Below, piece after piece: positions 1-64,000 of a DNA stretch of 64,000 nt; position 1 is the stretch's first letter, and each line of letters opens with the position of its first letter. Source of the stretch: Modestobacter excelsi (GTDB lineage Bacteria; Actinomycetota; Actinomycetes; Mycobacteriales; Geodermatophilaceae). The stretch spans positions 1-64,000 of the forward strand of contig NZ_SJEX01000011.1 of NCBI RefSeq assembly GCF_005930495.1, read 5' to 3'. The notes below the pieces were generated by a model. It saw nothing but the letters and a program-made list of their open reading frames with translations. It did not search any database and had not been told where the DNA came from. The position numbers and the translations under genes were made by a program.

Positions 1-1
1 C

Positions 2-1333
2 GCCCGGACCAGCGCCCTGCCCCCGCACCCCACCCTGCGGGAGAACGCCACCTACGACCGGGCCACCATCGCCGAGATCCAGCGGGCCGCCGAGACCGGC
101 ATCTACGACATCCGCGGCGGCGGCGCCAAGCGCAAGGTGCCGCACTTCGACGACCTGCTGTTCCTGGGCGCGAGCATGTCCCGCTACCCGCTGGAGGGGT
201 ACCGGGAGCGGTGCGACACCGACGTCGTGCTCGGGGACCGGAACGCGACCTTCCCGCTGCACCTGTCCACGCCGGTGACCATCGCCGGGATGAGCTTCGG
301 CGCCCTGTCCGGCCGGGCCAAGGAGGCGCTCGGTCGGGGCGCCAGCGAGGTCAACACCTCGACCACCACCGGCGACGGCGGGATGACCCCGGAGGAGCGC
401 GGCCAGTCCAAGCACCTCGTCTACCAGTACCTGCCGTCCCGGTACGGCATGAACCCCGACGACCTGCGGCAGGCCGACGCCATCGAGGTCGTGCTCGGCC
501 AGGGCGCCAAGCCCGGCGGCGGCGGCATGCTGCTCGGCCAGAAGATCACCGAGCGGGTAGCCGGCATGCGCACCCTGCCGATGGGCGTGGACCAGCGCAG
601 CGCCTGCCGGCACCCGGACTGGACCGGCCCGGACGACCTGGAGATCAAGATCCGCGAACTGCGGGAGATCACCGACTGGGAGAAGCCGGTCTACGTCAAG
701 ATCGGCGCCACCCGCACGTACTACGACGTCAAGCTCGCCGCCAAGGCCGGTGCCGACGTGATCGTCCTCGACGGCATGCAGGGCGGCACGGCCGCCACCC
801 AGGACGTCTTCATCGAGCACGTCGGCATCCCGACCCTGGCGGCGCTGCCGCAGGCGGTGCAGGCGCTGCAGGAGGAGGGCCTGCACCGGCGGGTGCAGCT
901 CGTCGTCTCCGGGGGGATCCGCAACGGCGCCGACGTCGCCAAGTGCATGGCCCTGGGTGCCGACGCCGTCGCCATCGGCACCGCCGCGCTGATCGCGCTC
1001 GGCGACAACTCCCCCGCCCTGGACGACGAGTACCGCAAGCTGGGGTCGGCAGCCGGCTTCTACGACGACTGGCAGGCCGGACGCGACCCGGCCGGGATCA
1101 CCACCCAGGACGACGAGCTCGCCGCCCGGCTCGACCCCGTGCAGGGCGGCCGCCGGCTGGCCAACTTCATCCGGGTGATGACGATGGAGGCCCAGATCAT
1201 CGCCCGGGCCTGCGGCAAGGCCCATCTCCACCACCTCGAGCCCGAGGACCTGGTGGCGCTGACCATCGAGGCCGCCGCGATGGCTCGCGTGCCGCTGGCG
1301 GGGACCTCGTGGATCCCAGGGCAGGGTCTCTAG
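2..1333 (+). CDS. FMN-binding glutamate synthase family subunit (GlxD/MgsC-like), 5' end outside window
   Basis: An open frame runs from the first bases of the window to TAG at 1331-1333 (443 visible codons), so the true start lies upstream. Visible motifs are TGIYDIRGGGAKR and FDDLLFLGA near the N-terminus, GMSFGALSGRAKEAL, TTTGDGGM, GAKPGGGGMLLGQK, LDGMQGGTAATQ and VSGGIRNGADVA. These belong to the FMN-binding TIM-barrel synthase domain of glutamate synthases, in the stand-alone version used by the GlxB/C/D and N-methylglutamate synthase (MgsABC) systems. Such a subunit makes glutamate or N-methylglutamate with partner subunits, which would be expected upstream, outside the window. The downstream N-methyl amino acid oxidase supports a role in amine or N-methyl compound nitrogen assimilation. 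Family is clear; the exact substrate is inferred. Confidence 0.85.
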   Translation, partial: ARTSALPPHPTLRENATYDRATIAEIQRAAETGIYDIRGGGAKRKVPHFDDLLFLGASMSRYPLEGYRERCDTDVVLGDRNATFPLHLSTPVTIAGMSFGALSGRAKEALGRGASEVNTSTTTGDGGMTPEERGQSKHLVYQYLPSRYGMNPDDLRQADAIEVVLGQGAKPGGGGMLLGQKITERVAGMRTLPMGVDQRSACRHPDWTGPDDLEIKIRELREITDWEKPVYVKIGATRTYYDVKLAAKAGADVIVLDGMQGGTAATQDVFIEHVGIPTLAALPQAVQALQEEGLHRRVQLVVSGGIRNGADVAKCMALGADAVAIGTAALIALGDNSPALDDEYRKLGSAAGFYDDWQAGRDPAGITTQDDELAARLDPVQGGRRLANFIRVMTMEAQIIARACGKAHLHHLEPEDLVALTIEAAAMARVPLAGTSWIPGQGL

Positions 1334-1839
1334 CCCGGTACGCCGCTGCGGGTGAGTCCCCCTGGCGGAACGGCGGGGGACTCACCCGTGAGCTGCACGC
1401 CGGTGCCGGCTGGCGGCTGAGCGTGGCGACCATCCCCGCCGCGGCGGAGTTCTCCGTCTTCCCCGGCCGTGACCGCACGCTGGTGGTGGGTCGTGGCCGG
1501 CTCCGTCTGGCGGTCGCCGGGCGGAGCCTGCAGCAGTTGTCCGTCGGGCAGCTCGCGGCGTTCCCCGGAGAGGCTCACGTGACCGCCGAACCGGACGGCG
1601 GGGTCGTGCAGGCGGTGAACGTCATGGTGGAGCGACCGGGTCGGACCGCGTCGGTCCAGGTGCTCCCGGTGACCGGACCGGCACCGGCCGCCGCCGCGCT
1701 CGTCCTGCTGTCCGGCGGAGCCAGCGCGGGCAGCGAGGAGCTGGACACCTTCGATGCCGTGCTGTCCGCGGGGGCCGGTGCGGTACGCGGAGCCGGCGCG
1801 CTGATGGTGCTCATCTCGATCGAGGAAGGACAGTCGTGA
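1309..1839 (+). CDS. HutD/Ves family protein
   Basis: The motif PWRNGGGLTRELHA is the signature N-terminal strand of the HutD/Ves cupin family. The protein is about 176 residues if it starts at GTG 1309, the only candidate start in this frame close before the motif, giving a 25-nt overlap with the preceding synthase gene. The stop overlaps the next start (GTGA, 1836-1839), so it is translationally coupled to the oxidase. HutD proteins accompany histidine and other amino acid degradation genes and may limit pathway flux; no catalytic activity is established. The C-terminal half (HVTAEPDGG, QAVNVMV) keeps the usual cupin spacing. Start choice is moderate, family assignment good. Confidence 0.75.
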   Translation: MDPRAGSLARYAAAGESPWRNGGGLTRELHAGAGWRLSVATIPAAAEFSVFPGRDRTLVVGRGRLRLAVAGRSLQQLSVGQLAAFPGEAHVTAEPDGGVVQAVNVMVERPGRTASVQVLPVTGPAPAAAALVLLSGGASAGSEELDTFDAVLSAGAGAVRGAGALMVLISIEEGQS

Positions 1840-2975
1840 ACGACTCGCAGCACCTGGTGGTCGGCGCCGGACTCGCCGGGGCGGCGATCGCCTGGCGACT
1901 GGCCGAACGCGGCCAGGACGTCACCCTCGTGGACCGCCGCCGCCCCGCCGCGGAGGACGGCAGCTCGCACGGCTCCGCGCGCATCTTCCGCTACGCCTAT
2001 CCCGAGCTGCGCTGGACCGAGCTCGTGCAGCGGGCACTGCCCGGCTGGCGGGAACTGGAACGCCTGCACGGCGGCCGGCTCATCACGCCCACCGGCGCCC
2101 TGGACCTCGGCGACGACCGGGATCCCCGCCGGCTCGCTGCGGTGCTGGCTGCGGCGGGGATCGAGCACGAACTGATCCCGCGCGCCGAGGCACGGCAGCG
2201 CTGGCCGCAGATCGACGTGGACACCGACGTCCTCCACCACCCTGGCGCCGGGGTCATCGACGCCGAGACCGCAGTGCACGCGATGGTCGCTGCCGCCCAG
2301 CAGCACGGCGCTCAAGTGCTCACGGACTGGCCGCTCGCCCGGCTGGAGCGGGCCGGCTCCGGCTTCACCGCCGTCGCCGCCGACGGGCGCACGCTGTCCG
2401 CGGGGCACGTCGTGGTCAGCGCCGGAGGGTGGCTGCCCGACCTGCTCGGCGCCCTCCCGCTCCCCTCCGGCTTCCTGGAGTCCTTCCCTGCACTCGAGGT
2501 GCGGGAGGAGAACGCCTTCCACTTCCCCTACGCCGAGGACGTCGCCCCGGGTGCCGGCTGGCCCACGCTGATCCACAAGCGGGCCGACATCCAGGTGTAC
2601 GCCCTGCCCGGCGGCCGGGACGCCGACTTCCGCGGGCAGAAGGTCGCCGAGTACAACGGCGGCCGGAAGCTCCGGTCGGCCGCCGAGCAGTCCGGCGCGG
2701 TGGACCCGGCCAACCGGGCGCGGGTCGTCGAGTACGTCCGGACGTTCCTGCCCGGCCTGGTGCCCGAGCCCTACGCCGAGACCACCTGCCTGTTCACCAA
2801 CACACCGACGGAGGACTTCGTGATCGACGGCGTCGACGGGGTGACCGTCGTCTCGCCCTGCTCCGGGCACGGCGCGAAGTTCGCCCCGCTGCTGGGGGAG
2901 ATCGGCGCGGACGTCGCCATGGGGGCAGCGACCGCCCCGGCTGAGTTCCGGGTCAGGACCGGCGCCGGTGCCTGA
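1836..2975 (+). CDS. FAD-dependent sarcosine / N-methyl amino acid oxidase family protein
   Basis: This 379-residue flavoprotein begins at GTG 1836. A dinucleotide-binding motif VVGAGLAGAAIAWRL is at residues ~8-22, followed by the DAO-family motif GSSHGSARIFRYAYPE (~47-62). The segment TTCLFTNTPTEDF places a Cys at about residue 318, where monomeric sarcosine oxidases and N-methyltryptophan oxidases attach FAD covalently; CSGHGAKFAP closes the fold. The family oxidises N-methyl amino acids to the amino acid, formaldehyde and H2O2. It sits in a tight run (4-nt overlap upstream, 8-nt overlap downstream), so it likely supplies the primary amino acid to its neighbours. The exact substrate cannot be told from sequence. 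Confidence 0.85.
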   Translation: MNDSQHLVVGAGLAGAAIAWRLAERGQDVTLVDRRRPAAEDGSSHGSARIFRYAYPELRWTELVQRALPGWRELERLHGGRLITPTGALDLGDDRDPRRLAAVLAAAGIEHELIPRAEARQRWPQIDVDTDVLHHPGAGVIDAETAVHAMVAAAQQHGAQVLTDWPLARLERAGSGFTAVAADGRTLSAGHVVVSAGGWLPDLLGALPLPSGFLESFPALEVREENAFHFPYAEDVAPGAGWPTLIHKRADIQVYALPGGRDADFRGQKVAEYNGGRKLRSAAEQSGAVDPANRARVVEYVRTFLPGLVPEPYAETTCLFTNTPTEDFVIDGVDGVTVVSPCSGHGAKFAPLLGEIGADVAMGAATAPAEFRVRTGAGA

Positions 2976-4182
2976 GACCACCGCGGGGCTGCTGGCCCAG
3001 ATCGCGGACACCGGCCGGGACGCCGTCCGGGGGGGCTGGTCCCGGCCGGTCTTCTCCTCCGCCGAGCGCGAGCTCCTGGAGTGGTCGCAGGAGCAGTGCA
3101 CCCGCCGCGAACTGGACGTGGACGTGGACGGCAACGGCGTCCTGTGGGCGTGGTGGAACCCGGCCGGCCTGCCGCTGGTCGATGCGGTCGTCACCGGCAG
3201 CCACCTCGACTCGGTGCCGGGGGGTGGCGCCTTCGACGGGCCGCTCGGCGTGGTGTCTGCGCTGCGCGCGGTGGACCTGCTGCGCCAGCGGCAGGTGGCG
3301 CCTACCCGGCCGCTGGCGGTGGCCGTCTTCCCGGAGGAGGAGGGCTCCCGGTTCGGGATCGCCTGCCTGGGCTCGCGTCTGCTCACCGGGGCGCTGCCGG
3401 CCGATCGGGCACTGGGCCTCCGGGACCCCGACGGCAACACCCTGGCCGACGCCGCCCGCCGGGCCGGCCTCGACCCACACCGGATGGGCCGGGACGACGC
3501 GGCGCTGGCGCGCATCGGTGCCTTCGTCGAGTTGCACGTCGAACAGGGACGGGGCTTGGTCGACCTGGCCGCACCCGTGGCCGTCGCGTCCTCGATCATC
3601 GGCCACGGGCGGTGGCGGATGACCGTGCACGGCCGGGGCGACCACGCCGGGACGACGCTGCTGGCCGACCGGCGCGACCCCGTCGTCGTCGCCGCCCAGG
3701 TCGTGCTCGTGGTGCGGTCGGTGGCCGCCGAGCACCCGGGTACCCGGGCCACTGTCGGCCGGTTCCAACCGGTGCCCGGTGGCACCAACGTGATCGCCTC
3801 GCGGGTCGACCTCTGGCTCGACGTGCGGCATCCCGAGGACGCCGTGACAGCGGCGGTCGTCGAGGAGATCGGCCGCCGAGCGGGAGCGGCCGCGGCCGGT
3901 GAGGGCTGCACGGTGGAGATCCACGAGGAGTCCCTCAGCCCCACGGTGGACTTCGACCCGGCGCTGCGCGACCGCGTGCGCGCAACGGTGCCCGGCGCGC
4001 CCGTCCTGGCCACCGGAGCCGGGCACGACGCCGGCATCCTCGCCGAGCACGTGCCCACCGCGATGCTGTTCGTCAGGAACCCCACGGGGGTGTCGCACTC
4101 ACCCGAGGAGCACGTCGAGGACGACGACGCCGAGCGGGGTTCCGTGGCGTTGGCCGACGTGCTCGGGGCACTCCTCACCTGA
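2968..4182 (+). CDS. M20-family Zn amidohydrolase (allantoate amidohydrolase / N-carbamoyl-L-amino acid hydrolase)
   Basis: The 404-residue protein starts at GTG 2968, overlapping the oxidase end by 8 nt. The motif GSHLDSVPGGGAFDGPLGV (~residues 77-95) carries the first metal ligands, FPEEEGSRFG (~117-126) the catalytic Glu and second metal ligand, and VELHVEQG (~188-195) another ligand His. GHDAGILAEH and GVSHSPEEHVE near the C-terminus match the last ligand region. These enzymes are dimeric and release ammonia (and CO2 for carbamoyl substrates) from allantoate, ureidoglycolate or N-carbamoyl amino acids. With the oxidase and HutD it forms one co-directional transcription unit. AllC and HyuC activities cannot be separated by eye. 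Confidence 0.85.
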   Translation: MPETTAGLLAQIADTGRDAVRGGWSRPVFSSAERELLEWSQEQCTRRELDVDVDGNGVLWAWWNPAGLPLVDAVVTGSHLDSVPGGGAFDGPLGVVSALRAVDLLRQRQVAPTRPLAVAVFPEEEGSRFGIACLGSRLLTGALPADRALGLRDPDGNTLADAARRAGLDPHRMGRDDAALARIGAFVELHVEQGRGLVDLAAPVAVASSIIGHGRWRMTVHGRGDHAGTTLLADRRDPVVVAAQVVLVVRSVAAEHPGTRATVGRFQPVPGGTNVIASRVDLWLDVRHPEDAVTAAVVEEIGRRAGAAAAGEGCTVEIHEESLSPTVDFDPALRDRVRATVPGAPVLATGAGHDAGILAEHVPTAMLFVRNPTGVSHSPEEHVEDDDAERGSVALADVLGALLT

Positions 4183-4186
4183 CCGG

Positions 4187-4954
4187 TCAGACCGGGCCCG
4201 CAGCGGTGAGGGACGCGTCGACGGCGGCTTCGACGTGCAGCCTGGTGGTCGGGAAGACCGGGACAGGGCTGTCCTCGGCGCCGACGAGCAGCTCGATCTC
4301 GGTGCAACCGAGGACAATGCCCTCCGCGCCGCCGGCCACCAGCCGCTCGATGACCTGCCGGTAGACCTCCCGGGACTCATCGCGGACCACGCCGAGGCAC
4401 AGCTCCTCGTAGATCACCCGGTGCACCTCGGCACGGTCAGGCGCGTCCGGAACGAGGACCCGCAGCCCGTGGCCACTGAGTCGATCACGGTAGAAGTCCT
4501 GCTCCATCGTGTACGCCGTGGCCACGAGCCCGACCGTTCCCAGCCCGGCAGCCTGCACGGCCGCGGCGGTCGTGTCGGCCAGGTGCAGCAACGGGATCCC
4601 GATCGCGGCCTGCACCTGGTCGGCGACCTTGTGCATGGTGTTGGTGCACAACAGCAGCACCTCCGCACCAGCGAGCTCCAGCCGCGCAGCCTCCTCCGCG
4701 AGGACCTGGCCGGCGCGCCCCCACTCCCCCGCGGCCTGCAGCCGCTCGATCTCCGCGAAGTCGAGCGACGCGAGCAGGATCCGGGCCGAGTGCAGCCCAC
4801 CCAGCCGCTCACGCACCAGTTCGTTCGCCAGCCGGTAGTACTGGGCGGTCGACTCCCAGCTCATCCCGCCGAGCATCCCGATCAGCCGCGGCCGGCCCGT
4901 CGTGCCGGAGGGCAGCTGCGAGGCCGGAGAGGTCAGCGGCGCGGACGTGGTCAT
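4187..4954 (-). CDS. Aspartate/glutamate racemase family protein
   Basis: This gene is convergent with the amidohydrolase, only 4 bp separating the two stops. The motif IGMLGGMSWESTAQYYR, the CTNTMHKV catalytic Cys segment and VLGCTEIELLV with the second catalytic Cys define a YgeA/RacX-type amino-acid racemase of about 255 residues. The ATG at 4954 is chosen because GGAGGA lies 6 nt before it; a GTG at 4960 would leave only 2 nt. Racemisation of Asp/Glu or broader amino acids is the family role. It could instead act on hydantoin- or carbamoyl-linked amino acids, given its neighbour, but it is on the opposite strand. Confidence 0.8.
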   Translation of the reverse strand: MTTSAPLTSPASQLPSGTTGRPRLIGMLGGMSWESTAQYYRLANELVRERLGGLHSARILLASLDFAEIERLQAAGEWGRAGQVLAEEAARLELAGAEVLLLCTNTMHKVADQVQAAIGIPLLHLADTTAAAVQAAGLGTVGLVATAYTMEQDFYRDRLSGHGLRVLVPDAPDRAEVHRVIYEELCLGVVRDESREVYRQVIERLVAGGAEGIVLGCTEIELLVGAEDSPVPVFPTTRLHVEAAVDASLTAAGPV

Positions 4955-5115
4955 CGGCACTCCTCCAGAGGTCGAACGGTCATCCTGACGGCACGCCGCT
5001 GGGCCCGGCTGGAGGTGCCGCGCGACGACGTCTGGTGCCGCCCGGGCATCCGCCGGGTAGACACCCGCACGGCACGGCCACGGCGGTCGGCTCAGTCTTC
5101 AGGACCGGCACGAGG

Positions 5116-5725
5116 ATCACGTCGGACCAGCCGTCGCCGAGACGATCGGCACGCCCAGCCGCACCAGCCGCGTCACGACCTCGTCCTCGACCGGTGCGTC
5201 GGTGACGACGGCGGCCACGGCCGTCAGCGGCAGGACGGCGAAACGGGACGCGGCGCCGATCTGCTCGGTGCTGGCCAACACGTAGGTGTCCGCGGCCCGC
5301 CGGGACCGCGCGCGCTTCAGGAAGAGGTCGGCGTGGACCGCCTCGGCCGCCTCACCGCAGCTGCTCCAGAGGCCACCGCTGAGTGCTTGCAGAGGCGGCC
5401 TCCCAGCACGTGGACCTGGACAGTGGGGTGGTCGACCAGCGCGGCCGCAACGGTGGGGCTGTGCGTGACGATGGTCGCGTCGAGATCACGCGGCAGCGCG
5501 TGAGCGACGGCGAGCGCGGTCGTGCCGCCGTCCAGGATGACGGTGTTCCCCGGCTCGATCAGCGCGCTGGCAGAGGTTTGCCGCGGCCATCTCCCGCAGG
5601 TCGCGCCGGACGCTGTCCTCGCTGAGGCCCAGCTCGGCGGCGATGTCCTTGGCGATGACCCGCCCGTCGCGCCGCAGCCGCTCGAGCAGGAGGTCCCGCC
5701 GTTCGGGGACGAGCACATCCACCAC
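5116..5725 (-). pseudogene. DeoR-family sugar-response regulator, degraded
   Basis: The first ~50 codons are an intact DeoR helix-turn-helix (VPERRDLLLERLRRDGRV, then AAELGLSEDSVRRDLREM). After LCQR the frame shifts and the protein resumes as ALIEPGNTVILDGGTTALA, so the segment that normally links the HTH to the effector domain is missing. The effector domain continues through VLGGRLCKHSAVASGAAA, then breaks again near 5355 and resumes in another frame as RRAADTYVLASTEQIGAAS to a TGA at 5116. The pieces imply at least two deletions or frameshifts, so full function is unlikely; a stand-alone HTH peptide remains possible. It is divergent from the truncated DUF4406-like gene, with a 51-bp spacer. 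Confidence 0.75.
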
Positions 5726-5776
5726 CCATCTTCATGTTGCTTCCGACTTCCGCACGTTTATGCCTAGTCTAGCGGC

Positions 5777-6034
5777 ATGGCGAGGACCCCACACCCGATG
5801 CTCGTCCTCATCGCAGGCTCCTACCGCTCCGGCACCGGTGACGACCCCTCGCTCATGGCCGCCAACCTGGCCCGACTGGAGGAGGCCTGGCCGCTGTTCC
5901 GTGCCGGGGTGCTCCGGCTGCCGGGTGAGTCGACCGGCGCCGACCGGGACGTCGTGATCGCCCGGGAACGCGGCCTGCCGGTCTGCACCCGCCTCGAGGA
6001 CGTCCCTCGGATCGCCGCACCGGCCCTAGCCTGA
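5777..6034 (+). CDS. DUF4406/nucleoside deoxyribosyltransferase-like protein, internally deleted
   Basis: The 85-residue product begins VLIAGSYRSGTGDDP, LMAANLARLEE, like DUF4406 proteins that resemble nucleoside 2-deoxyribosyltransferases. It then jumps from WPLFRAG straight to VLRLPGESTGADRDV, which in family members I recall is separated by about 45 residues. The deletion keeps the frame, so a short protein may still be made, but the central region is gone. TAGTCT at 5765-5770 is 6 nt before the ATG, a leaderless-type promoter. The gene is divergent from the broken DeoR regulator, and DeoR plus this family is a pairing I have seen elsewhere. Function is probably lost. Confidence 0.55.
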   Translation: MARTPHPMLVLIAGSYRSGTGDDPSLMAANLARLEEAWPLFRAGVLRLPGESTGADRDVVIARERGLPVCTRLEDVPRIAAPALA

Positions 6035-6108
6035 GCGAGGTCGCAGCGCACCAGGAGGATCGCCCACCCGCCTGCACATCGACGTGATCCGCTCCACACG
6101 GGAAGCGA

Positions 6109-7239
6109 GTGACCACCATGTCCGCAGCACAGCCCAGCCAGCCCACCGACACCGGCAGGCTCCACAGCGCGCGCGCCACGATCACCGACCTCATGGGCCG
6201 GCACCACGTCCCCGGCCTGTCGATGGCGGTCACCGACCCCGACCGACTGCTCTTCGCCGAGGGCTTCGGCCACGCCGACCTGGCCACCCGGCGACCGGCC
6301 ACCGCCCACACCCGGTACCTGTGGTTCTCGATGTCGAAGATCGCCACCGCGACGGCGGTCCTGCGGCTGGCCGACGAGGGCCGCCTCGACCTCGACGCAC
6401 CGGTCGCCACCCTGGTGCCCTCCTTCGCAGCACGCTCAGGTCCGCAGCCCCGGGTGCGCCAACTGCTCGACCACACGGCGGGCACCGCGAATCCGCTGCC
6501 GCTGCGCTGGGTGCTCCCTGCCGACGCCGGCGATGCGGACGTCGCCGCCTTCACCCGCCGCGTGCTCGACCGACACCCGCGTCCCACGCGGCCGGCCGGC
6601 GGGCGAGCCCGCTACTCCAACCTGGGCTACCTGCTCCTCGCGCAGATCGTCGCGGCAGTGGCCGGCGAGCCGTTCGAGGACCACATGCGCCGGCACCTGC
6701 TGCAGCCGGTCGGGATGACCGAGACCGACTACACGCGCGGCGATCGTGCGGACGACCACGCGACGGGCTACGTCCGCTTGCCGCGACCGCTCACCCCGGC
6801 GCTGCGCGCGGCCCTCCCGACCGGGCTCGTCGGCGACCGGCACGGCCAGCACGTGGCGCTGCGGCCCTTCCGGGTCGCCGGGGCCGGCTACGGCGGGCTG
6901 ATCGGCAGCGCCACCGACGCCGCGCGCCTGGTCCGGTTGCACCTGGCCGACGGGACCATCGACGGCGCACGCATCCTGGCACCCGACACCGCCCGCTCCA
7001 TGAGGACCATCCACGCGCCGGGGCGACCGTTCGACCTCGGGCTGGGCTGGTTCCGCCGATCCGCCGACCGCGACGCGCAACCGGCTTTCGTCGAGCACTG
7101 GGGCACCGGCGGCGGGTTCTGGAACGCCATGCGCCTCTATCCCGGGCACAAGATCGGCATCGTCGTCATGGCCAACACCACCCGGGCCTACGACCATCAC
7201 GCGCTCATGACCGCACTGCTGCCGGTGTTCGCCTCGTGA
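6109..7239 (+). CDS. Serine hydrolase, beta-lactamase/class C-like family
   Basis: About 376 residues. The catalytic SxxK motif is SMSK in WFSMSKIATATAVLRL (~residues 78-93), the YxN motif is YSN in ARYSNLGYLLLAQIV, and a late HWGTGGGF stands for the usual H/K-x-G element. These are the three active-site motifs of class C beta-lactamase-like esterases and peptidases. There is no obvious signal peptide, so a cytoplasmic esterase/peptidase is more likely than a secreted beta-lactamase. GTG 6109 follows GGAAG; ATG 6118 is an alternative. It stands alone between the DUF4406 remnant and the acetyltransferase. The substrate is unknown. Confidence 0.8.
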   Translation: MTTMSAAQPSQPTDTGRLHSARATITDLMGRHHVPGLSMAVTDPDRLLFAEGFGHADLATRRPATAHTRYLWFSMSKIATATAVLRLADEGRLDLDAPVATLVPSFAARSGPQPRVRQLLDHTAGTANPLPLRWVLPADAGDADVAAFTRRVLDRHPRPTRPAGGRARYSNLGYLLLAQIVAAVAGEPFEDHMRRHLLQPVGMTETDYTRGDRADDHATGYVRLPRPLTPALRAALPTGLVGDRHGQHVALRPFRVAGAGYGGLIGSATDAARLVRLHLADGTIDGARILAPDTARSMRTIHAPGRPFDLGLGWFRRSADRDAQPAFVEHWGTGGGFWNAMRLYPGHKIGIVVMANTTRAYDHHALMTALLPVFAS

Positions 7240-7297
7240 CCGGCCCGCAGGGAACACCGTCCTGGGTCGACCGCGGCGGCTCGCCGACAACCGTCCC

Positions 7298-7804
7298 GTG
7301 AACGGCGCACCGACCTCGGGTCTGCACGTACGTCCCGCCGATCTCGCCGACGCCGACGCCCTCCAGGAGCTCAGCACGGCCTCGGTCCGACAGGTGGCGG
7401 CATCGCACTACACCGGACCCCAGGTGGAGGCATGGGCTGCGACCCGCACGCTCGCGGGGCATCGACAGATGATCCGCGAGACGACCGTGCTCGTCGCCGT
7501 CGACGCGGCGGAAGTGGTGACGGGATTCGCTTCGATCGCCCTGACACCCACGCGTCAGCTGGAGCGCGGCGAGGTCGACCAGCTGTTCGTGGCCCCGGGG
7601 CACGGGGGGCGTGGGGTGGCCCGCCTGCTGCTGGACGCGATCGAGCTGGCCGCAACCGGTGCCGGCGTCACTGATCTGCTCACGCACTCCTCCTGGCGTG
7701 CCGCGCCGGTGTTCGAACGACTGGGATTCCGGCAGGTCGAGCAGGAGTCGGTGCAGATCGGCGACCAGGTCCTGACCCGGGCACTCATGCGCAAGCGCTT
7801 GTAG
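7298..7804 (+). CDS. GNAT-family N-acetyltransferase
   Basis: The 168-residue protein shows the GNAT fold order: LHVRPADLADADALQEL at the N-terminus, FASIALTP, then the acetyl-CoA loop VDQLFVAPGHGGRGVARLL (~residues 90-108), and HSSWRAAPVFERLGFRQVE near the C-terminus. GTG 7298 is the only start near the first motif; it begins 58 nt after the hydrolase stop. The acceptor substrate is unknown; relatives acetylate small amines, antibiotics or protein N-termini. There is nothing unusual in it, and it is the last intact gene before a stretch of remnants. Confidence 0.8.
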   Translation: MNGAPTSGLHVRPADLADADALQELSTASVRQVAASHYTGPQVEAWAATRTLAGHRQMIRETTVLVAVDAAEVVTGFASIALTPTRQLERGEVDQLFVAPGHGGRGVARLLLDAIELAATGAGVTDLLTHSSWRAAPVFERLGFRQVEQESVQIGDQVLTRALMRKRL

Positions 7805-7984
7805 CGGCGTTGCCAGCTCGATCGGATCCTGATCGGCCACGTTCTCCACCGGCCTGCCACTGGACGGCCCCGACCCGGAGTGCGTGCAGGGCTACGGCGA
7901 GACCGCCCTGGCCGCCCGCGACCTGGAGCTGGTCACGCCGACGAGCCACCTGACCACTCCCACGCCGGCCCGGTCCGCGGCCGG

Positions 7985-8390
7985 CGCACCCTGCACCGTG
8001 CCGGTGGAGGACACCACGCTGGAGAGCTGGAACGAGGTCAACGGCGTCGACCTCGTCGGCGTCCTCCTCGCCATCGAGCACGCCGCGCGCGCGATGAAGA
8101 CCACCGGCGGCGGGAGCGTCGTCGTCACGTCCTCCGCTGCCTCGCTGGTCTCCTACCCTGGGTTCGGCATCTACGCGGCGGGCAAGGCGGGACTCAACGG
8201 CGTCGTGCGTGCAGCCGCCTTCGACCTGGGGAAGTAGGGCATCCGGACGAACGCCGTCTGCCCGACCCACGGGATGTCGGTGGACTTCGGGCTCGACCCG
8301 GGGGGCCCGTCGTCGGCCAGTCCTACGAGGAGGCCGCCGGCGGCTGGGACCCCACGCATGCGGTCATGCCGCTCCGGCTTGCCGAGCAAG
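7985..8390 (+). pseudogene. SDR oxidoreductase remnant
   Basis: An SDR core is recognisable: WNEVNGVDLVGVLLAIEHA, GGGSVVVTSSAASLVSYPG and the YxxxK-type IYAAGKAGLNGVVRAAA. It is interrupted by TAG at 8235-8237 where relatives continue; the next codons read GIRTNAVCPTHGMSVDFGL, a normal SDR continuation, then the frame shifts and GQSYEEAAGGWDPTHA appears. The N-terminal cofactor motif (TGxxxGxG) is absent and the C-terminus is replaced by an unrelated fragment. It is therefore broken at both ends and internally. The limits given are approximate. Confidence 0.7.
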
Positions 8391-8625
8391 CCGCCGACGC
8401 CCATCTGCGCGCCCGGACCCGCATGCGCTGGACCATCGTCCGTCCCGATGGGCTGTCCGACGAGAACCCCAGCGGCCACGTGGAGATCGGAGAGCGCGTG
8501 CGAGCGCGGTCCTCCCCCGCGCCGACCTCGCCACCGTCACCGCCGCTGCTCTCACCCGTCCCGGCGCCGACGCGCAGTTCGAGGTCATCGGTGGTTCCGC
8601 GCCGATCGTGGAGCCGTGCTCGAGC
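8391..8625 (+). pseudogene. NmrA/SDR-a5-type NAD(P)-binding remnant
   Basis: Directly after the SDR remnant, the translation switches to ADAHLRARTRMRWTIVRPDG and HVEIGERV, then after a frameshift to VLPRADLATVTAAALTRPGA and FEVIGGSAPIVE. That order is the C-terminal half of an atypical SDR (NAD(P)H-binding/NmrA-like) of the kind that assesses epimerase-like substrates. There is no N-terminal half. Two different broken genes are thus joined without a gap, indicating deletion between them. Boundaries are by eye. Confidence 0.6.
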
Positions 8626-8791
8626 GCACCCGTGGGACCTGGTGCCATCGCGCTCCGGGCTCGCCGCCGTCCCGCCGTCGAGCCCGCCACGTGGCGGACA
8701 ACGCCCGCCACCTGGCGCTGGGTCGCCGCCGGGGAACGAAGAGAAGATGGTGACGGCGGTCACGATCCGCCGTCTCGCCCCAGGAGGACCC

Positions 8792-9796
8792 TTGACACTG
8801 ACGTCACCCCCCGCAGCCACCGGCACGGACGCGCCCCAGCCGCCCTTCGACCCCCAGGTCGCGGCTGCACTCGGTGCGCTGGCCGGGCTCATCCCATCCG
8901 CCCTCACCCCCGACATGATCCCGCTGCTGCGCCAGCCGAACCCTGCGATGCCACCGGCCACCGACCAGGAGCTCAGCCGGGATGGTGCCTTCACCGTCAC
9001 CACCCGGTCGGTCCCCGGCCCGGAGGGCGCGCCGGACGTCGAGGTCATCGTCTGCCTCCCGACCGGGGCGGACGCGCCGACCGCAGCCGTCCTGCACACC
9101 CACGGCGGCGGCATGATCATCGGCGACGCCCGCACCGGCCTGCTCGAGGTCATGGACTGGGCCGCCGAGCTGCAGCTCGCCGTGGTCTCCGTGGAGTACC
9201 GGCTGGCTCCGGAGACGCCGCATCCCGGTCCGGTCGAGGACTGCTACGCCGCGCTCCTGTGGACCGTCCGCAACGCCGCCGACCTGGGCATCGACCCCGA
9301 TCGCATCGTGGTGGCCGGGGCCAGCGCCGGTGGCGGGCTGGCGGCGGCCCTGGCGCTGATGGCCCGCGACCGCGGGGACGTCGCCCTGGCCGGGCAGCTC
9401 CTGATCTACCCGATGCTCGACGACCGCAACGACACCTTCTCCGCGCACCAGATGCGCGGTGTCGGCGTCTGGGACCAGGTCTCCAACGACACCGGCTGGA
9501 CGGCGCTGCTCGGGGACGACCGCGGCGGTCCCGACGTCTCGCCGTACGCCGCTCCGGCCCGGGCCACCGACCTGTCGGGCCTGCCGCCGGCCTTCATCGA
9601 CGTGGCGTCGACGGAGACCTTCCGGGACGAGGACGTCGCCTACGCCACCCGCATCTGGCAGGCCGGCGGCGTCGCCGAGCTGCACGTGTGGCCCGGCGGC
9701 TGCCACGGCTTTGACCAGTTCGTGCCGGATGCCCGGATCTCCCGCGAGGCCCGGGCCGCTCGACTGCGGTGGCTGCGCCAGCTGCTCGCGCCGTGA
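8792..9796 (+). CDS. Alpha/beta hydrolase, hormone-sensitive lipase (HSL) family
   Basis: The oxyanion-hole motif HTHGGGMIIGD (~residues 103-113), nucleophile elbow VAGASAGGGLAAALALM (~174-190) and C-terminal WPGGCHGFDQFV with the catalytic His give a complete HSL/Abhydrolase_3 enzyme; the acid lies in STETFRDEDVAYA. TTG 8792 is preferred as start because AGGAGG lies just upstream; an in-frame ATG at 8747 has no clear ribosome site. About 334 residues. It should hydrolyse short-chain esters of unknown nature. The flanking PucR-like regulator gene begins 40 nt later in the same direction and may be co-transcribed. Confidence 0.85.
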   Translation: MTLTSPPAATGTDAPQPPFDPQVAAALGALAGLIPSALTPDMIPLLRQPNPAMPPATDQELSRDGAFTVTTRSVPGPEGAPDVEVIVCLPTGADAPTAAVLHTHGGGMIIGDARTGLLEVMDWAAELQLAVVSVEYRLAPETPHPGPVEDCYAALLWTVRNAADLGIDPDRIVVAGASAGGGLAAALALMARDRGDVALAGQLLIYPMLDDRNDTFSAHQMRGVGVWDQVSNDTGWTALLGDDRGGPDVSPYAAPARATDLSGLPPAFIDVASTETFRDEDVAYATRIWQAGGVAELHVWPGGCHGFDQFVPDARISREARAARLRWLRQLLAP

Positions 9797-9836
9797 CGCC
9801 CTGGTCAGCAGACGTTCCAGGGGCCACAGTGGGCCG

Positions 9837-10814
9837 GTGAACGACCTCGCGCTCCGCCTCGCGGCCCTGGATCCCGAGGCGGGCGCGGCGGTCCGGGTGA
9901 TCGGGCACTTCGACGCACTGACCGAGGCCCGGGCGGACCTGCAGTCCATCGTGCGCAGCGCGGCTGGCCTGGCCGACTGTCCGGCCCGGCTGGTCGACCC
10001 TGCGCGCGGCCTGGTCGTGCGCGTCCTGGCCGACGGCACGGTCAGCGCCGCCCCGGACCCGGTCGTCGACCCGGGGTGGCCGTCGACCCAGGTGGCCGGC
10101 ACCGATGCCGTGCTCTGGCTCGAGGAGACCAACCCGCCAGGGACCGTGCAGGCCGTCGTCCTGGAGCGGGCGGCGGCCGCCGTCCGGACCGTGCTCCAGC
10201 GGACCCGGTCACGTCGGGTGGTCGACGACCCGGCCTCGGTGGAGCTCGTGCTCGACGCCGCCGCCCCCGAGGCAGACCGGCTGGCCGCCGCCCGTCGGCT
10301 CGGGGTGACGACGACGGGACGGGCGGTCGCCCTCGCAGGCGGCCGCTCCCTCGTGCTGGGTCTGGACGGCGTCCTTCCCGCGGGCGTGCGGGTGGGAGTC
10401 GGACCGGCCGCCGCGGTGGTCGACCTGCCGGCCTCGGGCGAGCAGGCCCGGCTGGCGCTCCGGCTCACCGCCGAGGGCACCGAGGAGGATCCGGGCCGGC
10501 GGGTGGTGCACGCCGACCAACTGGGCGCGCTGCCGCTGCTCGTGCGGGCCGCCGATGGCTCGGACGTGCCCGACGTCCGGGCGCTCGAGCACGCCGCGAC
10601 CGTCGGCCCGTGGGCGCTGGCCACGCTGGACGCCGTCGCCACCGCGACGAGCCTGCGCGACGCCGCCCGGGCGCTGCACGTCCACCACTCCACGCTCCAG
10701 GACCGGCTGCTGCACGCCGAGACCGCGCTCGGCTGGGGTGTCCGTGAACCCGCCGGTCGACTGCGCCTGCAGCTGGCCCTGGTGCTACGGCGGGCAGCGC
10801 ACCATCGGCGCTGA
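9837..10814 (+). CDS. PucR/CdaR-type transcriptional regulator with C-terminal HTH
   Basis: The 325-residue protein has no enzyme motif; its C-terminus (ATATSLRDAARALHVHHSTL, QDRLLHAETALGW) is the PucR-type HTH_30 with a long hydrophobic helix before it. The middle matches the loosely conserved sensory/GGDEF-like region of this class. GTG 9837 is the start just after the hydrolase gene. Members control purine, sugar-acid or amino acid use. It may regulate the adjacent hydrolase, but no operator is visible. Its 3' end is followed within 10 bp by the first oxidoreductase-derived repeat. Confidence 0.7.
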   Translation: MNDLALRLAALDPEAGAAVRVIGHFDALTEARADLQSIVRSAAGLADCPARLVDPARGLVVRVLADGTVSAAPDPVVDPGWPSTQVAGTDAVLWLEETNPPGTVQAVVLERAAAAVRTVLQRTRSRRVVDDPASVELVLDAAAPEADRLAAARRLGVTTTGRAVALAGGRSLVLGLDGVLPAGVRVGVGPAAAVVDLPASGEQARLALRLTAEGTEEDPGRRVVHADQLGALPLLVRAADGSDVPDVRALEHAATVGPWALATLDAVATATSLRDAARALHVHHSTLQDRLLHAETALGWGVREPAGRLRLQLALVLRRAAHHRR

Positions 10815-10822
10815 GTCCTGCC

Positions 10823-10935
10823 AGGGCCTCCGATTGGCCCACGCGCCCGTCCCAGCCGGCACTGATGGCGAGCAGCTGTTCGACATCTCGTCGTCCGGCG
10901 TCCATCTCGCTGACACCCACCACCTCCTGTCGTGA
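10823..10935 (+). repeat. qor-5' repeat copy A (truncated, degraded)
   Basis: The 3' part of this copy (from ~10864) encodes DGEQLFDISSSGVHLADTHH and then LLS-stop (TGA 10933-10935), matching codons ~27-46 of the intact oxidoreductase at 37238. By hand alignment about 60 of 69 bases agree with copy D. Upstream, the bases between GGCCTCCGA (resembling the -10 area of other copies) and CGCCCGTCCCAGCC are diverged, with the start codon and most of the first 25 codons lost. The tail CTGTCGTGAGAGGCA resembles that of copy E. Same strand as all other copies. Confidence 0.75.
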
Positions 10936-10980
10936 GAGGCAGGTCCACGCCCACCGGTAGAGGGGCGACCGCCGCGGGAC

Positions 10981-12123
10981 TCACCAGGCCCCGATGGTGA
11001 GCCTGGGTCTGTCACTTCGCCCCGCCGCGATGACCGCGTGCAGGCACTCCAGCGGGATGCGAGCGGCCTCCGCCAAGGCGCCGAGTCGGGTCCCGCTCTG
11101 CTCCAGGAGTTCGGCAGCAGCTCCCAGGACGCTGGGGCTCTCCGGTGGTCCGAGCGGTCCCGGTTCGGGGTAACCCCACGCCTTGAGTTGCCGGTTGGCG
11201 CGGCGGTAGGGCAGATCCGGCAGACGCCCGAGCTTGTGCGCCCGGTAGACCAGCGCCTTCAGACTGACACCCCAGTGGCGCTTCAGTGCATGGAACGTCT
11301 CCCAGTCCACACGCGTCGGGAGACAGTCCGCGATCTCGGCCTGCGGCATGAGGAACTCGGCGGCGAACGACATGGCCTGCGACTCGATGACCGTGGACCC
11401 GGCCTCCCTTCCTGCGTGCATCAGCAGGTGCCCGAGTTCATGGGCGGCGTCGAAGCGGCTGCGCGCCTTGTCGTCCTTCAGCGGGGACATGAGCACGAGA
11501 GGGCGGCCTGACGCCGTCTCGGAAGAGGAGAAGGCGTCGACCCGAGGATCAAAGCCCTCGGCCGGCAATCGGACGACGAGCACGCCGTGGGCTTCCAGCA
11601 GGCGGACCACGTGGGGAACGGGTCCGGTGCCGACCGACAGCTCGCGCCTCGCTCTGCGCGCGGCATCGGCGATGTCCGCTTCGGACGGCTGCGGAGGCAG
11701 GCCGATCGGCCGGAGACGCATCGGAGGGAGGTCAACGTACCGCTCGACCAGATCCAGCACCGCCAGCGCCAGTTCCCCGAAGGCAAGGGCCTGCTCGCGC
11801 CGTCTGGCCGGGGTGCTCCGGAGGGAACGGAAGTGCGCGGTCGAGGGAGGCACCTCGGGGATGTCGAGGCCGCGGGAGAAGAACTCCTCCGGCACACCGA
11901 GCGTGAGGCCGAGACGGGTGAGCACCGTCGTGGTCGGGCGGGCCGCTCCGCGCTCGAACTGGGTCACCGCGGCGGGGGTGACCTCGATGCGCCGAGCCAG
12001 TTCCGCCCGCGTCATGCAGGCCAGTCGACGGCCGACCGCCAGGCGGCGGCTGTCGAAAGCCGCCACGGACCCCGAACTGCGGCGCCGCCGCGCGGCGGCG
12101 ACCCGCGGAGGTTGCTCGGTCAT
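10981..12123 (-). CDS. XRE-HTH / ImmA-IrrE metallopeptidase fusion regulator
   Basis: The 380-residue protein has an N-terminal XRE helix-turn-helix (TRAELARRIEVTPAAVTQFE, ~residues 38-57) and a downstream ImmA/IrrE zinc peptidase domain with HELGH at about residues 228-232 and the following SQAMSFAAEFLMP segment, which supplies the third ligand Glu. ImmA/IrrE proteins cleave repressors after a signal; fused to HTH they are found with toxin-antitoxin-like or stress modules. Its start overlaps the end of the upstream unknown gene by 4 nt (ATGA), so the two proteins are made together. No phage genes surround it. Confidence 0.85.
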   Translation of the reverse strand: MTEQPPRVAAARRRRSSGSVAAFDSRRLAVGRRLACMTRAELARRIEVTPAAVTQFERGAARPTTTVLTRLGLTLGVPEEFFSRGLDIPEVPPSTAHFRSLRSTPARRREQALAFGELALAVLDLVERYVDLPPMRLRPIGLPPQPSEADIADAARRARRELSVGTGPVPHVVRLLEAHGVLVVRLPAEGFDPRVDAFSSSETASGRPLVLMSPLKDDKARSRFDAAHELGHLLMHAGREAGSTVIESQAMSFAAEFLMPQAEIADCLPTRVDWETFHALKRHWGVSLKALVYRAHKLGRLPDLPYRRANRQLKAWGYPEPGPLGPPESPSVLGAAAELLEQSGTRLGALAEAARIPLECLHAVIAAGRSDRPRLTIGAW

Positions 12124-12848
12124 CGCGTGGCCTGCTCCGGCCTCCGCTTCAAGGACACGGGCGCCTCGGGGACGTCGCGCTCGGAGAACGCTGGCGTCGC
12201 CGGGCCCCGTGGGACGTCATCCGGAGCCTCGACGGCGGTCATGTCATCGCGCCACAGCGGGGTGACGGCGAGCCATCGTGGTGGGCCCAGGTGCGGCAGG
12301 CCCAGCCAGCCCGCGGTGAGTCCCATGGTGTCCCCGGCCCAGACGAAGAACACGTCCCGCCACACAGGGCACCGCCCCGACCAGGGGATGTCGAAGTCGA
12401 ACGCCAGTTGCCCGTCCATCGGCGGGGGCGGGAGCACGGCGTCGCCAGCGTTCCGGGCGGCGGCGTGACGCGTGGTGCTGGTGTCCCAGACGAAGCGGGC
12501 CCACTCCGGCTCGCGGAGCCGCAGACCCGGTGCCTTGATCACATGCACCGCCAGGTCATCGACGTGGATCAGCAGCGAACCGCGCGGCACGGTCAGGCGT
12601 ACGCCTCGCGCCCGCCACGGGGCCTGAGGCGAGCGGTAGTCGGCCAACATGCGCTCGCGCAGGTTCTCCCATGCCAGACCCGCAACCCCCCGTGGCGTGT
12701 CGAACAGATGGGACGGCTCGTAGCGCTCGGCGTTGGGCCGCCACATCATCCGCGTCGCCTCGCGCAGCCACGCCAGGACTTCGCGTTCCTCCAGGGCCTG
12801 CTTGCACTCGTGCAGAGCTGCCAGCGCGGTCACGTCCCAATCGGGCAC
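12120..12848 (-). CDS. Hypothetical protein, partner of the XRE-ImmA gene
   Basis: I do not recognise this 242-residue protein. It is Trp-rich (for example RPNAERYEPSHLFD, WARFVWDTSTTRH, WSGRCPVWRDVFFVW) and has no signal peptide or membrane helix. The start is GTG 12848; TAATCT (12860-12855 on the minus strand) is 6 nt upstream, pointing to a leaderless transcript. It is first in a two-gene operon with the XRE-ImmA gene and overlaps it by 4 nt. In such pairs the unknown protein is often the effector or the target of the peptidase, which is only an inference here. Confidence 0.7.
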   Translation of the reverse strand: MPDWDVTALAALHECKQALEEREVLAWLREATRMMWRPNAERYEPSHLFDTPRGVAGLAWENLRERMLADYRSPQAPWRARGVRLTVPRGSLLIHVDDLAVHVIKAPGLRLREPEWARFVWDTSTTRHAAARNAGDAVLPPPPMDGQLAFDFDIPWSGRCPVWRDVFFVWAGDTMGLTAGWLGLPHLGPPRWLAVTPLWRDDMTAVEAPDDVPRGPATPAFSERDVPEAPVSLKRRPEQATR

Positions 12849-12854
12849 GATGAA

Positions 12855-12912
12855 AGATTAAGCAGAAATCGCGGAATGCGACAGGGATGAGCAGCTGCGA
12901 TTCCGCATTCCG
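12855..12912 (-). promoter_or_regulatory. Leaderless promoter and inverted repeat upstream of the XRE-ImmA operon
   Basis: On the minus strand TAATCT (12855-12860) is a -10 element 6 nt before the GTG. A 9-bp inverted repeat, CGGAATGCG at 12872-12880 and CGCATTCCG at 12904-12912, flanks it, the nearer arm falling in the -10/-35 spacer. The placement fits an operator for the XRE protein encoded in this operon (autoregulation, inferred). Confidence 0.5.
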
Positions 12913-13109
12913 GCCCGAGGATCAAGCGCGGGTGGCTCCTCGGCAGATCAGGCCGCCGACGACACCTCGGCCTGGAGCGACCCGCCCCTCACCGCAGGTC
13001 GGGTGCGGGTTCGCCTCATTCAGCCGCTCCACCCCGGCGCAGTGCGTCGAGAGGTCGCGGCCGGCGCGGTGGCGGTCGAACACCGCATGCGCTGCTCCCT
13101 GGGCCGAGC

Positions 13110-13445
13110 CTGTGCGCGCCGACAACGCACTGGCCCTCGCCGCGGAGGCCGGCCAGTTCGACCAGTTGCGCCGGGAGCTCTTCGCCACCCAGCCACCCGA
13201 GCACAGTGGCGGTTTCACCGTCGAGGACCTGCTCGTTCTCGGCAGCAGGCCGGCCTCGACGACCCGGCGTCTGCGAGCGGAGTGCGGGAAGCCCGTTACG
13301 AGGCCTGGGTGATCGAGGTCGACCAGCGGTTCCAGGACCAGGATCCGCAGGGGACGCCCGCGGCTTTGCCCGATGGCACGCCCGTCGACTCTGACATCCT
13401 CTACGACGCTCACGCACTGGGAGAGCCACTGCGGGCTGACCGTGG
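13110..13445 (+). pseudogene. DsbA-family (thioredoxin-fold) oxidoreductase remnant
   Basis: Two frames carry one protein: ALAAEAGQFDQLRRELFATQ and PPEHSGGFTVEDLLVLGSR in the first, then after a shift near 13245 AGLDDPASASGVREARYEAW, VIEVDQRFQDQDPQGTPAA and DSDILYDAHALGEPL. This order is the helical insert and C-terminal part of DsbA-like thioredoxin-fold proteins. The N-terminal CxxC region is not recognisable upstream, so the gene is both 5'-truncated and frameshifted. Its end abuts the convergent DHFR-like gene. Confidence 0.65.
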
Positions 13446-13473
13446 CCACCTGAGGTCCCGGTGCACGAGTCGC

Positions 13474-14094
13474 CTACCGCTCCCGGACTGCGTAGGTCAG
13501 GTGCGTCACCCGCTGCGTCGGCTCCGCGCGGACCGGCTCGAGGGCGACACGGCCCGCGTCCACGCCCTCGAACAGGCGGATTCCGGAGCCGAACAGCACG
13601 GGTGAGAGCGCGATCGAGAACTCGTCGACCAGGCCGGCGTTCACGTACTCCAGGATCGTTGCGCCGCCGCCCGCGATGCGGACGTCCCGGTCGCCGGCGG
13701 CATGGCGGGCCTGGTCGAGCGCGGTCTGGATGCCGTCGTCGACGAAGTGGAAGGTGGTCCCGCCGGGTCGCTCCCAGGGGTCACGCTCCTCGTGGGTGAC
13801 GACGAAGACCGGCGTGTGGAACGGCGCCTCCTCCGGCCACATCTGCTCGCCGGCGTCGAACATGCGCTTGCCCATCACGCTCGCCCCGGTGCGCTCGAAC
13901 GTCTCCCGCGCGACGTCGTTGTCGCGCCCTTCCTCGCCACCCCCGCCGAGCTTCAGGTTCTCCCGGAAGAACCGCGTCGGGAAGACCCACCGCTGCAGTT
14001 CCATCCACTGCCGCCCCATCAACTCTCCAAGGGACCCAGGGGCGATGAACCCGTCCAGCGACATCGTCACGCTGAAGAACACCTTCCCGGCCAT
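13474..14094 (-). CDS. Dihydrofolate reductase / RibD C-terminal domain family protein
   Basis: 206 residues with the family start KVFFSVTMSLDGFIAP, GASVMGKRMFDAGEQMWPEE and the nucleotide-binding VRIAGGGATILEYVNAGLVD. Members bind NADPH and resemble DHFR and the reductase half of RibD, but most stand-alone copies have no proven reaction. The start overlaps the stop of the SRPBCC gene, making a three-gene minus-strand operon ArsR-SRPBCC-DHFR-like. The trio is a common actinobacterial set. It is intact. Confidence 0.8.
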   Translation of the reverse strand: MAGKVFFSVTMSLDGFIAPGSLGELMGRQWMELQRWVFPTRFFRENLKLGGGGEEGRDNDVARETFERTGASVMGKRMFDAGEQMWPEEAPFHTPVFVVTHEERDPWERPGGTTFHFVDDGIQTALDQARHAAGDRDVRIAGGGATILEYVNAGLVDEFSIALSPVLFGSGIRLFEGVDAGRVALEPVRAEPTQRVTHLTYAVRER

Positions 14095-14600
14095 CAGCCC
14101 TCAGCTCCTTCCCGAACGGTCTCGGTGACGTAGGCAGCCAGGTGGTCCAGGGTCTGCTGGCCGCCCTGGATCGCGTGGTACTTCTCGACCGCCTCGTCAC
14201 GCGACTCCTTGGTGGGGAACACCGTGCGCATCTCGATTCGGGTCGAGGCGCCGTCGGGCGCGAACGCGAAGACCGACTCGAAGGCGTTCGGGTCGCCGCG
14301 GAACTCACCGTGCAGCAGCGCGATCCGCTCCGGCGGGGCGATCTCGGTCCAGGAGATCCACTCCTGGTAGTCCGTCCCGTCCGGTCCGTGCAGCACGAAG
14401 TCCCACTCGCCGCCGACGCGGAACTCGAAGGACCTCGTGGTGGTGGTGAACCCCTCCGGACCCCACCACCGCGACAGGTGCCGCACCTCGGTGAACGCCT
14501 TGAACACCAGCTCCGGTGGGGCGCTGATGACCCGGGTGATCACGATCTCCCGGTCGGCCGTCGTCGGCTCCGCCCAGTTCTCCTGCCTTGTTCCTGCCAT
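14094..14600 (-). CDS. SRPBCC (AHSA1/START-like) family protein
   Basis: The 168-residue protein carries the AHSA1 pattern: REIVITRVISAPPELVFKAF at the start, LSRWWGPEGFTTTTRSFEFR, GGEWDFVLHGPDGTDY, and a C-terminal amphipathic helix (GGQQTLDHLAAYVTE). These form a hydrophobic ligand pocket; the ligand is unknown. The stop overlaps the DHFR-like start by one base and the ArsR gene ends 3 bp upstream, so the three are one operon. Confidence 0.85.
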   Translation of the reverse strand: MAGTRQENWAEPTTADREIVITRVISAPPELVFKAFTEVRHLSRWWGPEGFTTTTRSFEFRVGGEWDFVLHGPDGTDYQEWISWTEIAPPERIALLHGEFRGDPNAFESVFAFAPDGASTRIEMRTVFPTKESRDEAVEKYHAIQGGQQTLDHLAAYVTETVREGAEG

Positions 14601-14603
14601 CGG

Positions 14604-14945
14604 TCATTCCTCCTGTCGTGTCTGCTCGAGCTCCCGCACGTAGCTGTCCAGCCGGTCGAAGCTCTCGTTCCAGAACCGTTCGAACCCGCCGGTCCACTCG
14701 TGCACCGGCCGCAGCCCGCGGGCGTCCAGGCCGTAGACGCGCTGCTTGCCCGCCTTGCGGTCCCGGACCAACCCGACCTCCCGGAGCACCCGCAGGTGCT
14801 TGGACGCCCCCGGCTGGGTCAGCCCCAGCTCCTGGGCCAGCTCGGTCACCGGCCGGTCACCCGCCCGCAGCAGCGCCAGGATGTCCCGGCGCTGCGGCTC
14901 GGCGATCGCGTTGAAGACGTCCGACGTCGTCGCTGCTCGGGCCAT
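14604..14945 (-). CDS. ArsR-family regulator
   Basis: A 113-residue winged-helix protein: FNAIAEPQRRDILALLRAGD, then PVTELAQELGLTQPGASKHL (recognition helix) and LRVLREVGLVRDRKAGKQRV (wing). It lacks the CxC/CxxC metal-binding signatures of arsenic or cadmium sensors, as is usual for the ArsR members that precede SRPBCC genes. The ATG at 14945 has -10 and -35 elements immediately upstream. It is first in the operon and probably represses it. Confidence 0.9.
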   Translation of the reverse strand: MARAATTSDVFNAIAEPQRRDILALLRAGDRPVTELAQELGLTQPGASKHLRVLREVGLVRDRKAGKQRVYGLDARGLRPVHEWTGGFERFWNESFDRLDSYVRELEQTRQEE

Positions 14946-14951
14946 GGCAGC

Positions 14952-14979
14952 AACATATACCCATATCGGTATGCGTCAA
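14952..14979 (-). promoter_or_regulatory. Promoter and operator of the ArsR-SRPBCC-DHFR-like operon
   Basis: On the minus strand TTGACG (14974-14979) and TATGTT (14952-14957) are separated by 16 bp, with TATGTT only 6 nt before the next gene's ATG. Between them lies the inverted repeat ATACC/GGTAT (14957-14961 and 14968-14972). A dyad inside the spacer is where an ArsR dimer would block RNA polymerase. Confidence 0.65.
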
Positions 14980-15043
14980 GCCTGCAGGAGGCGACGGGCG
15001 ACCGCATGCCGCCGTCATCGGGTGGTCCCCCAGCGTCCCCGTC

Positions 15044-15215
15044 ATGCGCGCCGTGCGGATCACCCGCTTCGGCGGCCCGAGGTCATGGACGTCGTCGACC
15101 CGCCCGACCCCACCCCCGCGAAGGCGAGACCCTGTTTGACATCTCCTCCGCCGGCGTGAACGTCGCCGACACCCACCAGGGGCAGCGGCAGCGGCCTACG
15201 GTCAGCTACTTCTGA
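15044..15215 (+). repeat. qor-5' repeat copy B (frameshifted)
   Basis: The copy begins ATGCGCGCCGTGCGGATCAC and follows the oxidoreductase gene, but one C is missing after CGGCGGCCC and one base near CCCCGCGAAGG, so the frame breaks at codon 12 and translation from the ATG ends at 15140. In the restored frame it reads LFDISSAGVNVADTHQ then GQRQRPTVSYF to TGA at 15213-15215. Unlike copies C, D and E it has THQ (as in the intact gene), not THH, before the divergence point. The upstream -10 is decayed. Confidence 0.8.
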
Positions 15216-15393
15216 CTCGTCCACCGGTCCGCGGGCCACGACTACGAGTCATGCCGACGCGGGCCGAGGAGAGCACGACCTCGGGTGCCTGGCAGCAGGA
15301 AGTGCAGCGCGACCTGGCTGGACCAGCGGCCCCGGAGGCCTTGACGGGCCGGTTGGATGCCGAACTGGCGCGAGCCTGTCGCTGGTCAGGCCC

Positions 15394-15561
15394 TAGCCTC
15401 GGGGCATGCGAGCTGTGCAGATCACCCGCTTCGGCGGCCCCGAGGTCATGGACGTCGTCGACCTGCCCGACCCCACTCCGGGCGACGGCGAGCAGGTCGT
15501 CGACATCTCGTCGTCCGGCGTCAACTTCGCGGACACCCACCACGTCCTGTCGTCCAACTGA
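15394..15561 (+). repeat. qor-5' repeat copy C (intact 51-codon reading frame)
   Basis: TAGCCT at 15394-15399 lies 6 nt before ATG 15406. The frame of 51 codons reads MRAVQITRFGGPEVM, DVVDLPDPTPGDGEQVV, DISSSGVNFADTHH and ends VLSSN-stop at 15561. It matches the first 46 codons of the oxidoreductase at 37238, then departs into the tail CTGTCGTCCAACTGA, shared with copy D. Compared with copy D, 9 codons differ silently and 6 change the residue (hand count). It is only ~180 bp downstream of copy B. Confidence 0.9.
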
Positions 15562-15813
15562 GGTGACGGGTCGGACCCTGCTTGACAGTCCCCCGAACAC
15601 GGAGCCACGGCTTGTCCTGGAGTCGAGCATCGTCCACCCGTCTCGTGCGGGCGCCGAGCGGCGGTCGTGCCGCGGTGACGAGCGATCAGGCAAACCCGCC
15701 GACGCCCAGGGAGACGACACCTCCCCATGACTCCTTCCGGTCGGAAGTGGCAGCCGGGTTCGGCGCCGTCGTGCTCGTGTCCGTCGTCATCGTCCTTCTC
15801 GATCCGGGTCCGG

Positions 15814-17157
15814 TCACTGCTCCGTGCCGGCCATGCGTGGGTCGAGTCCGTACTGGTGGGGGACGCCGAGGTTCTCGCGCAGGGTCGTGCCCGGGTACTC
15901 GGTGGGGTAGATGCCGCGTGCCTGCAGGATCGGCACGACCTCGTCGACGAAGGCGTCGATGCCGTCCTCGTAGATGTCCGGCGTCACCCAGAAGCCGTCG
16001 GCGGCGCCGGCCTCGAACCACTCCTGCAGGTGGTCGGCGTGCAGCTCCCCCGGGCCGACGACCGTGGGATGAAAGTCGATCACGCCATGGGCGAGGACGT
16101 CGCGGGGAGACCACCCCTCGCGCGCCACCGCCAGGGCGTTCGACGAGCGCGGGTCCCTCGGCGAAGCGTGCGCGGAGGCCAGCTGTCCCGGCGTGAGGGG
16201 TTCGTCGAACCGATCCGGGTGGATCTCGATCCCGAGGATCGCGCCGAGGTGGGGCAGGCGGGCCTCGATGACGTCGCCTGCGTACCGCAGGCGACGGTCG
16301 AGGCCCTCGCGCACGGTGGGCGCGACGGTGGTCATGATGCCGGGGATGTACTTGACCTCGTCGGGGTCGCGGCCGGCGTCACGTGCCGCTTTGCGCACGA
16401 GCTCGCGTTGGGCGCGGGCCTCCTCGATCGTCCACACCTCGGCGATGAAGCCGCTGGCATAGCGGCCCGCGATCGACAGCAGGTGCGGACTGGGGCCGCC
16501 GGAGGTGAAGACGACGGGCTGGCCCTGCTCCGACGGGGGGATCGCCAGCGGGCCGCGCGAGGCGACGTACCGGCCCTGCAGGTTGACCGGCTGCAGCTTC
16601 GACGGGTCGATGAACCGGTCCGCCGCCTGGTCCTTGACCCAGGCGTCCTCCTGCCAGCTGCCCCAGAGCGCCTGGACGATCTGGATCGCCTCGTGTGCGC
16701 GCTGGTACCGCTCCTCGCGGTCGGCGACCGGTCGTCCGTAGTTGGCGGCGACGGCGGGGTCGCTGGTCGTGACGGCATTCCAGCCCGCGCGGCCGTGGCT
16801 CAGGACGTCGAGGGCCTTGAACTGGCGCGCGGTGTTGAACGGCTCCTGGAAGGTCGTCGACCCGGTCGCGACGAAGCCGATGTGCGTCGTCTCGCGCGCG
16901 ACGGCGGCCAGCTGGATCAGCGGGTCCATGAGGTTGCTGATCGTCGAGTGCTCGACGTCGCCGCGCACGGCGGGGAAGTCGGGGGTGAAGAGGAAGGTGA
17001 ACTTGCCGCGCTCGGCAGCCTGCGCGTGACGCACGGTGGCGTCGACGTCGGCGTAGGTACCCGGGTCCACGTGCGGGGCGCGCCAGGCGCCGTGCAGGCC
17101 GCCGTACCCGTCGATCATCCCCATCCCGAGGACGAGCTTGTCGTCCCTCATGGTCAC
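15814..17157 (-). CDS. LLM-class FMN-dependent monooxygenase (NtaA/SnaA/DszA family)
   Basis: 447 residues, the usual length for the NtaA/SnaA/DmoA branch of luciferase-like monooxygenases. Seen: FTFLFTPDFPAV, THIGFVATGSTTFQEPFN, ALDVLSHGRAGWNAVTTSDP (the typical flavin-site segment), GRYVASRGPLAIPPSEQGQP and VFTSGGPSP. These enzymes use FMNH2 supplied by a separate reductase to oxidise compounds such as nitrilotriacetate, dimethyl sulfide or pristinamycin-type substrates. It overlaps the MFS gene by 4 nt (ATGA) and is transcribed after it. The substrate is unknown; no flavin reductase gene is beside it. Confidence 0.85.
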   Translation of the reverse strand: MTMRDDKLVLGMGMIDGYGGLHGAWRAPHVDPGTYADVDATVRHAQAAERGKFTFLFTPDFPAVRGDVEHSTISNLMDPLIQLAAVARETTHIGFVATGSTTFQEPFNTARQFKALDVLSHGRAGWNAVTTSDPAVAANYGRPVADREERYQRAHEAIQIVQALWGSWQEDAWVKDQAADRFIDPSKLQPVNLQGRYVASRGPLAIPPSEQGQPVVFTSGGPSPHLLSIAGRYASGFIAEVWTIEEARAQRELVRKAARDAGRDPDEVKYIPGIMTTVAPTVREGLDRRLRYAGDVIEARLPHLGAILGIEIHPDRFDEPLTPGQLASAHASPRDPRSSNALAVAREGWSPRDVLAHGVIDFHPTVVGPGELHADHLQEWFEAGAADGFWVTPDIYEDGIDAFVDEVVPILQARGIYPTEYPGTTLRENLGVPHQYGLDPRMAGTEQ

Positions 17158-18722
17158 CGGGCCGCCTTCTCCGCCACCGCTGCGTCGGTGGCGGTCGCGT
17201 CGGCCACCGTCTCGACGGTGACCGGCGCAAGAGCGACCGGCGCGTCGACGACCGCCCCGTCATCGGCCGGACTCGCGGTCCGACCGACGAAGAGGACGCC
17301 CACCAGGACGACCAGGCCGATGACGAAGGCGGTCAGGAAGGCGGCGTGCGCGGCGGACGTGGCCTGGTCGGTGGTGAGCACGCCGGCGTCCTGGGCACCG
17401 GAACCGATGGTGTAGGCCGAGATGAACACCGCACCGAAGGCGGCACCGGCGAGCTGCTGGACGGTGGCGAAGGCCGCGGAGCCGTGCGGGAAGAGCTCGG
17501 CCCGCAGCCCACCCATCGCAGCCGTCGTGAGCGGCGCCCACATGGTGGCCATGGCGCTGGTGAACACCATCCAGGCGATGAGCAGCGAGACGACGCTCGT
17601 GTTCTCGTCGACCCGGCTGAGGAACCACAGGACGCCCAGCCAGACGATGGAGGCCGGGATCACCAGCGGGCGGGGTCCGACGCGGTCGTACGCCCGGCCG
17701 CTGAGCGTCGCCATGATCGAGATCGCAGCGCCGCCCGGGATCAGGAAGAGACCGAGCTGGAGGGCGCTCAGCCCGGCGACGAGGGTCAGCACCAGCGGGA
17801 GCACGACCAGCAGGCCGATGCCGTTGCCCGCGACGAAGACCATCACCAGGATCGGCAGGGTGTAGGACTTCCGGGCGAAGATCCGCATGTCCAGGAACGC
17901 GCTGTCGCGACGCTGCAGCGGGATCTGCCGGAGGACGAAGGCCGCCAGGCCCACCAGCCCCACCGCGATCGGCAGGTACGGGGAGATCGGGGCGTGCCCG
18001 GAGGACGCCTCACCCAGCAGGGACAGCCCGTAGACCAGGCCACCGAACCCGACCGCGGACAGCAGCAGCGACGGCAGGTCCAGGGTCACCGGCTCCGGAG
18101 TGGTGACGTTGCGCAGCTTCCACGCCCCCAGCGCCAAGGCGATCACGGCGATCGGCAGCATCAGGATGAACAGCCAGCGCCAGCTCAGTGCGGACAGCAC
18201 GAGACCGGACAAGGCCGGGCCGAGAACCGGTGCCACGGACGGGACGGCCGTGGTGATCGCCATCATCTGGCCGCGGCGACCGGCCGGGACCAGGCGCATC
18301 GTCGTGGTCATCAGCAGGGGCAGGAACACGGCGGTTCCGGATGCCTGGACGACCCGGCCGGCCACCAGGACGCCGAACGTCGGCGCGATCGCAGCGAGCG
18401 TCGTCCCCACGATGAACAGCGACAGCGCGACCAGGAAGATCGTCCGCAGGTGGAACCGCCGCATGACGAAGCTGCTGGCCGGGATCAGCACGGCCATGGT
18501 CAGCAGGAAGCCGGTCGTGACCCACTGCCCGGTGCTCGGGCTGACCCCGAAGTCCGCGATCAGCGTGGGCAGGGCGACGCCCAGCAGCATCTCGTTGAGG
18601 AAGACGATGAAGGTGGAGATGATCAGAACGCCGATGACCAGGGCGACGCCCGGAGGGAGCCGGTCTCCGGAGTGGGTCGCCGGTGCCGGAGCTGCGGCGT
18701 CGGACGCCGATGTGGCGGTCAT
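17154..18722 (-). CDS. MFS transporter, DHA2 (14-helix drug efflux) family
   Basis: 522 residues with the DHA2 pattern: LNEMLLGVALPTLIADFGVS in the first loop, QWVTTGFLLTMAVLIPASSF, GRVVQASGTAVFLPLLMTTT (motif C region), and WRWLFILMLPIAVIALALG. About 14 hydrophobic segments follow by eye. ATG 18722 is taken as the start; the open frame continues upstream without motif. It is the promoter-proximal gene of an MFS-LLM monooxygenase operon, regulated by the TetR gene immediately upstream, which suggests export of a compound related to the monooxygenase substrate or product. Confidence 0.85.
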   Translation of the reverse strand: MTATSASDAAAPAPATHSGDRLPPGVALVIGVLIISTFIVFLNEMLLGVALPTLIADFGVSPSTGQWVTTGFLLTMAVLIPASSFVMRRFHLRTIFLVALSLFIVGTTLAAIAPTFGVLVAGRVVQASGTAVFLPLLMTTTMRLVPAGRRGQMMAITTAVPSVAPVLGPALSGLVLSALSWRWLFILMLPIAVIALALGAWKLRNVTTPEPVTLDLPSLLLSAVGFGGLVYGLSLLGEASSGHAPISPYLPIAVGLVGLAAFVLRQIPLQRRDSAFLDMRIFARKSYTLPILVMVFVAGNGIGLLVVLPLVLTLVAGLSALQLGLFLIPGGAAISIMATLSGRAYDRVGPRPLVIPASIVWLGVLWFLSRVDENTSVVSLLIAWMVFTSAMATMWAPLTTAAMGGLRAELFPHGSAAFATVQQLAGAAFGAVFISAYTIGSGAQDAGVLTTDQATSAAHAAFLTAFVIGLVVLVGVLFVGRTASPADDGAVVDAPVALAPVTVETVADATATDAAVAEKAAR

Positions 18723-18903
18723 GTGCGTGCTCGCTGTCTCGTGAGGTCTGGAGAAGTGAGTCGGTGCGACGTGCGCGACTCGTCGGCGCACGGGAGACAG
18801 GTCCGAACCGGACGGGTCGGCACCGGGCATGCGCGATCCCCCGACCGACGGTGGCCGGTGGCGATGCGGCAGGAGCACTCGGTGTCTCGATGACCGGTCC
18901 GGA

Positions 18904-18960
18904 ACGGAGGCAGTCTCCGTTTGCAACTCGAAGATACGGAGACTGTCTCCGGCTTGTCAA
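18904..18960 (-). promoter_or_regulatory. Promoter with two TetR-type operators upstream of the MFS-LLM operon
   Basis: The minus strand has TTGACA (18955-18960) and TATCTT (18931-18936), 18 bp apart. Two dyads are present: CGGAGAC-T-GTCTCCG (18937-18951, perfect 7-bp arms) inside the spacer, and ACGGAGgcagtCTCCGT (18904-18920) downstream. Their centres are 32 bp apart, three helical turns. The dyad type matches operators of TetR repressors of DHA2 pumps. The rest of 18723-19118 (396 bp) holds no gene I can support; the MFS mRNA would have a ~200-nt leader. Confidence 0.75.
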
Positions 18961-19118
18961 CGAGGGTCCGACCGACGTGACGGAGGAGACAAGGACGTCC
19001 CCAAGCGGCTCACGGACAGCGCTGCCCCGCCGCTGGGTGCGGAGCCTCGGCGGGTTGGCCGCGGACCTGCGCTACGCGGCTACGGTCCCGTTGCCACCGA
19101 GCGCTCGCGGGCGTCAGA

Positions 19119-19733
19119 TCACGACTGCGGCGGGGACTCCGAGGCTGGGGAGGGGATCTGCCATCCCTCTCGCACGATGGCGCGCAGGGCGTCTCCCGAC
19201 CGTTCGTCGGCCAGCAGCGCACCGCTCACCCACGCCGTCGCCAGAACCGTGAGGACGAGGTCCCGGTCGCGCACCCACGGGCGGGCGCTCCCGGCGGCCT
19301 GCGCCGCCCCGAGGAACTGCCCGGTCGCCTCGACCAGCAACTCGCACGTCATGGCCAGCGGCGAGGTGGTGTCGCTCAGGGCCTCACGGAGAGGGCCGGG
19401 CAGGCCGTCGAAGACGGTCACGTAGTCGCCCAACGCGGTCAACCACAGTTCCAGGGCTGCGAGGGGGTCGCCGTGCTCGGCCTCGATCTCGGACCGACGG
19501 GCGTCCAACCCCTCCCACCGCGCCTTGATGAGCGCCGCGAGGAGGGACTCCCGGGTGGGGAAGTGCCGGTAGAGCGTGCCCGGTCCGAGACCGGCCCGCT
19601 TGGCGATGTCCTGCATGGGTCCGCTCACACCGTGCTCGGCGAAGAAGTCCTCCGCGACCTCGAGGATGTGCAGCCGGTTGCGCTCCGCGTCAGAACGCGA
19701 CTTCCGCGTGCTCGGGTCCGCCTGGACCACCAT
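19119..19733 (-). CDS. TetR-family regulator
   Basis: 204 residues; N-terminal HTH: ILEVAEDFFAEHGVSGPMQ, DIAKRAGLGPGTLYRHFPTR (~residues 24-63), then an all-helical ligand domain with SPLAMTCELLVEATGQFLG. It lies upstream of the MFS-LLM operon on the same strand, and the dyads at 18904-18951 are its likely operators. LYRHF is the usual recognition helix. The ligand is unknown but probably the MFS substrate. Confidence 0.9.
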   Translation of the reverse strand: MVVQADPSTRKSRSDAERNRLHILEVAEDFFAEHGVSGPMQDIAKRAGLGPGTLYRHFPTRESLLAALIKARWEGLDARRSEIEAEHGDPLAALELWLTALGDYVTVFDGLPGPLREALSDTTSPLAMTCELLVEATGQFLGAAQAAGSARPWVRDRDLVLTVLATAWVSGALLADERSGDALRAIVREGWQIPSPASESPPQS

Positions 19734-19835
19734 CCGACCTCCTCGACGTCAGAACCGGAGGATACGTCCACGTCTCTGAAGGACGGCGGACGCTGCGTCC
19801 GACTCGGGCAGGGACGCCACTCGACTCCCCGAGAG

Positions 19836-19852
19836 GTCCTCCGCTGGAGGAC
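19836..19852 (-). terminator. Small hairpin downstream of the CDF transporter gene
   Basis: GTCCTCC-GCT-GGAGGAC forms a 7-bp stem with a 3-base loop about 100 nt beyond the CDF stop codon (minus strand), before the TetR promoter. No U-tract follows. It may end the ArsR-CDF transcript. Confidence 0.35.
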
Positions 19853-19950
19853 AGGCTGATGACCCAGCGGAGGGGCTCACCCGACGTATGGTCAGTCCCG
19901 TTCGATGGGTGCCGGTTGTCTCGACGCCAGTTGCGCCGGGGTGGCGGCGA

Positions 19951-20724
19951 TCAGTCCGGCGGGCGGACCGTCAGCTGCAGGGTCTGCGGTGCAACCGGGG
20001 CGCAGCACCCACTGGTGCATCCGTAGCCGCACCGAGTTCCGCGTCCGTCGGCGTCGCTGCCGGCAGGAGAGTGCCCACCGGGGCTGGCCGGCGCGCAACA
20101 CCCCTCGCCCCGCCAGGCTTGCACACCCTCGCGGACGGCGACGACCGCGATGACCAGGCCGGCGACCGGATCGGCCAGGCTCCAGCCCAGAGTCGCGTTC
20201 AGCAGCAGACCGACCAGGAGGACCGCCGACAGACAGGTGCACAGCAGCGTCTGCGTGGAGTCGGCCACGACCGCGTTCGACCCGAGCGCCCGACCCGTGC
20301 GCCGCTGCGCCCAGGAGAGAAGTGGCATCACCACCAACGACGCGACCGCCAACCCGATCCCGACCGGCGAGCTGTCCGGATCGCCCTGGGAGAACAGGGC
20401 ACGCGCGGACTCAACACCCACGTAGGCAGCTAAGGCGAAGAAGGACAGGGCCATGAGACGCAGCGCCTGCTGCTCGCGGGACTCCGGCAGCCGGTGCCGA
20501 AACTGCCACAGGACGATCAGACCGCTGGACACCTCGACGACGGAGTCCAACCCGAAGCCCACGAGGGCGACCGAGCCGGCGGCCACCCCTGCGGCGACGG
20601 CGACGACCGCCTCGACGACGTTGTAGGTGACGCTCGCGCCGGCGAGCAACTGCGCGCGACGGCCGAGCCGGGCGCGGTCCGCCGTGCTGAGCTCCGGGGC
20701 GGCGTGCGCGTGCGTGCGGCTCAC
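19951..20724 (-). CDS. Cation diffusion facilitator (CDF) metal transporter with Cys-rich tail
   Basis: 257 residues. The first metal-site helix is SVALVGFGLDSVVEVSSGL, and a second is NAVVADSTQTLLCTCLSAV with LADPVAGLVIAVVAVREG after it; six hydrophobic segments are visible by eye. The C-terminus has six or more Cys (GEGCCAPAS, RCGYGCTSGCCAPV), a likely soft-metal-binding tail that takes the place of the usual cytosolic CDF domain. The start GTG at 20724 overlaps the ArsR stop (GTGA), forming a metal-responsive pair; zinc, cadmium or copper efflux is likely but the metal is not provable from sequence. Confidence 0.8.
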   Translation of the reverse strand: MSRTHAHAAPELSTADRARLGRRAQLLAGASVTYNVVEAVVAVAAGVAAGSVALVGFGLDSVVEVSSGLIVLWQFRHRLPESREQQALRLMALSFFALAAYVGVESARALFSQGDPDSSPVGIGLAVASLVVMPLLSWAQRRTGRALGSNAVVADSTQTLLCTCLSAVLLVGLLLNATLGWSLADPVAGLVIAVVAVREGVQAWRGEGCCAPASPGGHSPAGSDADGRGTRCGYGCTSGCCAPVAPQTLQLTVRPPD

Positions 20725-21104
20725 CAGTTGGCCGCCTCGCCGTAGGTGGCGCACGCCGCGACCGCATCGCCGGTGACGGCCAGCAGCCGCTCGGCCGCGC
20801 CCAGGACCTCGAGCAGCTCCGGTGCGGTGGTCAACGACCACAGCGACGACCGGCCCTGCGGTCGCGAGGTCGCCAGGCCGCAGTCCCGCAGGCACGCCAG
20901 GTGAGCCGACACGGTCGACTGGGCCAGACCGAGGTGGACCGTCAGGTCCACCACGCGGTGCTCACCGCCGACCGCCAGGTGGTGCACGATCGCCAGCCGG
21001 CTCGGGTCGCCGAGGCTGCGGAACAGGCAGGCCGTCGCAGACGAGGCGCGGACCTCCCCGACCGGCGGCTTCGGGAGTGCGGCGACGAGCGATGGCGGAA
21101 TCAT
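20721..21104 (-). CDS. ArsR/SmtB-family metal-responsive regulator
   Basis: About 127 residues with FRSLGDPSRLAIVHHLAVGG, VDLTVHLGLAQSTVSAHLAC (recognition helix) and LRDCGLATSRPQGRSSLW (wing). Cys is present in ATACLFRSLG, HLACLRDCG and VAACATYG, so CmtR-like Cys ligation of Cd/Pb is plausible. ATG 21104 is the start used; GTG 21110 with TATCAT 6 nt upstream is an alternative leaderless start. It is the first gene of the ArsR-CDF operon. Confidence 0.85.
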   Translation of the reverse strand: MIPPSLVAALPKPPVGEVRASSATACLFRSLGDPSRLAIVHHLAVGGEHRVVDLTVHLGLAQSTVSAHLACLRDCGLATSRPQGRSSLWSLTTAPELLEVLGAAERLLAVTGDAVAACATYGEAANW

Positions 21105-21233
21105 CGTCACCCGTCGATGATAGCGGTGACGGCCAGCACTGGTGTCGACGTCCCGTACGCCTTCGACGTCCTTCACGACCATCGCCGCTTGGCGCTCGCC
21201 AGCTGCTCCGGCCCCTCCGAGAGGCCGTAGACC

Positions 21234-21271
21234 GTGAGTGGTGACGGGCTCGTCAGGGTGGGACCACTCAC
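21234..21271. repeat. Inverted repeat upstream of qor-repeat copy D
   Basis: GTGAGTGGT (21234-21242) and ACCACTCAC (21263-21271) are perfect 9-bp arms around a 20-nt loop, 16 bp before the -10 of copy D and upstream of the divergent ArsR gene. No T-tract follows. It could be a terminator or a protein-binding or recombination site; I cannot tell. Confidence 0.5.
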
Positions 21272-21286
21272 GTCCGCAGCAAGTCA

Positions 21287-21455
21287 TAGCCTCAGGCCCA
21301 TGCGTGCTGTCCAGATCACCGAGTTCGGCGGCCCCGAAGTCATGGACGTCGTCGACCTGCCCGACCCGGTCCCCGGGGACGGCGAGCAGCTGTTCGACAT
21401 CTCCTCCTCCGGCGTCAACTTCGCCGACACCCACCACCGGCTGTCGGCCAACTGA
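21287..21455 (+). repeat. qor-5' repeat copy D (intact 51-codon reading frame)
   Basis: TAGCCT (21287-21292) is 7 nt before ATG 21300. The frame reads MRAVQITEFGGPEVM, DVVDLPDPVPGDGEQLF, DISSSGVNFADTHH and ends RLSAN-stop at 21455. After codon 46 it leaves the oxidoreductase sequence for the tail CTGTCGGCCAACTGA, shared with copy C. It is followed by a strong terminator. It lies between the ArsR-CDF and GntP-tartrate modules. Confidence 0.9.
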
Positions 21456-21540
21456 CCTGACCTGCTGGCCACCTCCGGCGCTGCCGGCGAGACACTGCCG
21501 CGCCGCCCGCCGGCTTTGGCGGACTGATCTGACCGAGACA

Positions 21541-21585
21541 CCGACCGGTGGTGCTGTCGGTCGGATCGACAGCACCACCGGTCGG
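21541..21585. terminator. Strong bidirectional hairpin between copy D and gntP-like gene
   Basis: Perfect 18-bp arms CCGACCGGTGGTGCTGTC (21541-21558) and the complementary 21568-21585, around a 9-nt loop. It is 15 nt beyond the GntP stop (minus) and 85 nt beyond the copy D stop (+). There is no U-tract, as is usual for GC-rich actinobacteria. Confidence 0.75.
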
Positions 21586-21599
21586 GGATCTCGGCTCGG

Positions 21600-23057
21600 T
21601 CAGACCACGATGTCCAGCAGCAACACGATCGGCAACGAGATCACCGACGCCAGGGACATCGCCACGGTGTGGGTCTTGAAGGTCCCCCGGGTGCTCAGGT
21701 TGAGCAGCGACTGGAACATCCAGAAGAAGTTGCTACTGACGTGCGGGAGGAACAGCGCCCCGGAGCAGGCGGCCAGCGCGATGAGCACGACCGGAACGCC
21801 CAGTGAGCCCGCGATCGGGGCCAGGATGCCGGCTGCGGTGATCGCGGCGATGGAGATGGACCCCATCGCGATGTGCAGGACCGCGGCGACCAGCCAGACC
21901 AGCAGCAGCGGCGGGAGGAAGCCCGCGTTGAACGACTCGGCCAGCACGTCCCGCAGCCCGGACTGACCGATCACCTCGGCCACGGAGCCGGAGAGCCCCG
22001 ACAGGATCAGGATGGGGCCGGCCATCGCCAGCGCCTTCCCGACCGCCGAGTTGACCTCCTCCCGCGGCAGGACCCGCTGGGCGAGCAGGTGAGCCAGACC
22101 GGCGCCGATCGCCATTGCGATCACCGGCTCACTCAGCAGGGCAACGGGACCCAGCGGGAAGTCAAAGGCGTTGGCCAGCGCACCCAGCGCGATCAGCGCC
22201 AGCGTCACCAGCACCGGGGAGATGGACACCAGCAGGGGCAGCTGCCGGAGCTCCTGCGCGGAGGGCCGGGTGACCGTCGTGGTCGTGATGGCGGTCGAGC
22301 TCGCGGCCCCGGGATGTCCGTCAGGAGTAGCAGCGCCGCCCCCGCCACCGGCACCACCCCCGTTGCCGGCGCCGTCGTCGGTGCCTTCGTCGGTGTCGTC
22401 AATCGGCGCCTGGAGCTCGTCGGCAGCCGGGTCCCAGCGCAGCACCCGCTTCAGCAGCACCGCGAAGGTCAGCATCGTGAGCACCGCGGTGGGCACTCCG
22501 ACGACGAGCCCGAGCAGGAACATCTCACCGAGCGGCACGTCCAGCAGGCCGGCCACGGCGAGAGCGCCGACACCTGGGACCACGAAGACGAGCCCGACCT
22601 CGATGCCGGCAGTCAGCGCACCGCCCATGAGCGCGATGCCCCGCGGGCCCAGTCGCGGGCCCAGTCGCCGGGCCAGCGGCGCGGTGAGCACCAGCACCAC
22701 ATCGGAGTAGATCGAGGTGAACAGCGTGGAGAGGGAGACGGCGAACACCATCGGGACCCGCTTCTCACCGAAGAGCCCCAACAGTCCTTCGATGACGCGC
22801 TGAAGGGTGTTCGTGGCGGTGAGCAGGGATCCCATGACGACGCCGAAGGTGATGAGCAAGCCGATCTCGGCCATCACGTCGCCGAACCCGACGGTCAGGG
22901 CCTCCGCCGTGCCGCTGATGTCCAACCCGGTCGCCAGGCCCAGGTATGTCGCCCCGATCAGCAGGCCGAAGATCGGTGGGGTCTTGAGCCAGGTGATCAA
23001 CGCGACGATGCCCAGGATGGCGACGCCGGTGTGGATCAGGAGCCAGGCATCGGACAC
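21600..23057 (-). CDS. GntP-family gluconate/sugar-acid permease
   Basis: 485 residues, ~12 hydrophobic segments. Family segments: PPIFGLLIGATYLGLATGLD, TFGVVMGSLLTATNTLQRVI, VSLSTLFTSIYSDVVLVLTA, GALTAGIEVGLVFVVPGVG and SGLSGSVAEVIGQSGL. GTG 23057 is chosen because GAGGAGG lies 6 nt upstream. A Gly/Ala/Thr-rich low-complexity linker (~residues 232-275) sits between the two halves, longer than usual. The family carries gluconate, D-serine or other hydroxy acids. The divergent LysR gene and the dehydrogenase/kinase pair suggest tartrate, malate or a related acid as substrate. Confidence 0.85.
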   Translation of the reverse strand: MSDAWLLIHTGVAILGIVALITWLKTPPIFGLLIGATYLGLATGLDISGTAEALTVGFGDVMAEIGLLITFGVVMGSLLTATNTLQRVIEGLLGLFGEKRVPMVFAVSLSTLFTSIYSDVVLVLTAPLARRLGPRLGPRGIALMGGALTAGIEVGLVFVVPGVGALAVAGLLDVPLGEMFLLGLVVGVPTAVLTMLTFAVLLKRVLRWDPAADELQAPIDDTDEGTDDGAGNGGGAGGGGGAATPDGHPGAASSTAITTTTVTRPSAQELRQLPLLVSISPVLVTLALIALGALANAFDFPLGPVALLSEPVIAMAIGAGLAHLLAQRVLPREEVNSAVGKALAMAGPILILSGLSGSVAEVIGQSGLRDVLAESFNAGFLPPLLLVWLVAAVLHIAMGSISIAAITAAGILAPIAGSLGVPVVLIALAACSGALFLPHVSSNFFWMFQSLLNLSTRGTFKTHTVAMSLASVISLPIVLLLDIVV

Positions 23058-23167
23058 GGTGCCCTCCTCGGAACTCGGGTGTGGACGGCGTCTGTGCCGC
23101 CCATCACAACGAGCACAAGTGAGCCCTGCGGCAGGCGTGCCGGTCCAAGACCGGGTTGCTGGCAGGG

Positions 23168-23186
23168 TGATAGGCACCGGCTATCA
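23168..23186. promoter_or_regulatory. LysR-type operator between gntP-like and lysR genes
   Basis: TGATAG-gcaccgg-CTATCA (23168-23186) is a perfect dyad with 6-bp arms in the divergent intergenic region, 17 bp before the LysR start. Its first ten bases recur at 24095. Confidence 0.65.
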
Positions 23187-23203
23187 ACGGGAGGCAGGAC
23201 GCG

Positions 23204-24097
23204 GTGGACGCTCGTCAGCTCAGGTACTTCCTGGCCGTCGTGGACGCCGGCAGCGTCCACCGGGCCGCCGAGCAGCTGTACGTCGCCCAGCCCTCGGTCT
23301 CCCAGGCGTTGCGGGCTCTGGAGCGGGATCTGGGCAGCCTGCTGTTCCACCGCACGGGCCGCCGTCTGGTGCTGACCGCAGCCGGCCACGCGCTCGTGGG
23401 CCCTGCCCGGGAGGTGCTGCGTGGACTGGAGCTCGCCCGGGCGACGGTGGAGGCCGTCGACGGACTCGTCGGCGGAGAGCTCGTGATCGCCTCGATGCCC
23501 TCGCAGGCGGTCAGTCCACTCACCGGCCTCGTCGCCGCCTTCGCCGCTGCCCACCCGCTCGTCCAGATTTCGGTCCGGGCGGCGAGTACGCCCATCGCGG
23601 TGCAGGCCATGCTGACGACCGGCAACGCCGAACTCGGAGTGGTCGCCGCCGCACCGTCGGCGCCCGCGCTGCACGACCTCGAGGTCCTCCACCTGGAGAC
23701 GCAGCGGTTCGCCCTGCTGGCCCGGGACGAGTCGATGCTGCCCCCGGGCGATCCCGTTCAGCCCGCGGACCTCGCCGGTGCTGCGTTCATCGTCGGCCAG
23801 CAGGGCACCGGGATGCGCAGCGTGGCCGAGGCGGTGCGGCGCCAGGCCCGGGGCAGCCGCTTCGCAGTCGAGGTCGAGCACCGGGAGGCCGTGCTGCCGC
23901 TGGTCCTCGCGGGCGTCGGCACGGCGGTGGTCAGCGACTCCTGGCGGGCACTGGCCGAGTCCGCGGGTGCCACCGTCCGGGCACTGGACTGCCCCGATCT
24001 GCTCTCCGTGTCGCTGGTGTACCGGCCGGGCCGGTTGAGCCCGGCCGCGGCCGCGTTCCTCCACCTGGCGCAGGACACGACCGAGACGCTGCTCTGA
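23204..24097 (+). CDS. LysR-family regulator
   Basis: 297 residues. The N-terminal HTH (QLRYFLAVVDAGSVHRAAEQ, LYVAQPSVSQALRALERDLG, then LFHRTGRRLVLTAAG) is standard, followed by a periplasmic-binding-like effector domain. GTG 23204 follows GGGAGG. It is divergent from the GntP gene and followed co-directionally by the dehydrogenase and glycerate kinase genes, so it probably controls both sides in response to the substrate acid. Confidence 0.9.
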   Translation: MDARQLRYFLAVVDAGSVHRAAEQLYVAQPSVSQALRALERDLGSLLFHRTGRRLVLTAAGHALVGPAREVLRGLELARATVEAVDGLVGGELVIASMPSQAVSPLTGLVAAFAAAHPLVQISVRAASTPIAVQAMLTTGNAELGVVAAAPSAPALHDLEVLHLETQRFALLARDESMLPPGDPVQPADLAGAAFIVGQQGTGMRSVAEAVRRQARGSRFAVEVEHREAVLPLVLAGVGTAVVSDSWRALAESAGATVRALDCPDLLSVSLVYRPGRLSPAAAAFLHLAQDTTETLL

Positions 24098-24113
24098 TAG
24101 GCACAACCTCTCA
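24095..24113 (+). promoter_or_regulatory. Second LysR-type site before the dehydrogenase gene
   Basis: TGATAGGCACAACCTCTCA starts on the lysR stop codon itself and shares TGATAGGCAC and the final TCA with the dyad at 23168. It is 56 bp before the dehydrogenase ATG (24169), the right place for a LysR activator site. Confidence 0.5.
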
Positions 24114-24168
24114 GAGCGGCAACAAGTGCGTCTTGGACGTGTGACGCGAGGCACGGTCGACTGGAGCC

Positions 24169-25245
24169 ATGACCAGCTACCGCATCGCCCTCATCCCCGG
24201 CGACGGCATCGGCGCCGAGGTGCTCCCCCCGGCTCAAGCCCTCCTCGACGCCGTCGGCCGCCGGCACGGCATCCAGTTCACCTACGACTCCTTCGACTGG
24301 TCGTGCCAGCGGTACGCGGCCGAGGGCGCGATGATGCCGGCCGACGGCCTGCAGCAGATCCGCCACCACGACTCTGTGCTGCTGGGAGCGGTCGGCTGGC
24401 CCGGAGTTCCTGACCACGTGTCGCTGTGGGGGCTGCTGATCCCCATTCGCCGCAGCTTCCAGCAGTACGTGAACCTGCGGCCGATCAGGGTGCTCGACGG
24501 GGTGCCCAGCCCGCTGCGCAACGCCGGCACCGGGGACGTCGACCTGGTCGTCGTCCGGGAGAACGTGGAGGGCGAGTACTCCGAGATCGGGGGGCGACTG
24601 GGCCGAGGCACTGCGGACGAACTGGCCGTGCAGGAGGCGGTCTTCACCCGCAAGGGCGTCACGCGCGTCGTCGAGTACGCCTACGCCCTGGCCGAGAGCC
24701 GCGGCAACCACGTCACCTCGGCGACCAAGAGCAACGGGATCGTGCACACCATGCCGTTCTGGGACGAGTTGGTGGCCGAGGTGGCGCAGCAGCACCCCAG
24801 CGTGCGCAGCGACAAGGAGCACATCGACGCTCTCGCCGCCAAGCTCGTGCTCGCCCCGGAGCGCTTCGACGTCATCGTCGGCTCGAACCTGTTCGGCGAC
24901 ATCCTCAGCGACCTGGCCGCCGCGGTGGCCGGCAGCATCGGTGTCGCGCCGGCGGCCAACCTCAACCCGGAGCGGGAGTTCCCGTCGATGTTCGAGCCGG
25001 TGCACGGCTCGGCCCCGGACATCGCCGGTCAGGGCAAGGCCAACCCACTGGGCGCCATGTGGTCGGCGGCCATGATGCTCGACCACCTCGGCCACCCCGA
25101 GGCCAGCGGGGATCTCCTCGCCGCTGCCTTCGGTGCGCTGGCCGACGGCATCAGCACCGCCGACCTGGGCGGGACCGCGGACACTGCCGCCTTCACGCGC
25201 GCCGTGCTGGACCGGGTCAGCGCGCCGGCCACCGTCAGCGCCTGA
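24169..25245 (+). CDS. Tartrate / D-malate dehydrogenase (decarboxylating), isocitrate/isopropylmalate family
   Basis: 358 residues: PGDGIGAEVLPPA at the start, VNLRPIRVLDGVPSPLR and VVVRENVEGEYSEIGGRL (substrate and hinge), TSATKSNGIVHTM with the catalytic Lys, GSNLFGDILSDLAAAVAG (metal-binding Asp) and FEPVHGSAPDIAGQGKANP (cofactor loop). TtuC-type enzymes oxidise tartrate and D-malate with NAD; meso-tartrate yields D-glycerate. The next gene is glycerate kinase, which fits that product. It lacks the leucine-operon context of LeuB. Confidence 0.85.
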   Translation: MTSYRIALIPGDGIGAEVLPPAQALLDAVGRRHGIQFTYDSFDWSCQRYAAEGAMMPADGLQQIRHHDSVLLGAVGWPGVPDHVSLWGLLIPIRRSFQQYVNLRPIRVLDGVPSPLRNAGTGDVDLVVVRENVEGEYSEIGGRLGRGTADELAVQEAVFTRKGVTRVVEYAYALAESRGNHVTSATKSNGIVHTMPFWDELVAEVAQQHPSVRSDKEHIDALAAKLVLAPERFDVIVGSNLFGDILSDLAAAVAGSIGVAPAANLNPEREFPSMFEPVHGSAPDIAGQGKANPLGAMWSAAMMLDHLGHPEASGDLLAAAFGALADGISTADLGGTADTAAFTRAVLDRVSAPATVSA

Positions 25246-25260
25246 GCGAAGGAGCTGAGA

Positions 25261-26391
25261 GTGCGTGTCCTGGTCGCCCCGGACAAGTTCAAGGGCTCGC
25301 TGACCGCGCTCGAGGTCGCGGAGGCCATCGGCCGGGGCCTGGCGGCGGCAGGTGTTGCCGCCAGGCTCCTGCCCCTGGCCGACGGGGGCGACGGCAGCGT
25401 GGACGCCGCTGTGTGCGCCGGCTCGACCGCGCACCCGGTGCGCGTCCGCGGGGCCGACGGTCTGGTCCGGGAGGCCGCCTTCGCATTCGACGGGACGACC
25501 GCCGTCGTCGAGGTGGCCACCACCTGCGGGCTGGCGACGCTGCCCGCCGGCGAGCTCGTCCCGATGTCCGCGTCCTCCCACGGCTTCGGCGAGGCAGTCG
25601 CGGCCGCGGTCACCGCCGGCGCCCGGCGGATCGTGCTGTGCCTGGGCGGCAGCGCCAGCACCGACGGAGGCGCCGGCATGCTGACCGCGCTCGGCGTCCG
25701 TTTCCGCGACGTGCACGGGGACGTCGTGGACCCTGCCTGCGGGCCTCTGACACGGATCGCCGACCTCGACGCCTCCAGGCTGATGCCCCTCGGCGGCGTG
25801 GAACTGGTCGTGGCGACCGACGTCAGCAACCCATTGCTCGGCCCCCTCGGCGCCGCCGCGGTCTTCGGTCCGCAGAAGGGCGCCACACCGGCGCAGGTCG
25901 ACGTCCTGGAGGTCGGTCTGGGCCACCTTGCCGAGCTGCTGGGCAGCAGTCCGCCACCCGGAGGGTCAGCAGCGGATCTGCCGGGGGTCGACGAGCCCGG
26001 CGCCGGGGCGGCCGGCGGCCTCGGGTTCGCCTGCCGGTGGCTCGGCGCCCGGCGGGTGGCCGGAGCCGACTTCTTCCTCGACCTCCTGGACTTCGACGCA
26101 GCCGTCGCCGACTGCGCCGCAATCGTCACCGGCGAAGGCTGCATCGACGGTCAGACACTGGCCGGCAAGCTGCCCGCCGTCGTCGCGTCCCGAGCCGCCC
26201 CGCGCCCGGTGTTCGCCGTCGTCGGCCAGTCTCTGCTCACAGACGACGAACGACACCGACTGGGACTGCGGCAGGTGTTCGCACTCGCAGACCTCTCCGA
26301 CGCCGACCCCAGCCGGGACCCTGCGCTGTCCCGGCGCCTCGCCGAAGAGGTCGGGACACTCCTCGGCCAGCGCCTATGCGCCCGGAAGTGA
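25261..26391 (+). CDS. Glycerate kinase (GlxK/GarK family)
   Basis: 376 residues starting GTG 25261, 15 nt after the dehydrogenase. VLVAPDKFKGSLTALEVAEA, VLCLGGSASTDGGAGMLTAL, GPQKGATPAQVDVLE and GEGCIDGQTLAGKLP are all family signatures. It phosphorylates D-glycerate to 2-phosphoglycerate, feeding glycolysis. With the permease and the dehydrogenase it gives uptake, decarboxylating oxidation and phosphorylation in one locus. The final step is confident, the upstream substrate inferred. The following 204 bp to the next gene hold nothing I recognise. Confidence 0.9.
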   Translation: MRVLVAPDKFKGSLTALEVAEAIGRGLAAAGVAARLLPLADGGDGSVDAAVCAGSTAHPVRVRGADGLVREAAFAFDGTTAVVEVATTCGLATLPAGELVPMSASSHGFGEAVAAAVTAGARRIVLCLGGSASTDGGAGMLTALGVRFRDVHGDVVDPACGPLTRIADLDASRLMPLGGVELVVATDVSNPLLGPLGAAAVFGPQKGATPAQVDVLEVGLGHLAELLGSSPPPGGSAADLPGVDEPGAGAAGGLGFACRWLGARRVAGADFFLDLLDFDAAVADCAAIVTGEGCIDGQTLAGKLPAVVASRAAPRPVFAVVGQSLLTDDERHRLGLRQVFALADLSDADPSRDPALSRRLAEEVGTLLGQRLCARK

Positions 26392-26595
26392 GCCGGGGGG
26401 TCACCGGCAGAGCTGCGGAGTTGCTCCACTGCGTCCTCAGGAGCCGTCTGCCAGCAGCACGAAGTCGGTGGGCACGTGCACTGCGAAGTCCACGTCGATC
26501 CTCAGCAGATGCACAGCCCAGTCGCGCCGCTGCACCAGCCCAGCCACCCGATAGTTGGTGGACAGACCACACCCCGTCAGCCACTGGAGTTCTCT

Positions 26596-27648
26596 GTGCC
26601 CTCGAAGTCCCAGCCCGGCTCAGCCCCGACCTATGAGGGCCGTCCCCTGCCCCGGCCCGAGGAAGAGGTCGTCGATCAGGGCCTCGCCTTCGACCTGGGC
26701 ACCCTGTTCAGCCGCCGGAAGATGATGGGCGTCCTGGGCCTGGGCGCCGCCACCGCGGGGCTGGCTGCTTGCGGAGGCGGATCGAGCAGCGGTTCTGCCA
26801 CGGCGTCCAGCTCTGCTGCGTCGAGCTCCGCGGCGACCGCGGCGTCCGGGGAGATCCCCGATGAGACCGCCGGCCCCTACCCCGGGGACGGCTCCAACGG
26901 CGCCAACGTGCTGACCCAGAGCGGCGTCGTCCGCAGCGACATCCGTTCCAGCTTCGGCACGTCGACCACCACGGCCGAGGGCGTCCCGCTCACCATCGAG
27001 CTGACGGTCCTCGACATGGCCAACGACGACGCACCTTTCGAGGGCGTGGCCGTGTACGTCTGGCACTGCAACCGGGACGGTGAGTACTCGCTGTACTCCC
27101 AGGACATCGTCAACGAGAACTACCTGCGCGGCGTGCAGGTGGCCGACGCCGACGGCAAGGTCACCTTCACCAGCATCTACCCGGCCTGCTACTCCGGCCG
27201 TTGGCCGCACATCCACTTCGAGGTCTACCCCGACGTGGACAGCATCACCGACTCGACGAATACGATCGCCACCTCGCAGATCGCCATGCCCCAGGCCACC
27301 AACGACATCGTCTACGCCGCCACGGGCTACGAGAACTCGGTCAGCAACCTGTCACAGGTCAGCCTGGACAGCGACAACGTCTTCGGGGACGACTCCGGCG
27401 CCACCCAGCTCCCCACCGTGTCCGGCGACGTCGACAGCGGCTACACCGTCGCCCTGACCGTGCGGGTGGACACCACCACCACGCCGACCGGAGGCGGCAC
27501 CGCTCCCGGCGCCGACGGAGCTCCGTCCGGCGCGCCCAGCGGCGCCGCACCATCGGGTGGGGGCCCCGGAGGTACGCCTCCCTCCGGCGCTCCCGGCACG
27601 CCTCCGTCTGGGTCCGCTGGCGGCACTTCGGCCAGCCCGTCGTCCTGA
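26596..27648 (+). CDS. Tat-exported lipoprotein intradiol ring-cleavage dioxygenase-like protein
   Basis: 350 residues from GTG 26596 (GGAG upstream). A twin-arginine motif SRRKMMGVLGLG is followed by the lipobox LAAC and a Ser/Ala-rich linker. The dioxygenase fold begins at DETAGPYPGDG, with GVAVYVWHCNRDGEYSLYSQ and CYSGRWPHIHFEVY carrying the Tyr and His iron ligands of intradiol dioxygenases. The C-terminus is a Gly/Pro/Ser tail. Extracellular relatives of this kind are widespread in actinobacteria, with uncertain aromatic substrates. Folded iron protein export explains the Tat signal. It is followed by a tatA gene. Confidence 0.85.
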   Translation: MPSKSQPGSAPTYEGRPLPRPEEEVVDQGLAFDLGTLFSRRKMMGVLGLGAATAGLAACGGGSSSGSATASSSAASSSAATAASGEIPDETAGPYPGDGSNGANVLTQSGVVRSDIRSSFGTSTTTAEGVPLTIELTVLDMANDDAPFEGVAVYVWHCNRDGEYSLYSQDIVNENYLRGVQVADADGKVTFTSIYPACYSGRWPHIHFEVYPDVDSITDSTNTIATSQIAMPQATNDIVYAATGYENSVSNLSQVSLDSDNVFGDDSGATQLPTVSGDVDSGYTVALTVRVDTTTTPTGGGTAPGADGAPSGAPSGAAPSGGGPGGTPPSGAPGTPPSGSAGGTSASPSS

Positions 27649-27675
27649 CCGTCCCAAGTCAACTCATCGGCGTGG

Positions 27676-27698
27676 CCGGGCGCCTTGCGTGCGCCCGG
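27676..27698 (+). terminator. Hairpin between the dioxygenase-like gene and tatA
   Basis: CCGGGCGC (27676-27683) and GCGCCCGG (27691-27698) pair around a 7-nt loop, 27 nt past the dioxygenase stop and 14 nt before the tatA ATG. It could be a partial terminator or a processing stem between the two genes. Confidence 0.45.
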
Positions 27699-27712
27699 CG
27701 AAAGGACATCAG

Positions 27713-27979
27713 ATGAACCTCGGACCGGCCGAGATCGGCCTCATCGTGCTCGCCATCATGCTGCTGTTCGGGTACAGGAAGCTGCCCGACGCATCCCGCT
27801 CGCTGGGCCGGTCGCTGCGCATCTTCAAGACCGAGGTGAACGAACTGCGCGACGATCAGCCGGTCGCCGCAGTGGGCGGGACGCCGGACACCCACGACCC
27901 CGCCGGCACATCGGTACCGCGCACTGCATCGGCCGGCTCGGAGCCAGCCCTTCCAGCGGTCGGCACACAGGAGACCTGA
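27713..27979 (+). CDS. tatA: TatA-family twin-arginine translocase subunit
   Basis: 88 residues: one N-terminal membrane helix (LGPAEIGLIVLAIMLLFGYR), the short amphipathic segment KLPDASRSLGRSLRIFKTE and an acidic hydrophilic tail. AAAGGA precedes ATG 27713. The TatA hinge is slightly changed (FGYRKLP for the usual FGpkkLP). It is the only Tat component here, directly downstream of a Tat substrate. Possibly a dedicated paralogue of the main TatA. Confidence 0.85.
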   Translation: MNLGPAEIGLIVLAIMLLFGYRKLPDASRSLGRSLRIFKTEVNELRDDQPVAAVGGTPDTHDPAGTSVPRTASAGSEPALPAVGTQET

Positions 27980-28131
27980 GCCGAGACCCAGTCAGACGAC
28001 CGCGCGTACGTACGCCCCCTTGGAGTCGGCTCGGGAGATCAGGTGCTGTCTGTGTCAGCCATTCTCTTGCGGAACGTTCAACCGGCCTGGACCTGGGCGG
28101 GACCCGCGTCGAGATCGACGGCGGTAGCCCC

Positions 28132-28290
28132 TAGCCTCCGACCATGCGTGCTGTGCAGATCACCCGCTTCGGCGGCCCCGAGGTCATGGACGTCGTCGAC
28201 CTGCCCGACCCGGTCCCCGGGGACGGCGAGCAGCTGTTCGACATCTCCTCCTCCGGCGTCAACTTCGCCGGCACCCACCACCGGCTGTAG
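28132..28290 (+). repeat. qor-5' repeat copy E (48-codon reading frame)
   Basis: TAGCCT (28132-28137) is 6 nt before ATG 28144. It reads MRAVQITRFGGPEVM, DVVDLPDPVPGDGEQLF, DISSSGVNFAGTHH and ends RL-stop (TAG 28288-28290). The D of ADTH is G here. The tail CTGTAGTGAGAGGTA resembles copy A's. It lies between the TatA module and the AKR-monooxygenase island. Confidence 0.9.
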
Positions 28291-28391
28291 TGAGAGGTAC
28301 ATCAGGATCAGGAGCGGCCGGGACCTCCGGACCCTGAGCGCGGCGGCCGCGCGGCCGGTCTCGGTGCGCGTGGTGTGCGCACCGAAGGTGT

Positions 28392-29408
28392 TCAGCGCCG
28401 CCGTGCCTGCGTTGCGAGTTCGCGCTCGCCGTAGCTGGTGTCCTCCGGGTTGATCGTGACTCCAGGCGTCGCGATCTCGTCGATCCGGTCGAGCACCTCA
28501 TCGCTGAGCACGACGTCGGCAGCTGGGAGCTGCGACTCGAGCTGCTCCATGGTCCGCGGCCCGACGATCGCGGAGGTCACGCCGGGGTGGCGGAGCACGA
28601 AGCCGATCGCCAGCTCGATCATGCTGATGCCCGCTTCGTCGGCGACGGCCGCGAGCTGCTCGACGACCTCGAGCTTGCGCTGGTTGGCGGGCAGGCTCAT
28701 GTCGAACCGGCCGGCCATGCGCTTGCGCGCCGGCGAGGTGGGCGACGAGTCCTTGGTCCACGACCCGGAGAGCCAGCCCGCGGCGAGCGGGCTGTAGGTC
28801 AGCGTTCCCATGCCGTGCCGCAGCGTGGTCGGCAGCACGTCCTGCTCGATCTCCCGCGTGAGGATCGAGTAGGGCGGCTGCTCGGTGACGAACCGCTGGA
28901 AGCCGCCCTGGCGGGCAGCCTCCTGCGCCTCCACGATCTGGCTCGCGGAGTAGGTCGAGGACCCGATGTACCGCACCTTGCCCTGATGGACGAGGTCGCT
29001 GAGGGCGTCGAGCGTGGCCTCGATGTCGACGTCCGGGTCGGCCCGGTGCATCTGGTAGAGGTCGATGTAGTCGGTCCTCAGCCGGCGGAGGGAGCCCTCG
29101 ACCGCGCGGACGATCCAGCGGCGCGACCCGCCACGGCTGTTCGGGTCGTCAGCCATCGGCATGGAGAACTTGGTGGCGAGCACCACGTCGTCGCGCCGGC
29201 CCTGCAGCGCCTCCCCGACGATCTCCTCTGTCTCCCCGCCGGCGTAGAGGTCGGCCGTGTCGATGAAGTTGATACCTGCGTCCAGCGCCCGGTGGATGAT
29301 CGCGACCGAGGCCTCTTTGTCGTTGTTGCCCCAGGCGCCGAACATCATCGCGCCCAGTGCGAGCGGGCTGACGGACACCCCGGTACGGCCCAGCAGTCGT
29401 CGTTCCAC
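28392..29408 (-). CDS. Aldo-keto reductase
   Basis: 338 residues from GTG 29408, with AGGAG upstream. AKR features: LGAMMFGAWG, the catalytic-Asp/Tyr segment NFIDTADLYAGGETEEIVGE, the ATKFSMPMA Lys, DYIDLYQMHRADPDVDIEAT with the His, and the C-terminal NADPH-binding GVTSAIVGPRTMEQLES. NADPH-dependent aldehyde/ketone reduction is the family role; this is the AKR11/13-like bacterial type. It is the promoter-distal part of a minus-strand island, next to an FAD monooxygenase. The substrate is unknown. Confidence 0.85.
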   Translation of the reverse strand: MERRLLGRTGVSVSPLALGAMMFGAWGNNDKEASVAIIHRALDAGINFIDTADLYAGGETEEIVGEALQGRRDDVVLATKFSMPMADDPNSRGGSRRWIVRAVEGSLRRLRTDYIDLYQMHRADPDVDIEATLDALSDLVHQGKVRYIGSSTYSASQIVEAQEAARQGGFQRFVTEQPPYSILTREIEQDVLPTTLRHGMGTLTYSPLAAGWLSGSWTKDSSPTSPARKRMAGRFDMSLPANQRKLEVVEQLAAVADEAGISMIELAIGFVLRHPGVTSAIVGPRTMEQLESQLPAADVVLSDEVLDRIDEIATPGVTINPEDTSYGERELATQARRR

Positions 29409-29457
29409 GGTCTTCTCCTCTTGGTGAGTCCTGCTCCCCCGACGGCCGTCGGTGAGC

Positions 29458-30549
29458 TCAGCCGGCGAACGACCGGCTGAAGCGCTGTCCTCCGCGAACC
29501 AGCTGTTGCACGTCGTCGAGGCGGACGCGCTCGTACCTCTCCAGCCGCGCCGGGACGCCGTCCGGGGCCGCATCCCACAGCTCTTGAGCGAGGGCCTCCG
29601 CGTCGAGGACGGAGGCGTCGAACCCCTGCCCCGTCATCGGCGTCGGTACGAGCGCGGCATTGCCGACCAGCGCGAGGCGACCGGAGGCGAGCCGCAGCGG
29701 CACGTACTCGGCGATCGGGGTACCGATCACCTCGCGTTCCGCGATGCTGTGCTGGATGGCGTCGCGCCAGGGCCGCGGCCACCGCCGGGCCTCCTTGGTC
29801 AGCTCCGCCAACGTCTCGTCGGGCAGGTCCCGGGCCCGGACCGAGTTCTGCACCACCCCGTCGGCCACGGCACCGGTCCGCTGCAGCAGGTCGTTGCGCC
29901 TCGCGTCGTACCAGGCCCAGCCGATGCGCCCACGGCCAGCGTCGGTCGAGCCGTCCGGCCCGGCCACGGGGATGCCGAAGAGGATGTCCCCGTCGGCGTC
30001 CAGCATGTCCCAGGAGGTAGGGCGTCGGCCGGGGTAGGACAGCGCAGCCTCGTCCACCATCCCGAGCCAGAGGACGTAGCCGGCATAGTCCGCGTCGGGC
30101 CGTTCCGGGGCCACGTGCCGACGAAGCAGGCTTCGATGCCCGTCGGCGCCGAGCAGCAGGTCGCCGTCGAAGCGCCGGCCGTCCTCGGACACCGCCCAGG
30201 CGTGCGTCGCGTCCTGGCCCACGTCACTCACGTGGAGGTCGTGGTGCAGTTCGATCCGGGAGTCCGATTCCGCGGCTTCGCGCAGCGCTTCGCGCACGGC
30301 GGTCCAGGGCGCCGCCATGGCGGACAGCGGCGAGTTGCCGACGAACCGGGTGACCCCGGTGACCCGGGCGAGCAGCGATCCGTCCACGCCGAGCCCGCCA
30401 CCGAGACGCGGGGCAGGGTTCGAACGCTCGAGCACCGTGACCCCGACGTCCGCTCGGGCCAGCGCGAGAGCGCTGACGAGGCCTGCGAGGGAGCCACCGA
30501 CGATCACTGCACGCAGGTGACCGTGGCGGACCACTGTCGTGTCCGACAC
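29458..30549 (-). CDS. FAD-dependent aromatic-type monooxygenase
   Basis: About 363 residues. The FAD motif is RAVIVGGSLAGLVSALAL near the N-terminus, the FAD/NAD site GDLLLGADGHRSLLRRHV with the DG motif, and a C-terminal RLALVGNAALVPTPMTGQG that corresponds to the GD-type FAD-phosphate motif (GN for GD). This is the group A hydroxylase pattern (UbiH/PHBH type). GTG 30549 has a GGGAG 10 nt upstream; GTG 30558 is also possible. It hydroxylates or epoxidises an unknown aromatic or polyketide-like compound using NAD(P)H and O2. Confidence 0.8.
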   Translation of the reverse strand: MSDTTVVRHGHLRAVIVGGSLAGLVSALALARADVGVTVLERSNPAPRLGGGLGVDGSLLARVTGVTRFVGNSPLSAMAAPWTAVREALREAAESDSRIELHHDLHVSDVGQDATHAWAVSEDGRRFDGDLLLGADGHRSLLRRHVAPERPDADYAGYVLWLGMVDEAALSYPGRRPTSWDMLDADGDILFGIPVAGPDGSTDAGRGRIGWAWYDARRNDLLQRTGAVADGVVQNSVRARDLPDETLAELTKEARRWPRPWRDAIQHSIAEREVIGTPIAEYVPLRLASGRLALVGNAALVPTPMTGQGFDASVLDAEALAQELWDAAPDGVPARLERYERVRLDDVQQLVRGGQRFSRSFAG

Positions 30550-30722
30550 AGTGCTCACGCTCCCGGGGACGTGACGGCGTGCGCGCGCGAAGCCGGGCGG
30601 CCGCGTCGGCCTGTCTCGAGCTCCGGCCGGACGGGGGCCGGCTCGTTGAACTCGGAGGTGTGCATGCTGTGCTTCCTCTTCTGGCCAGGGGTTCCGAGGG
30701 CGTTCGGGCAGGCTCACGAAGA

Positions 30723-30753
30723 GGGCCGCACGGGCACGAGACCCGTGCGGCCC
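30723..30753. terminator. Hairpin between AhpD-like and FAD monooxygenase genes
   Basis: Perfect 12-bp arms GGGCCGCACGGG (30723-30734) and CCCGTGCGGCCC (30742-30753) with a 7-nt loop, 87 bp beyond the AhpD-like stop on the minus strand. It separates transcription of the upstream redox genes from the monooxygenase. The remaining bases of 30550-30839 hold no gene. Confidence 0.7.
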
Positions 30754-30839
30754 CTCAGCGGACGGCGCAGACCCGTCACCATCTCCCTGCCGGTCCGGCG
30801 GGCCTGGCGACTCTGCGCCGTCCTGCTTCGCAGCCGCCG

Positions 30840-31166
30840 CTACTCCGTGAAGACCTTCTTCGCGATCCCCATCGCGGCCATCCCGTAGGGCCAGCCGGCG
30901 TAGAAGGTGGTGTGGGTCAGTGCTTCGATGAGCGCTTTCTGGGTCACGCCGTTCTCGACCGCACGACCGAGGTGGAACTCGAGCTGGGGAAGGTGTCCCC
31001 CGGCGGCGAGCAGCACGACGGTGATGAGGCTGCGGTCGCGGGCCGAGAGCTCGGGGCGGTTCCAGACGTCGTCGAACAGCACGTCGTCAGTGAGCTCGGC
31101 GAGCTTCGGGGCGAAGTCCTCGAACAGGTTGCGTCCGCCGCCGACCTGCTTGGGCTGGTCAGTCAT
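30840..31166 (-). CDS. Carboxymuconolactone decarboxylase / AhpD-like protein
   Basis: 108 residues with the CMD core WNRPELSARDRSLITVVLLA and HTTFYAGWPYGMAAMGIAKK. The CxxC of true AhpD is absent (no Cys at all), so it is of the CMD type rather than a peroxiredoxin partner. GAGGATT precedes ATG 31166. Such small proteins are common in redox islands of this type. Function unknown beyond the fold. Confidence 0.8.
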   Translation of the reverse strand: MTDQPKQVGGGRNLFEDFAPKLAELTDDVLFDDVWNRPELSARDRSLITVVLLAAGGHLPQLEFHLGRAVENGVTQKALIEALTHTTFYAGWPYGMAAMGIAKKVFTE

Positions 31167-31289
31167 GAGAATCCTCTTTCATCAGGTGGGGTTGAGTCGT
31201 GGGTCGGTCTGGGAGATGCGAGGCCGTCCGGGAGGGCGGACCCCGCTGATCGCCGGAGCAGCTGTTCACAGCGCTGCTCCAGCCGGAGG

Positions 31290-32132
31290 TCAGTCGGCGT
31301 CTGTGGACGAGGCGAGCTGCTCCTGCGCCTCGAGCGCGGCGAGGCGATCCTGCAGGGCCTGGTGGGTAGCCCCGTAGGCGTCCGAACCGAGCAGCAGTCG
31401 CAACGGCGCGGGCTCGGCCTCGACGGAGTCGATCATCGCGGCGACCATCTTGCTCGTGTCGCCGAGCGCCTCGACGCCGATCAGTCCACGGAACGCGTGA
31501 GCAGGGTTGCCCTCGTAGGCGGGGAGCTCATCGGCGATCTGCATGCTGCCGCCGAGGAACTCCGTGCGCGCTCCACCGGGCTCGACGATCGTCACACCGA
31601 TGCCGAACGGCGCGACCTCCTGCGACACCGACTCCGCGAACCCTTCGATGCCCCACTTCGTGGCGTGGTACATCGACGAGCCGGGGAAGGTGACCTGCCC
31701 GCCATAGGTGGAGATCTGGATGATCCGTCCCCCGCCCTGTGCACGGAGATGGGGCAGCGCAGCGCGGATCGTCTGGATCGAACCGAACAGGTTGGTGTCG
31801 ATGATGTGCTTGATCTGGTCGTCCGAGAGCTCTTCCGCGGCGCCGAACAGCCCGCAGCCGGCGTTGCTGACGAGGACGTCGATGCGGTCGGTGCCCTCGA
31901 AGGCGCGGTCGACGGTCGCGCGCACGGCGTCGCCGTCGGTGACGTCGAGCAGCTCGACGCGGAAAGCGTCGCCGTACTGCTTCTGCAGGTCCGCGACGGC
32001 TTCCGGCTTGCGAACGGTGCCGACGACGCGGTCACCGCGTCCGAGCAGCTGCTCCGCGAGCTCCCTTCCGAAGCCGCTGGACACCCCGGTGATGAGCCAG
32101 GTGCGCTGCGCGGTAGTGGAATTCGTGGTCAT
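31290..32132 (-). CDS. Short-chain dehydrogenase/reductase
   Basis: 280 residues. TWLITGVSSGFGRELAEQLL (cofactor motif), VSNAGCGLFGAAEELS (NAG), and the active-site pair GGRIIQISTYGGQVTFPGSS with SMYHATKWGIEGFAES (YxxxK). RTEFLGGS follows. NADP-dependent oxidoreductase of unknown substrate, of the SDR type with an extended C-terminus. GGAAGAAG precedes the start at 32132. Confidence 0.85.
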   Translation of the reverse strand: MTTNSTTAQRTWLITGVSSGFGRELAEQLLGRGDRVVGTVRKPEAVADLQKQYGDAFRVELLDVTDGDAVRATVDRAFEGTDRIDVLVSNAGCGLFGAAEELSDDQIKHIIDTNLFGSIQTIRAALPHLRAQGGGRIIQISTYGGQVTFPGSSMYHATKWGIEGFAESVSQEVAPFGIGVTIVEPGGARTEFLGGSMQIADELPAYEGNPAHAFRGLIGVEALGDTSKMVAAMIDSVEAEPAPLRLLLGSDAYGATHQALQDRLAALEAQEQLASSTDAD

Positions 32133-32281
32133 AAACGATCTTCTTCCTGAGTTCGGGGATGGGGCGTCACGCGGAGCTCGTGGCGTCGAATCACGAAGCG
32201 ATGGCGCACGTCGGAGGACGGCACGCGCTCGTAGGCCTCGTTGTGTGGTCGGTGTCCAGCTGCTGCGACCGAGCTGACCTG

Positions 32282-33022
32282 TCAGCGGGTGGTCGGCAGG
32301 GCGACGCCGGTGAGGTCGGCGAGCTGGGAGATCAGCTCGTCCTGGAAGCCCTCGTCCCGGGTCGCCGGGTGGGGTGACTGCTGGCGCATGTGGTGCCAGT
32401 ACCCGCCGGTGACCTTGGTGTCGGGGTCGTCGCCCCCCGCGAGCCAGGCCTGGGTGAGGTGGCCTTCTCGAAGGTCGTCCGACGCACCGGATCCGCCCAT
32501 GCGGGTGGGCACCCAGCCGGGATCCACCGCGTTGCTGTAGACGTCGGGCCAGGTACGGGCGATGAACATCGCGAACGCGGTGACGAACAGCTTCGAGTCC
32601 GAGTACGACTTGGTGGCACGGGTTCCCGACCAGTCCGCGCCGGTCAGATCGGCCCGCCCGCCGCTGTGCATGCCGCTGCTGAGGTACACCAGCCGGTCCG
32701 GGCGCTCGATGAGCGCGGTGAGCAGGTAGGGAGCGACGACGTTCACCGGCAGGATCGCGGCTCCGTTGGCAACGCCGGCGTTGTGGATGATCGCGTCCAT
32801 CCGGCCGATGGCGTTCACCTGCTCGGCGACGCCGCGAACGTCGTCGGTCTGTGCGAGATCCCCGACGACGACGCGGACACCGCGCGCGGTCAGGTCGCTC
32901 AACGCCTCGGCCCGGTGGGGGTTGCGGGCGTGCAGGAGGAGCTCGTGCCCGTCGTCGAGCAGGTCGTGGGCGGTGTTGCGGCCGAGCCCTTCGGTGGAGC
33001 CGGTGATGAAGATGCGAGCCAT
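32282..33022 (-). CDS. Short-chain dehydrogenase/reductase (retinol-dehydrogenase-like)
   Basis: 246 residues. ARIFITGSTEGLGRNTAHDL (cofactor), HNAGVANGAAILPVNVVAPY, RLVYLSSGMHSGG and SYSDSKLFVTAFAMFIAR, where YSDSK is the catalytic YxxxK. DPGWVPTRMGGSGASDDL matches the RDH-like subgroup. AAAGGA precedes ATG 33022, which is used as start. It follows the other SDR gene in the island; the pair may act in sequence but nothing shows it. Confidence 0.85.
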   Translation of the reverse strand: MARIFITGSTEGLGRNTAHDLLDDGHELLLHARNPHRAEALSDLTARGVRVVVGDLAQTDDVRGVAEQVNAIGRMDAIIHNAGVANGAAILPVNVVAPYLLTALIERPDRLVYLSSGMHSGGRADLTGADWSGTRATKSYSDSKLFVTAFAMFIARTWPDVYSNAVDPGWVPTRMGGSGASDDLREGHLTQAWLAGGDDPDTKVTGGYWHHMRQQSPHPATRDEGFQDELISQLADLTGVALPTTR

Positions 33023-33051
33023 GTGATGGTCCTTTCCGATGCCGGGCGGGG

Positions 33052-34272
33052 TTAGTTCTGGTCGGTCAGAGCGCCGCGGCGGGTGCAGACCCAGACGATG
33101 AGCGCGGCGACGATGATCGCCACGGCGGTGATGGTGATGGCGGTCCATCCGCCGGCGGCCCACACCGGTCCAGCGATGGCGGAGCCGATGGCACCGGCGA
33201 GGAAGTTGCTGACGACGATCGCGGTGTTGAGACGGCTGCGGTCCTGGCCGGGCAGGGACAGCAGCCGCGTCTGGTTCAGCACGAGGTTGGACTGCGAGGC
33301 GAGGTCCAGGACGACCACGACGACGAGCAGCGCAATCGTGGACGTCCGGAACAGCCACGACGCCGCGAAGGAGAGGAGGAGGACCCCGAAGGCGATGCCG
33401 GTGGCGGGGACCGACCAACCGCGGTCGTGGAACGTCCCGACGCGTCGGGCACCGAGCGCACCTGCGACGCCTGCGAGACCGAACAACCCGATCTGTCCGA
33501 CCGAGAAGGAGAACGGCGCTGCGGTGAGCAGGTAGGTCAGCGACGTCCAGAACAGCGAGAACACAGCGAACCCGGCGGCCCCGAGGAAGATGGTCGGCGC
33601 GGCGGCACGGTGCCGGGCGACGGTGGTGAACACGGAGCCGAGCAACCGCGTGTACCTGATCGGTTCGCGCTCGGGGAGCTTGGGGATGAGTGCGGAGAGC
33701 ACGAACACCAGGACGATGGCGAGGATCGCGGCGAGCACGTAGACCGCGCGCCAACTGATGAACTGGGCCACCGCACCGCTGAGGGTGCGTGCCAGCAGGG
33801 CGCCGAGCAGGGTGCCGGAGACGATCATGCCCAGCACCTTGCCGCGCTGCCCGGGATCGGCGAGCTCGCTGGCCAACGGTGTGAGGATCTGCGCAGACAC
33901 GGTGGTCAGTCCGACGCCGCCCAGTGCGGCCAGGAGTAGCGAGAAGTTCGGCGCGGCGGCTGCACCGAGCAGGGCGAGGGCGGAGACGCTCAGGATGATC
34001 GGGATGAGGCGCTTGCGGTTGAGGACGTCGCCGAGCGGCACGATGAGGAAGATGCCGAGCGCGTAGCCGATCTGGGTGATGGTGACCAGTGACGCGGCGT
34101 TGGCCGATGAGACGTCCAGCTCGCCGGCGATGGTCTCGATGAGTGGTTGCGCCCAGTAGAGGTTGCCGACGGCAAGGCCGCCGGCGATCGCGAACACGAT
34201 GGTCCGCGTGCGGGTCATGCCACTGATGGCGGAAGTCGTGATGGTCCCCGCTTCGGACTGGGTGGTACTCAC
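33052..34272 (-). CDS. MFS transporter, DHA1 family
   Basis: 406 residues with ~12 hydrophobic segments: NLYWAQPLIETIAGELDVS at the first periplasmic loop, YALGIFLIVPLGDVLNRKRL (motif A), VSAQILTPLASELADPGQRG and WRAVYVLAAILAIVLVFVLS. Drug/sugar-type efflux in the DHA1 branch is likely. It is co-directional with the surrounding redox genes. The start at 34272 is used because its first residues (SGMTRTRTIVFAIAGGLAVG) lead directly into the first helix. Confidence 0.85.
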   Translation of the reverse strand: MSTTQSEAGTITTSAISGMTRTRTIVFAIAGGLAVGNLYWAQPLIETIAGELDVSSANAASLVTITQIGYALGIFLIVPLGDVLNRKRLIPIILSVSALALLGAAAAPNFSLLLAALGGVGLTTVSAQILTPLASELADPGQRGKVLGMIVSGTLLGALLARTLSGAVAQFISWRAVYVLAAILAIVLVFVLSALIPKLPEREPIRYTRLLGSVFTTVARHRAAAPTIFLGAAGFAVFSLFWTSLTYLLTAAPFSFSVGQIGLFGLAGVAGALGARRVGTFHDRGWSVPATGIAFGVLLLSFAASWLFRTSTIALLVVVVVLDLASQSNLVLNQTRLLSLPGQDRSRLNTAIVVSNFLAGAIGSAIAGPVWAAGGWTAITITAVAIIVAALIVWVCTRRGALTDQN

Positions 34273-34296
34273 AGCGGTCCTTTCAGTCAGACGTGG

Positions 34297-34400
34297 TCAG
34301 CCGAGCCAGCCGCCGTCAGCGGCGTAGGCGCCGCCGGTGACGAAGCTGGCTTCGGCGCCGGCCAGGAACAGCACCACGCCGCCGTTGAGCGCCGGATCAT
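34297..34400 (-). pseudogene. SDR C-terminal fragment
   Basis: On the minus strand the bases encode DPALNGGVVLFLAGAEASFV and TGGAYAADGGWLG-stop (TGA at 34299-34297), the end of a classical SDR (FLAGxExxFVTG-x-y-ADGG). Only about 34 codons remain; the preceding part is absent upstream. It sits between the AKR and MFS genes and marks a deletion inside the island. Confidence 0.75.
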
Positions 34401-34458
34401 GGGAGTGGCGGGAGCGGACCGCGGAAGGAATCCGGCCCGCTCAGGGTGTGACGGATGC

Positions 34459-35331
34459 CTAGGCCTCGTCGATGACGAAGCCGAAGGCCTCGACGTCGAG
34501 GGTGTCCAGGTCGATGGTGTCGCCGGTGTCCAAGGCGTCGATCCGCGCCAACTCGTCGTTGGTGAGGTCGAAGTCGAAGACGTCGAAGTTCGCGGCGATG
34601 CGCGCGGCGTTGGTGGACTTGGGGATCGCCGAGCGGCCCTGCTGGATGTGCCAGCGCAGCATGACCTGGGTGTTCGTCTTGCCGTATCGCTCGCCGATGG
34701 CACCGATCGTGGTGTCGTTCAGCGGGTTGGAGGTCGCACCGTTGTAGCTGCGGATCCCACCGATCGGGGACCACGCCTGGGTGAGGATGCCGTGCTCGGT
34801 GTTCTTCGCCTGCAGTTCGGCCTTGACGTTGTACGGGTGCAGTTCGATCTGGTTGACCGCCGGTACGACCTCGGTCTCCGCGAACAGCGCATCCAGGCGG
34901 GCCGGCACCATGTTGCTGACGCCGATGGCGCGGACGGCCCCGTCGGCCAGGAGCTTCTCCAGCGCCTTGTACGCCTGGATCGTGCGCTCGAACTTGGCGG
35001 TCAACGGCTGGTGCAGGAGCAGCAGGTCCAGCTGCTCGACGCCGAGCTTCTTGCGGCTCTTCTCGAACGCGTGCAGCGTCTCGTCGTAGCCGTAGTCGCT
35101 GACCCACACCTTGGTCTCGACGAACACCTCGTCCCGCGGCACCCCGGAGCGGCGCAGGCCCTCGCCGACCTCCCGCTCGTTGAAGTACGCCGCGGCGGTG
35201 TCGATGTGCCGGTAGCCGAGCTCCAGGGCGGTCTGTACGGCCGCGATCGTCTCCTCCGGCGGGGTCTGGAACACGCCCAAACCGATCGCGGGCATGGTGA
35301 CACCGTTGCTGAACGTGACTGTCGAAGTCAT
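34459..35331 (-). CDS. Aldo-keto reductase (2,5-diketo-D-gluconate reductase type)
   Basis: 290 residues. GVTMPAIGLGVFQTPPEET, YRHIDTAAAYFNEREVGEGL (catalytic Asp and Tyr), VFVETKVWVSDYGYDETLH (Lys), LDLLLLHQPL (His) and IPKSTNAARIAANFDVFDF (NADPH). This is the AKR5-type single-domain reductase. Substrates are small carbonyls. It is the next gene after the SnoaL-like gene on the same strand, so part of the TetR-flanked set. Confidence 0.9.
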   Translation of the reverse strand: MTSTVTFSNGVTMPAIGLGVFQTPPEETIAAVQTALELGYRHIDTAAAYFNEREVGEGLRRSGVPRDEVFVETKVWVSDYGYDETLHAFEKSRKKLGVEQLDLLLLHQPLTAKFERTIQAYKALEKLLADGAVRAIGVSNMVPARLDALFAETEVVPAVNQIELHPYNVKAELQAKNTEHGILTQAWSPIGGIRSYNGATSNPLNDTTIGAIGERYGKTNTQVMLRWHIQQGRSAIPKSTNAARIAANFDVFDFDLTNDELARIDALDTGDTIDLDTLDVEAFGFVIDEA

Positions 35332-35463
35332 CTCTCTTCTCTCTGTTCTGGTTGTCGTCGACGAGTGGCTGCGGCAGCGGTTGGTCGCTGCGGGCGGGGT
35401 CGCGCTCTCTCCGACGGGAGGTGTCCGGTCACCACGATCTCGGTGCCGTCGCGGCGCTCTCGC

Positions 35464-35886
35464 TCAGGTGGCCGCTGCCGGTCCAGCCGGGGCGGTCGTG
35501 TGGTGGGCTCGCATGTCACCGACACCGTCGGCGTCGACGATCCGCTTGTGGAAGCGCCACGAGCCCTCGTCGAGTACGAACGTGTCGAGGTACCGCCCCT
35601 GGAAGATCAGCTGCAGCGGGAAGTCCTCGGTCACCTGAATGGAGTCGACGTACGAGACGCTCTGCGCGGTGGCGCCGTCCTCGGCGATGTCGATGATCAG
35701 GTTGCTCACCACGTGCCGAGTGCCAAGCCGGTCACCGTAGACCCGGATGACATCGAGGGCAGCGAGATGCTCGGCCGCGCCTTGGCAGACGACGTCGGGC
35801 GACAACTGCCACCGCGCCTGCTCGAACAGGGTGGCGGCGCCGGCCAGGTCTGCGCCGTAGAGGCGATGGCAGTAGGTGTAGATCAA
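35464..35886 (-). CDS. SnoaL-like / NTF2-fold protein with a lost N-terminal start
   Basis: The visible product IYTYCHRLYGADLAGAATLF, HLAALDVIRVYGDRLGTRHV, VVSNLIIDIAEDGATAQSVS, FVLDEGSWRFHKRIVDAD is a cone-fold SnoaL-like domain. A TTG at 35886 is the only downstream start. An earlier ATG at 35934 opens the same frame (MLTSE) but hits an amber TAG at 35917-35919; the frame then continues DAESAITRLIYTYCHRL, which looks like the normal N-terminus. So it either starts at TTG or is inactivated by a nonsense mutation. Role unknown; such proteins are isomerase- or hydrolase-like pockets. Confidence 0.7.
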   Translation of the reverse strand: MIYTYCHRLYGADLAGAATLFEQARWQLSPDVVCQGAAEHLAALDVIRVYGDRLGTRHVVSNLIIDIAEDGATAQSVSYVDSIQVTEDFPLQLIFQGRYLDTFVLDEGSWRFHKRIVDADGVGDMRAHHTTAPAGPAAAT

Positions 35887-36119
35887 GCGTGTGATCGCCG
35901 ATTCGGCATCGCGCCGCTACTCAGATGTCAGCATGGTTCTCGTTCAGCCTGGGGGCCAGCGCGATTGATTCGAACGCGCTGAGCTCGCTGCATGTCGGGG
36001 CCTACGCAGTCGAGGACGAATGCAGAGAACTCCTGGCGGTGTTCGCCTTGATGCCGGGTCCCCGAGCGTGCGAGCACGTTGCTCGACCCGACGCTCCGGA
36101 GTCCAGGAAGCGGATGCCC

Positions 36120-36155
36120 CGTATCCGAATCCAACGTAACACTGAAACGGATACG
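36120..36155. promoter_or_regulatory. Candidate TetR operator in the SnoaL-TetR divergent region
   Basis: CGTATCCG (36120-36127) and CGGATACG (36148-36155) are perfect 8-bp arms 20 bp apart, in an unusually A/T-rich patch. TACGCT follows 7-8 nt before the TetR GTG at 36184. The site lies between the TetR gene and the minus-strand redox genes, fitting joint control. Confidence 0.6.
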
Positions 36156-36183
36156 TCGCAACCGCTTTGGTACGCTGGGGCAC

Positions 36184-36945
36184 GTGACCGAGCCCAAGAT
36201 GCGGAAGGATGCCGCCCGCAACCGCGCACGGATCTTGGAGGCAGGGCGCGAGGTCTTCGCCCAGCGGGGCCTGGATGCGACCCTGAACGATGTCGCCCAC
36301 CATGCCGGCGTGGGTGTGGGGACCGCGTACCGACGATTCGCGAACAAGGAAGACCTGCTCGACGCGATCCGGTGCCAGCAGGACAACGAGCTCGAGGAGA
36401 TACTGAACGAGTCCCTCGCGATGGATGACCCCTGGGACGCACTCGTCCTTTACCTGGAGAAGTCGCTCGCTCTGCATGTGAGGGATCGTGCGATGGCTGA
36501 GCTCCTCACCGGACGCCGCGTCAGGCCGGAAGCGCACGAGCGGAGCCGCAACCGACTGTCGCCTCTCGTGAACAGAGTCGCCGAGCGTGCACGGGACGCT
36601 GGAGTCATCCGGTCAGACGCCACGGGCACCGATCTGATCTTCCTCCAGATGGCCTGCATCTCCATCAGCACTGTCGTGCAGGACGGACCTGAGATCGAAG
36701 CACGCAGCGATTCCCGGGACCTCTACCGTCGCTACCTGTGGGTCATGCTCGATGGCCTGATACCGCAACGCAGCGACACCGCACCACTGCCCGTGCAAGC
36801 ACTGACGACGGCGGAACTCCACGTACTCCTCAGCGACCCGTCGAGTCCAACAGTGCCCTCGACGACATTACGGCCAGCACCAGGAGCGGGCCCCAGCGAG
36901 GCGGCTTCGGCACCCGCAACTCCGAGCGAGCCGTCCCAAGCCTGA
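36184..36945 (+). CDS. TetR-family regulator
   Basis: 253 residues from GTG 36184. HTH: RARILEAGREVFAQRGLDAT, LNDVAHHAGVGVGTAYRRFA (~residues 12-51), and a helical C-terminal domain, then a Ser/Pro/Ala-rich tail (about the last 45 residues) unusual for the family. It is divergent from the eight-gene minus-strand redox set and is its likely repressor. TACGCT just upstream fits a leaderless promoter. The ligand is unknown. Confidence 0.85.
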   Translation: MTEPKMRKDAARNRARILEAGREVFAQRGLDATLNDVAHHAGVGVGTAYRRFANKEDLLDAIRCQQDNELEEILNESLAMDDPWDALVLYLEKSLALHVRDRAMAELLTGRRVRPEAHERSRNRLSPLVNRVAERARDAGVIRSDATGTDLIFLQMACISISTVVQDGPEIEARSDSRDLYRRYLWVMLDGLIPQRSDTAPLPVQALTTAELHVLLSDPSSPTVPSTTLRPAPGAGPSEAASAPATPSEPSQA

Positions 36946-37224
36946 ACCAGTGAGGGCGAGGGCTCCGGCCCACGAGCAGCGGGAGCTCCAGTCCCCCGGC
37001 GTCGAGCCTCGCCGACGAGCTGCCGCCGACGGAGGCGAGTGCCTGAGAACAACGGCCAGGGGCTGGCTGCCGTCGCCGACTGCCGACGACCACCCGGGCA
37101 ACGACGGCGGGCCTCCCCGCCCCGGTCCCCCGTCGCGGAAGGGTGGGCCTTCGATCCACGGCCCTAAGCGGATCGTGGTCACCACTGACGCACGGCACCG
37201 CCCAGCTGCGCGTGACCGAGGCCA

Positions 37225-37370
37225 TAACCTCACCGTCATGCGTGCTGTGCAGATCACCCGCTTCGGCGGACCCGAGGTCATGGACGTCGTCGACCTGCCC
37301 GACCCGGTCGCCGGGGACGGCGAGCAGCTCTTCGACATTTCCAGCTCGGGCGTCAATTTTGCCGACACCC
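37225..37370 (+). repeat. qor-5' repeat copy F (5' end of the intact oxidoreductase gene)
   Basis: TAACCT (37225-37230) is 7 nt before ATG 37238, and codons 1-46 match copies C, D and E. Codons ~34-41 differ from copy D at five codons without changing a residue (ATT, AGC, TCG, AAT, TTT). After ACCCACCAG the intact gene continues (TEDSYLAPQTLPLIPG), while the other copies leave the alignment at or just after this point. Confidence 0.9.
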
Positions 37371-38212
37371 ACCAGACCGAGGACAGCTACCTCGCCCCGC
37401 AGACGCTCCCGCTCATCCCGGGCGCGGAGTTCGTCGGCACCGCCGGCGAGGGCGGCCCGCGGGTGGTCGGGCTGCTCGCCGGCGGCGGCTACGCGCAGAA
37501 GGTGGCGACCAGCCCGCGGCTGACCTGGGCGGTGCCCGACGCGGTGACCGACGAGCAGGCGCTCGCCGTCGTCCTGCAGGGCACCACCGCCTGGCACCTG
37601 CTGCGCACCTCCGCGCACCTCGCCGAGGGCGAGTCCGTGGTGGTCATCGCCGGCGCCGGCGGGGTCGGCTCGCTCGCCGTCCAGCTGGCCAAGCGCTGGG
37701 GCGCCGGCCGGGTCATCGCCACCGCCTCCAGCCCGGAGAAGCGCCAGCTCGCCGAGTCCCTGGGCGCCGACGCCACCGTCGACCCGGCGCTCGCCGACGA
37801 CGACGACCCGAAGGCGTTCACCGCCGCCCTGCGCGAGGCCAACGGCGGCGAGCGGGTCGACGTCGTCCTGGAGATGACCGGCGGTCACGTGCTCGACGGG
37901 TCGCTGTCCGCGCTAGCGCCCTTCGGCCGGCTCGTCGCCTACGGCATGGCCGGCCGCGAGGCCCCCAGGCCGGTCAACGTCCTCTCGCTGATGGGCACCA
38001 GCCGCGCGGTCATCGGGTTCTGGCTGGCGCACTGCTTCAGCCGCCCGGAGATGCTCGACCAGGCGATGGGCGAGCTGCTGCCGCTGGTCGCCGACGGCGC
38101 GCTGACGCCCGTGTCCGGTGGCCGCTACCCGCTGACCGCCGTCCGCGAGGCCCACCAGGACCTCCGCGCCCGCCGGACCAGCGGCAAGCTCACCCTCGAT
38201 CCCTCCCGCTGA
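37238..38212 (+). CDS. Zinc-type alcohol dehydrogenase / NADPH:quinone oxidoreductase
   Basis: 324 residues: GroES-like N-terminus (MRAVQITRFGGPEVMDVVDL, SGVNFADTHQTEDSYL), LIPGAEFVGTAGEG, the cofactor segment VVVIAGAGGVGSLAVQLAKR (~residues 142-161) and RVIATASSPEKRQLAESLGA. It lacks the catalytic zinc cysteines of classical ADH, as in quinone oxidoreductases (Qor). Its first ~150 bp are duplicated five times upstream. The gene itself is full length and apparently intact. Its 3' end overlaps the convergent mannitol-type dehydrogenase by 23 bp. Confidence 0.9.
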   Translation: MRAVQITRFGGPEVMDVVDLPDPVAGDGEQLFDISSSGVNFADTHQTEDSYLAPQTLPLIPGAEFVGTAGEGGPRVVGLLAGGGYAQKVATSPRLTWAVPDAVTDEQALAVVLQGTTAWHLLRTSAHLAEGESVVVIAGAGGVGSLAVQLAKRWGAGRVIATASSPEKRQLAESLGADATVDPALADDDDPKAFTAALREANGGERVDVVLEMTGGHVLDGSLSALAPFGRLVAYGMAGREAPRPVNVLSLMGTSRAVIGFWLAHCFSRPEMLDQAMGELLPLVADGALTPVSGGRYPLTAVREAHQDLRARRTSGKLTLDPSR

Positions 38213-39695
38213 GGGGGGAGCCGAGGACGGCGGCCACGGCCGCGCGGGCACCGAGCCGGTCCAGCAACTCGGCTGCCCGGACGAAGGAGGCGCCGAAGCG
38301 CTCGTCGGCCGCGAGGTCGCCGAACACCTCGCTCGCGCCCAGGACCGCCGCAGCGGCCTCGCCCCGGCCACCGAGCAGCGGGGTGAGCCGGTCCAGCCGC
38401 GCATCCACGACGGCGATCGGCTCACCGTCCTCGTCGACTCCTGCGGCATACCGCGCCCAGGCGGCGACGGCGAGGACCGCGAGGTCGAACGGGCCGCCGT
38501 CCCGGAGCTGGTCGCGGATCACCGGCAACACGAAGGTGGCGATCCGCTCGGATCCCTCCGCGCAGTTGCGGGCCAGCGTGTCGCTCACCGCCGGGTTGGC
38601 GAAGCGCTCCAGCAGGGTGCGCCGGTAGGCGGCCAGGTCGGTGTCCGGCACCGGCGGGAGCGTGGGCGTGGCCTCGTCGCGCATGTACCGGTCGACCAGC
38701 TCGATGAACAGCGGATCGACCATGACCTCGTCCACCCGCCGGTGCCCGGCCAGGTACCCGAGGTAGGACATCACCTGGTGGCTGGCGTTGAGCAGCCGCA
38801 GCTTCATCAGCTCGTACGGGCGCACGTCCGGGACGAGCTGCACACCCACCTCCTCCAGCGGCGGCCGCCCGTCGCAGAACTCGTCCTCCAGCACCCACTG
38901 CAGGTACGGCTCAGCGACGACCGGCCACCGGTCGACGACGCCGGTCCCGGCGGTCAGCTGCGCACGGTCGTCGTCCGTGGTGGCCGGGGTGATCCGGTCC
39001 ACCATGGAGTTGGGGAAGGCGACGTGCTCGGCGACCCAGTCGCCGAGCCGGTCCCCGGTGTGCTCGTCCTGGAGGCGGGCGAAGGCCACCAGCGTCTGCC
39101 GCGCCAGGTGGCCGTTGCTCTCGATGTTGTCGCAGGAGACCACGGTGAACGGTGGCGTGCCGGCGTCGCGGCGGCGGCGCAGCGCGGCGGTCAGCAGACC
39201 GAAGGCGGTGCCCACCTCCGGGTTCGCCAGGTCGGCGCGCAGCGCGTCGTCCAGCTCGAAGCGGCCGGTGGCCTTGTCGGTGCTGTAGCCGCCCTCGGTG
39301 ATGGTCAGCGTCACAAGGCGCGTCGTCGGGGCCGCCATGGTCGCGAGGACCGCCTCCCGGTCGTCGGACAGCAACCGGTGCTCTAGCAGCGAACCGATGA
39401 CCGTCCGCTCCACCGTCCCGGTCGGGTGCTTCACCACGAGCGTGTAGAGGCCGTCCTGCGCCCGCAGCGCGTCGGTGAGCGCCCGGTCGACCGGCAGCAC
39501 CCCGACGCCGGTGATCCCCCAGTCGGCGTGCCCCTGGGCCAGGACCCGGTCGAGGTACACGGCCTGGTGGGAGCGGTGGAACCCGCCGACGCCGAGGTGC
39601 ACGACGCCGGTCCGGACCCGGGCGCGGTCGTAGGTGGGCCGGGCCACCGCCTCGGGCAGGCTCGCCAGGGTCGACTGGCTCAGTGCGACGGTCAC
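38190..39695 (-). CDS. Mannitol/fructuronate-type long-chain polyol dehydrogenase
   Basis: 501 residues from GTG 39695 (GAGGAG upstream). TGVVHLGVGGFHRSHQAVYL is the NAD motif, VVSCDNIESNGHLARQTLVA, FPNSMVDRITPAT and YELMKLRLLNASHQVMSYLG (catalytic Lys/Asn/His) are the signature. The family oxidises D-mannitol, D-arabinitol or sorbitol to ketoses. Its start overlaps the LacI stop (GTGA) and it is the last gene of SDR-LacI-MtlD on this strand. Convergent with the oxidoreductase gene, sharing 23 bp. Confidence 0.9.
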   Translation of the reverse strand: MTVALSQSTLASLPEAVARPTYDRARVRTGVVHLGVGGFHRSHQAVYLDRVLAQGHADWGITGVGVLPVDRALTDALRAQDGLYTLVVKHPTGTVERTVIGSLLEHRLLSDDREAVLATMAAPTTRLVTLTITEGGYSTDKATGRFELDDALRADLANPEVGTAFGLLTAALRRRRDAGTPPFTVVSCDNIESNGHLARQTLVAFARLQDEHTGDRLGDWVAEHVAFPNSMVDRITPATTDDDRAQLTAGTGVVDRWPVVAEPYLQWVLEDEFCDGRPPLEEVGVQLVPDVRPYELMKLRLLNASHQVMSYLGYLAGHRRVDEVMVDPLFIELVDRYMRDEATPTLPPVPDTDLAAYRRTLLERFANPAVSDTLARNCAEGSERIATFVLPVIRDQLRDGGPFDLAVLAVAAWARYAAGVDEDGEPIAVVDARLDRLTPLLGGRGEAAAAVLGASEVFGDLAADERFGASFVRAAELLDRLGARAAVAAVLGSPLSGRDRG

Positions 39696-40798
39696 GACAG
39701 GGGCTCCTCGGCGAGCAGGGGGGACGAGCGGGGCGGGTCCGGGTCGGAGCCCGCCTCGAGCTGCGAGGCGGCGGTCTCCGACCCGGGGCAGGAGGTCGGG
39801 AAGAGCTCGGCGGACCCCGCCGGCGACCAGCACGACCGGCGCTCCACCAGCCGTACCGGTGCGACGGTGTGCCGGCGGAAGCGACGCCCGGGGTTCGCCA
39901 ACCGCGCCACCGCCCGCTCGGCGGCCATCGTCCCGAGCGCGGCGGGGTCCTGGTCGACGACGGTGATCGCCGGCGACAGCATGTGCGCCATCGGGAAGTC
40001 GCCGAAGCCGACCACCGCCCAGGTGCGGCCGGCCAACGCCGGGACGAGGGTCATCGTGGTACGCGCGTCCGCGCTGACCAGTGCCGTGGGCCGGGGTTCG
40101 GCGCGGCTGAGCCGGTGCACGACCTCGGCCGCGTTCCGGGGATCCGTGGCACCGAAGGCGACGAGGTCTTCGCACGGTGCCAGCCCGGCGTCCGCCACCG
40201 CTGAGCGGTGCCCGGCCAGCCGGTCGGCGGTGGTGGACATCGCCGGGCTGTCGCCCACGAAGGCGATCACCCGGTGACCGTGGGCGATCAGGTGTCCGGT
40301 GGCCAGTTGGCCCCCCGCGCGGTCGTCCCCGGTGAAGGCGTCAGCCCGCAGGCCCCTCGGTGGACGGTCGACGAACACCACCGGGAACCGCGCGGCCCAC
40401 GGGGCGAGGTACCGGTGGTCCTGCCCCGTGGGCGCGACGACCAGCCCGCTCAGCGACCGGGCCAGGAGCGACTCCAGCGCGCCGGCCTCGCGCTGCGCGT
40501 CGTAGCCGAGGCTGGTCACCACGACGGCCATGCCCGCACCGGCCGCGATCTCCTCCACGGCCTTGGCGATGACGGCGAAGAAGGGATCGGCCAGATCGGG
40601 CACGGCCACGCCGAGCACCGGCGCCCGCCCGGTGCGGAAGTCCGAGGCCAACGTGTTGGGCACGTACCCCAGCTCGCGCAGGGCAGCGGTCACCCGCGCC
40701 CGGGTCTCCGGCGACACGTGCGGGTCGTCGTTGTGGACCCGGGACACGGTCTTGGCGCTGACCTGGGCACGGGCCGCGACGTCCCGCATCGTCGTCAC
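39692..40798 (-). CDS. LacI-family regulator (polyol locus, first)
   Basis: 368 residues. HTH: MRDVAARAQVSAKTVSRVHN, then LGYVPNTLASDFRTGRAPVL (hinge), and a periplasmic-binding-like domain with DDRAGGQLATGHLIAHGHRV. GTG 40798 is used; ATG 40789 is also possible. It is between an SDR and the mannitol-type dehydrogenase and overlaps the latter. A 20-bp palindrome upstream of the SDR is its likely operator. The effector is probably a polyol or ketose. Confidence 0.85.
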   Translation of the reverse strand: MTTMRDVAARAQVSAKTVSRVHNDDPHVSPETRARVTAALRELGYVPNTLASDFRTGRAPVLGVAVPDLADPFFAVIAKAVEEIAAGAGMAVVVTSLGYDAQREAGALESLLARSLSGLVVAPTGQDHRYLAPWAARFPVVFVDRPPRGLRADAFTGDDRAGGQLATGHLIAHGHRVIAFVGDSPAMSTTADRLAGHRSAVADAGLAPCEDLVAFGATDPRNAAEVVHRLSRAEPRPTALVSADARTTMTLVPALAGRTWAVVGFGDFPMAHMLSPAITVVDQDPAALGTMAAERAVARLANPGRRFRRHTVAPVRLVERRSCWSPAGSAELFPTSCPGSETAASQLEAGSDPDPPRSSPLLAEEPLS

Positions 40799-40809
40799 GG
40801 GCAGCCGGC

Positions 40810-41538
40810 TCAGCGGGCGGTGTAGCCGCCGTCGATCGGCAGCGACACCCCGGAGATCATCGCGGCGCCGTCGCTGAGGAGGAAGACGATCGGCGCGGCG
40901 ATGTCCTCCTCGGTCGCCCACCGGCCCAGCGGCATCTGCTCCAGGAACGGCCCCTCGATGTCCGGGCGGCCCCAGTACCAGGCGGACATCGGGGTCATCA
41001 CGACGGTCGGGTTGACGCCGTTGACGCGGATCCCGTGCTTGCCCAGCTCGAGGGCCGAGACGCGGGTGATGTTGTCCAGCGCGGCCTTGGAGGAGCCGTA
41101 GGAGATGTGGCCGGACAGCGCCACCAGGCTGGCCTGGCTGGAGACGTTGACGATGGCGCCGCCGCGGCCCAACCGGATCATCGAGGCGGCGGCGTACTTC
41201 GTCACGAGCAGCGCGCCGCGGGCGTTGATGGTGATGACCTTGTCGAAGACGTCGATGTCGGTCTCCATCGGGGTGGCGATCTCGCCGCCGTACCCGCCGC
41301 AGTTGACGACGCCCCACAGGTCCAGGCCCTCGAGCGCGGAGCGGACGCTGTCCTCCGACGTCAGGTCGAAGGCCAGGGTGCGGGCACCGGTCTCGGCAGC
41401 GAGCTGCTCCAGCTTCTCGACATCACGGCCACTGGCGATGACGTCGGCGCCGGCCGCGGCGAGCTGGCGGACGGTGGCCCCACCGATGCCCCCGGAGGCA
41501 CCGGTGACCAGGACCGTTCGGCCGTCGAAGTCCGTCAT
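40810..41538 (-). CDS. SDR polyol dehydrogenase / L-xylulose reductase-like
   Basis: 242 residues. TVLVTGASGGIGGATVRQLA (cofactor), GVVNCGGYGGEIATPMETD (NxG), NVSSQASLVALSGHISYGSS with YGSSKAALDN (YxxxK), and PIDGGYTAR at the C-terminus. This is the dicarbonyl/L-xylulose reductase-type SDR. GAGGAG precedes ATG 41538. It is the first gene of SDR-LacI-MtlD; interconversion of a ketose and a polyol fits the locus. Confidence 0.85.
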   Translation of the reverse strand: MTDFDGRTVLVTGASGGIGGATVRQLAAAGADVIASGRDVEKLEQLAAETGARTLAFDLTSEDSVRSALEGLDLWGVVNCGGYGGEIATPMETDIDVFDKVITINARGALLVTKYAAASMIRLGRGGAIVNVSSQASLVALSGHISYGSSKAALDNITRVSALELGKHGIRVNGVNPTVVMTPMSAWYWGRPDIEGPFLEQMPLGRWATEEDIAAPIVFLLSDGAAMISGVSLPIDGGYTAR

Positions 41539-41622
41539 GTCAGCGCATCTCCTCGGTGGACCGGTGGTGTCGGCGCCGCCGGGAGTGGCCGGTGACACAC
41601 CGATGCAACCACATGGCGGCCA

Positions 41623-41642
41623 CCATGTCACCGGTGACATGG
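41623..41642. promoter_or_regulatory. 20-bp perfect palindrome, candidate LacI operator
   Basis: CCATGTCACCGGTGACATGG (41623-41642) is a perfect palindrome with a CG centre, typical of LacI family sites. It lies 85 bp upstream of the SDR start (41538), between the ABC-transporter operon end and SDR-LacI-MtlD. Confidence 0.75.
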
Positions 41643-41664
41643 CACGCTCTCCGGACACGACCGA

Positions 41665-41692
41665 CGCCCCGCTCCCGGAGGGGAACGGGGCG
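41665..41692 (-). terminator. Hairpin at the end of the ABC transporter operon
   Basis: CGCCCCG (41665-41671) and CGGGGCG (41686-41692) pair, with an inner TCCC/GGGA stem. Placed 20 bp beyond the substrate-binding protein stop (minus strand), it ends the transporter transcript. Confidence 0.7.
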
Positions 41693-41711
41693 CCGGTGGT
41701 CGTGCGGCGGA

Positions 41712-42695
41712 TCAGCAGTCGGACTTGTAGAGCGCGTCCTGGTTGTCGGCCAGGTTGTCCTTCGTGATGATCGTGAAGCCGGTCTGGATCTCGGCCTCGG
41801 GCTCCTCGCCGTTGAGCGAGGCGACGACCTGCTCGAGGCCCTGCTTCCCGATCTCCGCCGGCTGCTGGGCGATCAGGGCCTGGACGGTGCCGTTCTCCAG
41901 CGCCTCGACCTGGGCCGGGCCGGCGTCGAAGCCGACGACGGTCACCTGTTCCTGGGCACCGGCCTGGCGCAGGCCGGTCGCGGCGCCCTCGGCGGCGAAC
42001 AGGTTGGTGCCGAAGATGCCGATCAGGTCCGGGGTGGACTGCAGCGTCGAGGTGACGATGCGGGCACCCTCGGCCGGGTCGTTCTGCGCGTACTGGGTGG
42101 GCAGGGCGGTGAACTTCGGGTCTGCCTCCAGGGCGTCGAGGAAGCCCTTGATGCGCGCCTCGTTGGTGCTGATCCCCGGCTCGTGCCCGACCACGAGCAC
42201 CGTGCCGCCGTCGGGGTTGGCCTCCTGGATGGCCTGGAACGCCGCGGCGCCGCCGCCCTCGTTGTCCGAGGCGACCTGGGTGACCGCCATGGACGGGTCC
42301 TCCAGCGTGGTGTCCACCAGTCCGACGGTGATCCCGGCGTCGGCGGCGGCCTTGAGCGGCCGGTTCATGGCGGTGACGTCGGTCGGGGCGATGAGCAGCC
42401 CGTCGGGTGCGCTGGCCACGACGCTGTCCACGATCGGGGTCTGCAGGGCCGGGTCGAACTGCTGGGCGCCCTGGGTCTCGACCGTGACGCCCAGGTCCTC
42501 GGCCGCGGCCTCGATCCCGCACTGCATGGTGATGTAGAACTCGTCGCCGGCCACGCCCTGGATGAAGGCGACCTCGTAGTTGTCCGAGCCGCCACCTCCG
42601 CCGCCACCGCTGTCGTCGTCGCTGCCGCCGCACGCGGCGAGCGCGAGAGCCAGGGCCGAGACGGCGGCCACCTTCGCAGAGCTCGTTCGGTTCAC
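41712..42695 (-). CDS. Ribose-type ABC transporter substrate-binding lipoprotein
   Basis: 327 residues. A lipoprotein signal SAKVAAVSALALALAACGG with lipobox LAAC, then a Ser/Gly/Asp linker and the type I periplasmic fold: VAFIQGVAGDEFYITMQCGI, DGLLIAPTDVTAMNRPLKAA, GIFGTNLFAAEGAATGLRQA and VVGFDAGPAQVEAL. GTG 42695 has AAAGGAAA upstream. The start overlaps the permease stop. Family: RbsB/sugar-binding; the ligand is likely a pentose, polyol or related sugar. Confidence 0.9.
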   Translation of the reverse strand: MNRTSSAKVAAVSALALALAACGGSDDDSGGGGGGGSDNYEVAFIQGVAGDEFYITMQCGIEAAAEDLGVTVETQGAQQFDPALQTPIVDSVVASAPDGLLIAPTDVTAMNRPLKAAADAGITVGLVDTTLEDPSMAVTQVASDNEGGGAAAFQAIQEANPDGGTVLVVGHEPGISTNEARIKGFLDALEADPKFTALPTQYAQNDPAEGARIVTSTLQSTPDLIGIFGTNLFAAEGAATGLRQAGAQEQVTVVGFDAGPAQVEALENGTVQALIAQQPAEIGKQGLEQVVASLNGEEPEAEIQTGFTIITKDNLADNQDALYKSDC

Positions 42696-43798
42696 TGTGT
42701 TTCCTTTCGACGTGCCCCAGCAGGGCGGGAGAACCGGGAGGAGAGAGGACGTCGACTGCTCGCGCCACGCGCGGCCGAGGCGCGGCGGACCTGGTCGACG
42801 TAGACGGCGGCGATGAGGAACGCCCCGACGACGACCTGCTGCCAGAACGGCTGGACGCCCATGATCACGAAGCCGTTCTGCAGGACGGCCGGGATGAAGA
42901 GGCCGACGACGGTGCCGGCGATCGTGCCGATCCCGCCGAAGAGGCTGGTGCCACCGATCACGACGCCGGCGATGACGTTGAGTGCGGTGTTCGACTGGCC
43001 CGCGATCGTGGTCGACGCGAAGAACGCGAGGTTCAGGATCCCGGCCAGCCCGGCGCAGAAGCCGGCCAGCGTGTAGATGAGGATCAGGTGCCGGTCGACG
43101 CGGACCCCGGCGCGCCGGGCCGCCTCGTCGTTGGAGCCGACGGCGTAGGTGTAGCGGCCGAACCGCGTGCGGTGCAGCAGCACGGCACCGAGCACGACGA
43201 CCACCAGCGCGATGAGCGACAGGTACGGGATCTGCCCGAACAGCCGCCCGAAGCCGATGTTGTCGGTCAGCACCGTGGGGGCGCCGCGGACGTCGATGCC
43301 ACCGGTGATGATCTGGGCCCCGCCCAGCGCCATGCCGAGCGCGCCCAGCGTGACGATCAACGGCGGCACCTTCGCCTTCGCGATGAGCACGCCGTTGAAC
43401 AGGCCCCAGAGGATGCCGGCTCCGCACGCGACCAGGGCACCGATCACCGCAACCCCGACGCCCTCGCCGCCGAGCTTCTCCATCGTCTTGGCCGCCACGA
43501 CGCCGCTGAACACGAGCACGCTGCCGACGGACAGGTCGATGCCGCCGGTGACGATCACGAACGTCATGGCCACGCCGATGATCGCCAGGATCGAGACGTT
43601 GACGACGATGTTGCGGATGTTGTTCACCGACAGGAACGCGTCGGGCTCGGCGATGCTGAACAGGATCACCAGGATGAGCAGCACGCCGAGGATCTGGACG
43701 GCCTGGGCACCCAGCAACCGCTGCAGCGGGGTCTTCGGACGCTCCTCGTCGGCCGGCGCGGGCCCGGCAGCCTGCTGCCGGCCGGTCACGGTGGTCAC
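42692..43798 (-). CDS. Ribose-type ABC transporter permease
   Basis: 368 residues and about eight to ten hydrophobic segments. SVNNIRNIVVNVSILAIIG, FVIVTGGIDLSVGSVLVFSG (the RbsC signature), LGALGMALGGAQIITGGIDV and NVIAGVVIGGTSLFGGIGT (EAA-like loop). GTG 43798 overlaps the ATPase stop by GTGA, with GGAGG upstream. Middle gene of ATPase-permease-binding protein. There is only one permease, so it should act as a homodimer. Confidence 0.9.
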   Translation of the reverse strand: MTTVTGRQQAAGPAPADEERPKTPLQRLLGAQAVQILGVLLILVILFSIAEPDAFLSVNNIRNIVVNVSILAIIGVAMTFVIVTGGIDLSVGSVLVFSGVVAAKTMEKLGGEGVGVAVIGALVACGAGILWGLFNGVLIAKAKVPPLIVTLGALGMALGGAQIITGGIDVRGAPTVLTDNIGFGRLFGQIPYLSLIALVVVVLGAVLLHRTRFGRYTYAVGSNDEAARRAGVRVDRHLILIYTLAGFCAGLAGILNLAFFASTTIAGQSNTALNVIAGVVIGGTSLFGGIGTIAGTVVGLFIPAVLQNGFVIMGVQPFWQQVVVGAFLIAAVYVDQVRRASAARGASSRRPLSSRFSRPAGARRKETQ

Positions 43799-44553
43799 GC
43801 CGCCTCCTGGCTGATCGCGCCGGTCATGGCCCCCACCAGTTCCTCCATCGAGGTCTTCTTCGCGTCGTAGGTCGCCACCCGCCGGCCCAGCCGCAGCACC
43901 TGGATGCGGTCGGCCACCTCGATCACGTGCGGCATCGAGTGGCTGATGAAGACGACGGCGATGCCGCGGTCCCGCACCCGCCGGATCAGGTCCAGCACGT
44001 TGCGGGTCTGCACGACGCCGAGTGCCGCGGTGGGCTCGTCCAGGAAGATCACCCGACTGGCCCATGCGGCGGCGCGGGCGACGGCGATCTGCTGGCGCTG
44101 ACCGCCGGACATCGACCCGACCGGCGCGGCGAAGTCGCGCACCGTGGCGCCGAGGTCGGTGAACGCCGTGCGGGTGTGCTCCTTCATCTCGGCGTGGTCC
44201 ATGAACCCCAGCCGACCCATCAGGCCGGCCTTCATGACCTCCCGGCCCAGGTACATGTTCTGCACCGGGTCCAGGTGCGGCGCGAGCGCCAGGTCCTGGT
44301 AGACGGTCTCGATGCCGAGCGCCCGGGCCGCGGTCGGGGTGTCGATGGTGACCGGCTTGCCGTCGCTGAGCAGCTCGCCCGAGTCGACCGCCAGCGAGCC
44401 CGACAGCGCCTTGACCAGGGTGCTCTTGCCGGCGCCGTTGTCGCCGATGAGCGCGACGACCTCACCGGGGTCCACGTCGAAGTCGGCGCCGTCGAGGGCA
44501 CGTACGTGCCCGAACTCGCGTCGGAGACCCCGGGCCTCGAGGGCGGGGGTCAC
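43795..44553 (-). CDS. Sugar ABC transporter ATPase (single ABC domain)
   Basis: 252 residues: Walker A GDNGAGKSTLVKALSG, signature MSGGQRQQIAVARAAAW and Walker B VIFLDEPTAALGV, H-loop VVFISHSM. RbsA/XylG proteins usually have two fused ABC domains (~500 residues); this one has a single domain, as in the shorter sugar/FrcA-like type. Start GTG 44553 with AGGAG upstream. It is first in its operon, 28 nt after the LacI stop. Confidence 0.9.
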   Translation of the reverse strand: MTPALEARGLRREFGHVRALDGADFDVDPGEVVALIGDNGAGKSTLVKALSGSLAVDSGELLSDGKPVTIDTPTAARALGIETVYQDLALAPHLDPVQNMYLGREVMKAGLMGRLGFMDHAEMKEHTRTAFTDLGATVRDFAAPVGSMSGGQRQQIAVARAAAWASRVIFLDEPTAALGVVQTRNVLDLIRRVRDRGIAVVFISHSMPHVIEVADRIQVLRLGRRVATYDAKKTSMEELVGAMTGAISQEAA

Positions 44554-44581
44554 CGCACCTGCTCCTGTCCCTGTGACGACG

Positions 44582-45688
44582 TCATGGTCGACGCCCTCCT
44601 TCCACTCCGTGGTGTGCCATGTCCTGCTCCCTGTCGGTGGCCAGGACCTCGTCCTGGCCGAGCTCTCGGTCCCGACCCGTCCCGCCGGGCGGGGACAGCT
44701 CGCCGGACCCCCGCGGCACCAGCCGAAAGGGCACGATCACGGTCTCGGCGGCGGCGTCGAGGTCCTCCAGCCGGCGGAACAGGCGCTCCGCGGCGGCCCG
44801 GCCGATGACCTCCGGGTCGTGGTCGATGACCGTCACCGCCGGCACCAGCGAGTCGGCCATCGGGAAGTCGTCGAAGCTCACCACCGCCACGTCGGTGCGG
44901 CCGCTGCTGTGCAGCAGCGGCACCAGGCCCAGCGAGCAGCGCATGTTCGAGGAGAAGACAGCCGTGGGCGGCCGCTCACCGCCGAGGAGCTGCTCGGCGG
45001 CCGAGCGCGCCTCCCCGGCGGAGCCGGCGCCCACGGCCACCAGCGACTCGTCGGCGTCCAGGCCGTGCCGTGCCAGCGCCCGGCGGTAGCCGGCCAGCCG
45101 CAGTCGCGTCGTGGGGTTGCGCAGCTCGGAGCCGAGGAAGGCGATCCGGCGGTGGCCGTGGTCGATCAGGTGGCCCGTCGCCATCTCCCCGGCGGCGAGG
45201 TCGTCGACCAGGACGGCGTCGCTGACGATCCCCTCGGGGAGCCGGTCGACGAACACGACCGGGGTGCGCTGCCGTGCGCCGGCCAGGTAGCCGTGGTCCT
45301 GCGCCATCGGGGCCACGATGAGCCCGGCGACCTGGCGGACGAGCAGGCTCTCCACGACGAGCGACTCCCGCTCGGGCACCTGGTTGCCGACGCTGGAGAC
45401 CATCACCGCCAGGCCCCGCTCGTGCGCCGCCTGCTCGACGGAACTGGTGAGCCGGGCGAAGAACGGGTCGGCCAGGCTCTCCACCACGAGGCCGATCACG
45501 TCGGCGCGGCCGACCCGGAGCGACCGGGCCACCAGGTTCGGCTGGAAGCCGAGCTCGGTGATGGCCTGCTGCACCCGGGCTCGCGTGGTCGGGGTGACGT
45601 GGTCGGCGCCGTTCACCACCCGGGAGACGGTCTTCGCGCTCACGTCGGCGAGGACCGCCACGTCACGCAGCGTGACGCGCTCAGGCAC
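44582..45688 (-). CDS. LacI-family regulator (polyol locus, second)
   Basis: 368 residues. HTH: TLRDVAVLADVSAKTVSRVV, LGFQPNLVARSLRVGRADVI (hinge), VPAVTVIDHDPEVIGRAAAE at the end. It is the same length as the first LacI and of similar arrangement, so the pair probably arose by duplication. GTG 45688 is the start used. A palindrome CGTCACGC-A-GCGTGACG (45661-45677) lies within its first codons and may be an internal operator. It probably controls the ABC operon after it and the divergent isomerase. Confidence 0.85.
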   Translation of the reverse strand: MPERVTLRDVAVLADVSAKTVSRVVNGADHVTPTTRARVQQAITELGFQPNLVARSLRVGRADVIGLVVESLADPFFARLTSSVEQAAHERGLAVMVSSVGNQVPERESLVVESLLVRQVAGLIVAPMAQDHGYLAGARQRTPVVFVDRLPEGIVSDAVLVDDLAAGEMATGHLIDHGHRRIAFLGSELRNPTTRLRLAGYRRALARHGLDADESLVAVGAGSAGEARSAAEQLLGGERPPTAVFSSNMRCSLGLVPLLHSSGRTDVAVVSFDDFPMADSLVPAVTVIDHDPEVIGRAAAERLFRRLEDLDAAAETVIVPFRLVPRGSGELSPPGGTGRDRELGQDEVLATDREQDMAHHGVEGGRRP

Positions 45689-45821
45689 CGGAGCCCCGGA
45701 CGGACACCGTCGCAGGACCGTCGCCGGGGAGGCGAGGAGACCTGCGGGGACCGGACACGGCACGCACCTTTGCGAGTCGGCTGAGCGCCACCAGAGTGAC
45801 GTGGGTCATGGAACAGCGACG

Positions 45822-45883
45822 TTGTCATCGATGTCAAGCCACTGGGCCACAGCCGAGACACAGTCGTTGTGAACGGCTAACGT
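45822..45883 (+). promoter_or_regulatory. Candidate LacI site and promoter of the AGE isomerase gene
   Basis: TTGTCATCGATGTCAA (45822-45837) is a near-palindrome with the CG centre typical of LacI sites. GAGACA (45855-45860) and TAACGT (45878-45883), 17 bp apart, form a plausible promoter toward the isomerase ATG at 45937. Confidence 0.45.
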
Positions 45884-45936
45884 CCCATCCCTCAGCGCTG
45901 CGGCGGGTCTCCCGACCGCTTCCCGAAGGAGGACCC

Positions 45937-47193
45937 ATGACGTCGACCGGTGACTCCCCGCAGTCCGGCCACTGGACCTCGGTCGCGAGCCACCGCGCCT
46001 GGCTGGACGGCGAGGCCGACCGGCTGCTGTCCTTCGCCGAGGGCGCCGGCACCGGTCCCGCGCCCGGGTTCGCCTGGCTCGACGACGACGGCCGGCCCGA
46101 CCCGACCCAGGCCCCGCAGCTGTGGATCACCGCCCGGATGACGCACGTCTTCGCCCTCGCCTGCCTGCGCGGGCGGCCGGGTGCCGGGCCGCTGGTCGAC
46201 CGTGGGCTGGCCGCGCTGACCGGGCCGTTCCAGGACACCGAGCACGGCGGCTGGTTCTCCTCGCTGACCGGCGACGGAGCGCCGGCGGCCACGGACAAGT
46301 CCGCCTACGACCACGCCTTCGTCGTCCTCGCCGCGGCCAGCGCCACCGCAGCGGGGCGGCCGGGCGCCGCTGAGCTGCTGCAGCAGGCGCTCGACGTGGT
46401 GGAGCAGCACTTCTGGCGGGACGCCGAGGGCCGGAGCGTGGAGAGCTGGGACCGCACCTGGGCGGAGCTGGAGCCCTACCGGGGCGCGAACAGCAACATG
46501 CACACCGTCGAGGCCTTCCTCACCGCCGCCGCGGTGACCGGCGACGACCGGTGGCTGACCCGGGCCACCAGCATCGTCGAGCTGCTCGTGCACACGGCCG
46601 CCAGGGACAACGGCTGGCGCCTCCCCGAGCACTTCGACCCGGAGTGGCGGTCCCTGCCGGACTACAACGCCGATCGCAAGAACGACAAGTTCCGCCCCTA
46701 CGGGTCCACCCCCGGGCACTGGCTGGAGTGGTCACGCCTGCTGCTCCACCTGGAGGCGGCCCTGGGTGCCGACGCCCCGGAGTGGCTGCTGGACGACGCC
46801 CGCAGCCTGTTCGGCGCCGCGGTGGAGGTCGGCTGGGCTCCCGACGGCGAGTCCGGGTTCGTCTACACCCTGGACTGGTCGGACCGGCCGGTCGTGGCCT
46901 CCCGGCTGCACTGGGTGCTCACCGAGGCCATCGGCGCGGCGGCGGTGCTGGTCCGGCGCACCGGTGAGCCCGAGTACGAGCACTGGTACCGGACCTTCTG
47001 GGACGAGGCCGCCGTCCGCTTCCTCGACCGGGACCGGGGCAGCTGGGTGCACGAGCTGCCGGTCGGGGACGCGGACCCGGTCTGGTCGGGCAAGCCGGAC
47101 GTCTACCACGCCTACCAGGCCACGCTCCTGCCGCAGCTGCCGCTGTCGCCGGTGCTCGCCGCCGCACTGCGGCAGTCCCTCGGCGATGGCTGA
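45937..47193 (+). CDS. AGE-family epimerase/isomerase (aldose-ketose isomerase-like)
   Basis: 418 residues from ATG 45937 (AAGGAGG upstream). The (alpha/alpha)6-barrel motifs are LWITARMTHVFALACL, SAYDHAFVVLAAAS, YRGANSNMHTVEAFLTAA and TPGHWLEWSRLLLHL with the active-site His residues, and LPVGDADPVWSGKPDVYHAY. YihS-type relatives interconvert mannose, fructose, glucose or sulfoquinovose-type sugars. It lies beside the polyol uptake genes, divergent from the LacI-ABC unit. The sugar is undetermined. Confidence 0.85.
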   Translation: MTSTGDSPQSGHWTSVASHRAWLDGEADRLLSFAEGAGTGPAPGFAWLDDDGRPDPTQAPQLWITARMTHVFALACLRGRPGAGPLVDRGLAALTGPFQDTEHGGWFSSLTGDGAPAATDKSAYDHAFVVLAAASATAAGRPGAAELLQQALDVVEQHFWRDAEGRSVESWDRTWAELEPYRGANSNMHTVEAFLTAAAVTGDDRWLTRATSIVELLVHTAARDNGWRLPEHFDPEWRSLPDYNADRKNDKFRPYGSTPGHWLEWSRLLLHLEAALGADAPEWLLDDARSLFGAAVEVGWAPDGESGFVYTLDWSDRPVVASRLHWVLTEAIGAAAVLVRRTGEPEYEHWYRTFWDEAAVRFLDRDRGSWVHELPVGDADPVWSGKPDVYHAYQATLLPQLPLSPVLAAALRQSLGDG

Positions 47194-47197
47194 CCGG

Positions 47198-48031
47198 TCA
47201 GCCGGCGAGCAGCCGGACCAGCCGCTCGACCTCGCGCGCGGTCGCCGTCCGGGCCGCGCCGAGGTACTTCCGAGGGTCGACCAGCGCGGGGTCGCCGGCG
47301 AGGGCCTCCCGGACCTGGGCGGTGAACGTGCCGTTCAGGTGGGTCGAGATGTTGATCTTCGTCATGCCGGCCGCGACGGCCTCGCGGAGGTGGTCGTCCG
47401 GCACGCCCGAGGAGCCGTGCAGCACCAGCGGCACGGGTACGGCGTCCCGGATGGCGCTGACCAGCGCGAGGTCGAGCTGCGCGGTCCGCGTGGTCATGGC
47501 GTGCGAGCTGCCGACCGCCACCGCGACCGCGTCGATGCCGGTGGCTGCCACGAACTCGGCGGCGTCCTCCGGCCGGGTCCGGACGCCCGGGGCGTGGACC
47601 CCGTCCTTGCCCCCGATCTCGCCGATCTCGGCCTCGACCGAGACGCCGAGGGCGTGCGCCCGCTCGACCACGCCGCGAGTGGCCGCGAGGTTCTCCTCGA
47701 CGGCCAGCGTCGAGCCGTCGTACATCACCGAGGTGAAGCCCAGCGCCAGGGCCTGCGCCACGAGCTCGAGGTCGGTGGCGTGGTCCAGGTGCACCACCAC
47801 CGGCACCGCGGCCGCGTCGGCGATCTCCAGCATCGCTCGGCCGATCGGCGCCAGCGAGCCGTGGTAGCGCACGGCGTTCTCGCTCACCTGGAGCACCGTG
47901 GCCCGGCCGGCGGCCTCGGCCCCGGCGACGATGGCCTCGGCGTGCTCGAGCTGGATGACGTTGAACGCCCCGAGCCCGCTGCCCGCCTGCTGCGCCGCGG
48001 TCAGGACGTCGGTCAGTGCTGCGCGTGCCAC
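47198..48031 (-). CDS. Class II fructose/tagatose-bisphosphate aldolase
   Basis: 277 residues from GTG 48031 (GAGGAG upstream). GLGAFNVIQLEHAEAIVAGA, VVVHLDHATDLELV (zinc His), YDGSTLAVEENLAATR, VEAEIGEIGGKDGVH, VLHGSSGVPDDHLREAV and KINISTHLNGTF are the family motifs. KbaY/GatY/FbaA-type cleavage of a ketose-bisphosphate to DHAP and an aldehyde is expected. It is divergent from the PfkB gene and convergent with the isomerase, only 4 bp separating the stops. Confidence 0.9.
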   Translation of the reverse strand: MARAALTDVLTAAQQAGSGLGAFNVIQLEHAEAIVAGAEAAGRATVLQVSENAVRYHGSLAPIGRAMLEIADAAAVPVVVHLDHATDLELVAQALALGFTSVMYDGSTLAVEENLAATRGVVERAHALGVSVEAEIGEIGGKDGVHAPGVRTRPEDAAEFVAATGIDAVAVAVGSSHAMTTRTAQLDLALVSAIRDAVPVPLVLHGSSGVPDDHLREAVAAGMTKINISTHLNGTFTAQVREALAGDPALVDPRKYLGAARTATAREVERLVRLLAG

Positions 48032-48161
48032 GGCGTGCTCCTCGGGTCGGCGGTCCTCCGGACACCGTCGCGAGTCGTGGGCGGCCCCGGACCGGCGGCG
48101 AAGGTAGCAGCAGCACAGCGCCGGCCCGCACACCGCAGCGCCCGCCGTACCAGGAGGACCC

Positions 48162-49130
48162 GTGCCCGCACCCCCCGCTGAGCCGACCGTCCACGTCGTC
48201 AGCCCGAACCCCGCGCAGGACCGCCTCCAGGTCGTGCCGCGGCTGGTGGTCGGCGGCGTCCACCGCGCCACCGAGGTCGTCAGCCGGCCCGGCGGCAAGG
48301 GCATGATCGTCGCCCGCGGGGTGGTGCGGCTCGGCGGCCGCGCGGCGCTGCACGGCTTCGTCGGCGGGTCCGTCGGCGCGCAGATCTCGGCCGGGTGCCG
48401 CGAGCTCGGCATCGTCGACCGGCACGTCCCGATCGCCGGGGAGACCCGGGTGACCACGGTGATCGTCGACCAGGCCTCGGGTGGGTCGACGGTCGTCAAC
48501 GAACCCGGTCCGGAGGTGACCGCAGCCGACGTGGACGCCCTCGTCGACGGGCTGCTGGCCGCCGTGCAGCCCGGTGACCTGGTCGTGTGCACCGGCAGCC
48601 TGCCGCGCGGGGTCCCGGCGGACCTGTACGCCCGGTGCATGCGGGCGCTCCGCGGACGCGAGGTGGTGACCCTCGTCGACACCTCCGGGCCGGGCCTGGC
48701 GCCCGCGGTCCGGGCCGGTCCCGACGTGCTGAAGGTGAACGAGGATGAGCTCCGCGCCGACGGCGGTCTCGCCGACCCGGCGGAGGACGTCGACCTCCCG
48801 ACCCTGATGGAGCGGGCGCTGCACGCCGGCGCCGCGGCGGTGGTCATCACCCGCGGGGCGGCGGGGCTGTCCTACCGGTCGGCCACCGAGGCGTGGGACG
48901 TGGCCAGCCCGTCGGTGCCGGTGGTCAACGCGACGGGCTCCGGGGACATGATGCTGGCCGGGTTCGCCACGGCCCTGGCGCGCGGGGACGACCGCGCGAC
49001 GGCGTTGCGCACCGGCGCAGCGGCCGGCGCCGCGAACGCCGCCCGGCTGGAGCCGGACATCAGCGGCACCGCGGTGGACGAGCTCGTGGCCGGCGCTGTG
49101 GCCACCGCCGTCCCGGAGGTGCGCGCGTGA
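48162..49130 (+). CDS. PfkB-family sugar kinase (1-phosphofructokinase-like)
   Basis: 322 residues from GTG 48162. VVSRPGGKGMIVARGVVRLG (sugar site), VVCTGSLPRGVPADLYARCM and VNATGSGDMMLAGFATALA (NxTGxGD anion hole, catalytic Asp) identify the fructose-1-phosphate/tagatose-6-phosphate kinase branch. Product would be a ketose-bisphosphate, the substrate for the neighbouring aldolase. Overlaps the FGGY kinase start (GTGA). Confidence 0.85.
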   Translation: MPAPPAEPTVHVVSPNPAQDRLQVVPRLVVGGVHRATEVVSRPGGKGMIVARGVVRLGGRAALHGFVGGSVGAQISAGCRELGIVDRHVPIAGETRVTTVIVDQASGGSTVVNEPGPEVTAADVDALVDGLLAAVQPGDLVVCTGSLPRGVPADLYARCMRALRGREVVTLVDTSGPGLAPAVRAGPDVLKVNEDELRADGGLADPAEDVDLPTLMERALHAGAAAVVITRGAAGLSYRSATEAWDVASPSVPVVNATGSGDMMLAGFATALARGDDRATALRTGAAAGAANAARLEPDISGTAVDELVAGAVATAVPEVRA

Positions 49131-50515
49131 CCGCCACCTTCCTCGGCATCGACGTGGGCACGACCCGCATCAAGGCGGTGCTGCTCGAGGCCGACGGCGG
49201 CACCGTCCTCGCCGCGGCCGCCGCGCCGACACCCCAGGGCGACGCCGGCGGGATTGCGGTCCACTCCCCCGGGGCGGTCCGCGACGTGGCCGTCTACGCC
49301 GCCCGCCGCGCCCTGGCCGACGCCGACCCGGAGGCGCGGGCCGCGCTCGGCGGCATCGGCGTGACGTCAGTGGGCGAGGAGGCCGTGCTGCTCGACGCCG
49401 CGGGCCGGCCGGTCGGCGACGTGCCCACCTGGTTCTCCGGCGTCGGGCACGCCCCGGCCCGGGAGCACGCCGCCGAGCTGGACCGCCGGGCACCGGTCAC
49501 CGGCCTCCGGCACCCCGAGTACACGGTCCACACGCTCGCCTGGTGGGCGCACCACCGCCCCGCCCAGGCGCGGGCCGCCGTCACGCTCACCGACCTCGGC
49601 AGCTGGTTGCTGTCGTCCCTCGGCCCCGGCGACCTCGTGATGGACCACTCGCACGCGTCCCGGACCGGCCTGTTCGACGCGCCGACCCGGTCCTGGCGGG
49701 CCGAGGGGCTGGCCGTCGTCGGCACCGGCCACCTGGCCCTGCCCCGGCTGGTGCCCTCGGGGACCGTGATCGGGCAGCTGGGGGCGGAGGCGGCCGCGCA
49801 ACTGGGCGTCGCGGCCGGGGTCCCGCTGGTCAGCGGCGGTCACGACCACTTCTGCGGTGCGCTCGCCGCCGGCGCCCGCTCCCCCGGCGACCTGTTCATC
49901 TCGGCGGGCACCTCCGAGGCGCACCTGCTGGTGACCGACTCCCTGGACCCCGTGGCGACGGCGGACAGCGAGGTCGGCTGCTTCGTCACCGACGGGCTGT
50001 TCTACCTGCACGCCGCGGTGCCCTCCGGCGGGCTCTACCTGACCTGGACGCGGCTGCTGGGGCTGGACCCCGCCGCGCCGCTGGACACCCTGCTCGACGG
50101 GGAGCCGGTGGGCAGCCGCGGCGTCCGCGGGACGATCAGGGACGACCGCCGGCTCGACCTCGCCGGCCTGCCCCTCGACGTCGCCCCGGCCACCCTGCTG
50201 CGCGCGCTCATGGAGGCCACCGCCGTGGCGTCCCGGGACCTCACCCGCGCGCTGAGCAGCACCGCCGGCCGGGAGGTCACCCAGCGCCTCGTGGCCGGCC
50301 GGCCCACCGAGTCGGTCACCTGGCGGGAGATCCGGACGGCGGTCGGCGACGGTGCCGCGGCGTTCGTCGACGCGGAGGAGGCCACCGCGCTCGGGGCGGC
50401 CCACCTGGCCGTGCGCGCGGTGACCGGCACCCTGCCGCCACCGGTCCCCCGCCGCCGTCCCGACCCCGAGCTGCCGCCGGACCGCCGGGACGAGTACCGG
50501 CGGGTGTTCGGCTGA
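49127..50515 (+). CDS. FGGY-family carbohydrate kinase
   Basis: 462 residues starting GTG 49127. FLGIDVGTTRIKAVLLEADG (ATP/phosphate motif), PLVSGGHDHFCGALAAGA, FISAGTSEAHLLVTDSLD and DAEEATALGAAHLAVRAV (C-terminal). Xylulokinase/gluconokinase-type enzymes phosphorylate a ketose, polyol or sugar acid. The second kinase of the locus, coupled to PfkB. The sugar is unknown. Confidence 0.85.
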   Translation: MTATFLGIDVGTTRIKAVLLEADGGTVLAAAAAPTPQGDAGGIAVHSPGAVRDVAVYAARRALADADPEARAALGGIGVTSVGEEAVLLDAAGRPVGDVPTWFSGVGHAPAREHAAELDRRAPVTGLRHPEYTVHTLAWWAHHRPAQARAAVTLTDLGSWLLSSLGPGDLVMDHSHASRTGLFDAPTRSWRAEGLAVVGTGHLALPRLVPSGTVIGQLGAEAAAQLGVAAGVPLVSGGHDHFCGALAAGARSPGDLFISAGTSEAHLLVTDSLDPVATADSEVGCFVTDGLFYLHAAVPSGGLYLTWTRLLGLDPAAPLDTLLDGEPVGSRGVRGTIRDDRRLDLAGLPLDVAPATLLRALMEATAVASRDLTRALSSTAGREVTQRLVAGRPTESVTWREIRTAVGDGAAAFVDAEEATALGAAHLAVRAVTGTLPPPVPRRRPDPELPPDRRDEYRRVFG

Positions 50516-50610
50516 CGCCCGCGCCCGACCGGGGCTGCGCACGTCGGGCTCCGTCGTTAGGTTCGCCGGGACGGGCGGCACGCCGGGGTGCCGCCGAGGA
50601 GGGAGCAGCC

Positions 50611-51378
50611 GTGTTCGAGGACCTCGACGGCCGGGTCGCGGTGGTCACCGGGGGTGCTCGGGGCCTCGGTCTCACCATGGCCCGCGCGCTGGCCCGTTGC
50701 GGGGTGCGCCCGGCGTTGCTCGACGTCCTGCCGGAGGTCGGGGAGAGCGCGGCGGCTCTGCAGGCGGAGACCGGCAGCCCGTCGGTCGGCATCACCGCCG
50801 ACGTCACCGACGAGCGGAGCGTCGCCGACGCCTTCGCCGAGGTGGAGCGGGCGCTCGGCAGCCCGACCATCGGGGTCAACGCAGCCGGCGTCACCGTCTG
50901 GGAGGACAGCATCGACGCGCCGCTGGCGTCCTGGCGGCGGGTCATCGACATCAACCTCACCGGCACGTTCCTGTGCTGCCAGGCGCTCGCCCGGGCCGCC
51001 CGCAACGCCGGTCAGCGAGCCGCGATCGTGAACGTCTCGTCGATGTCCGGCTCCGTCGTCAACGTCCCCCAGCACCAGGCGTCGTACAACACGTCCAAGG
51101 CCGGGGTCGACATGCTGACGAGGACGCTGGCCGTGGAGTGGGCCCCGCTGGGCATCCGGGTCAACGCGATCGCCCCCGGTTACATGCTCTCGGACATGAC
51201 CCGGCAGTTCACCGACGCCAACCCCGACCTGGCCCGCCGGTGGACCGACATGATCCCCGCCGGGCGGATGGGCGAGCCCGCCGACCTCGAGGCGCTCGTC
51301 GTCCTGCTGTGCTCCGACCGGTCGTCGTACCTGGTGGGCCAGAGCATCGTCATCGACGGCGCCTACACGGCGGTCTGA
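50611..51378 (+). CDS. SDR polyol dehydrogenase
   Basis: 255 residues from GTG 50611 (GAGGAGG upstream). VAVVTGGARGLGLTMARAL, GVNAAGVTVWEDSIDAPLA (NAAG), IVNVSSMSGSVVNVPQHQAS and YNTSKAGVDMLTRTLA (YxxxK). C-terminal LVGQSIVIDGAYTAV is classical. Sorbitol/arabitol/galactitol dehydrogenase-like. Co-directional with the kinases. Confidence 0.85.
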   Translation: MFEDLDGRVAVVTGGARGLGLTMARALARCGVRPALLDVLPEVGESAAALQAETGSPSVGITADVTDERSVADAFAEVERALGSPTIGVNAAGVTVWEDSIDAPLASWRRVIDINLTGTFLCCQALARAARNAGQRAAIVNVSSMSGSVVNVPQHQASYNTSKAGVDMLTRTLAVEWAPLGIRVNAIAPGYMLSDMTRQFTDANPDLARRWTDMIPAGRMGEPADLEALVVLLCSDRSSYLVGQSIVIDGAYTAV

Positions 51379-51408
51379 CCCGCGCCCTGCTGACCCCCGA
51401 GGAGCGTC

Positions 51409-52152
51409 ATGACCACCGCACCAGCCGAGGAGCCGACCGGTCCGCGCGTGGCCCTGGTGACCGGGGCCAGCTCCGGCATCGGCCTGGCCATCGCCCGCTC
51501 GCTCTCGCAGGCGGGCGCGCACGTCGTCCTGACCGCCCGGTCGGCGGACCGCCTGGAGGCGGCCGCTGCCGGACTGCCGGGCCCGAGCGCCGTCCTCCCG
51601 GCCGACGTGAGCGAGCCCGGTGCGGGTGCTCGGATCGTCGAGGCCACCCTGGCCCGGCACGGCCGGCTCGACGTCCTCGTCGCGAACGCCGGGGTCTACC
51701 TGCAGGGTGACGTCTGGGAGAACGAGGCCGGCCAGCTCGAGCGGTTGATCAGCACGAACGTCACCGGGGTGCTGGGCGCGGTGCACGCGGCGCTGCCGGG
51801 GATGATCGCGCAGGGGGCCGGTGACGTCGTGGTGACCAGTTCGGTCTCCGGCCACCAGGCGATCCCGTGGGAGCCGGTCTACTCGGCGTCGAAGCACGCG
51901 CTGCAGGCGTTCGTGCACGGCGTCCGGCAGCAGCTGGTCGGCACCGGCGTGCGGATCATGTCGGTCGCCCCCGGGGTCGTGCTCAACGACCTGTGGGCGG
52001 TGGCCGACGAGGACCAGGTCGCCGACGGTGTCACCGCCGGCACCGGCATGCGCTCCGAGGACGTCGCGGACGCCGTCGAGTTCATGCTCAGCCGGCCCCG
52101 GCACGTCACGGTGCGCGACCTGGTGCTCCTGCCGACCAACCAGCCGATCTGA
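51409..52152 (+). CDS. SDR (ribitol-dehydrogenase-like)
   Basis: 247 residues. VALVTGASSGIGLAIARSLS, VLVANAGVYLQGDVWENEAG, DVVVTSSVSGHQAIPWEPVY and YSASKHALQAFVHGVR (YxxxK), then VAPGVVLNDLWAVADED. Ribitol-type dehydrogenase subgroup. GAGGAGC precedes the ATG at 51409. Last gene of the + strand sugar operon, ending at a strong terminator. Confidence 0.85.
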   Translation: MTTAPAEEPTGPRVALVTGASSGIGLAIARSLSQAGAHVVLTARSADRLEAAAAGLPGPSAVLPADVSEPGAGARIVEATLARHGRLDVLVANAGVYLQGDVWENEAGQLERLISTNVTGVLGAVHAALPGMIAQGAGDVVVTSSVSGHQAIPWEPVYSASKHALQAFVHGVRQQLVGTGVRIMSVAPGVVLNDLWAVADEDQVADGVTAGTGMRSEDVADAVEFMLSRPRHVTVRDLVLLPTNQPI

Positions 52153-52160
52153 CCGCACCG

Positions 52161-52194
52161 CCGTTCCGCCGAAGGCACGCCTTCGGCGGGACGG
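52161..52194. terminator. Bidirectional terminator between the polyol locus and VWA operon
   Basis: CCGTTCCGCCGAAGGC (52161-52176) and GCCTTCGGCGGGACGG (52179-52194) pair with one mismatch around a 2-nt loop, 9 bp after the SDR stop and 8 bp before the VWA stop on the other strand. Confidence 0.8.
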
Positions 52195-52201
52195 CGCAAC
52201 C

Positions 52202-53158
52202 TCAGAGCAGCCGGTTGGTCCAGAGCAGCGAGGCCACGATGCCGAGGAAGGCGAACAGCAGCCCGCCGCGGACGAACCACGGGCTGATGTCGTGCGGCTC
52301 GCTGGTGTACCCGATCTGGCTGCCCAGGTCCTCGTACACCTGCTCCAGCTCCTTGGCGGTGGCCGCCTCGCTGTAGCTGCCGCCGGTGTCGTCGGCGATC
52401 TGCTCGAGCGTGGAACGGTCCACCGGCACCGGGACGGTCTCGCCGTTGAGGTCGAGGGTGCCGTAGTCGGTGCCGAACGCGATGGTCGACACCGGCACCT
52501 GCGCGGCGTTGGCCGCGTCGACCGCCTGGGTCGCCTCCCGGCCGACGGTGCTGTACCCGTCGGACAGCAGCACGATCCGGGCCGGGGGCAGCTCCTCCCC
52601 CGCCGAGTCCAGCGTCGACTGGAAGTTCGTGATCGCGGTCAGCGAGGTGAAGACGGCGTCCCCGATGGCGGTCGCCTCGGCCAGCTGCAGGTTGTCGATG
52701 GCGGTGCGCACCTCGTCCCGGTCGGTGGTCGGGGTGACCAGCGTGCTCGCCGTCCCGGCGAAGGACACCAGCCCGAGGTTGATCCGGGCGGGCAGCACCT
52801 CGACGAACTCCTTGGCCGCGACCTGCATCGCCGAGAACCGGTCCGGCTCGATGTCGGTGGCCTGCATGGACAGCGAGACGTCGACGGCCATGATCACCGT
52901 CGCCCGCTCCCGGGGCACCCGGATCTCGGTGCTCGGGGCGGCCAGCGACACCACCAGCACGCCCAGCCCGAGGCAGACCAGCCCGAACGCCACGTGCCGC
53001 CGCCAGCCGGCCCGCTTCGGCACCAGCGAGCCGAGCAGCGCCACGTTGGTGAACCGCGCCGCGTACCGGGCCCGGCGCAGCTGCAGCAGGACGTACAACC
53101 CGGCGAGCGCGACGACGGCGATCAGGGCCAGCAGCCACCAGGGCGACTGGAAGGTCAT
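52202..53158 (-). CDS. VWA-domain membrane protein (BatA-like)
   Basis: 318 residues. Two N-terminal membrane helices (WWLLALIAVVALAGLYVLLQ; HVAFGLVCLGLGVLVVSLA), a von Willebrand A domain with the MIDAS motif DVSLSMQATD and TPTTDRDEVRTAIDNLQL, VLLSDGYSTVGREA, then a C-terminal helix (FVRGGLLFAFLGIVASLLW). It follows DUF58 (ATGA overlap) in the MoxR-DUF58-VWA set found in bacteria with a chaperone-like metal-loading or stress role. Exact function unknown. Confidence 0.85.
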   Translation of the reverse strand: MTFQSPWWLLALIAVVALAGLYVLLQLRRARYAARFTNVALLGSLVPKRAGWRRHVAFGLVCLGLGVLVVSLAAPSTEIRVPRERATVIMAVDVSLSMQATDIEPDRFSAMQVAAKEFVEVLPARINLGLVSFAGTASTLVTPTTDRDEVRTAIDNLQLAEATAIGDAVFTSLTAITNFQSTLDSAGEELPPARIVLLSDGYSTVGREATQAVDAANAAQVPVSTIAFGTDYGTLDLNGETVPVPVDRSTLEQIADDTGGSYSEAATAKELEQVYEDLGSQIGYTSEPHDISPWFVRGGLLFAFLGIVASLLWTNRLL

Positions 53159-54132
53159 CGGGACGCTCCCCCGCTGCCGGCACGCCGGCGGTCGGCGACG
53201 AAACGGACCACGTCGGCCAGCCAGTCACGGTCGGTCTGCAGCCGCAGGTGCCCGGCGCCGGCCCGGCGCAGCGACGCGGCGATCTCCTGACGCTGTGCGG
53301 CCGCGCCCTCGGCGAACCGGCGACGGACGTCGGCGTTCCCGGTGGGCACCTCCAGCGTCTGCCCGGACTCCGGGTCCACGACGGTCAGCAGCCCGACGTC
53401 GGCCAGCTCCAGCTCCCGCGGGTCGACCACCTCGATCGCCAGCAGGTCCTGCCGGGTGGACAGGCCGCGCAGCGGGCGCTCCCAGTCCGCGTCGCCGAGG
53501 AAGTCGGAGATCACCACGACCAGTCCGCGGCGCCGCGGCGGCCGGCGCAACGACTCCAGGGCGGCGGCCAGGTCGCCGCGGCGGCCGCCCGCGGCCCGGG
53601 GGGTGGCGACGACCTCGCGCAGCAACCGGTCGGCGGCCAGCCGCCCCGCCGTCGCCGGGTAGCGGTCCACCCGCTCGCCGGTGGTGACGACGGCGCCCAG
53701 CCGGTTGCCGCCCCGCACGGTGAGGTGGCTGACGGCGGCGAGCCCGGCGATCGCCAGGTCACGCTTCTCGCAGTTCGCGGTGCCGAAGTCCAGGCTCGCC
53801 GACAGGTCCAGCACCGCCCAGGTCTCCAGCTCCCGGTCGGCGATGGTCTCCCGCACGTGCGGCACCTGGGTGCGTGCGGTCACCGGCCAGTCCATCCGCC
53901 GGACGTCGTCGCCCGGGTGGTAGCTGCGGGCGTCGCCGGCCTCGCTGCCCGAGCCCGGCACCAGCCCCAGGTGGTCGCCCTGCAGCAGCCCGTCCAGCCG
54001 CCGACGGACGGTGAGCTCCAGCCGGCGCAGCAGCACCTCCGCCGAGCTGCCCGCGCCGAAGTGCGGGGGCGCGCCGTCCTCGGCCGGGCGGTCCGGCGTC
54101 CACCCGTCCGGCTGCTCCTCGGGTCCGGTCAC
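53155..54132 (-). CDS. DUF58-domain protein
   Basis: 325 residues. YHPGDDVRRMDWPVTARTQV is the family signature (~residues 71-90), with LETWAVLDLSASLDFGT, a degenerate VWA-like segment, after it. VVVISDFLGDADWE follows. It overlaps its upstream MoxR neighbour (GTGA) and its downstream VWA neighbour (ATGA). Partner of MoxR ATPases; function not established. Confidence 0.85.
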   Translation of the reverse strand: MTGPEEQPDGWTPDRPAEDGAPPHFGAGSSAEVLLRRLELTVRRRLDGLLQGDHLGLVPGSGSEAGDARSYHPGDDVRRMDWPVTARTQVPHVRETIADRELETWAVLDLSASLDFGTANCEKRDLAIAGLAAVSHLTVRGGNRLGAVVTTGERVDRYPATAGRLAADRLLREVVATPRAAGGRRGDLAAALESLRRPPRRRGLVVVISDFLGDADWERPLRGLSTRQDLLAIEVVDPRELELADVGLLTVVDPESGQTLEVPTGNADVRRRFAEGAAAQRQEIAASLRRAGAGHLRLQTDRDWLADVVRFVADRRRAGSGGASR

Positions 54133-55400
54133 ACCGGGTGCGGCCCGGAGCCGCCGTCCGGGCGCTCCGCGTGCGAGGCCACGGTCGACCCGGTGCCCGG
54201 CTGCCCGGCGGGCGGACCGTACGGGTTCGGCTGGCCGAACGGGGGCTGGCCCTGCGGCTGGCCGGGCTGCGGACCGAAGGGCCCGTAGTGACCCTGCGGC
54301 TGACCGGTGGGTGCGCCGAACGGCCCGCCGCCGAAGCCGGGGACCACCGGACCGCCCGGGCTGCCGGGGCCGAAGCCACCGGACCGCTGGCGCGGGGTGA
54401 CCTGCGGCAGCGGGACGCTCTCCACGACCCGGCGCACGATGTGGTCGGCCGGCACCCCGTCGGCCAGCGCGTCGTAGCTGAGCACCAGCCGGTGCCGCAG
54501 CACGTCGGCGGTGATGTCCAGGACGTCCTGCGGCAGCACGTAGTCACGGCCGCGGATGAGGGCCAGCGCGCGGCCGGCCGCGATCAGGCCGAGCGAGGCA
54601 CGCGGGCTCGCGCCGTAGGCGACCCAGCCGGCGACGTCGGTCATGCCGTGCTCGCGCGGGGTCCGGGTGGCCACCACCAACCGGACGACGTAGTCGACGA
54701 GCGCGTGGTGGACGAAGACCTCCGAGGCCGTGCGCTGCAACCGGCGGACGTCGTCCGGGCCGAGCACCGTCTGCGCCTCCGGGGGCGTGGAGCCCATCCG
54801 GTAGATGATCTCCCGCTCCTCCTCGGGTGAGGGGTAGTCCACCAGGATCTTGAGCAGGAAGCGGTCGCGCTGGGCCTCGGGCAGCGGGTAGACGCCCTCG
54901 TTCTCGATCGGGTTCTGGGTGGCCAGCACGAGGAACGGGTCGGGCAGCGGGTGGGTGACCCCGCCGATGGAGACCTGGCGCTCGGCCATGACCTCCAGCA
55001 GGGCGGACTGCACCTTCGCCGGGGCCCGGTTGATCTCGTCGGCGAGCACGAAGTTGGCGAACACCGGGCCGAGCTCGGTGTCGAAGGCGTCCTGCCCGGC
55101 CTTGTAGATCCGGGTGCCGATGATGTCGGCGGGCACCAGGTCCGGGGTGAACTGCAGCCGGGCGAAGTCACCGCCGACGACCTTGGCCAGCGTCCCGACC
55201 GCGAGGGTCTTCGCGACGCCGGGCACACCCTCCAGGAGCACGTGCCCGCGGGCGAGCAGGCCGACCAGCATCCGCTCCACGAGCCGGTCCTGACCGACGA
55301 TCACCCGCTTGATCTCGAACAACGCGCGCTCCAGGCGGGCGGCGTCGACCGACGGCGGGGTGGGCTGATCGGGGACGGGCGGGCTGCTGGCAGCGGTCAC
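54129..55400 (-). CDS. MoxR-family AAA+ ATPase
   Basis: 423 residues from GTG 55400. Walker A GVPGVAKTLAV, Walker B NFVLADEINRAPAKVQSALL, sensor ATQNPIENEGVYPLPEAQRD, and a Pro/Gly/Gln-rich C-terminal tail of about 90 residues (GGPFGAPTGQPQGHYGPFG). The tail is low-complexity and longer than in core MoxR. First gene of MoxR-DUF58-VWA; ATP-driven remodelling or metal insertion is the family inference. Confidence 0.9.
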   Translation of the reverse strand: MTAASSPPVPDQPTPPSVDAARLERALFEIKRVIVGQDRLVERMLVGLLARGHVLLEGVPGVAKTLAVGTLAKVVGGDFARLQFTPDLVPADIIGTRIYKAGQDAFDTELGPVFANFVLADEINRAPAKVQSALLEVMAERQVSIGGVTHPLPDPFLVLATQNPIENEGVYPLPEAQRDRFLLKILVDYPSPEEEREIIYRMGSTPPEAQTVLGPDDVRRLQRTASEVFVHHALVDYVVRLVVATRTPREHGMTDVAGWVAYGASPRASLGLIAAGRALALIRGRDYVLPQDVLDITADVLRHRLVLSYDALADGVPADHIVRRVVESVPLPQVTPRQRSGGFGPGSPGGPVVPGFGGGPFGAPTGQPQGHYGPFGPQPGQPQGQPPFGQPNPYGPPAGQPGTGSTVASHAERPDGGSGPHPV

Positions 55401-55526
55401 ACCGACCAGTGTCCTACACCCGGCTGTGCCGGCGGCCGACGTGCGGCGAAGGAGAAATGTCGACCTCCGTCCCCAGCGGTGCGTGGGAACCTGCCCACGG
55501 CATCCCGTGGCTGCTAGCCTCATCCC

Positions 55527-55590
55527 GCGTCGGGCAGCTCCCCCCGTGGCTGCCCGACGCCTACTCCTCCCGGTGACGCTCACCGGGATC
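55527..55590 (+). ncRNA. Candidate 6C-like small RNA with a C-rich loop
   Basis: TAGCCT (55515-55520) is 6 nt before a perfect 12-bp hairpin: GCGTCGGGCAGC (55527-55538), loop TCCCCCCGTG with six C, GCTGCCCGACGC (55549-55560). A second stem CCCGGTGA-cgc-TCACCGGG (55569-55587) follows and could end the RNA. A small RNA with a C-run loop after a -10 element matches the actinobacterial 6C sRNA idea. The 6C family has two C-rich loops and only one is seen here, so the family name is tentative. Confidence 0.45.
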
Positions 55591-55601
55591 CCAGCCCACT
55601 G

Positions 55602-57074
55602 TCAGCCGGTGGGGCGCACGGCACCGAAGTAGTCGTTGCCGTACCACATGTTGCTGATCTTGACGACGTCGCCGCTCTGCGGAGCCTGCACGACCTTGCC
55701 GCCGCCCAGGTAGAGGGCCACGTGGTAGATCGAGGTGTAGGAGCTGCCGGTCCCCCAGAACACCAGGTCACCGGCCTGCAGGTCGGCCCGGGCGACCGTG
55801 TTGCTGCGGAAGCGGTACCACTGGTCCCGGCTGGTGCCGCCGATCTGGACGCCGGCCCGGGCATAGGCGTACTGGGTCAGGCCCGAGCAGTCGAAGCCCC
55901 AGATCGCGGTGTCCGGCGGGATGCCGTAGCTGGGACCGCTGCTGCCGCCGCCACCCCACGAGTAGGGCAGGCCCAGCTGGGTCTTGGCCGCTGCGATCGC
56001 GGTCTGCACCACCGAGCCCGAGGGGGCGCCGGCCGTCGTGTCCTGCACCGGCGTCGGCTTCGACGAGCTGCTGGAGCCGGACGACCCGGAGCCCGAGGAC
56101 GAGCCCGCGGACGAACCCGAGGACGAACCCGCGGACGAGCCGGACGACGAACCCGCGGACGACGAAGCCGCCGACGCGCTGGACGGGCGGGACGCCGGGG
56201 TAGAGGCGCTCGCCGACGCGCTCGGGCGGCTCGCCGTGGCCGCCGCCGCTGCCGCGGCTGCGGCCGCCTGCTGCTGGGCGTAGGTCTCGGCCGCGCTGCG
56301 CTGGTCCTCGAGGCTGTCGAGGGTCTGCTGCGCGCTGGCCAGCTGGTCCTCGACGGCGTCCTGCTGCTCGGCGAGCGCCGCCTCCTGGCCGCGGGCGGCG
56401 ATCTCCTGGTCCTGCGCGGTCGCCAGCAGGCTGGCGGCCTCGGCCTTGAGCGTGTCGGCCTGGGTGACGCTCTGCTTCGCGGCCTCGTCGGCCGCGGTGG
56501 CCTGCACCTCCAGCACGGTGAGCTGGTGGACGACATCGACCCGCTGCTCCCCCACGGCGTCGAGCAGTGCCGCGCGCTCGATCAGCTCGGCCGGCCCGCC
56601 CGAGGTCATCAGCGCCAGGGCGCCGGACGAGGTGCTGCCCTGCTTGTAGCTGTCCCGGGCGAAGCGGGCGACCTCGTCGCGGCCGCCCTGGAGGTCGGCG
56701 TCGGCCTGGGCCGCGGCGGCGGCAGCGGTGTCCGCCGCGGCGCGCGCCTCGTCGTAGGCGGACTGCTTTTCCTCGTAGTCCTGCAACGCGATGTTCGCCG
56801 CGGCGGAGGCGTCAGCGGCGGCGTCCTGCGCGGCGGCGAGCGCAGCGGTGATCTGCCCGACCTCGGCGGCCGCGGCCTGCCGGGCCTGCTCGGCGGCGCT
56901 CAGGTCGGCGTCGCTGGGGTTGACCGGCACCGCCAGGGCCGTGCCCGGCGCGATGCCCAGCCCGGTGGCGACGACGGCGGCGACGCCGACCAGGCGCGTC
57001 GTCCACCGCACCCCCGCCCGTCGTCCGTTGGTGCTCGTGGTGGTGCTCGTGGTGGTGCCACCCTGCGTGTCCAC
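55602..57074 (-). CDS. Secreted NlpC/P60 peptidoglycan hydrolase with coiled coil
   Basis: 490 residues. Signal peptide GVAAVVATGLGIAPGTALA with cleavage near AVPV. An Ala-rich coiled coil runs over ~residues 55-270, then a Ser/Gly linker with a SSGSSAG tandem repeat (56090-56165). The catalytic domain has FDCSGLTQYAYARAG (Cys) and IYHVALYLGGGKVVQAP (His). The arrangement resembles RipA-type cell-separation endopeptidases. The hairpin at 55569-55587 may also terminate it. Confidence 0.85.
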   Translation of the reverse strand: MDTQGGTTTSTTTSTNGRRAGVRWTTRLVGVAAVVATGLGIAPGTALAVPVNPSDADLSAAEQARQAAAAEVGQITAALAAAQDAAADASAAANIALQDYEEKQSAYDEARAAADTAAAAAAQADADLQGGRDEVARFARDSYKQGSTSSGALALMTSGGPAELIERAALLDAVGEQRVDVVHQLTVLEVQATAADEAAKQSVTQADTLKAEAASLLATAQDQEIAARGQEAALAEQQDAVEDQLASAQQTLDSLEDQRSAAETYAQQQAAAAAAAAAATASRPSASASASTPASRPSSASAASSSAGSSSGSSAGSSSGSSAGSSSGSGSSGSSSSSKPTPVQDTTAGAPSGSVVQTAIAAAKTQLGLPYSWGGGGSSGPSYGIPPDTAIWGFDCSGLTQYAYARAGVQIGGTSRDQWYRFRSNTVARADLQAGDLVFWGTGSSYTSIYHVALYLGGGKVVQAPQSGDVVKISNMWYGNDYFGAVRPTG

Positions 57075-57212
57075 TGTTACCCGACTCCTCCGCTGCCGGC
57101 GCCGCAGTGCTCAGCGACGCCGGTCTCGACCAGTCCCGGCACACCCGTCGGGGTGCGCTCTCGCGGGGACATCGACTGCTTCGGGTGGACGGCACAGGGC
57201 CGTCGGGCAGAT

Positions 57213-57230
57213 CTCCCCCGTCAGGGGGAG
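57213..57230 (-). terminator. Hairpin downstream of the acyl-CoA synthetase gene
   Basis: CTCCCCC (57213-57219) and GGGGGAG (57224-57230) with a 4-nt loop, 52 bp beyond the acyl-CoA synthetase stop on the minus strand and upstream of the NlpC gene. Confidence 0.6.
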
Positions 57231-57282
57231 GTCCGTCGGATGTGCTGGTGACGCGCCGGGATGGCCCCTCCAGGGGCCTCCG

Positions 57283-58821
57283 TCAGTTCACCTGGCGGTC
57301 CTCGTCGGACCAGAACGCCTGCCTGAGCTTGAACTTCTGGATCTTGCCGGTGGCGGTGCGCGGGATGGCCTCGCGGAACTCGACCCGCTTCGGCGCCTTG
57401 TACCCGGCGATCCGTTCCCGGGTGTGGGCGATGAGCTCGGCCTCGGTCACCGTCTGCCCCTCGGCGAGGACGACCAGTGCGGTCACCATCTCGCCCCACT
57501 TCTCGTCGGGGACCCCGATGACGGCGACCTCGGCGACGGCGGGGTGGCTGAAGACGGCGTCCTCCACCTCGATCGAGGAGACGTTCTCCCCGCCGGTGAT
57601 GATCACGTCCTTCTTCCGGTCGGAGATGGTGAGGTAGCCGCCGTCGTCGATCGACCCGCCGTCCCCGGTGTGGAACCAGCCGCCCTCCAGGGCCTCGGCG
57701 GAGGCCTGCGGGTTCTCCCAGTAGCCGGCCAGCACCGTGTTGCCCTGGGCGAGCACCTCACCGCTGCCGCTGACCGCGAGCCGGGTCCCGAGCGCCGGCA
57801 CCCCGGCGCGGGACAGCGCCTTCGCGCGGTCCATCGGGGTCAGGTCGTCGAACTCGGCCCGAGGGCGGTTGACCGTCAGCAGCGGCGCGGTCTCGGTGAG
57901 CCCGTAGATCTGGTTGAACTCCCAGCCGAGCTCCTCCTCGACCCGGGCGATCGTGCGCGAGGGCGGCGCGGCACCGGCCACCACGATGCGCACCTGACCC
58001 CGGCCGGGCACCTCGCCCTCCCAGTCGGCGGCGGCGTCCAGGACCGCGTTCCACACCGCCGGGGCACCGGACATCAGCGTGACCCCGTGCCGCTCCACCC
58101 GGCGCAGGATCTCCGCGCCGTCGACCTTGCGCAGCACGATCTGCTGCGCACCCAGGCCCGCGGTGGTGTAGGGCATCCCCCAGCCGTTGCAGTGGAACAT
58201 CGGCAGGGTGTGCAGGTAGACGTCGCGGTCGCTGACCTGCATGTGCATGCCGAAGGTGACGGCGTTCACCCACTCGTTGCGGTGGGTCATCTGCACGCCC
58301 TTGGGCCGCGCCGTCGTCCCGCTGGTGTAGTTGATCGTCGCGGTGGCGTCCTCGTCCGGCTCGGTCCACGGCCGCGGCTCGGCGTCGTACCGGAGCAGGC
58401 CCGACTCGTACTCCTCGCCGAGCAGGAAGCGGTGCTTCACGTCGATGCCCGCGAGCTGCCCCTCGATCTCGGGGTCGGCCAGCAGCACGCTGGACCCGCT
58501 GTGCTCGACGATGTAGGAGAACTCGGCCGGGGACAGCCGGAAGTTCACCGGGACGAGCACCCGGCCGAACGACGGGACGGCGTACAGCAGCTCGAGCAGC
58601 CGGGCGGAGTTGTGGCTGACCACGGCCACCCGCTCCCCCTCCCCGACGCCCAGCGCGTCGAGCCCGGCGGCGATCGCGCGGCCGCGGCGGGCCACCTCGC
58701 GGTAGGTCAGCTCGCCCAGCGGACTGGCCGGCTGGGTGGGCTCGTCGACGATGCCGATCCGGTCGCCGTAGACGAGCTCCGCCCGGTCGAGGAAGTCGCG
58801 GGTGGTCAAGGGCACGCGCAT
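57283..58821 (-). CDS. Long/medium-chain fatty acyl-CoA synthetase (AMP-binding)
   Basis: 512 residues. INYTSGTTARPKGVQMTHR (P-loop), YGLTETAPLLTVNRP, GGWFHTGDGGSIDDGGYL (core motif) and ITGGENVSSIEVEDAVFSHP are the acyl-AMP-forming enzyme motifs; the C-terminal PRTATGKIQKFKLRQ has the catalytic Lys. It activates a fatty or aromatic acid to its CoA ester. Standalone gene. The acid is not predictable. Confidence 0.9.
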   Translation of the reverse strand: MRVPLTTRDFLDRAELVYGDRIGIVDEPTQPASPLGELTYREVARRGRAIAAGLDALGVGEGERVAVVSHNSARLLELLYAVPSFGRVLVPVNFRLSPAEFSYIVEHSGSSVLLADPEIEGQLAGIDVKHRFLLGEEYESGLLRYDAEPRPWTEPDEDATATINYTSGTTARPKGVQMTHRNEWVNAVTFGMHMQVSDRDVYLHTLPMFHCNGWGMPYTTAGLGAQQIVLRKVDGAEILRRVERHGVTLMSGAPAVWNAVLDAAADWEGEVPGRGQVRIVVAGAAPPSRTIARVEEELGWEFNQIYGLTETAPLLTVNRPRAEFDDLTPMDRAKALSRAGVPALGTRLAVSGSGEVLAQGNTVLAGYWENPQASAEALEGGWFHTGDGGSIDDGGYLTISDRKKDVIITGGENVSSIEVEDAVFSHPAVAEVAVIGVPDEKWGEMVTALVVLAEGQTVTEAELIAHTRERIAGYKAPKRVEFREAIPRTATGKIQKFKLRQAFWSDEDRQVN

Positions 58822-58912
58822 GCCGGCTCCTGCTGCGTCGGCCGGCGTCGGCGCCGGCGGCGGAACGTGGTCGACCTCACGCTAACGGCCGCGGCCCGTG
58901 ACGACGAGGCCC

Positions 58913-59650
58913 TCAGCGCGCGGCGGCGAGCAACACGGGGAGCGCCGTGCCGATCGGCTCGCGGACGACGAGGTCGGCGAGCCCGTCGTACGGGGTCGGC
59001 TCGGCGTTGACGATCACCACCCGCGCGCCGGACGCAGCCGCGACGTCGACCAGACCGGCGGCGGGGTGGACGCCCAGCGAGGTGCCGACGGCCAGGAACA
59101 CGTCGCAGTCGGCGGCGGCCCGGGCGGCGGCGTCGACCACCTCGGCGTCCAGGGCCTCGCCGAAGTAGACGGTCGCCGTCTTCAGCACCCCGCCGCACAC
59201 CGGGCAGGCCGGGTCCGGGTCCCCGGCGTCCACCCGGGCCAGCACGTCCCCGATGGGCAGCCGGTGCCCGCACCGCGTGCAGACCACCTGGTGCACGGTG
59301 CCGTGCAGCTCCAGCACCCCGGTGGACCCGGCCGCCTGGTGCAGGCCGTCGATGTTCTGGGTGAGCAGCGCCCGCAACCGCCCCTGGCGCTCCAGGTCCG
59401 CGAGCGCCGCGTGCCCGGGGTTCGGGCGCACGTCGGCGGTGGCGAGGTCGCGGCGCAGCAGCCAGGAGCGCCGGCGGATCTCCGGGTCGCGGAGGTACCA
59501 GGACAGCGTCACCAGCTTCTCGGCCTCGGGGTCCCGGGTCCAGACGCCCTGGGGTCCGCGGTAGTCCGGGATGCCGCTGTCGGTGGAGATCCCGGCACCG
59601 GTGAGCACGCAGATCCGCCACGCCTCGCGCAGCCAACCGGGGGCCTCCAC
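58913..59650 (-). CDS. Sir2-family NAD-dependent protein deacylase
   Basis: 245 residues. VLTGAGISTDSGIPDYRGPQ (NAD motif), TQNIDGLHQAAG and ELHGTVHQVVCTRCG, where CxxC and CPVCGG form the zinc ribbon, TVYFGEALDAEV and VGTSLGVHPAAGLVDVA. A bacterial sirtuin (CobB-like) that removes acyl groups from lysines. ATG 59650 is used; it is 9 bp before the convergent-strand neighbour's stop on the same strand. Fully intact. Confidence 0.9.
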   Translation of the reverse strand: MEAPGWLREAWRICVLTGAGISTDSGIPDYRGPQGVWTRDPEAEKLVTLSWYLRDPEIRRRSWLLRRDLATADVRPNPGHAALADLERQGRLRALLTQNIDGLHQAAGSTGVLELHGTVHQVVCTRCGHRLPIGDVLARVDAGDPDPACPVCGGVLKTATVYFGEALDAEVVDAAARAAADCDVFLAVGTSLGVHPAAGLVDVAAASGARVVIVNAEPTPYDGLADLVVREPIGTALPVLLAAAR

Positions 59651-59659
59651 GGCCCCAGG

Positions 59660-60619
59660 CTAGGAGGCGGCGACCGCGGTCCGCGACCGGCGCGTGTACA
59701 GCGGGGCCAGCCGGGGCACCAGTGCCCACACCAGCCCGGCGTAGAGCGCACCGAGCAGCGTGTCGACGACGTAGTGCTCGCCGGACCAGACCAGCACCAC
59801 CGGCATCAGGAGGGCGTAGGTCACCAGCGCGGCCCGCTGCCAGAGGTGCCGGGCCAGCGGCAGCAGCACCAGGCAGGTGAGGACGGCGAAGGCGGTGTGC
59901 AGCGAGGGCACCGCAGCGACCGCGTTCACCTGCCCCTGGCTCGAGTGCAGCACCGCGCCGGCCTTCGGCAGCCCGAGCACCGCCCAGCCGGAACTGCTGA
60001 TCCGGTCGACGTGGTCGATGACGCCGTCCTTCGCGGCCAGCCACGGCGGCGCGGCCGGGTACAGAACGTAGGTGAGCAGCCCGGCCGCCGACAGCGCCAG
60101 CACCAGCCGGACGTAGCCGGTCCAGCGGGCCCGGTCGCGCAGCCACAGCACGGCCAGCACGACCGGCGTCACCACGAAGTGGCTGGCGTAGACCAGCGAG
60201 GCCACCGCCGCCCACCACGCGGCGCCCCAGTGCTGCTGCAGCCACACGGTGGGCAGCACGCCGTCGCCCAGCCAGCGGTCCACGGCTGCGGGCTCGGTGA
60301 CGTGGACAGGTATCCCGAGGCCGTCGGCCATGCCGCGGCTGAGGTCGTACAGCAGCAGCAGCGCCATGAGCGGCACCCAGTCGACCAGCAGGCGCCCGAG
60401 CGCCGCCCAGCCGCGGCCGACCGACTGCGCCGCCAGCACGGCGAGCACCCAGCCCAGCAGCACCACCCGGTCGGTGGGCAGGCCGGCGGACAGGCACCGG
60501 GCGAGGAACACCGCGACCAGCCCGGCGGTCAGCAGGCGGCGCACCCCGCGGTGCCGCTCGGCCGCCCCGGCGGGCGAGGCCACCACCGGAGGCGTCGCCG
60601 GGCCGGCCGCGGTCGTCAT
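59660..60619 (-). CDS. PAP2-superfamily membrane phosphatase/transferase
   Basis: 319 residues with about eight hydrophobic segments. AAVPSLHTAFAVLTCLVLLP (motif with SLH) and WSGEHYVVDTLLGALYAG (third motif with H and D) are the PAP2 signatures; the first (KxxxxxxRP) is weak, as in the inositol phosphorylceramide synthase-like branch. Lipid phosphate or phosphoinositide-type activity in the membrane is likely. ATG 60619 is the start. Immediately next to the sirtuin gene. Confidence 0.8.
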   Translation of the reverse strand: MTTAAGPATPPVVASPAGAAERHRGVRRLLTAGLVAVFLARCLSAGLPTDRVVLLGWVLAVLAAQSVGRGWAALGRLLVDWVPLMALLLLYDLSRGMADGLGIPVHVTEPAAVDRWLGDGVLPTVWLQQHWGAAWWAAVASLVYASHFVVTPVVLAVLWLRDRARWTGYVRLVLALSAAGLLTYVLYPAAPPWLAAKDGVIDHVDRISSSGWAVLGLPKAGAVLHSSQGQVNAVAAVPSLHTAFAVLTCLVLLPLARHLWQRAALVTYALLMPVVLVWSGEHYVVDTLLGALYAGLVWALVPRLAPLYTRRSRTAVAAS

Positions 60620-60866
60620 GGGGTCGGACGCTAGGCGACGTCGTCCCCGGACGGGAGCCGTCCCCGCACGGCACGCCGCCCCACCGCCGCGGCCGGGACG
60701 CCGGTGACGGACGGGGCCCGCTCCCGGGCACGACGGGTGACCTCGGTCACCCGCAGCGCAGGAAAGGGTTGCCTTGGTCCGCGCACCGAGCGGGAGGCTG
60801 GGATGATCCGGGGTGCACATGGAGGCGCATGACGCGCGCAGGACCAGCGAGGGTGAGGCGCAAGCA

Positions 60867-63701
<2,835 letters not shown>

Positions 63702-63726
63702 TCACCGGTCGAGAACTGGACAGCTG

Positions 63727-64000
63727 ATGGACCTGGGCCTGGGTGGCCGCGGACTCCTGCTCACCGGCGCGAGCCGGGGGCTGGGGTTCGCGACCGCCCG
63801 GGCCCTCGTCGACGACGGCGCCCGGGTGCTGCTCAGCGCCCGGTCCGCCGACGCCGTCGACGCGGCCGCCGCGGCGCTGGGCGGTGCCCCGGCGGCGACC
63901 GGCCTGGCCGCCGACCTCGCCGACGCCCGGGCCGCCGAGGAGCTCGTCGGTGCCGCGGTCGACCGGCTCGGCCGGATCGACGGCGCGCTGGTCTCGGTCG
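63727..64000 (+). CDS. Short-chain dehydrogenase/reductase, 3' end outside window
   Basis: Ninety-one codons from ATG 63727 to the window edge read LLLTGASRGLGFATARALVD (cofactor motif) and LLSARSADAVDAAAAAL, GRIDGALVSV. Enough for an SDR call; the active-site part is outside the window. It starts 25 bp after the aconitase stop and may be in the same operon. Confidence 0.75.
   Translation, partial: MDLGLGGRGLLLTGASRGLGFATARALVDDGARVLLSARSADAVDAAAAALGGAPAATGLAADLADARAAEELVGAAVDRLGRIDGALVSV

Follow-up and report, generated by a model that had tools for sequence, protein, structure and literature searches.

In Geodermatophilaceae, a family-wide cassette array of integron-like character very probably uses the start of a quinone oxidoreductase gene as its attachment site. 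In the window, a stretch of 64,000 nucleotides from Modestobacter excelsi (contig NZ_SJEX01000011.1), five truncated 5′ copies of this gene, one of them decayed, are followed by the sole intact gene, and the inserts of the array carry ordinary accessory genes. All six copies lie on the + strand with the intact gene last, as an earlier note on this DNA had described. The features are given below, where LE denotes a 24-bp left-end motif that usually lies directly 3′ of the repeated block in truncated copies and is absent from the intact gene.

about 8684-10833, + strand: right-hand portion of an older cassette, outside and to the left of the interval in the earlier note; abhydrolase_3 and PucR-type HTH genes (Pfam)
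10842-10922, + strand: truncated copy 1, 5′ side decayed (nhmmer, profile 58-138, E 5e-12)
10923-10946, + strand: LE after copy 1, identical to the LE after position 48581 of genome G001
10923-15178, + strand: module 1, XRE-ImmA (PADLOC RmrA), RmrT-like gene, RibD_C, AHSA1, ArsR and copy 2
12922-13449: module 1 gene without a Pfam match
15029-15178, + strand: truncated copy 2, 1-base deletion causing a frameshift, right side atypical
15179-15542, + strand: module 2, a micro-cassette of 226 bp plus copy 3, left end atypical
15391-15542, + strand: truncated copy 3, ATG at 15406, ORF of 51 codons
15543-21436, + strand: module 3, luciferase-like monooxygenase, MFS, TetR and cation efflux genes (Pfam) plus copy 4
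21285-21436, + strand: truncated copy 4, ATG at 21300
21437-21460, + strand: LE after copy 4, exact match to the LE motif
21437-28280, + strand: module 4, GntP permease, LysR, isocitrate/isopropylmalate-type dehydrogenase, glycerate kinase and dioxygenase genes (Pfam) and copy 5
28129-28280, + strand: truncated copy 5, ATG at 28144
28281-37374, + strand: module 5, aldo/keto reductases, FAD oxidoreductase, CMD, SDRs, MFS, SnoaL and TetR (Pfam)
37238-38212, + strand: intact quinone oxidoreductase gene (zinc-type dehydrogenase family, 324 aa), the insertion target
37368-37374, + strand: crossover window CCCACCA, positions −6 to 0

The last shared bases are 10922, 15178, 15542, 21436 and 28280, and 37374 in the intact gene. 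Four copies are 82-93% identical to the intact 5′ end and the decayed copy 1 is 76% identical over 78 bp (BLAST), in each case far above chance. The earlier note had placed a copy of about 150 bp at 10823; a copy is present there, but it is weak, and its recognisable portion is limited to 10842-10922. For the intact gene, no second match of this kind was found in its own genome at E ≤ 1e-60. The search of this genome also returned three weaker matches and, on a different contig (C36), a piece of 56 bp.

The array, which had been delimited at 10823-37370, is real but reaches left to about 8684, because the segment from about 8684 to 10833 matches a cassette of another species: it shares 95.6% identity with G001 module 3, a module that sits between two copies in that genome. 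The left 2.0 kb of module 1 is 95.9% identical to G001 module 12, its ArsR-AHSA1-RibD_C part is about 91% identical to G004 and L112, and module 3 is 96.4% identical to G001 module 10 over its full length. The 226 bp of module 2 (15179-15404) contain no predicted genes. Module 5 adjoins the intact gene and carries its present 5′ end. Pfam agreed with the cargo read earlier from the letters, namely XRE-ImmA and ArsR-SRPBCC-DHFR-like genes (the latter as ArsR-AHSA1-RibD_C), LLM/MFS/TetR, CDF, GntP/LysR/TtuC/glycerate kinase, dioxygenase and redox genes (including hits to Iso_dh and cation efflux). Across the arrays, 262 cassette genes were predicted by a simple GC-position rule, under which some predictions are wrong, and 126 of them were pooled and compared with Pfam, PHROGs and PADLOC; the 25 most frequent of 102, 75 and 28 families, respectively, were considered, a depth at which single matches, integrases included, may be hidden.

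Junction architecture and distribution

The repeated block opens with a −10 box some 15 nt 5′ of the ATG and closes at the end of the core, 138 bp further on, its edges being sharper than the −10 box plus about 46 codons claimed at first. Upstream of the −10 box, no conservation was found in the 43 of 60 truncated junctions with the ATG in place or in 42 intact ones. On the other side, the 60 truncated junctions (one of which is a weak match, G021 10526) are conserved from +1 to +24 and random from +25, whereas the 42 intact genes have gene sequence at the positions of LE. LE was unrecognisable in 11 of the 60 junctions, including that at 15178 of the window. With at most one mismatch, the LE motif occurs 13 times in 23 genomes of the genus, each time directly 3′ of a truncated core. 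In a second set, at least 15 of the 24 LE positions matched in 38 of 76 matches scored as truncated, versus 11 of 20,000 random 24-mers; these 76 include intact genes that run off the end of the stretch, copies without the core and loci repeated from the first set, and scoring was by open frame alone, at least two matches scored as intact (L286, L299) not being the gene. Among the 43 truncated junctions that keep the ATG, 36 contain a 49- or 51-codon ORF that terminates within LE. Frameshifted and half-deleted copies are common across the arrays, and some copies end before the core (profile 1-85 or 1-78), which the insertion model leaves unexplained.

The crossover falls within the 7 bp CCCACCA, 46 codons into the gene, as pairs of shared cassettes show mismatches up to −7 on the left and a switch at +1 on the right; this mapping comes from few pairs, and G016/G017, one of the four left-end pairs, has a diverged LE. 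Of 120 centres compared in truncated junctions, −0.5 gave the strongest dyad (z 3.5, against 2.5 for the runner-up); in intact junctions this centre lay outside the top six.

The sequence is present in 99 of 112 Geodermatophilaceae genomes, with at least two matches in 58, and the largest array has 12 truncated copies upstream of one gene. Related species differ in copy number and cargo, the positions of the copies are not fixed, and 113 of the 114 matches at E < 1e-3 (42 loci) lie on the strand of the gene; the lone match on the opposite strand is weak. Arrays also occur in genomes of one or two contigs, such as G003, and are therefore no assembly artefact. Among 298 genomes drawn from the order, 69 of other families matched, 8 of them with two matches, the second being on another contig or far off in six (the screen scored two candidates per genome, and the place of the second is unlisted for G258 and G263). 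Second matches in Nitriliruptoraceae (L159, L160, L173, L177) were considered as truncated copies and rejected, as they are gene-like past the core and look like paralogues.

Probable successive insertions at the gene start

The locus of Klenkia sp. PcliD-1-E (L133) corresponds to that of Klenkia taihuensis (L134) with an additional 7,597 bp exactly at the core, and thus represents a filled site beside an empty one. In two further pairs (L113/L114 and L127/L109), the sequence beyond the same cassette end is the gene in one member and non-gene sequence in the other. Shared cassettes stand at different ordinal positions beside different neighbours: stretches 93-98% identical, in changed order or neighbourhood, were found also across Modestobacter, Geodermatophilus and Blastococcus, and near-identical cassettes between species reach 96.4% over 5.8 kb and 98.5% over 3.8 kb. 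The 5′ segment of the intact gene is exchanged as well. Identity between intact genes rose from 0.830 just left of the crossover to 0.963 just right of it in 21 close pairs, which come from 19 genomes, are not independent and compare the last gene of each locus; the 5′ part was the less identical in 18 pairs, and three pairs had no 5′ dip. No step at the crossover was present in five close gene pairs of outgroups. The filled and empty sites, the relocated cassettes and the jump in gene identity together point to successive site-specific insertions as the probable origin of the array, in agreement with the earlier proposal that each insertion restored the gene.

An age gradient with the oldest copy farthest from the gene was considered and rejected. 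Copies farther from the gene were no more decayed than nearer ones (Spearman −0.04, p 0.76), so that decay does not establish an order of insertion.

A cassette, about 0.4-25 kb long, usually begins with LE at its left end and ends on the right with the −10 box, the ATG, 46 codons and the core; the junction of its presumed circular form would read gene start, core, LE. Recombination within the CCCACCA core would join it to the chromosomal gene start, core and rest of the gene. The old start would stay upstream, cut after the core, with a stop codon in LE closing most copies that have the ATG, and the start brought by the cassette would be fused in frame to the remainder of the gene, restoring a promoter region, an N-terminus and a fresh insertion site.

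The recombinase and other possible origins

We infer a circular intermediate and a recombinase acting in trans, the latter because the arrays scanned yielded none. Thirteen tyrosine recombinases from the window's own genome served to build an HMM, which matched no ORF in the window and L078-L137; two serine-recombinase HMMs matched none in this first set. The tyrosine HMM recovered 65 of 68 tyrosine-recombinase loci, some of them its training set, and missed L220, L238 and L250. When all three HMMs were applied to 40 further loci, only the control locus L309 matched (its tyrosine match came from a genome outside the profile, while its serine match belonged to the training set); 23 of the 40 share some 60-base word with the first set, several being the same records, so that the second set is not independent of the first. 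Built from few sequences, the HMMs could fail to detect a very divergent recombinase. Phage_integrase (Pfam) had no match on the contig of the window. The junction or the gene start was found on no phage, plasmid or viral contig in the searches made, where matches to plasmid DNA were partial and mostly to dehydrogenase genes, and no circular form of a cassette was seen. In our view the likeliest recombinase is a tyrosine or serine integrase from passing helper elements. Tentatively, the locus may be a family-wide cassette collector, in which the 5′ end of a metabolic gene serves as the platform for an unlinked recombinase, from the host or from helpers, with no resident integrase. Each cassette might then, on an equally provisional view, pay for its entry with a working promoter and N-terminus for the gene that it interrupts.

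It is rather unlikely, though a serious competitor, that the cassettes arrived as ICEs, IMEs or prophages with integrases of their own that were later lost, leaving a CIME-like graveyard. CIMEs and gene-free microCIMEs are described in tandem (PMC7563491), their sizes overlap those of the modules (226 bp to 25 kb, with a gene-free module of 226 bp in the window), and some cassette proteins match transposase families of the phage library. Against this, no integrase ORF was found in the scanned arrays although some cassettes are near-identical between species, and these therefore seem to move as integrase-less units. The contrast is limited by the method described in that study, which detects CIMEs only beside an ICE, IME or decayed ICE (PMC7563491).

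Host XerC/XerD could possibly move the cassettes as in Acinetobacter pdif modules, with the core as a degenerate XerC arm, but the site lends this no support and we regard it as improbable. XerC and XerD types are the only tyrosine recombinases common to all of eight genomes (G000, G008, G016, G018, G022, G006, G009, G015), the XerC-type locus of G006 being matched by Pfam and missed by our own profile; in four genomes (eight proteins), one protein scored as XerD above the NCBIfam cut-off and the other had XerC as its best match, below the cut-off. No family of non-Xer tyrosine recombinases in the eight genomes is shared by those that bear arrays, if loose groups with decayed or partial members are set aside. 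Of 23 genomes, 10 (five of these incomplete) lack serine recombinases, which are diverse in the others; the genomes without them include G008, G016, G018 and G022, the last three of which bear arrays. The core of the gene, TTCGCCGACAC, is similar to the stretch on the left of the dif centre, which we take to be the XerC arm. However, 18% of random 59-mers match the XerC arm equally well, the fit to the two arms taken together is 12/20 (p 0.09, not significant), the inner TAA/TTA of dif is absent and LE is unlike the XerD arm.

Duplication and RecA-dependent recombination between the 150-bp repeats, without any site-specific recombinase, would suit the sufficient length of the repeats, the variable cassette order among species and the absence of a decay gradient. 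Such an origin is nevertheless very improbable, as the exchange points, in few pairs, fit one 7-bp window rather than being spread through the copy, LE is conserved without a role in homologous recombination, and LE and the core together form the dyad. That the copies were amplified for themselves, as spare leaderless promoters or a peptide of about 50 residues with incidental cargo, can be practically dismissed despite the conserved −10 box and the frequent retention of the ATG and of a 49- or 51-codon ORF, given that damaged copies are common, that 162 of the 262 predicted cassette genes run opposite to the copy and that the empty/filled pairs account for the copies as insertion scars.

If the gene start is indeed the attachment site of a cassette array, actinobacteria would possess a growing locus dedicated to gene capture that bears comparison with chromosomal integrons. 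Both the target and the cassette ends are conserved there, natural cassettes are numerous, and the identity of the recombinase that moves integrase-less cassettes becomes a testable question. The two partner sites, the core with the gene and the core with LE, are short and defined. The target gene would log each insertion through its changed promoter region and first 46 codons, and cassette boundaries could serve the mining of accessory genes, candidate defence genes included.

Comparison with known systems

SXT and dusA-type islands are precedents for the repair of the gene, and tandem CIMEs and integron cassettes as precedents for the array. SXT carries integrase and rdf genes. The array inserts lie within the 5′ coding end and supply a new promoter region and N-terminal codons, much as elements at the dusA 5′ end (IMEVchUSA3) and SXT/R391 in prfC are described to restore their target with a new promoter and a divergent N-terminus (PMC8409611). 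The dusA-type elements likewise carry integrase and rdf genes (PMC8409611), whereas no tyrosine- or serine-recombinase ORF was found in the scanned arrays, in which up to 12 truncated copies stand in tandem. The SXT/R391 analogy in the earlier note fits the repair of the gene, but not cassettes that lack an integrase.

CIMEs are described as att-flanked, devoid of recombination genes and arranged in tandem at one gene, with gene-free pieces of 130-220 bp, in composites of two or three elements at gene 3′ ends beside an ICE, IME or similar element (PMC7563491). The array cassettes resemble them in being flanked by att-like sites and in having no recombination genes in the loci scanned. They differ in using the 5′ end and in forming arrays across much of a family; no ICE- or IME-type neighbour was seen. 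No integrase was found at the attachment site in the loci scanned.

In pdif modules of Acinetobacter plasmids, short recombination sites bound gene modules that spread between species (PMC6449649). The array modules are also bounded by short sites and spread between species, but their sites are not dif-like (both arms, p 0.09), and they are chromosomal, at one gene and in one orientation. In comparison with serine-integrase attachment sites, the dyad centre at −0.5 and the end of identity at 0 would fit, but the two sites share their left half and no serine recombinase is conserved.

Integrons collect recombinase-less cassettes at one platform, with sites in the same orientation and contents that differ by strain. 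The array is similar in its recombinase-less cassettes, each ending in a recombination site, in their single orientation and in their varying contents. Folding as a single strand, in the manner of attC, was not supported over the 60 junctions (mean z −0.7, better strand). One junction folds well as a single strand; its longer context does not. Unlike in integrons, no integron integrase lies beside the site on the contig of the window or in the loci scanned, the cassettes are often multigene, and a coding gene, with exchange of its 5′ end, acts as the platform.

Truncated gene starts in the window and in the family

The repetition of one gene's 5′ end on the same strand upstream of an intact oxidoreductase gene, described in the earlier note, was confirmed. 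The window, located on contig C14 of the 5.26 Mb genome of Modestobacter excelsi (G000), contains the intact gene and five truncated copies.

Intact and truncated forms of the quinone oxidoreductase gene in the window
37238-38212, + strand, intact quinone oxidoreductase gene, the sole intact one in the window
10922 (last shared base), + strand, truncated 5′-end copy 1, upstream of the intact gene, 5′ side decayed
15178 (last shared base), + strand, truncated 5′-end copy 2, upstream of the intact gene, one base lost
15542 (last shared base), + strand, truncated 5′-end copy 3, upstream of the intact gene
21436 (last shared base), + strand, truncated 5′-end copy 4, upstream of the intact gene
28280 (last shared base), + strand, truncated 5′-end copy 5, upstream of the intact gene

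Another contig of this genome carries, off the array, a 56-bp gene-start piece of 93% identity without core or left end (C36:6608-6663; loci L006 and L310), possibly a moved cassette end.

The sequence was present in 99 of 112 family genomes at E <= 1e-12, and at least 58 of the 112 gave two or more matches, a lower bound because seven candidates were scored per genome. At the thresholds applied, the gene and its copies were both missing from G006, G009 and G015, three Modestobacter genomes that are complete or close to it. Among the 42 loci analysed, 29 had at least one upstream copy; the upstream copies totalled 71 at E < 1e-3, with a maximum of 12 before one gene (genome G001), and 113 hits, intact ones included, ran along the gene's strand with one weak hit opposite. 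Over 71 modules, neighbouring recognised copies were separated by a median of 3.7 kb, with extremes of 226 bp and 25.1 kb. The outgroup loci L138-L177, the flanks of which were often short, yielded no recognisable truncated copy. In genome G045, copies extend over 65 kb (C1:191636-256530, L279-L282) and leave intervals of roughly 23 and 39 kb, far above the usual module size. In genome G050, none of the copies on the fetched stretch of contig C3 (49581-66039, L286) reads on as the target gene beyond the core, and the intact gene lies apart from them (C15:89553, L287), which would point either to a broken assembly or to a second site.

Cassette boundaries, insertion and crossover

The boundary alignment comprised 60 truncated and 42 intact junctions from the 42 loci. 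To the left of the core (CCCACCA, -6 to 0, 46 codons into the gene), all junctions had the gene start in common. To its right, intact genes continued as the gene and truncated copies carried a 24-bp left end, LE (+1 to +24), followed by no shared sequence. The LE consensus was approximately CCGGCTGTCGTCCAACTGACCTGA, and that of a second LE type approximately CCGGGAGTCGTGAGAGGTACATCAG; neither type fitted 11 of the 60 truncated junctions. Conservation on the 5′ side started at the -10 box (CCTAGCCT), about 15 nt ahead of the ATG, upstream of which nothing was common to the copies (43 with the ATG in place) or the intact genes. A conserved gene start and core plus LE, with nothing shared beyond, therefore delimit a cassette composed of LE, cargo, gene start and core. 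The LE motif occurred 13 times in 23 genus genomes, every time immediately 3′ of a truncated core. As both LE types provide an in-frame stop just past the core (+9 to +18), the frame closes within LE after 49 or 51 codons in 36 of the 43 truncated junctions keeping the ATG, and peptides of 49 or 51 residues are predicted for these. Core-less copies retaining only the first 72-85 bases (G001:C85:5666-5749, G004:C275:191116-191182 and L090:15232-15307; the G004 copy with 99% identity across 67 bases) indicate that a second break point may exist.

The loci of Klenkia sp. PcliD-1-E (L133) and Klenkia taihuensis (L134) were collinear around the site, and the former was 7,597 bp longer, core to core; this filled versus empty site is proof of insertion. 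Successive insertions at the gene's 5′ end, as the earlier note proposed for a single genome, are supported, and the picture now extends to a family. One cassette end was followed by non-gene sequence in one member and by the gene in the other in two pairs, L113/L114 (both Geodermatophilus) and L127 (Blastococcus)/L109 (Geodermatophilus). In pairs sharing a right end, the switch lay at +1 if one copy was intact and at +2 to +5 if both were truncated. Where a shared cassette left end followed different old copies, differences reached -16, -11 and -7 in three pairs, and -12 in a fourth pair with diverged LE. The left-end differences up to -7 and the right-end switch at +1 place the exchange within CCCACCA, -6 to 0.

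In 21 close pairs from 19 genomes (3′ part >= 93% identical; pairs not independent), the 5′ part was less identical in 18, and identity was 0.94, 0.88 and 0.83 over the three 45-46-base steps leading to the crossover and 0.96 right after it, compared with 0.94 before versus 0.95 after in five close outgroup pairs (from seven genes). Third positions of codons 1-23 (window 37238-37306 and relatives) were unusually conserved, at 0.81 for same-residue codons over all pairs, the top score of 11 windows in a test that included one wrong row; leaderless translation, or an accessory site for the recombinase, may be the reason.

Shared cassettes and cargo

Window module 3 matched module 10 of G001 along its full extent, with 96.4% identity across 5.76 kb. 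Window module 1 matched the beginning of G001 module 12 in its left 2 kb, and the stretch left of window copy 1 matched part of G001 module 3, indicating that cassette order differs between the two arrays. A DUF429-RelA/SpoT stretch of about 1.8 kb showed 93-98% identity among cassettes of Modestobacter, Geodermatophilus and Blastococcus, exceeding that of the target gene between these genera.

L086:11006-12742 and L082:425-2161, DUF429-RelA/SpoT protein cassette, with relatives in L090/L089, L094, L097, L109 and L127

Its protein matches the PADLOC PDC-S44 model and is thus a candidate defence gene product. The XRE-ImmA gene and its neighbour (window 10981-12848) matched PADLOC RmrA (E 4e-146) and RmrT (E 5e-23), respectively. 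Further cargo among 126 scanned proteins included MFS transporters, HTH and TetR regulators, short-chain dehydrogenases and hydrolases, and 162 of 262 predicted cassette genes were oriented against the target gene.

Candidate recombinases and published systems

Profile searches detected no tyrosine recombinase ORF in the first set of loci (the window and L078-L137) and no tyrosine or serine recombinase ORF in further arrays; serine recombinase profiles matched no array ORF in either set. Both types were detected in control locus L309, where the serine recombinase belonged to its own profile's training set. No serine recombinase was present in 10 of the 23 genus genomes; G016, G018 and G022, which carry arrays, are among these ten. 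The XerC and XerD types were the only universal tyrosine recombinases among eight genomes; with NCBIfam in four genomes, XerD scored above the cut-off and XerC was the best match yet below it. Six genomes each had one dif site, and the resemblance of the junction to a dif-like site was not significant.

Core and LE are joined by a dyad centred at -0.5. A serine integrase would fit this centre, which falls on the last dinucleotide in common, and a tyrosine integrase would fit an overlap of 7 bp. Position -5 differed between consecutive copies in 17 of 60 pairs, which argues weakly against a long identical overlap, because later mutation can give the same result.

A title-level search on genomic islands and integrases of these bacteria, on integrases together with quinone oxidoreductase and on arrays of integron-like cassettes, with subscription papers and preprints outside its coverage, found no literature pointing to this locus. 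Xer-linked modules of Acinetobacter are described in PMC6449649. PMC7563491 reports CIMEs without integrase in tandem, gene-free microCIMEs included, which its method can detect only beside an ICE, IME or MGI; the composites described there consist of two or three elements alongside such an ICE, IME or MGI.
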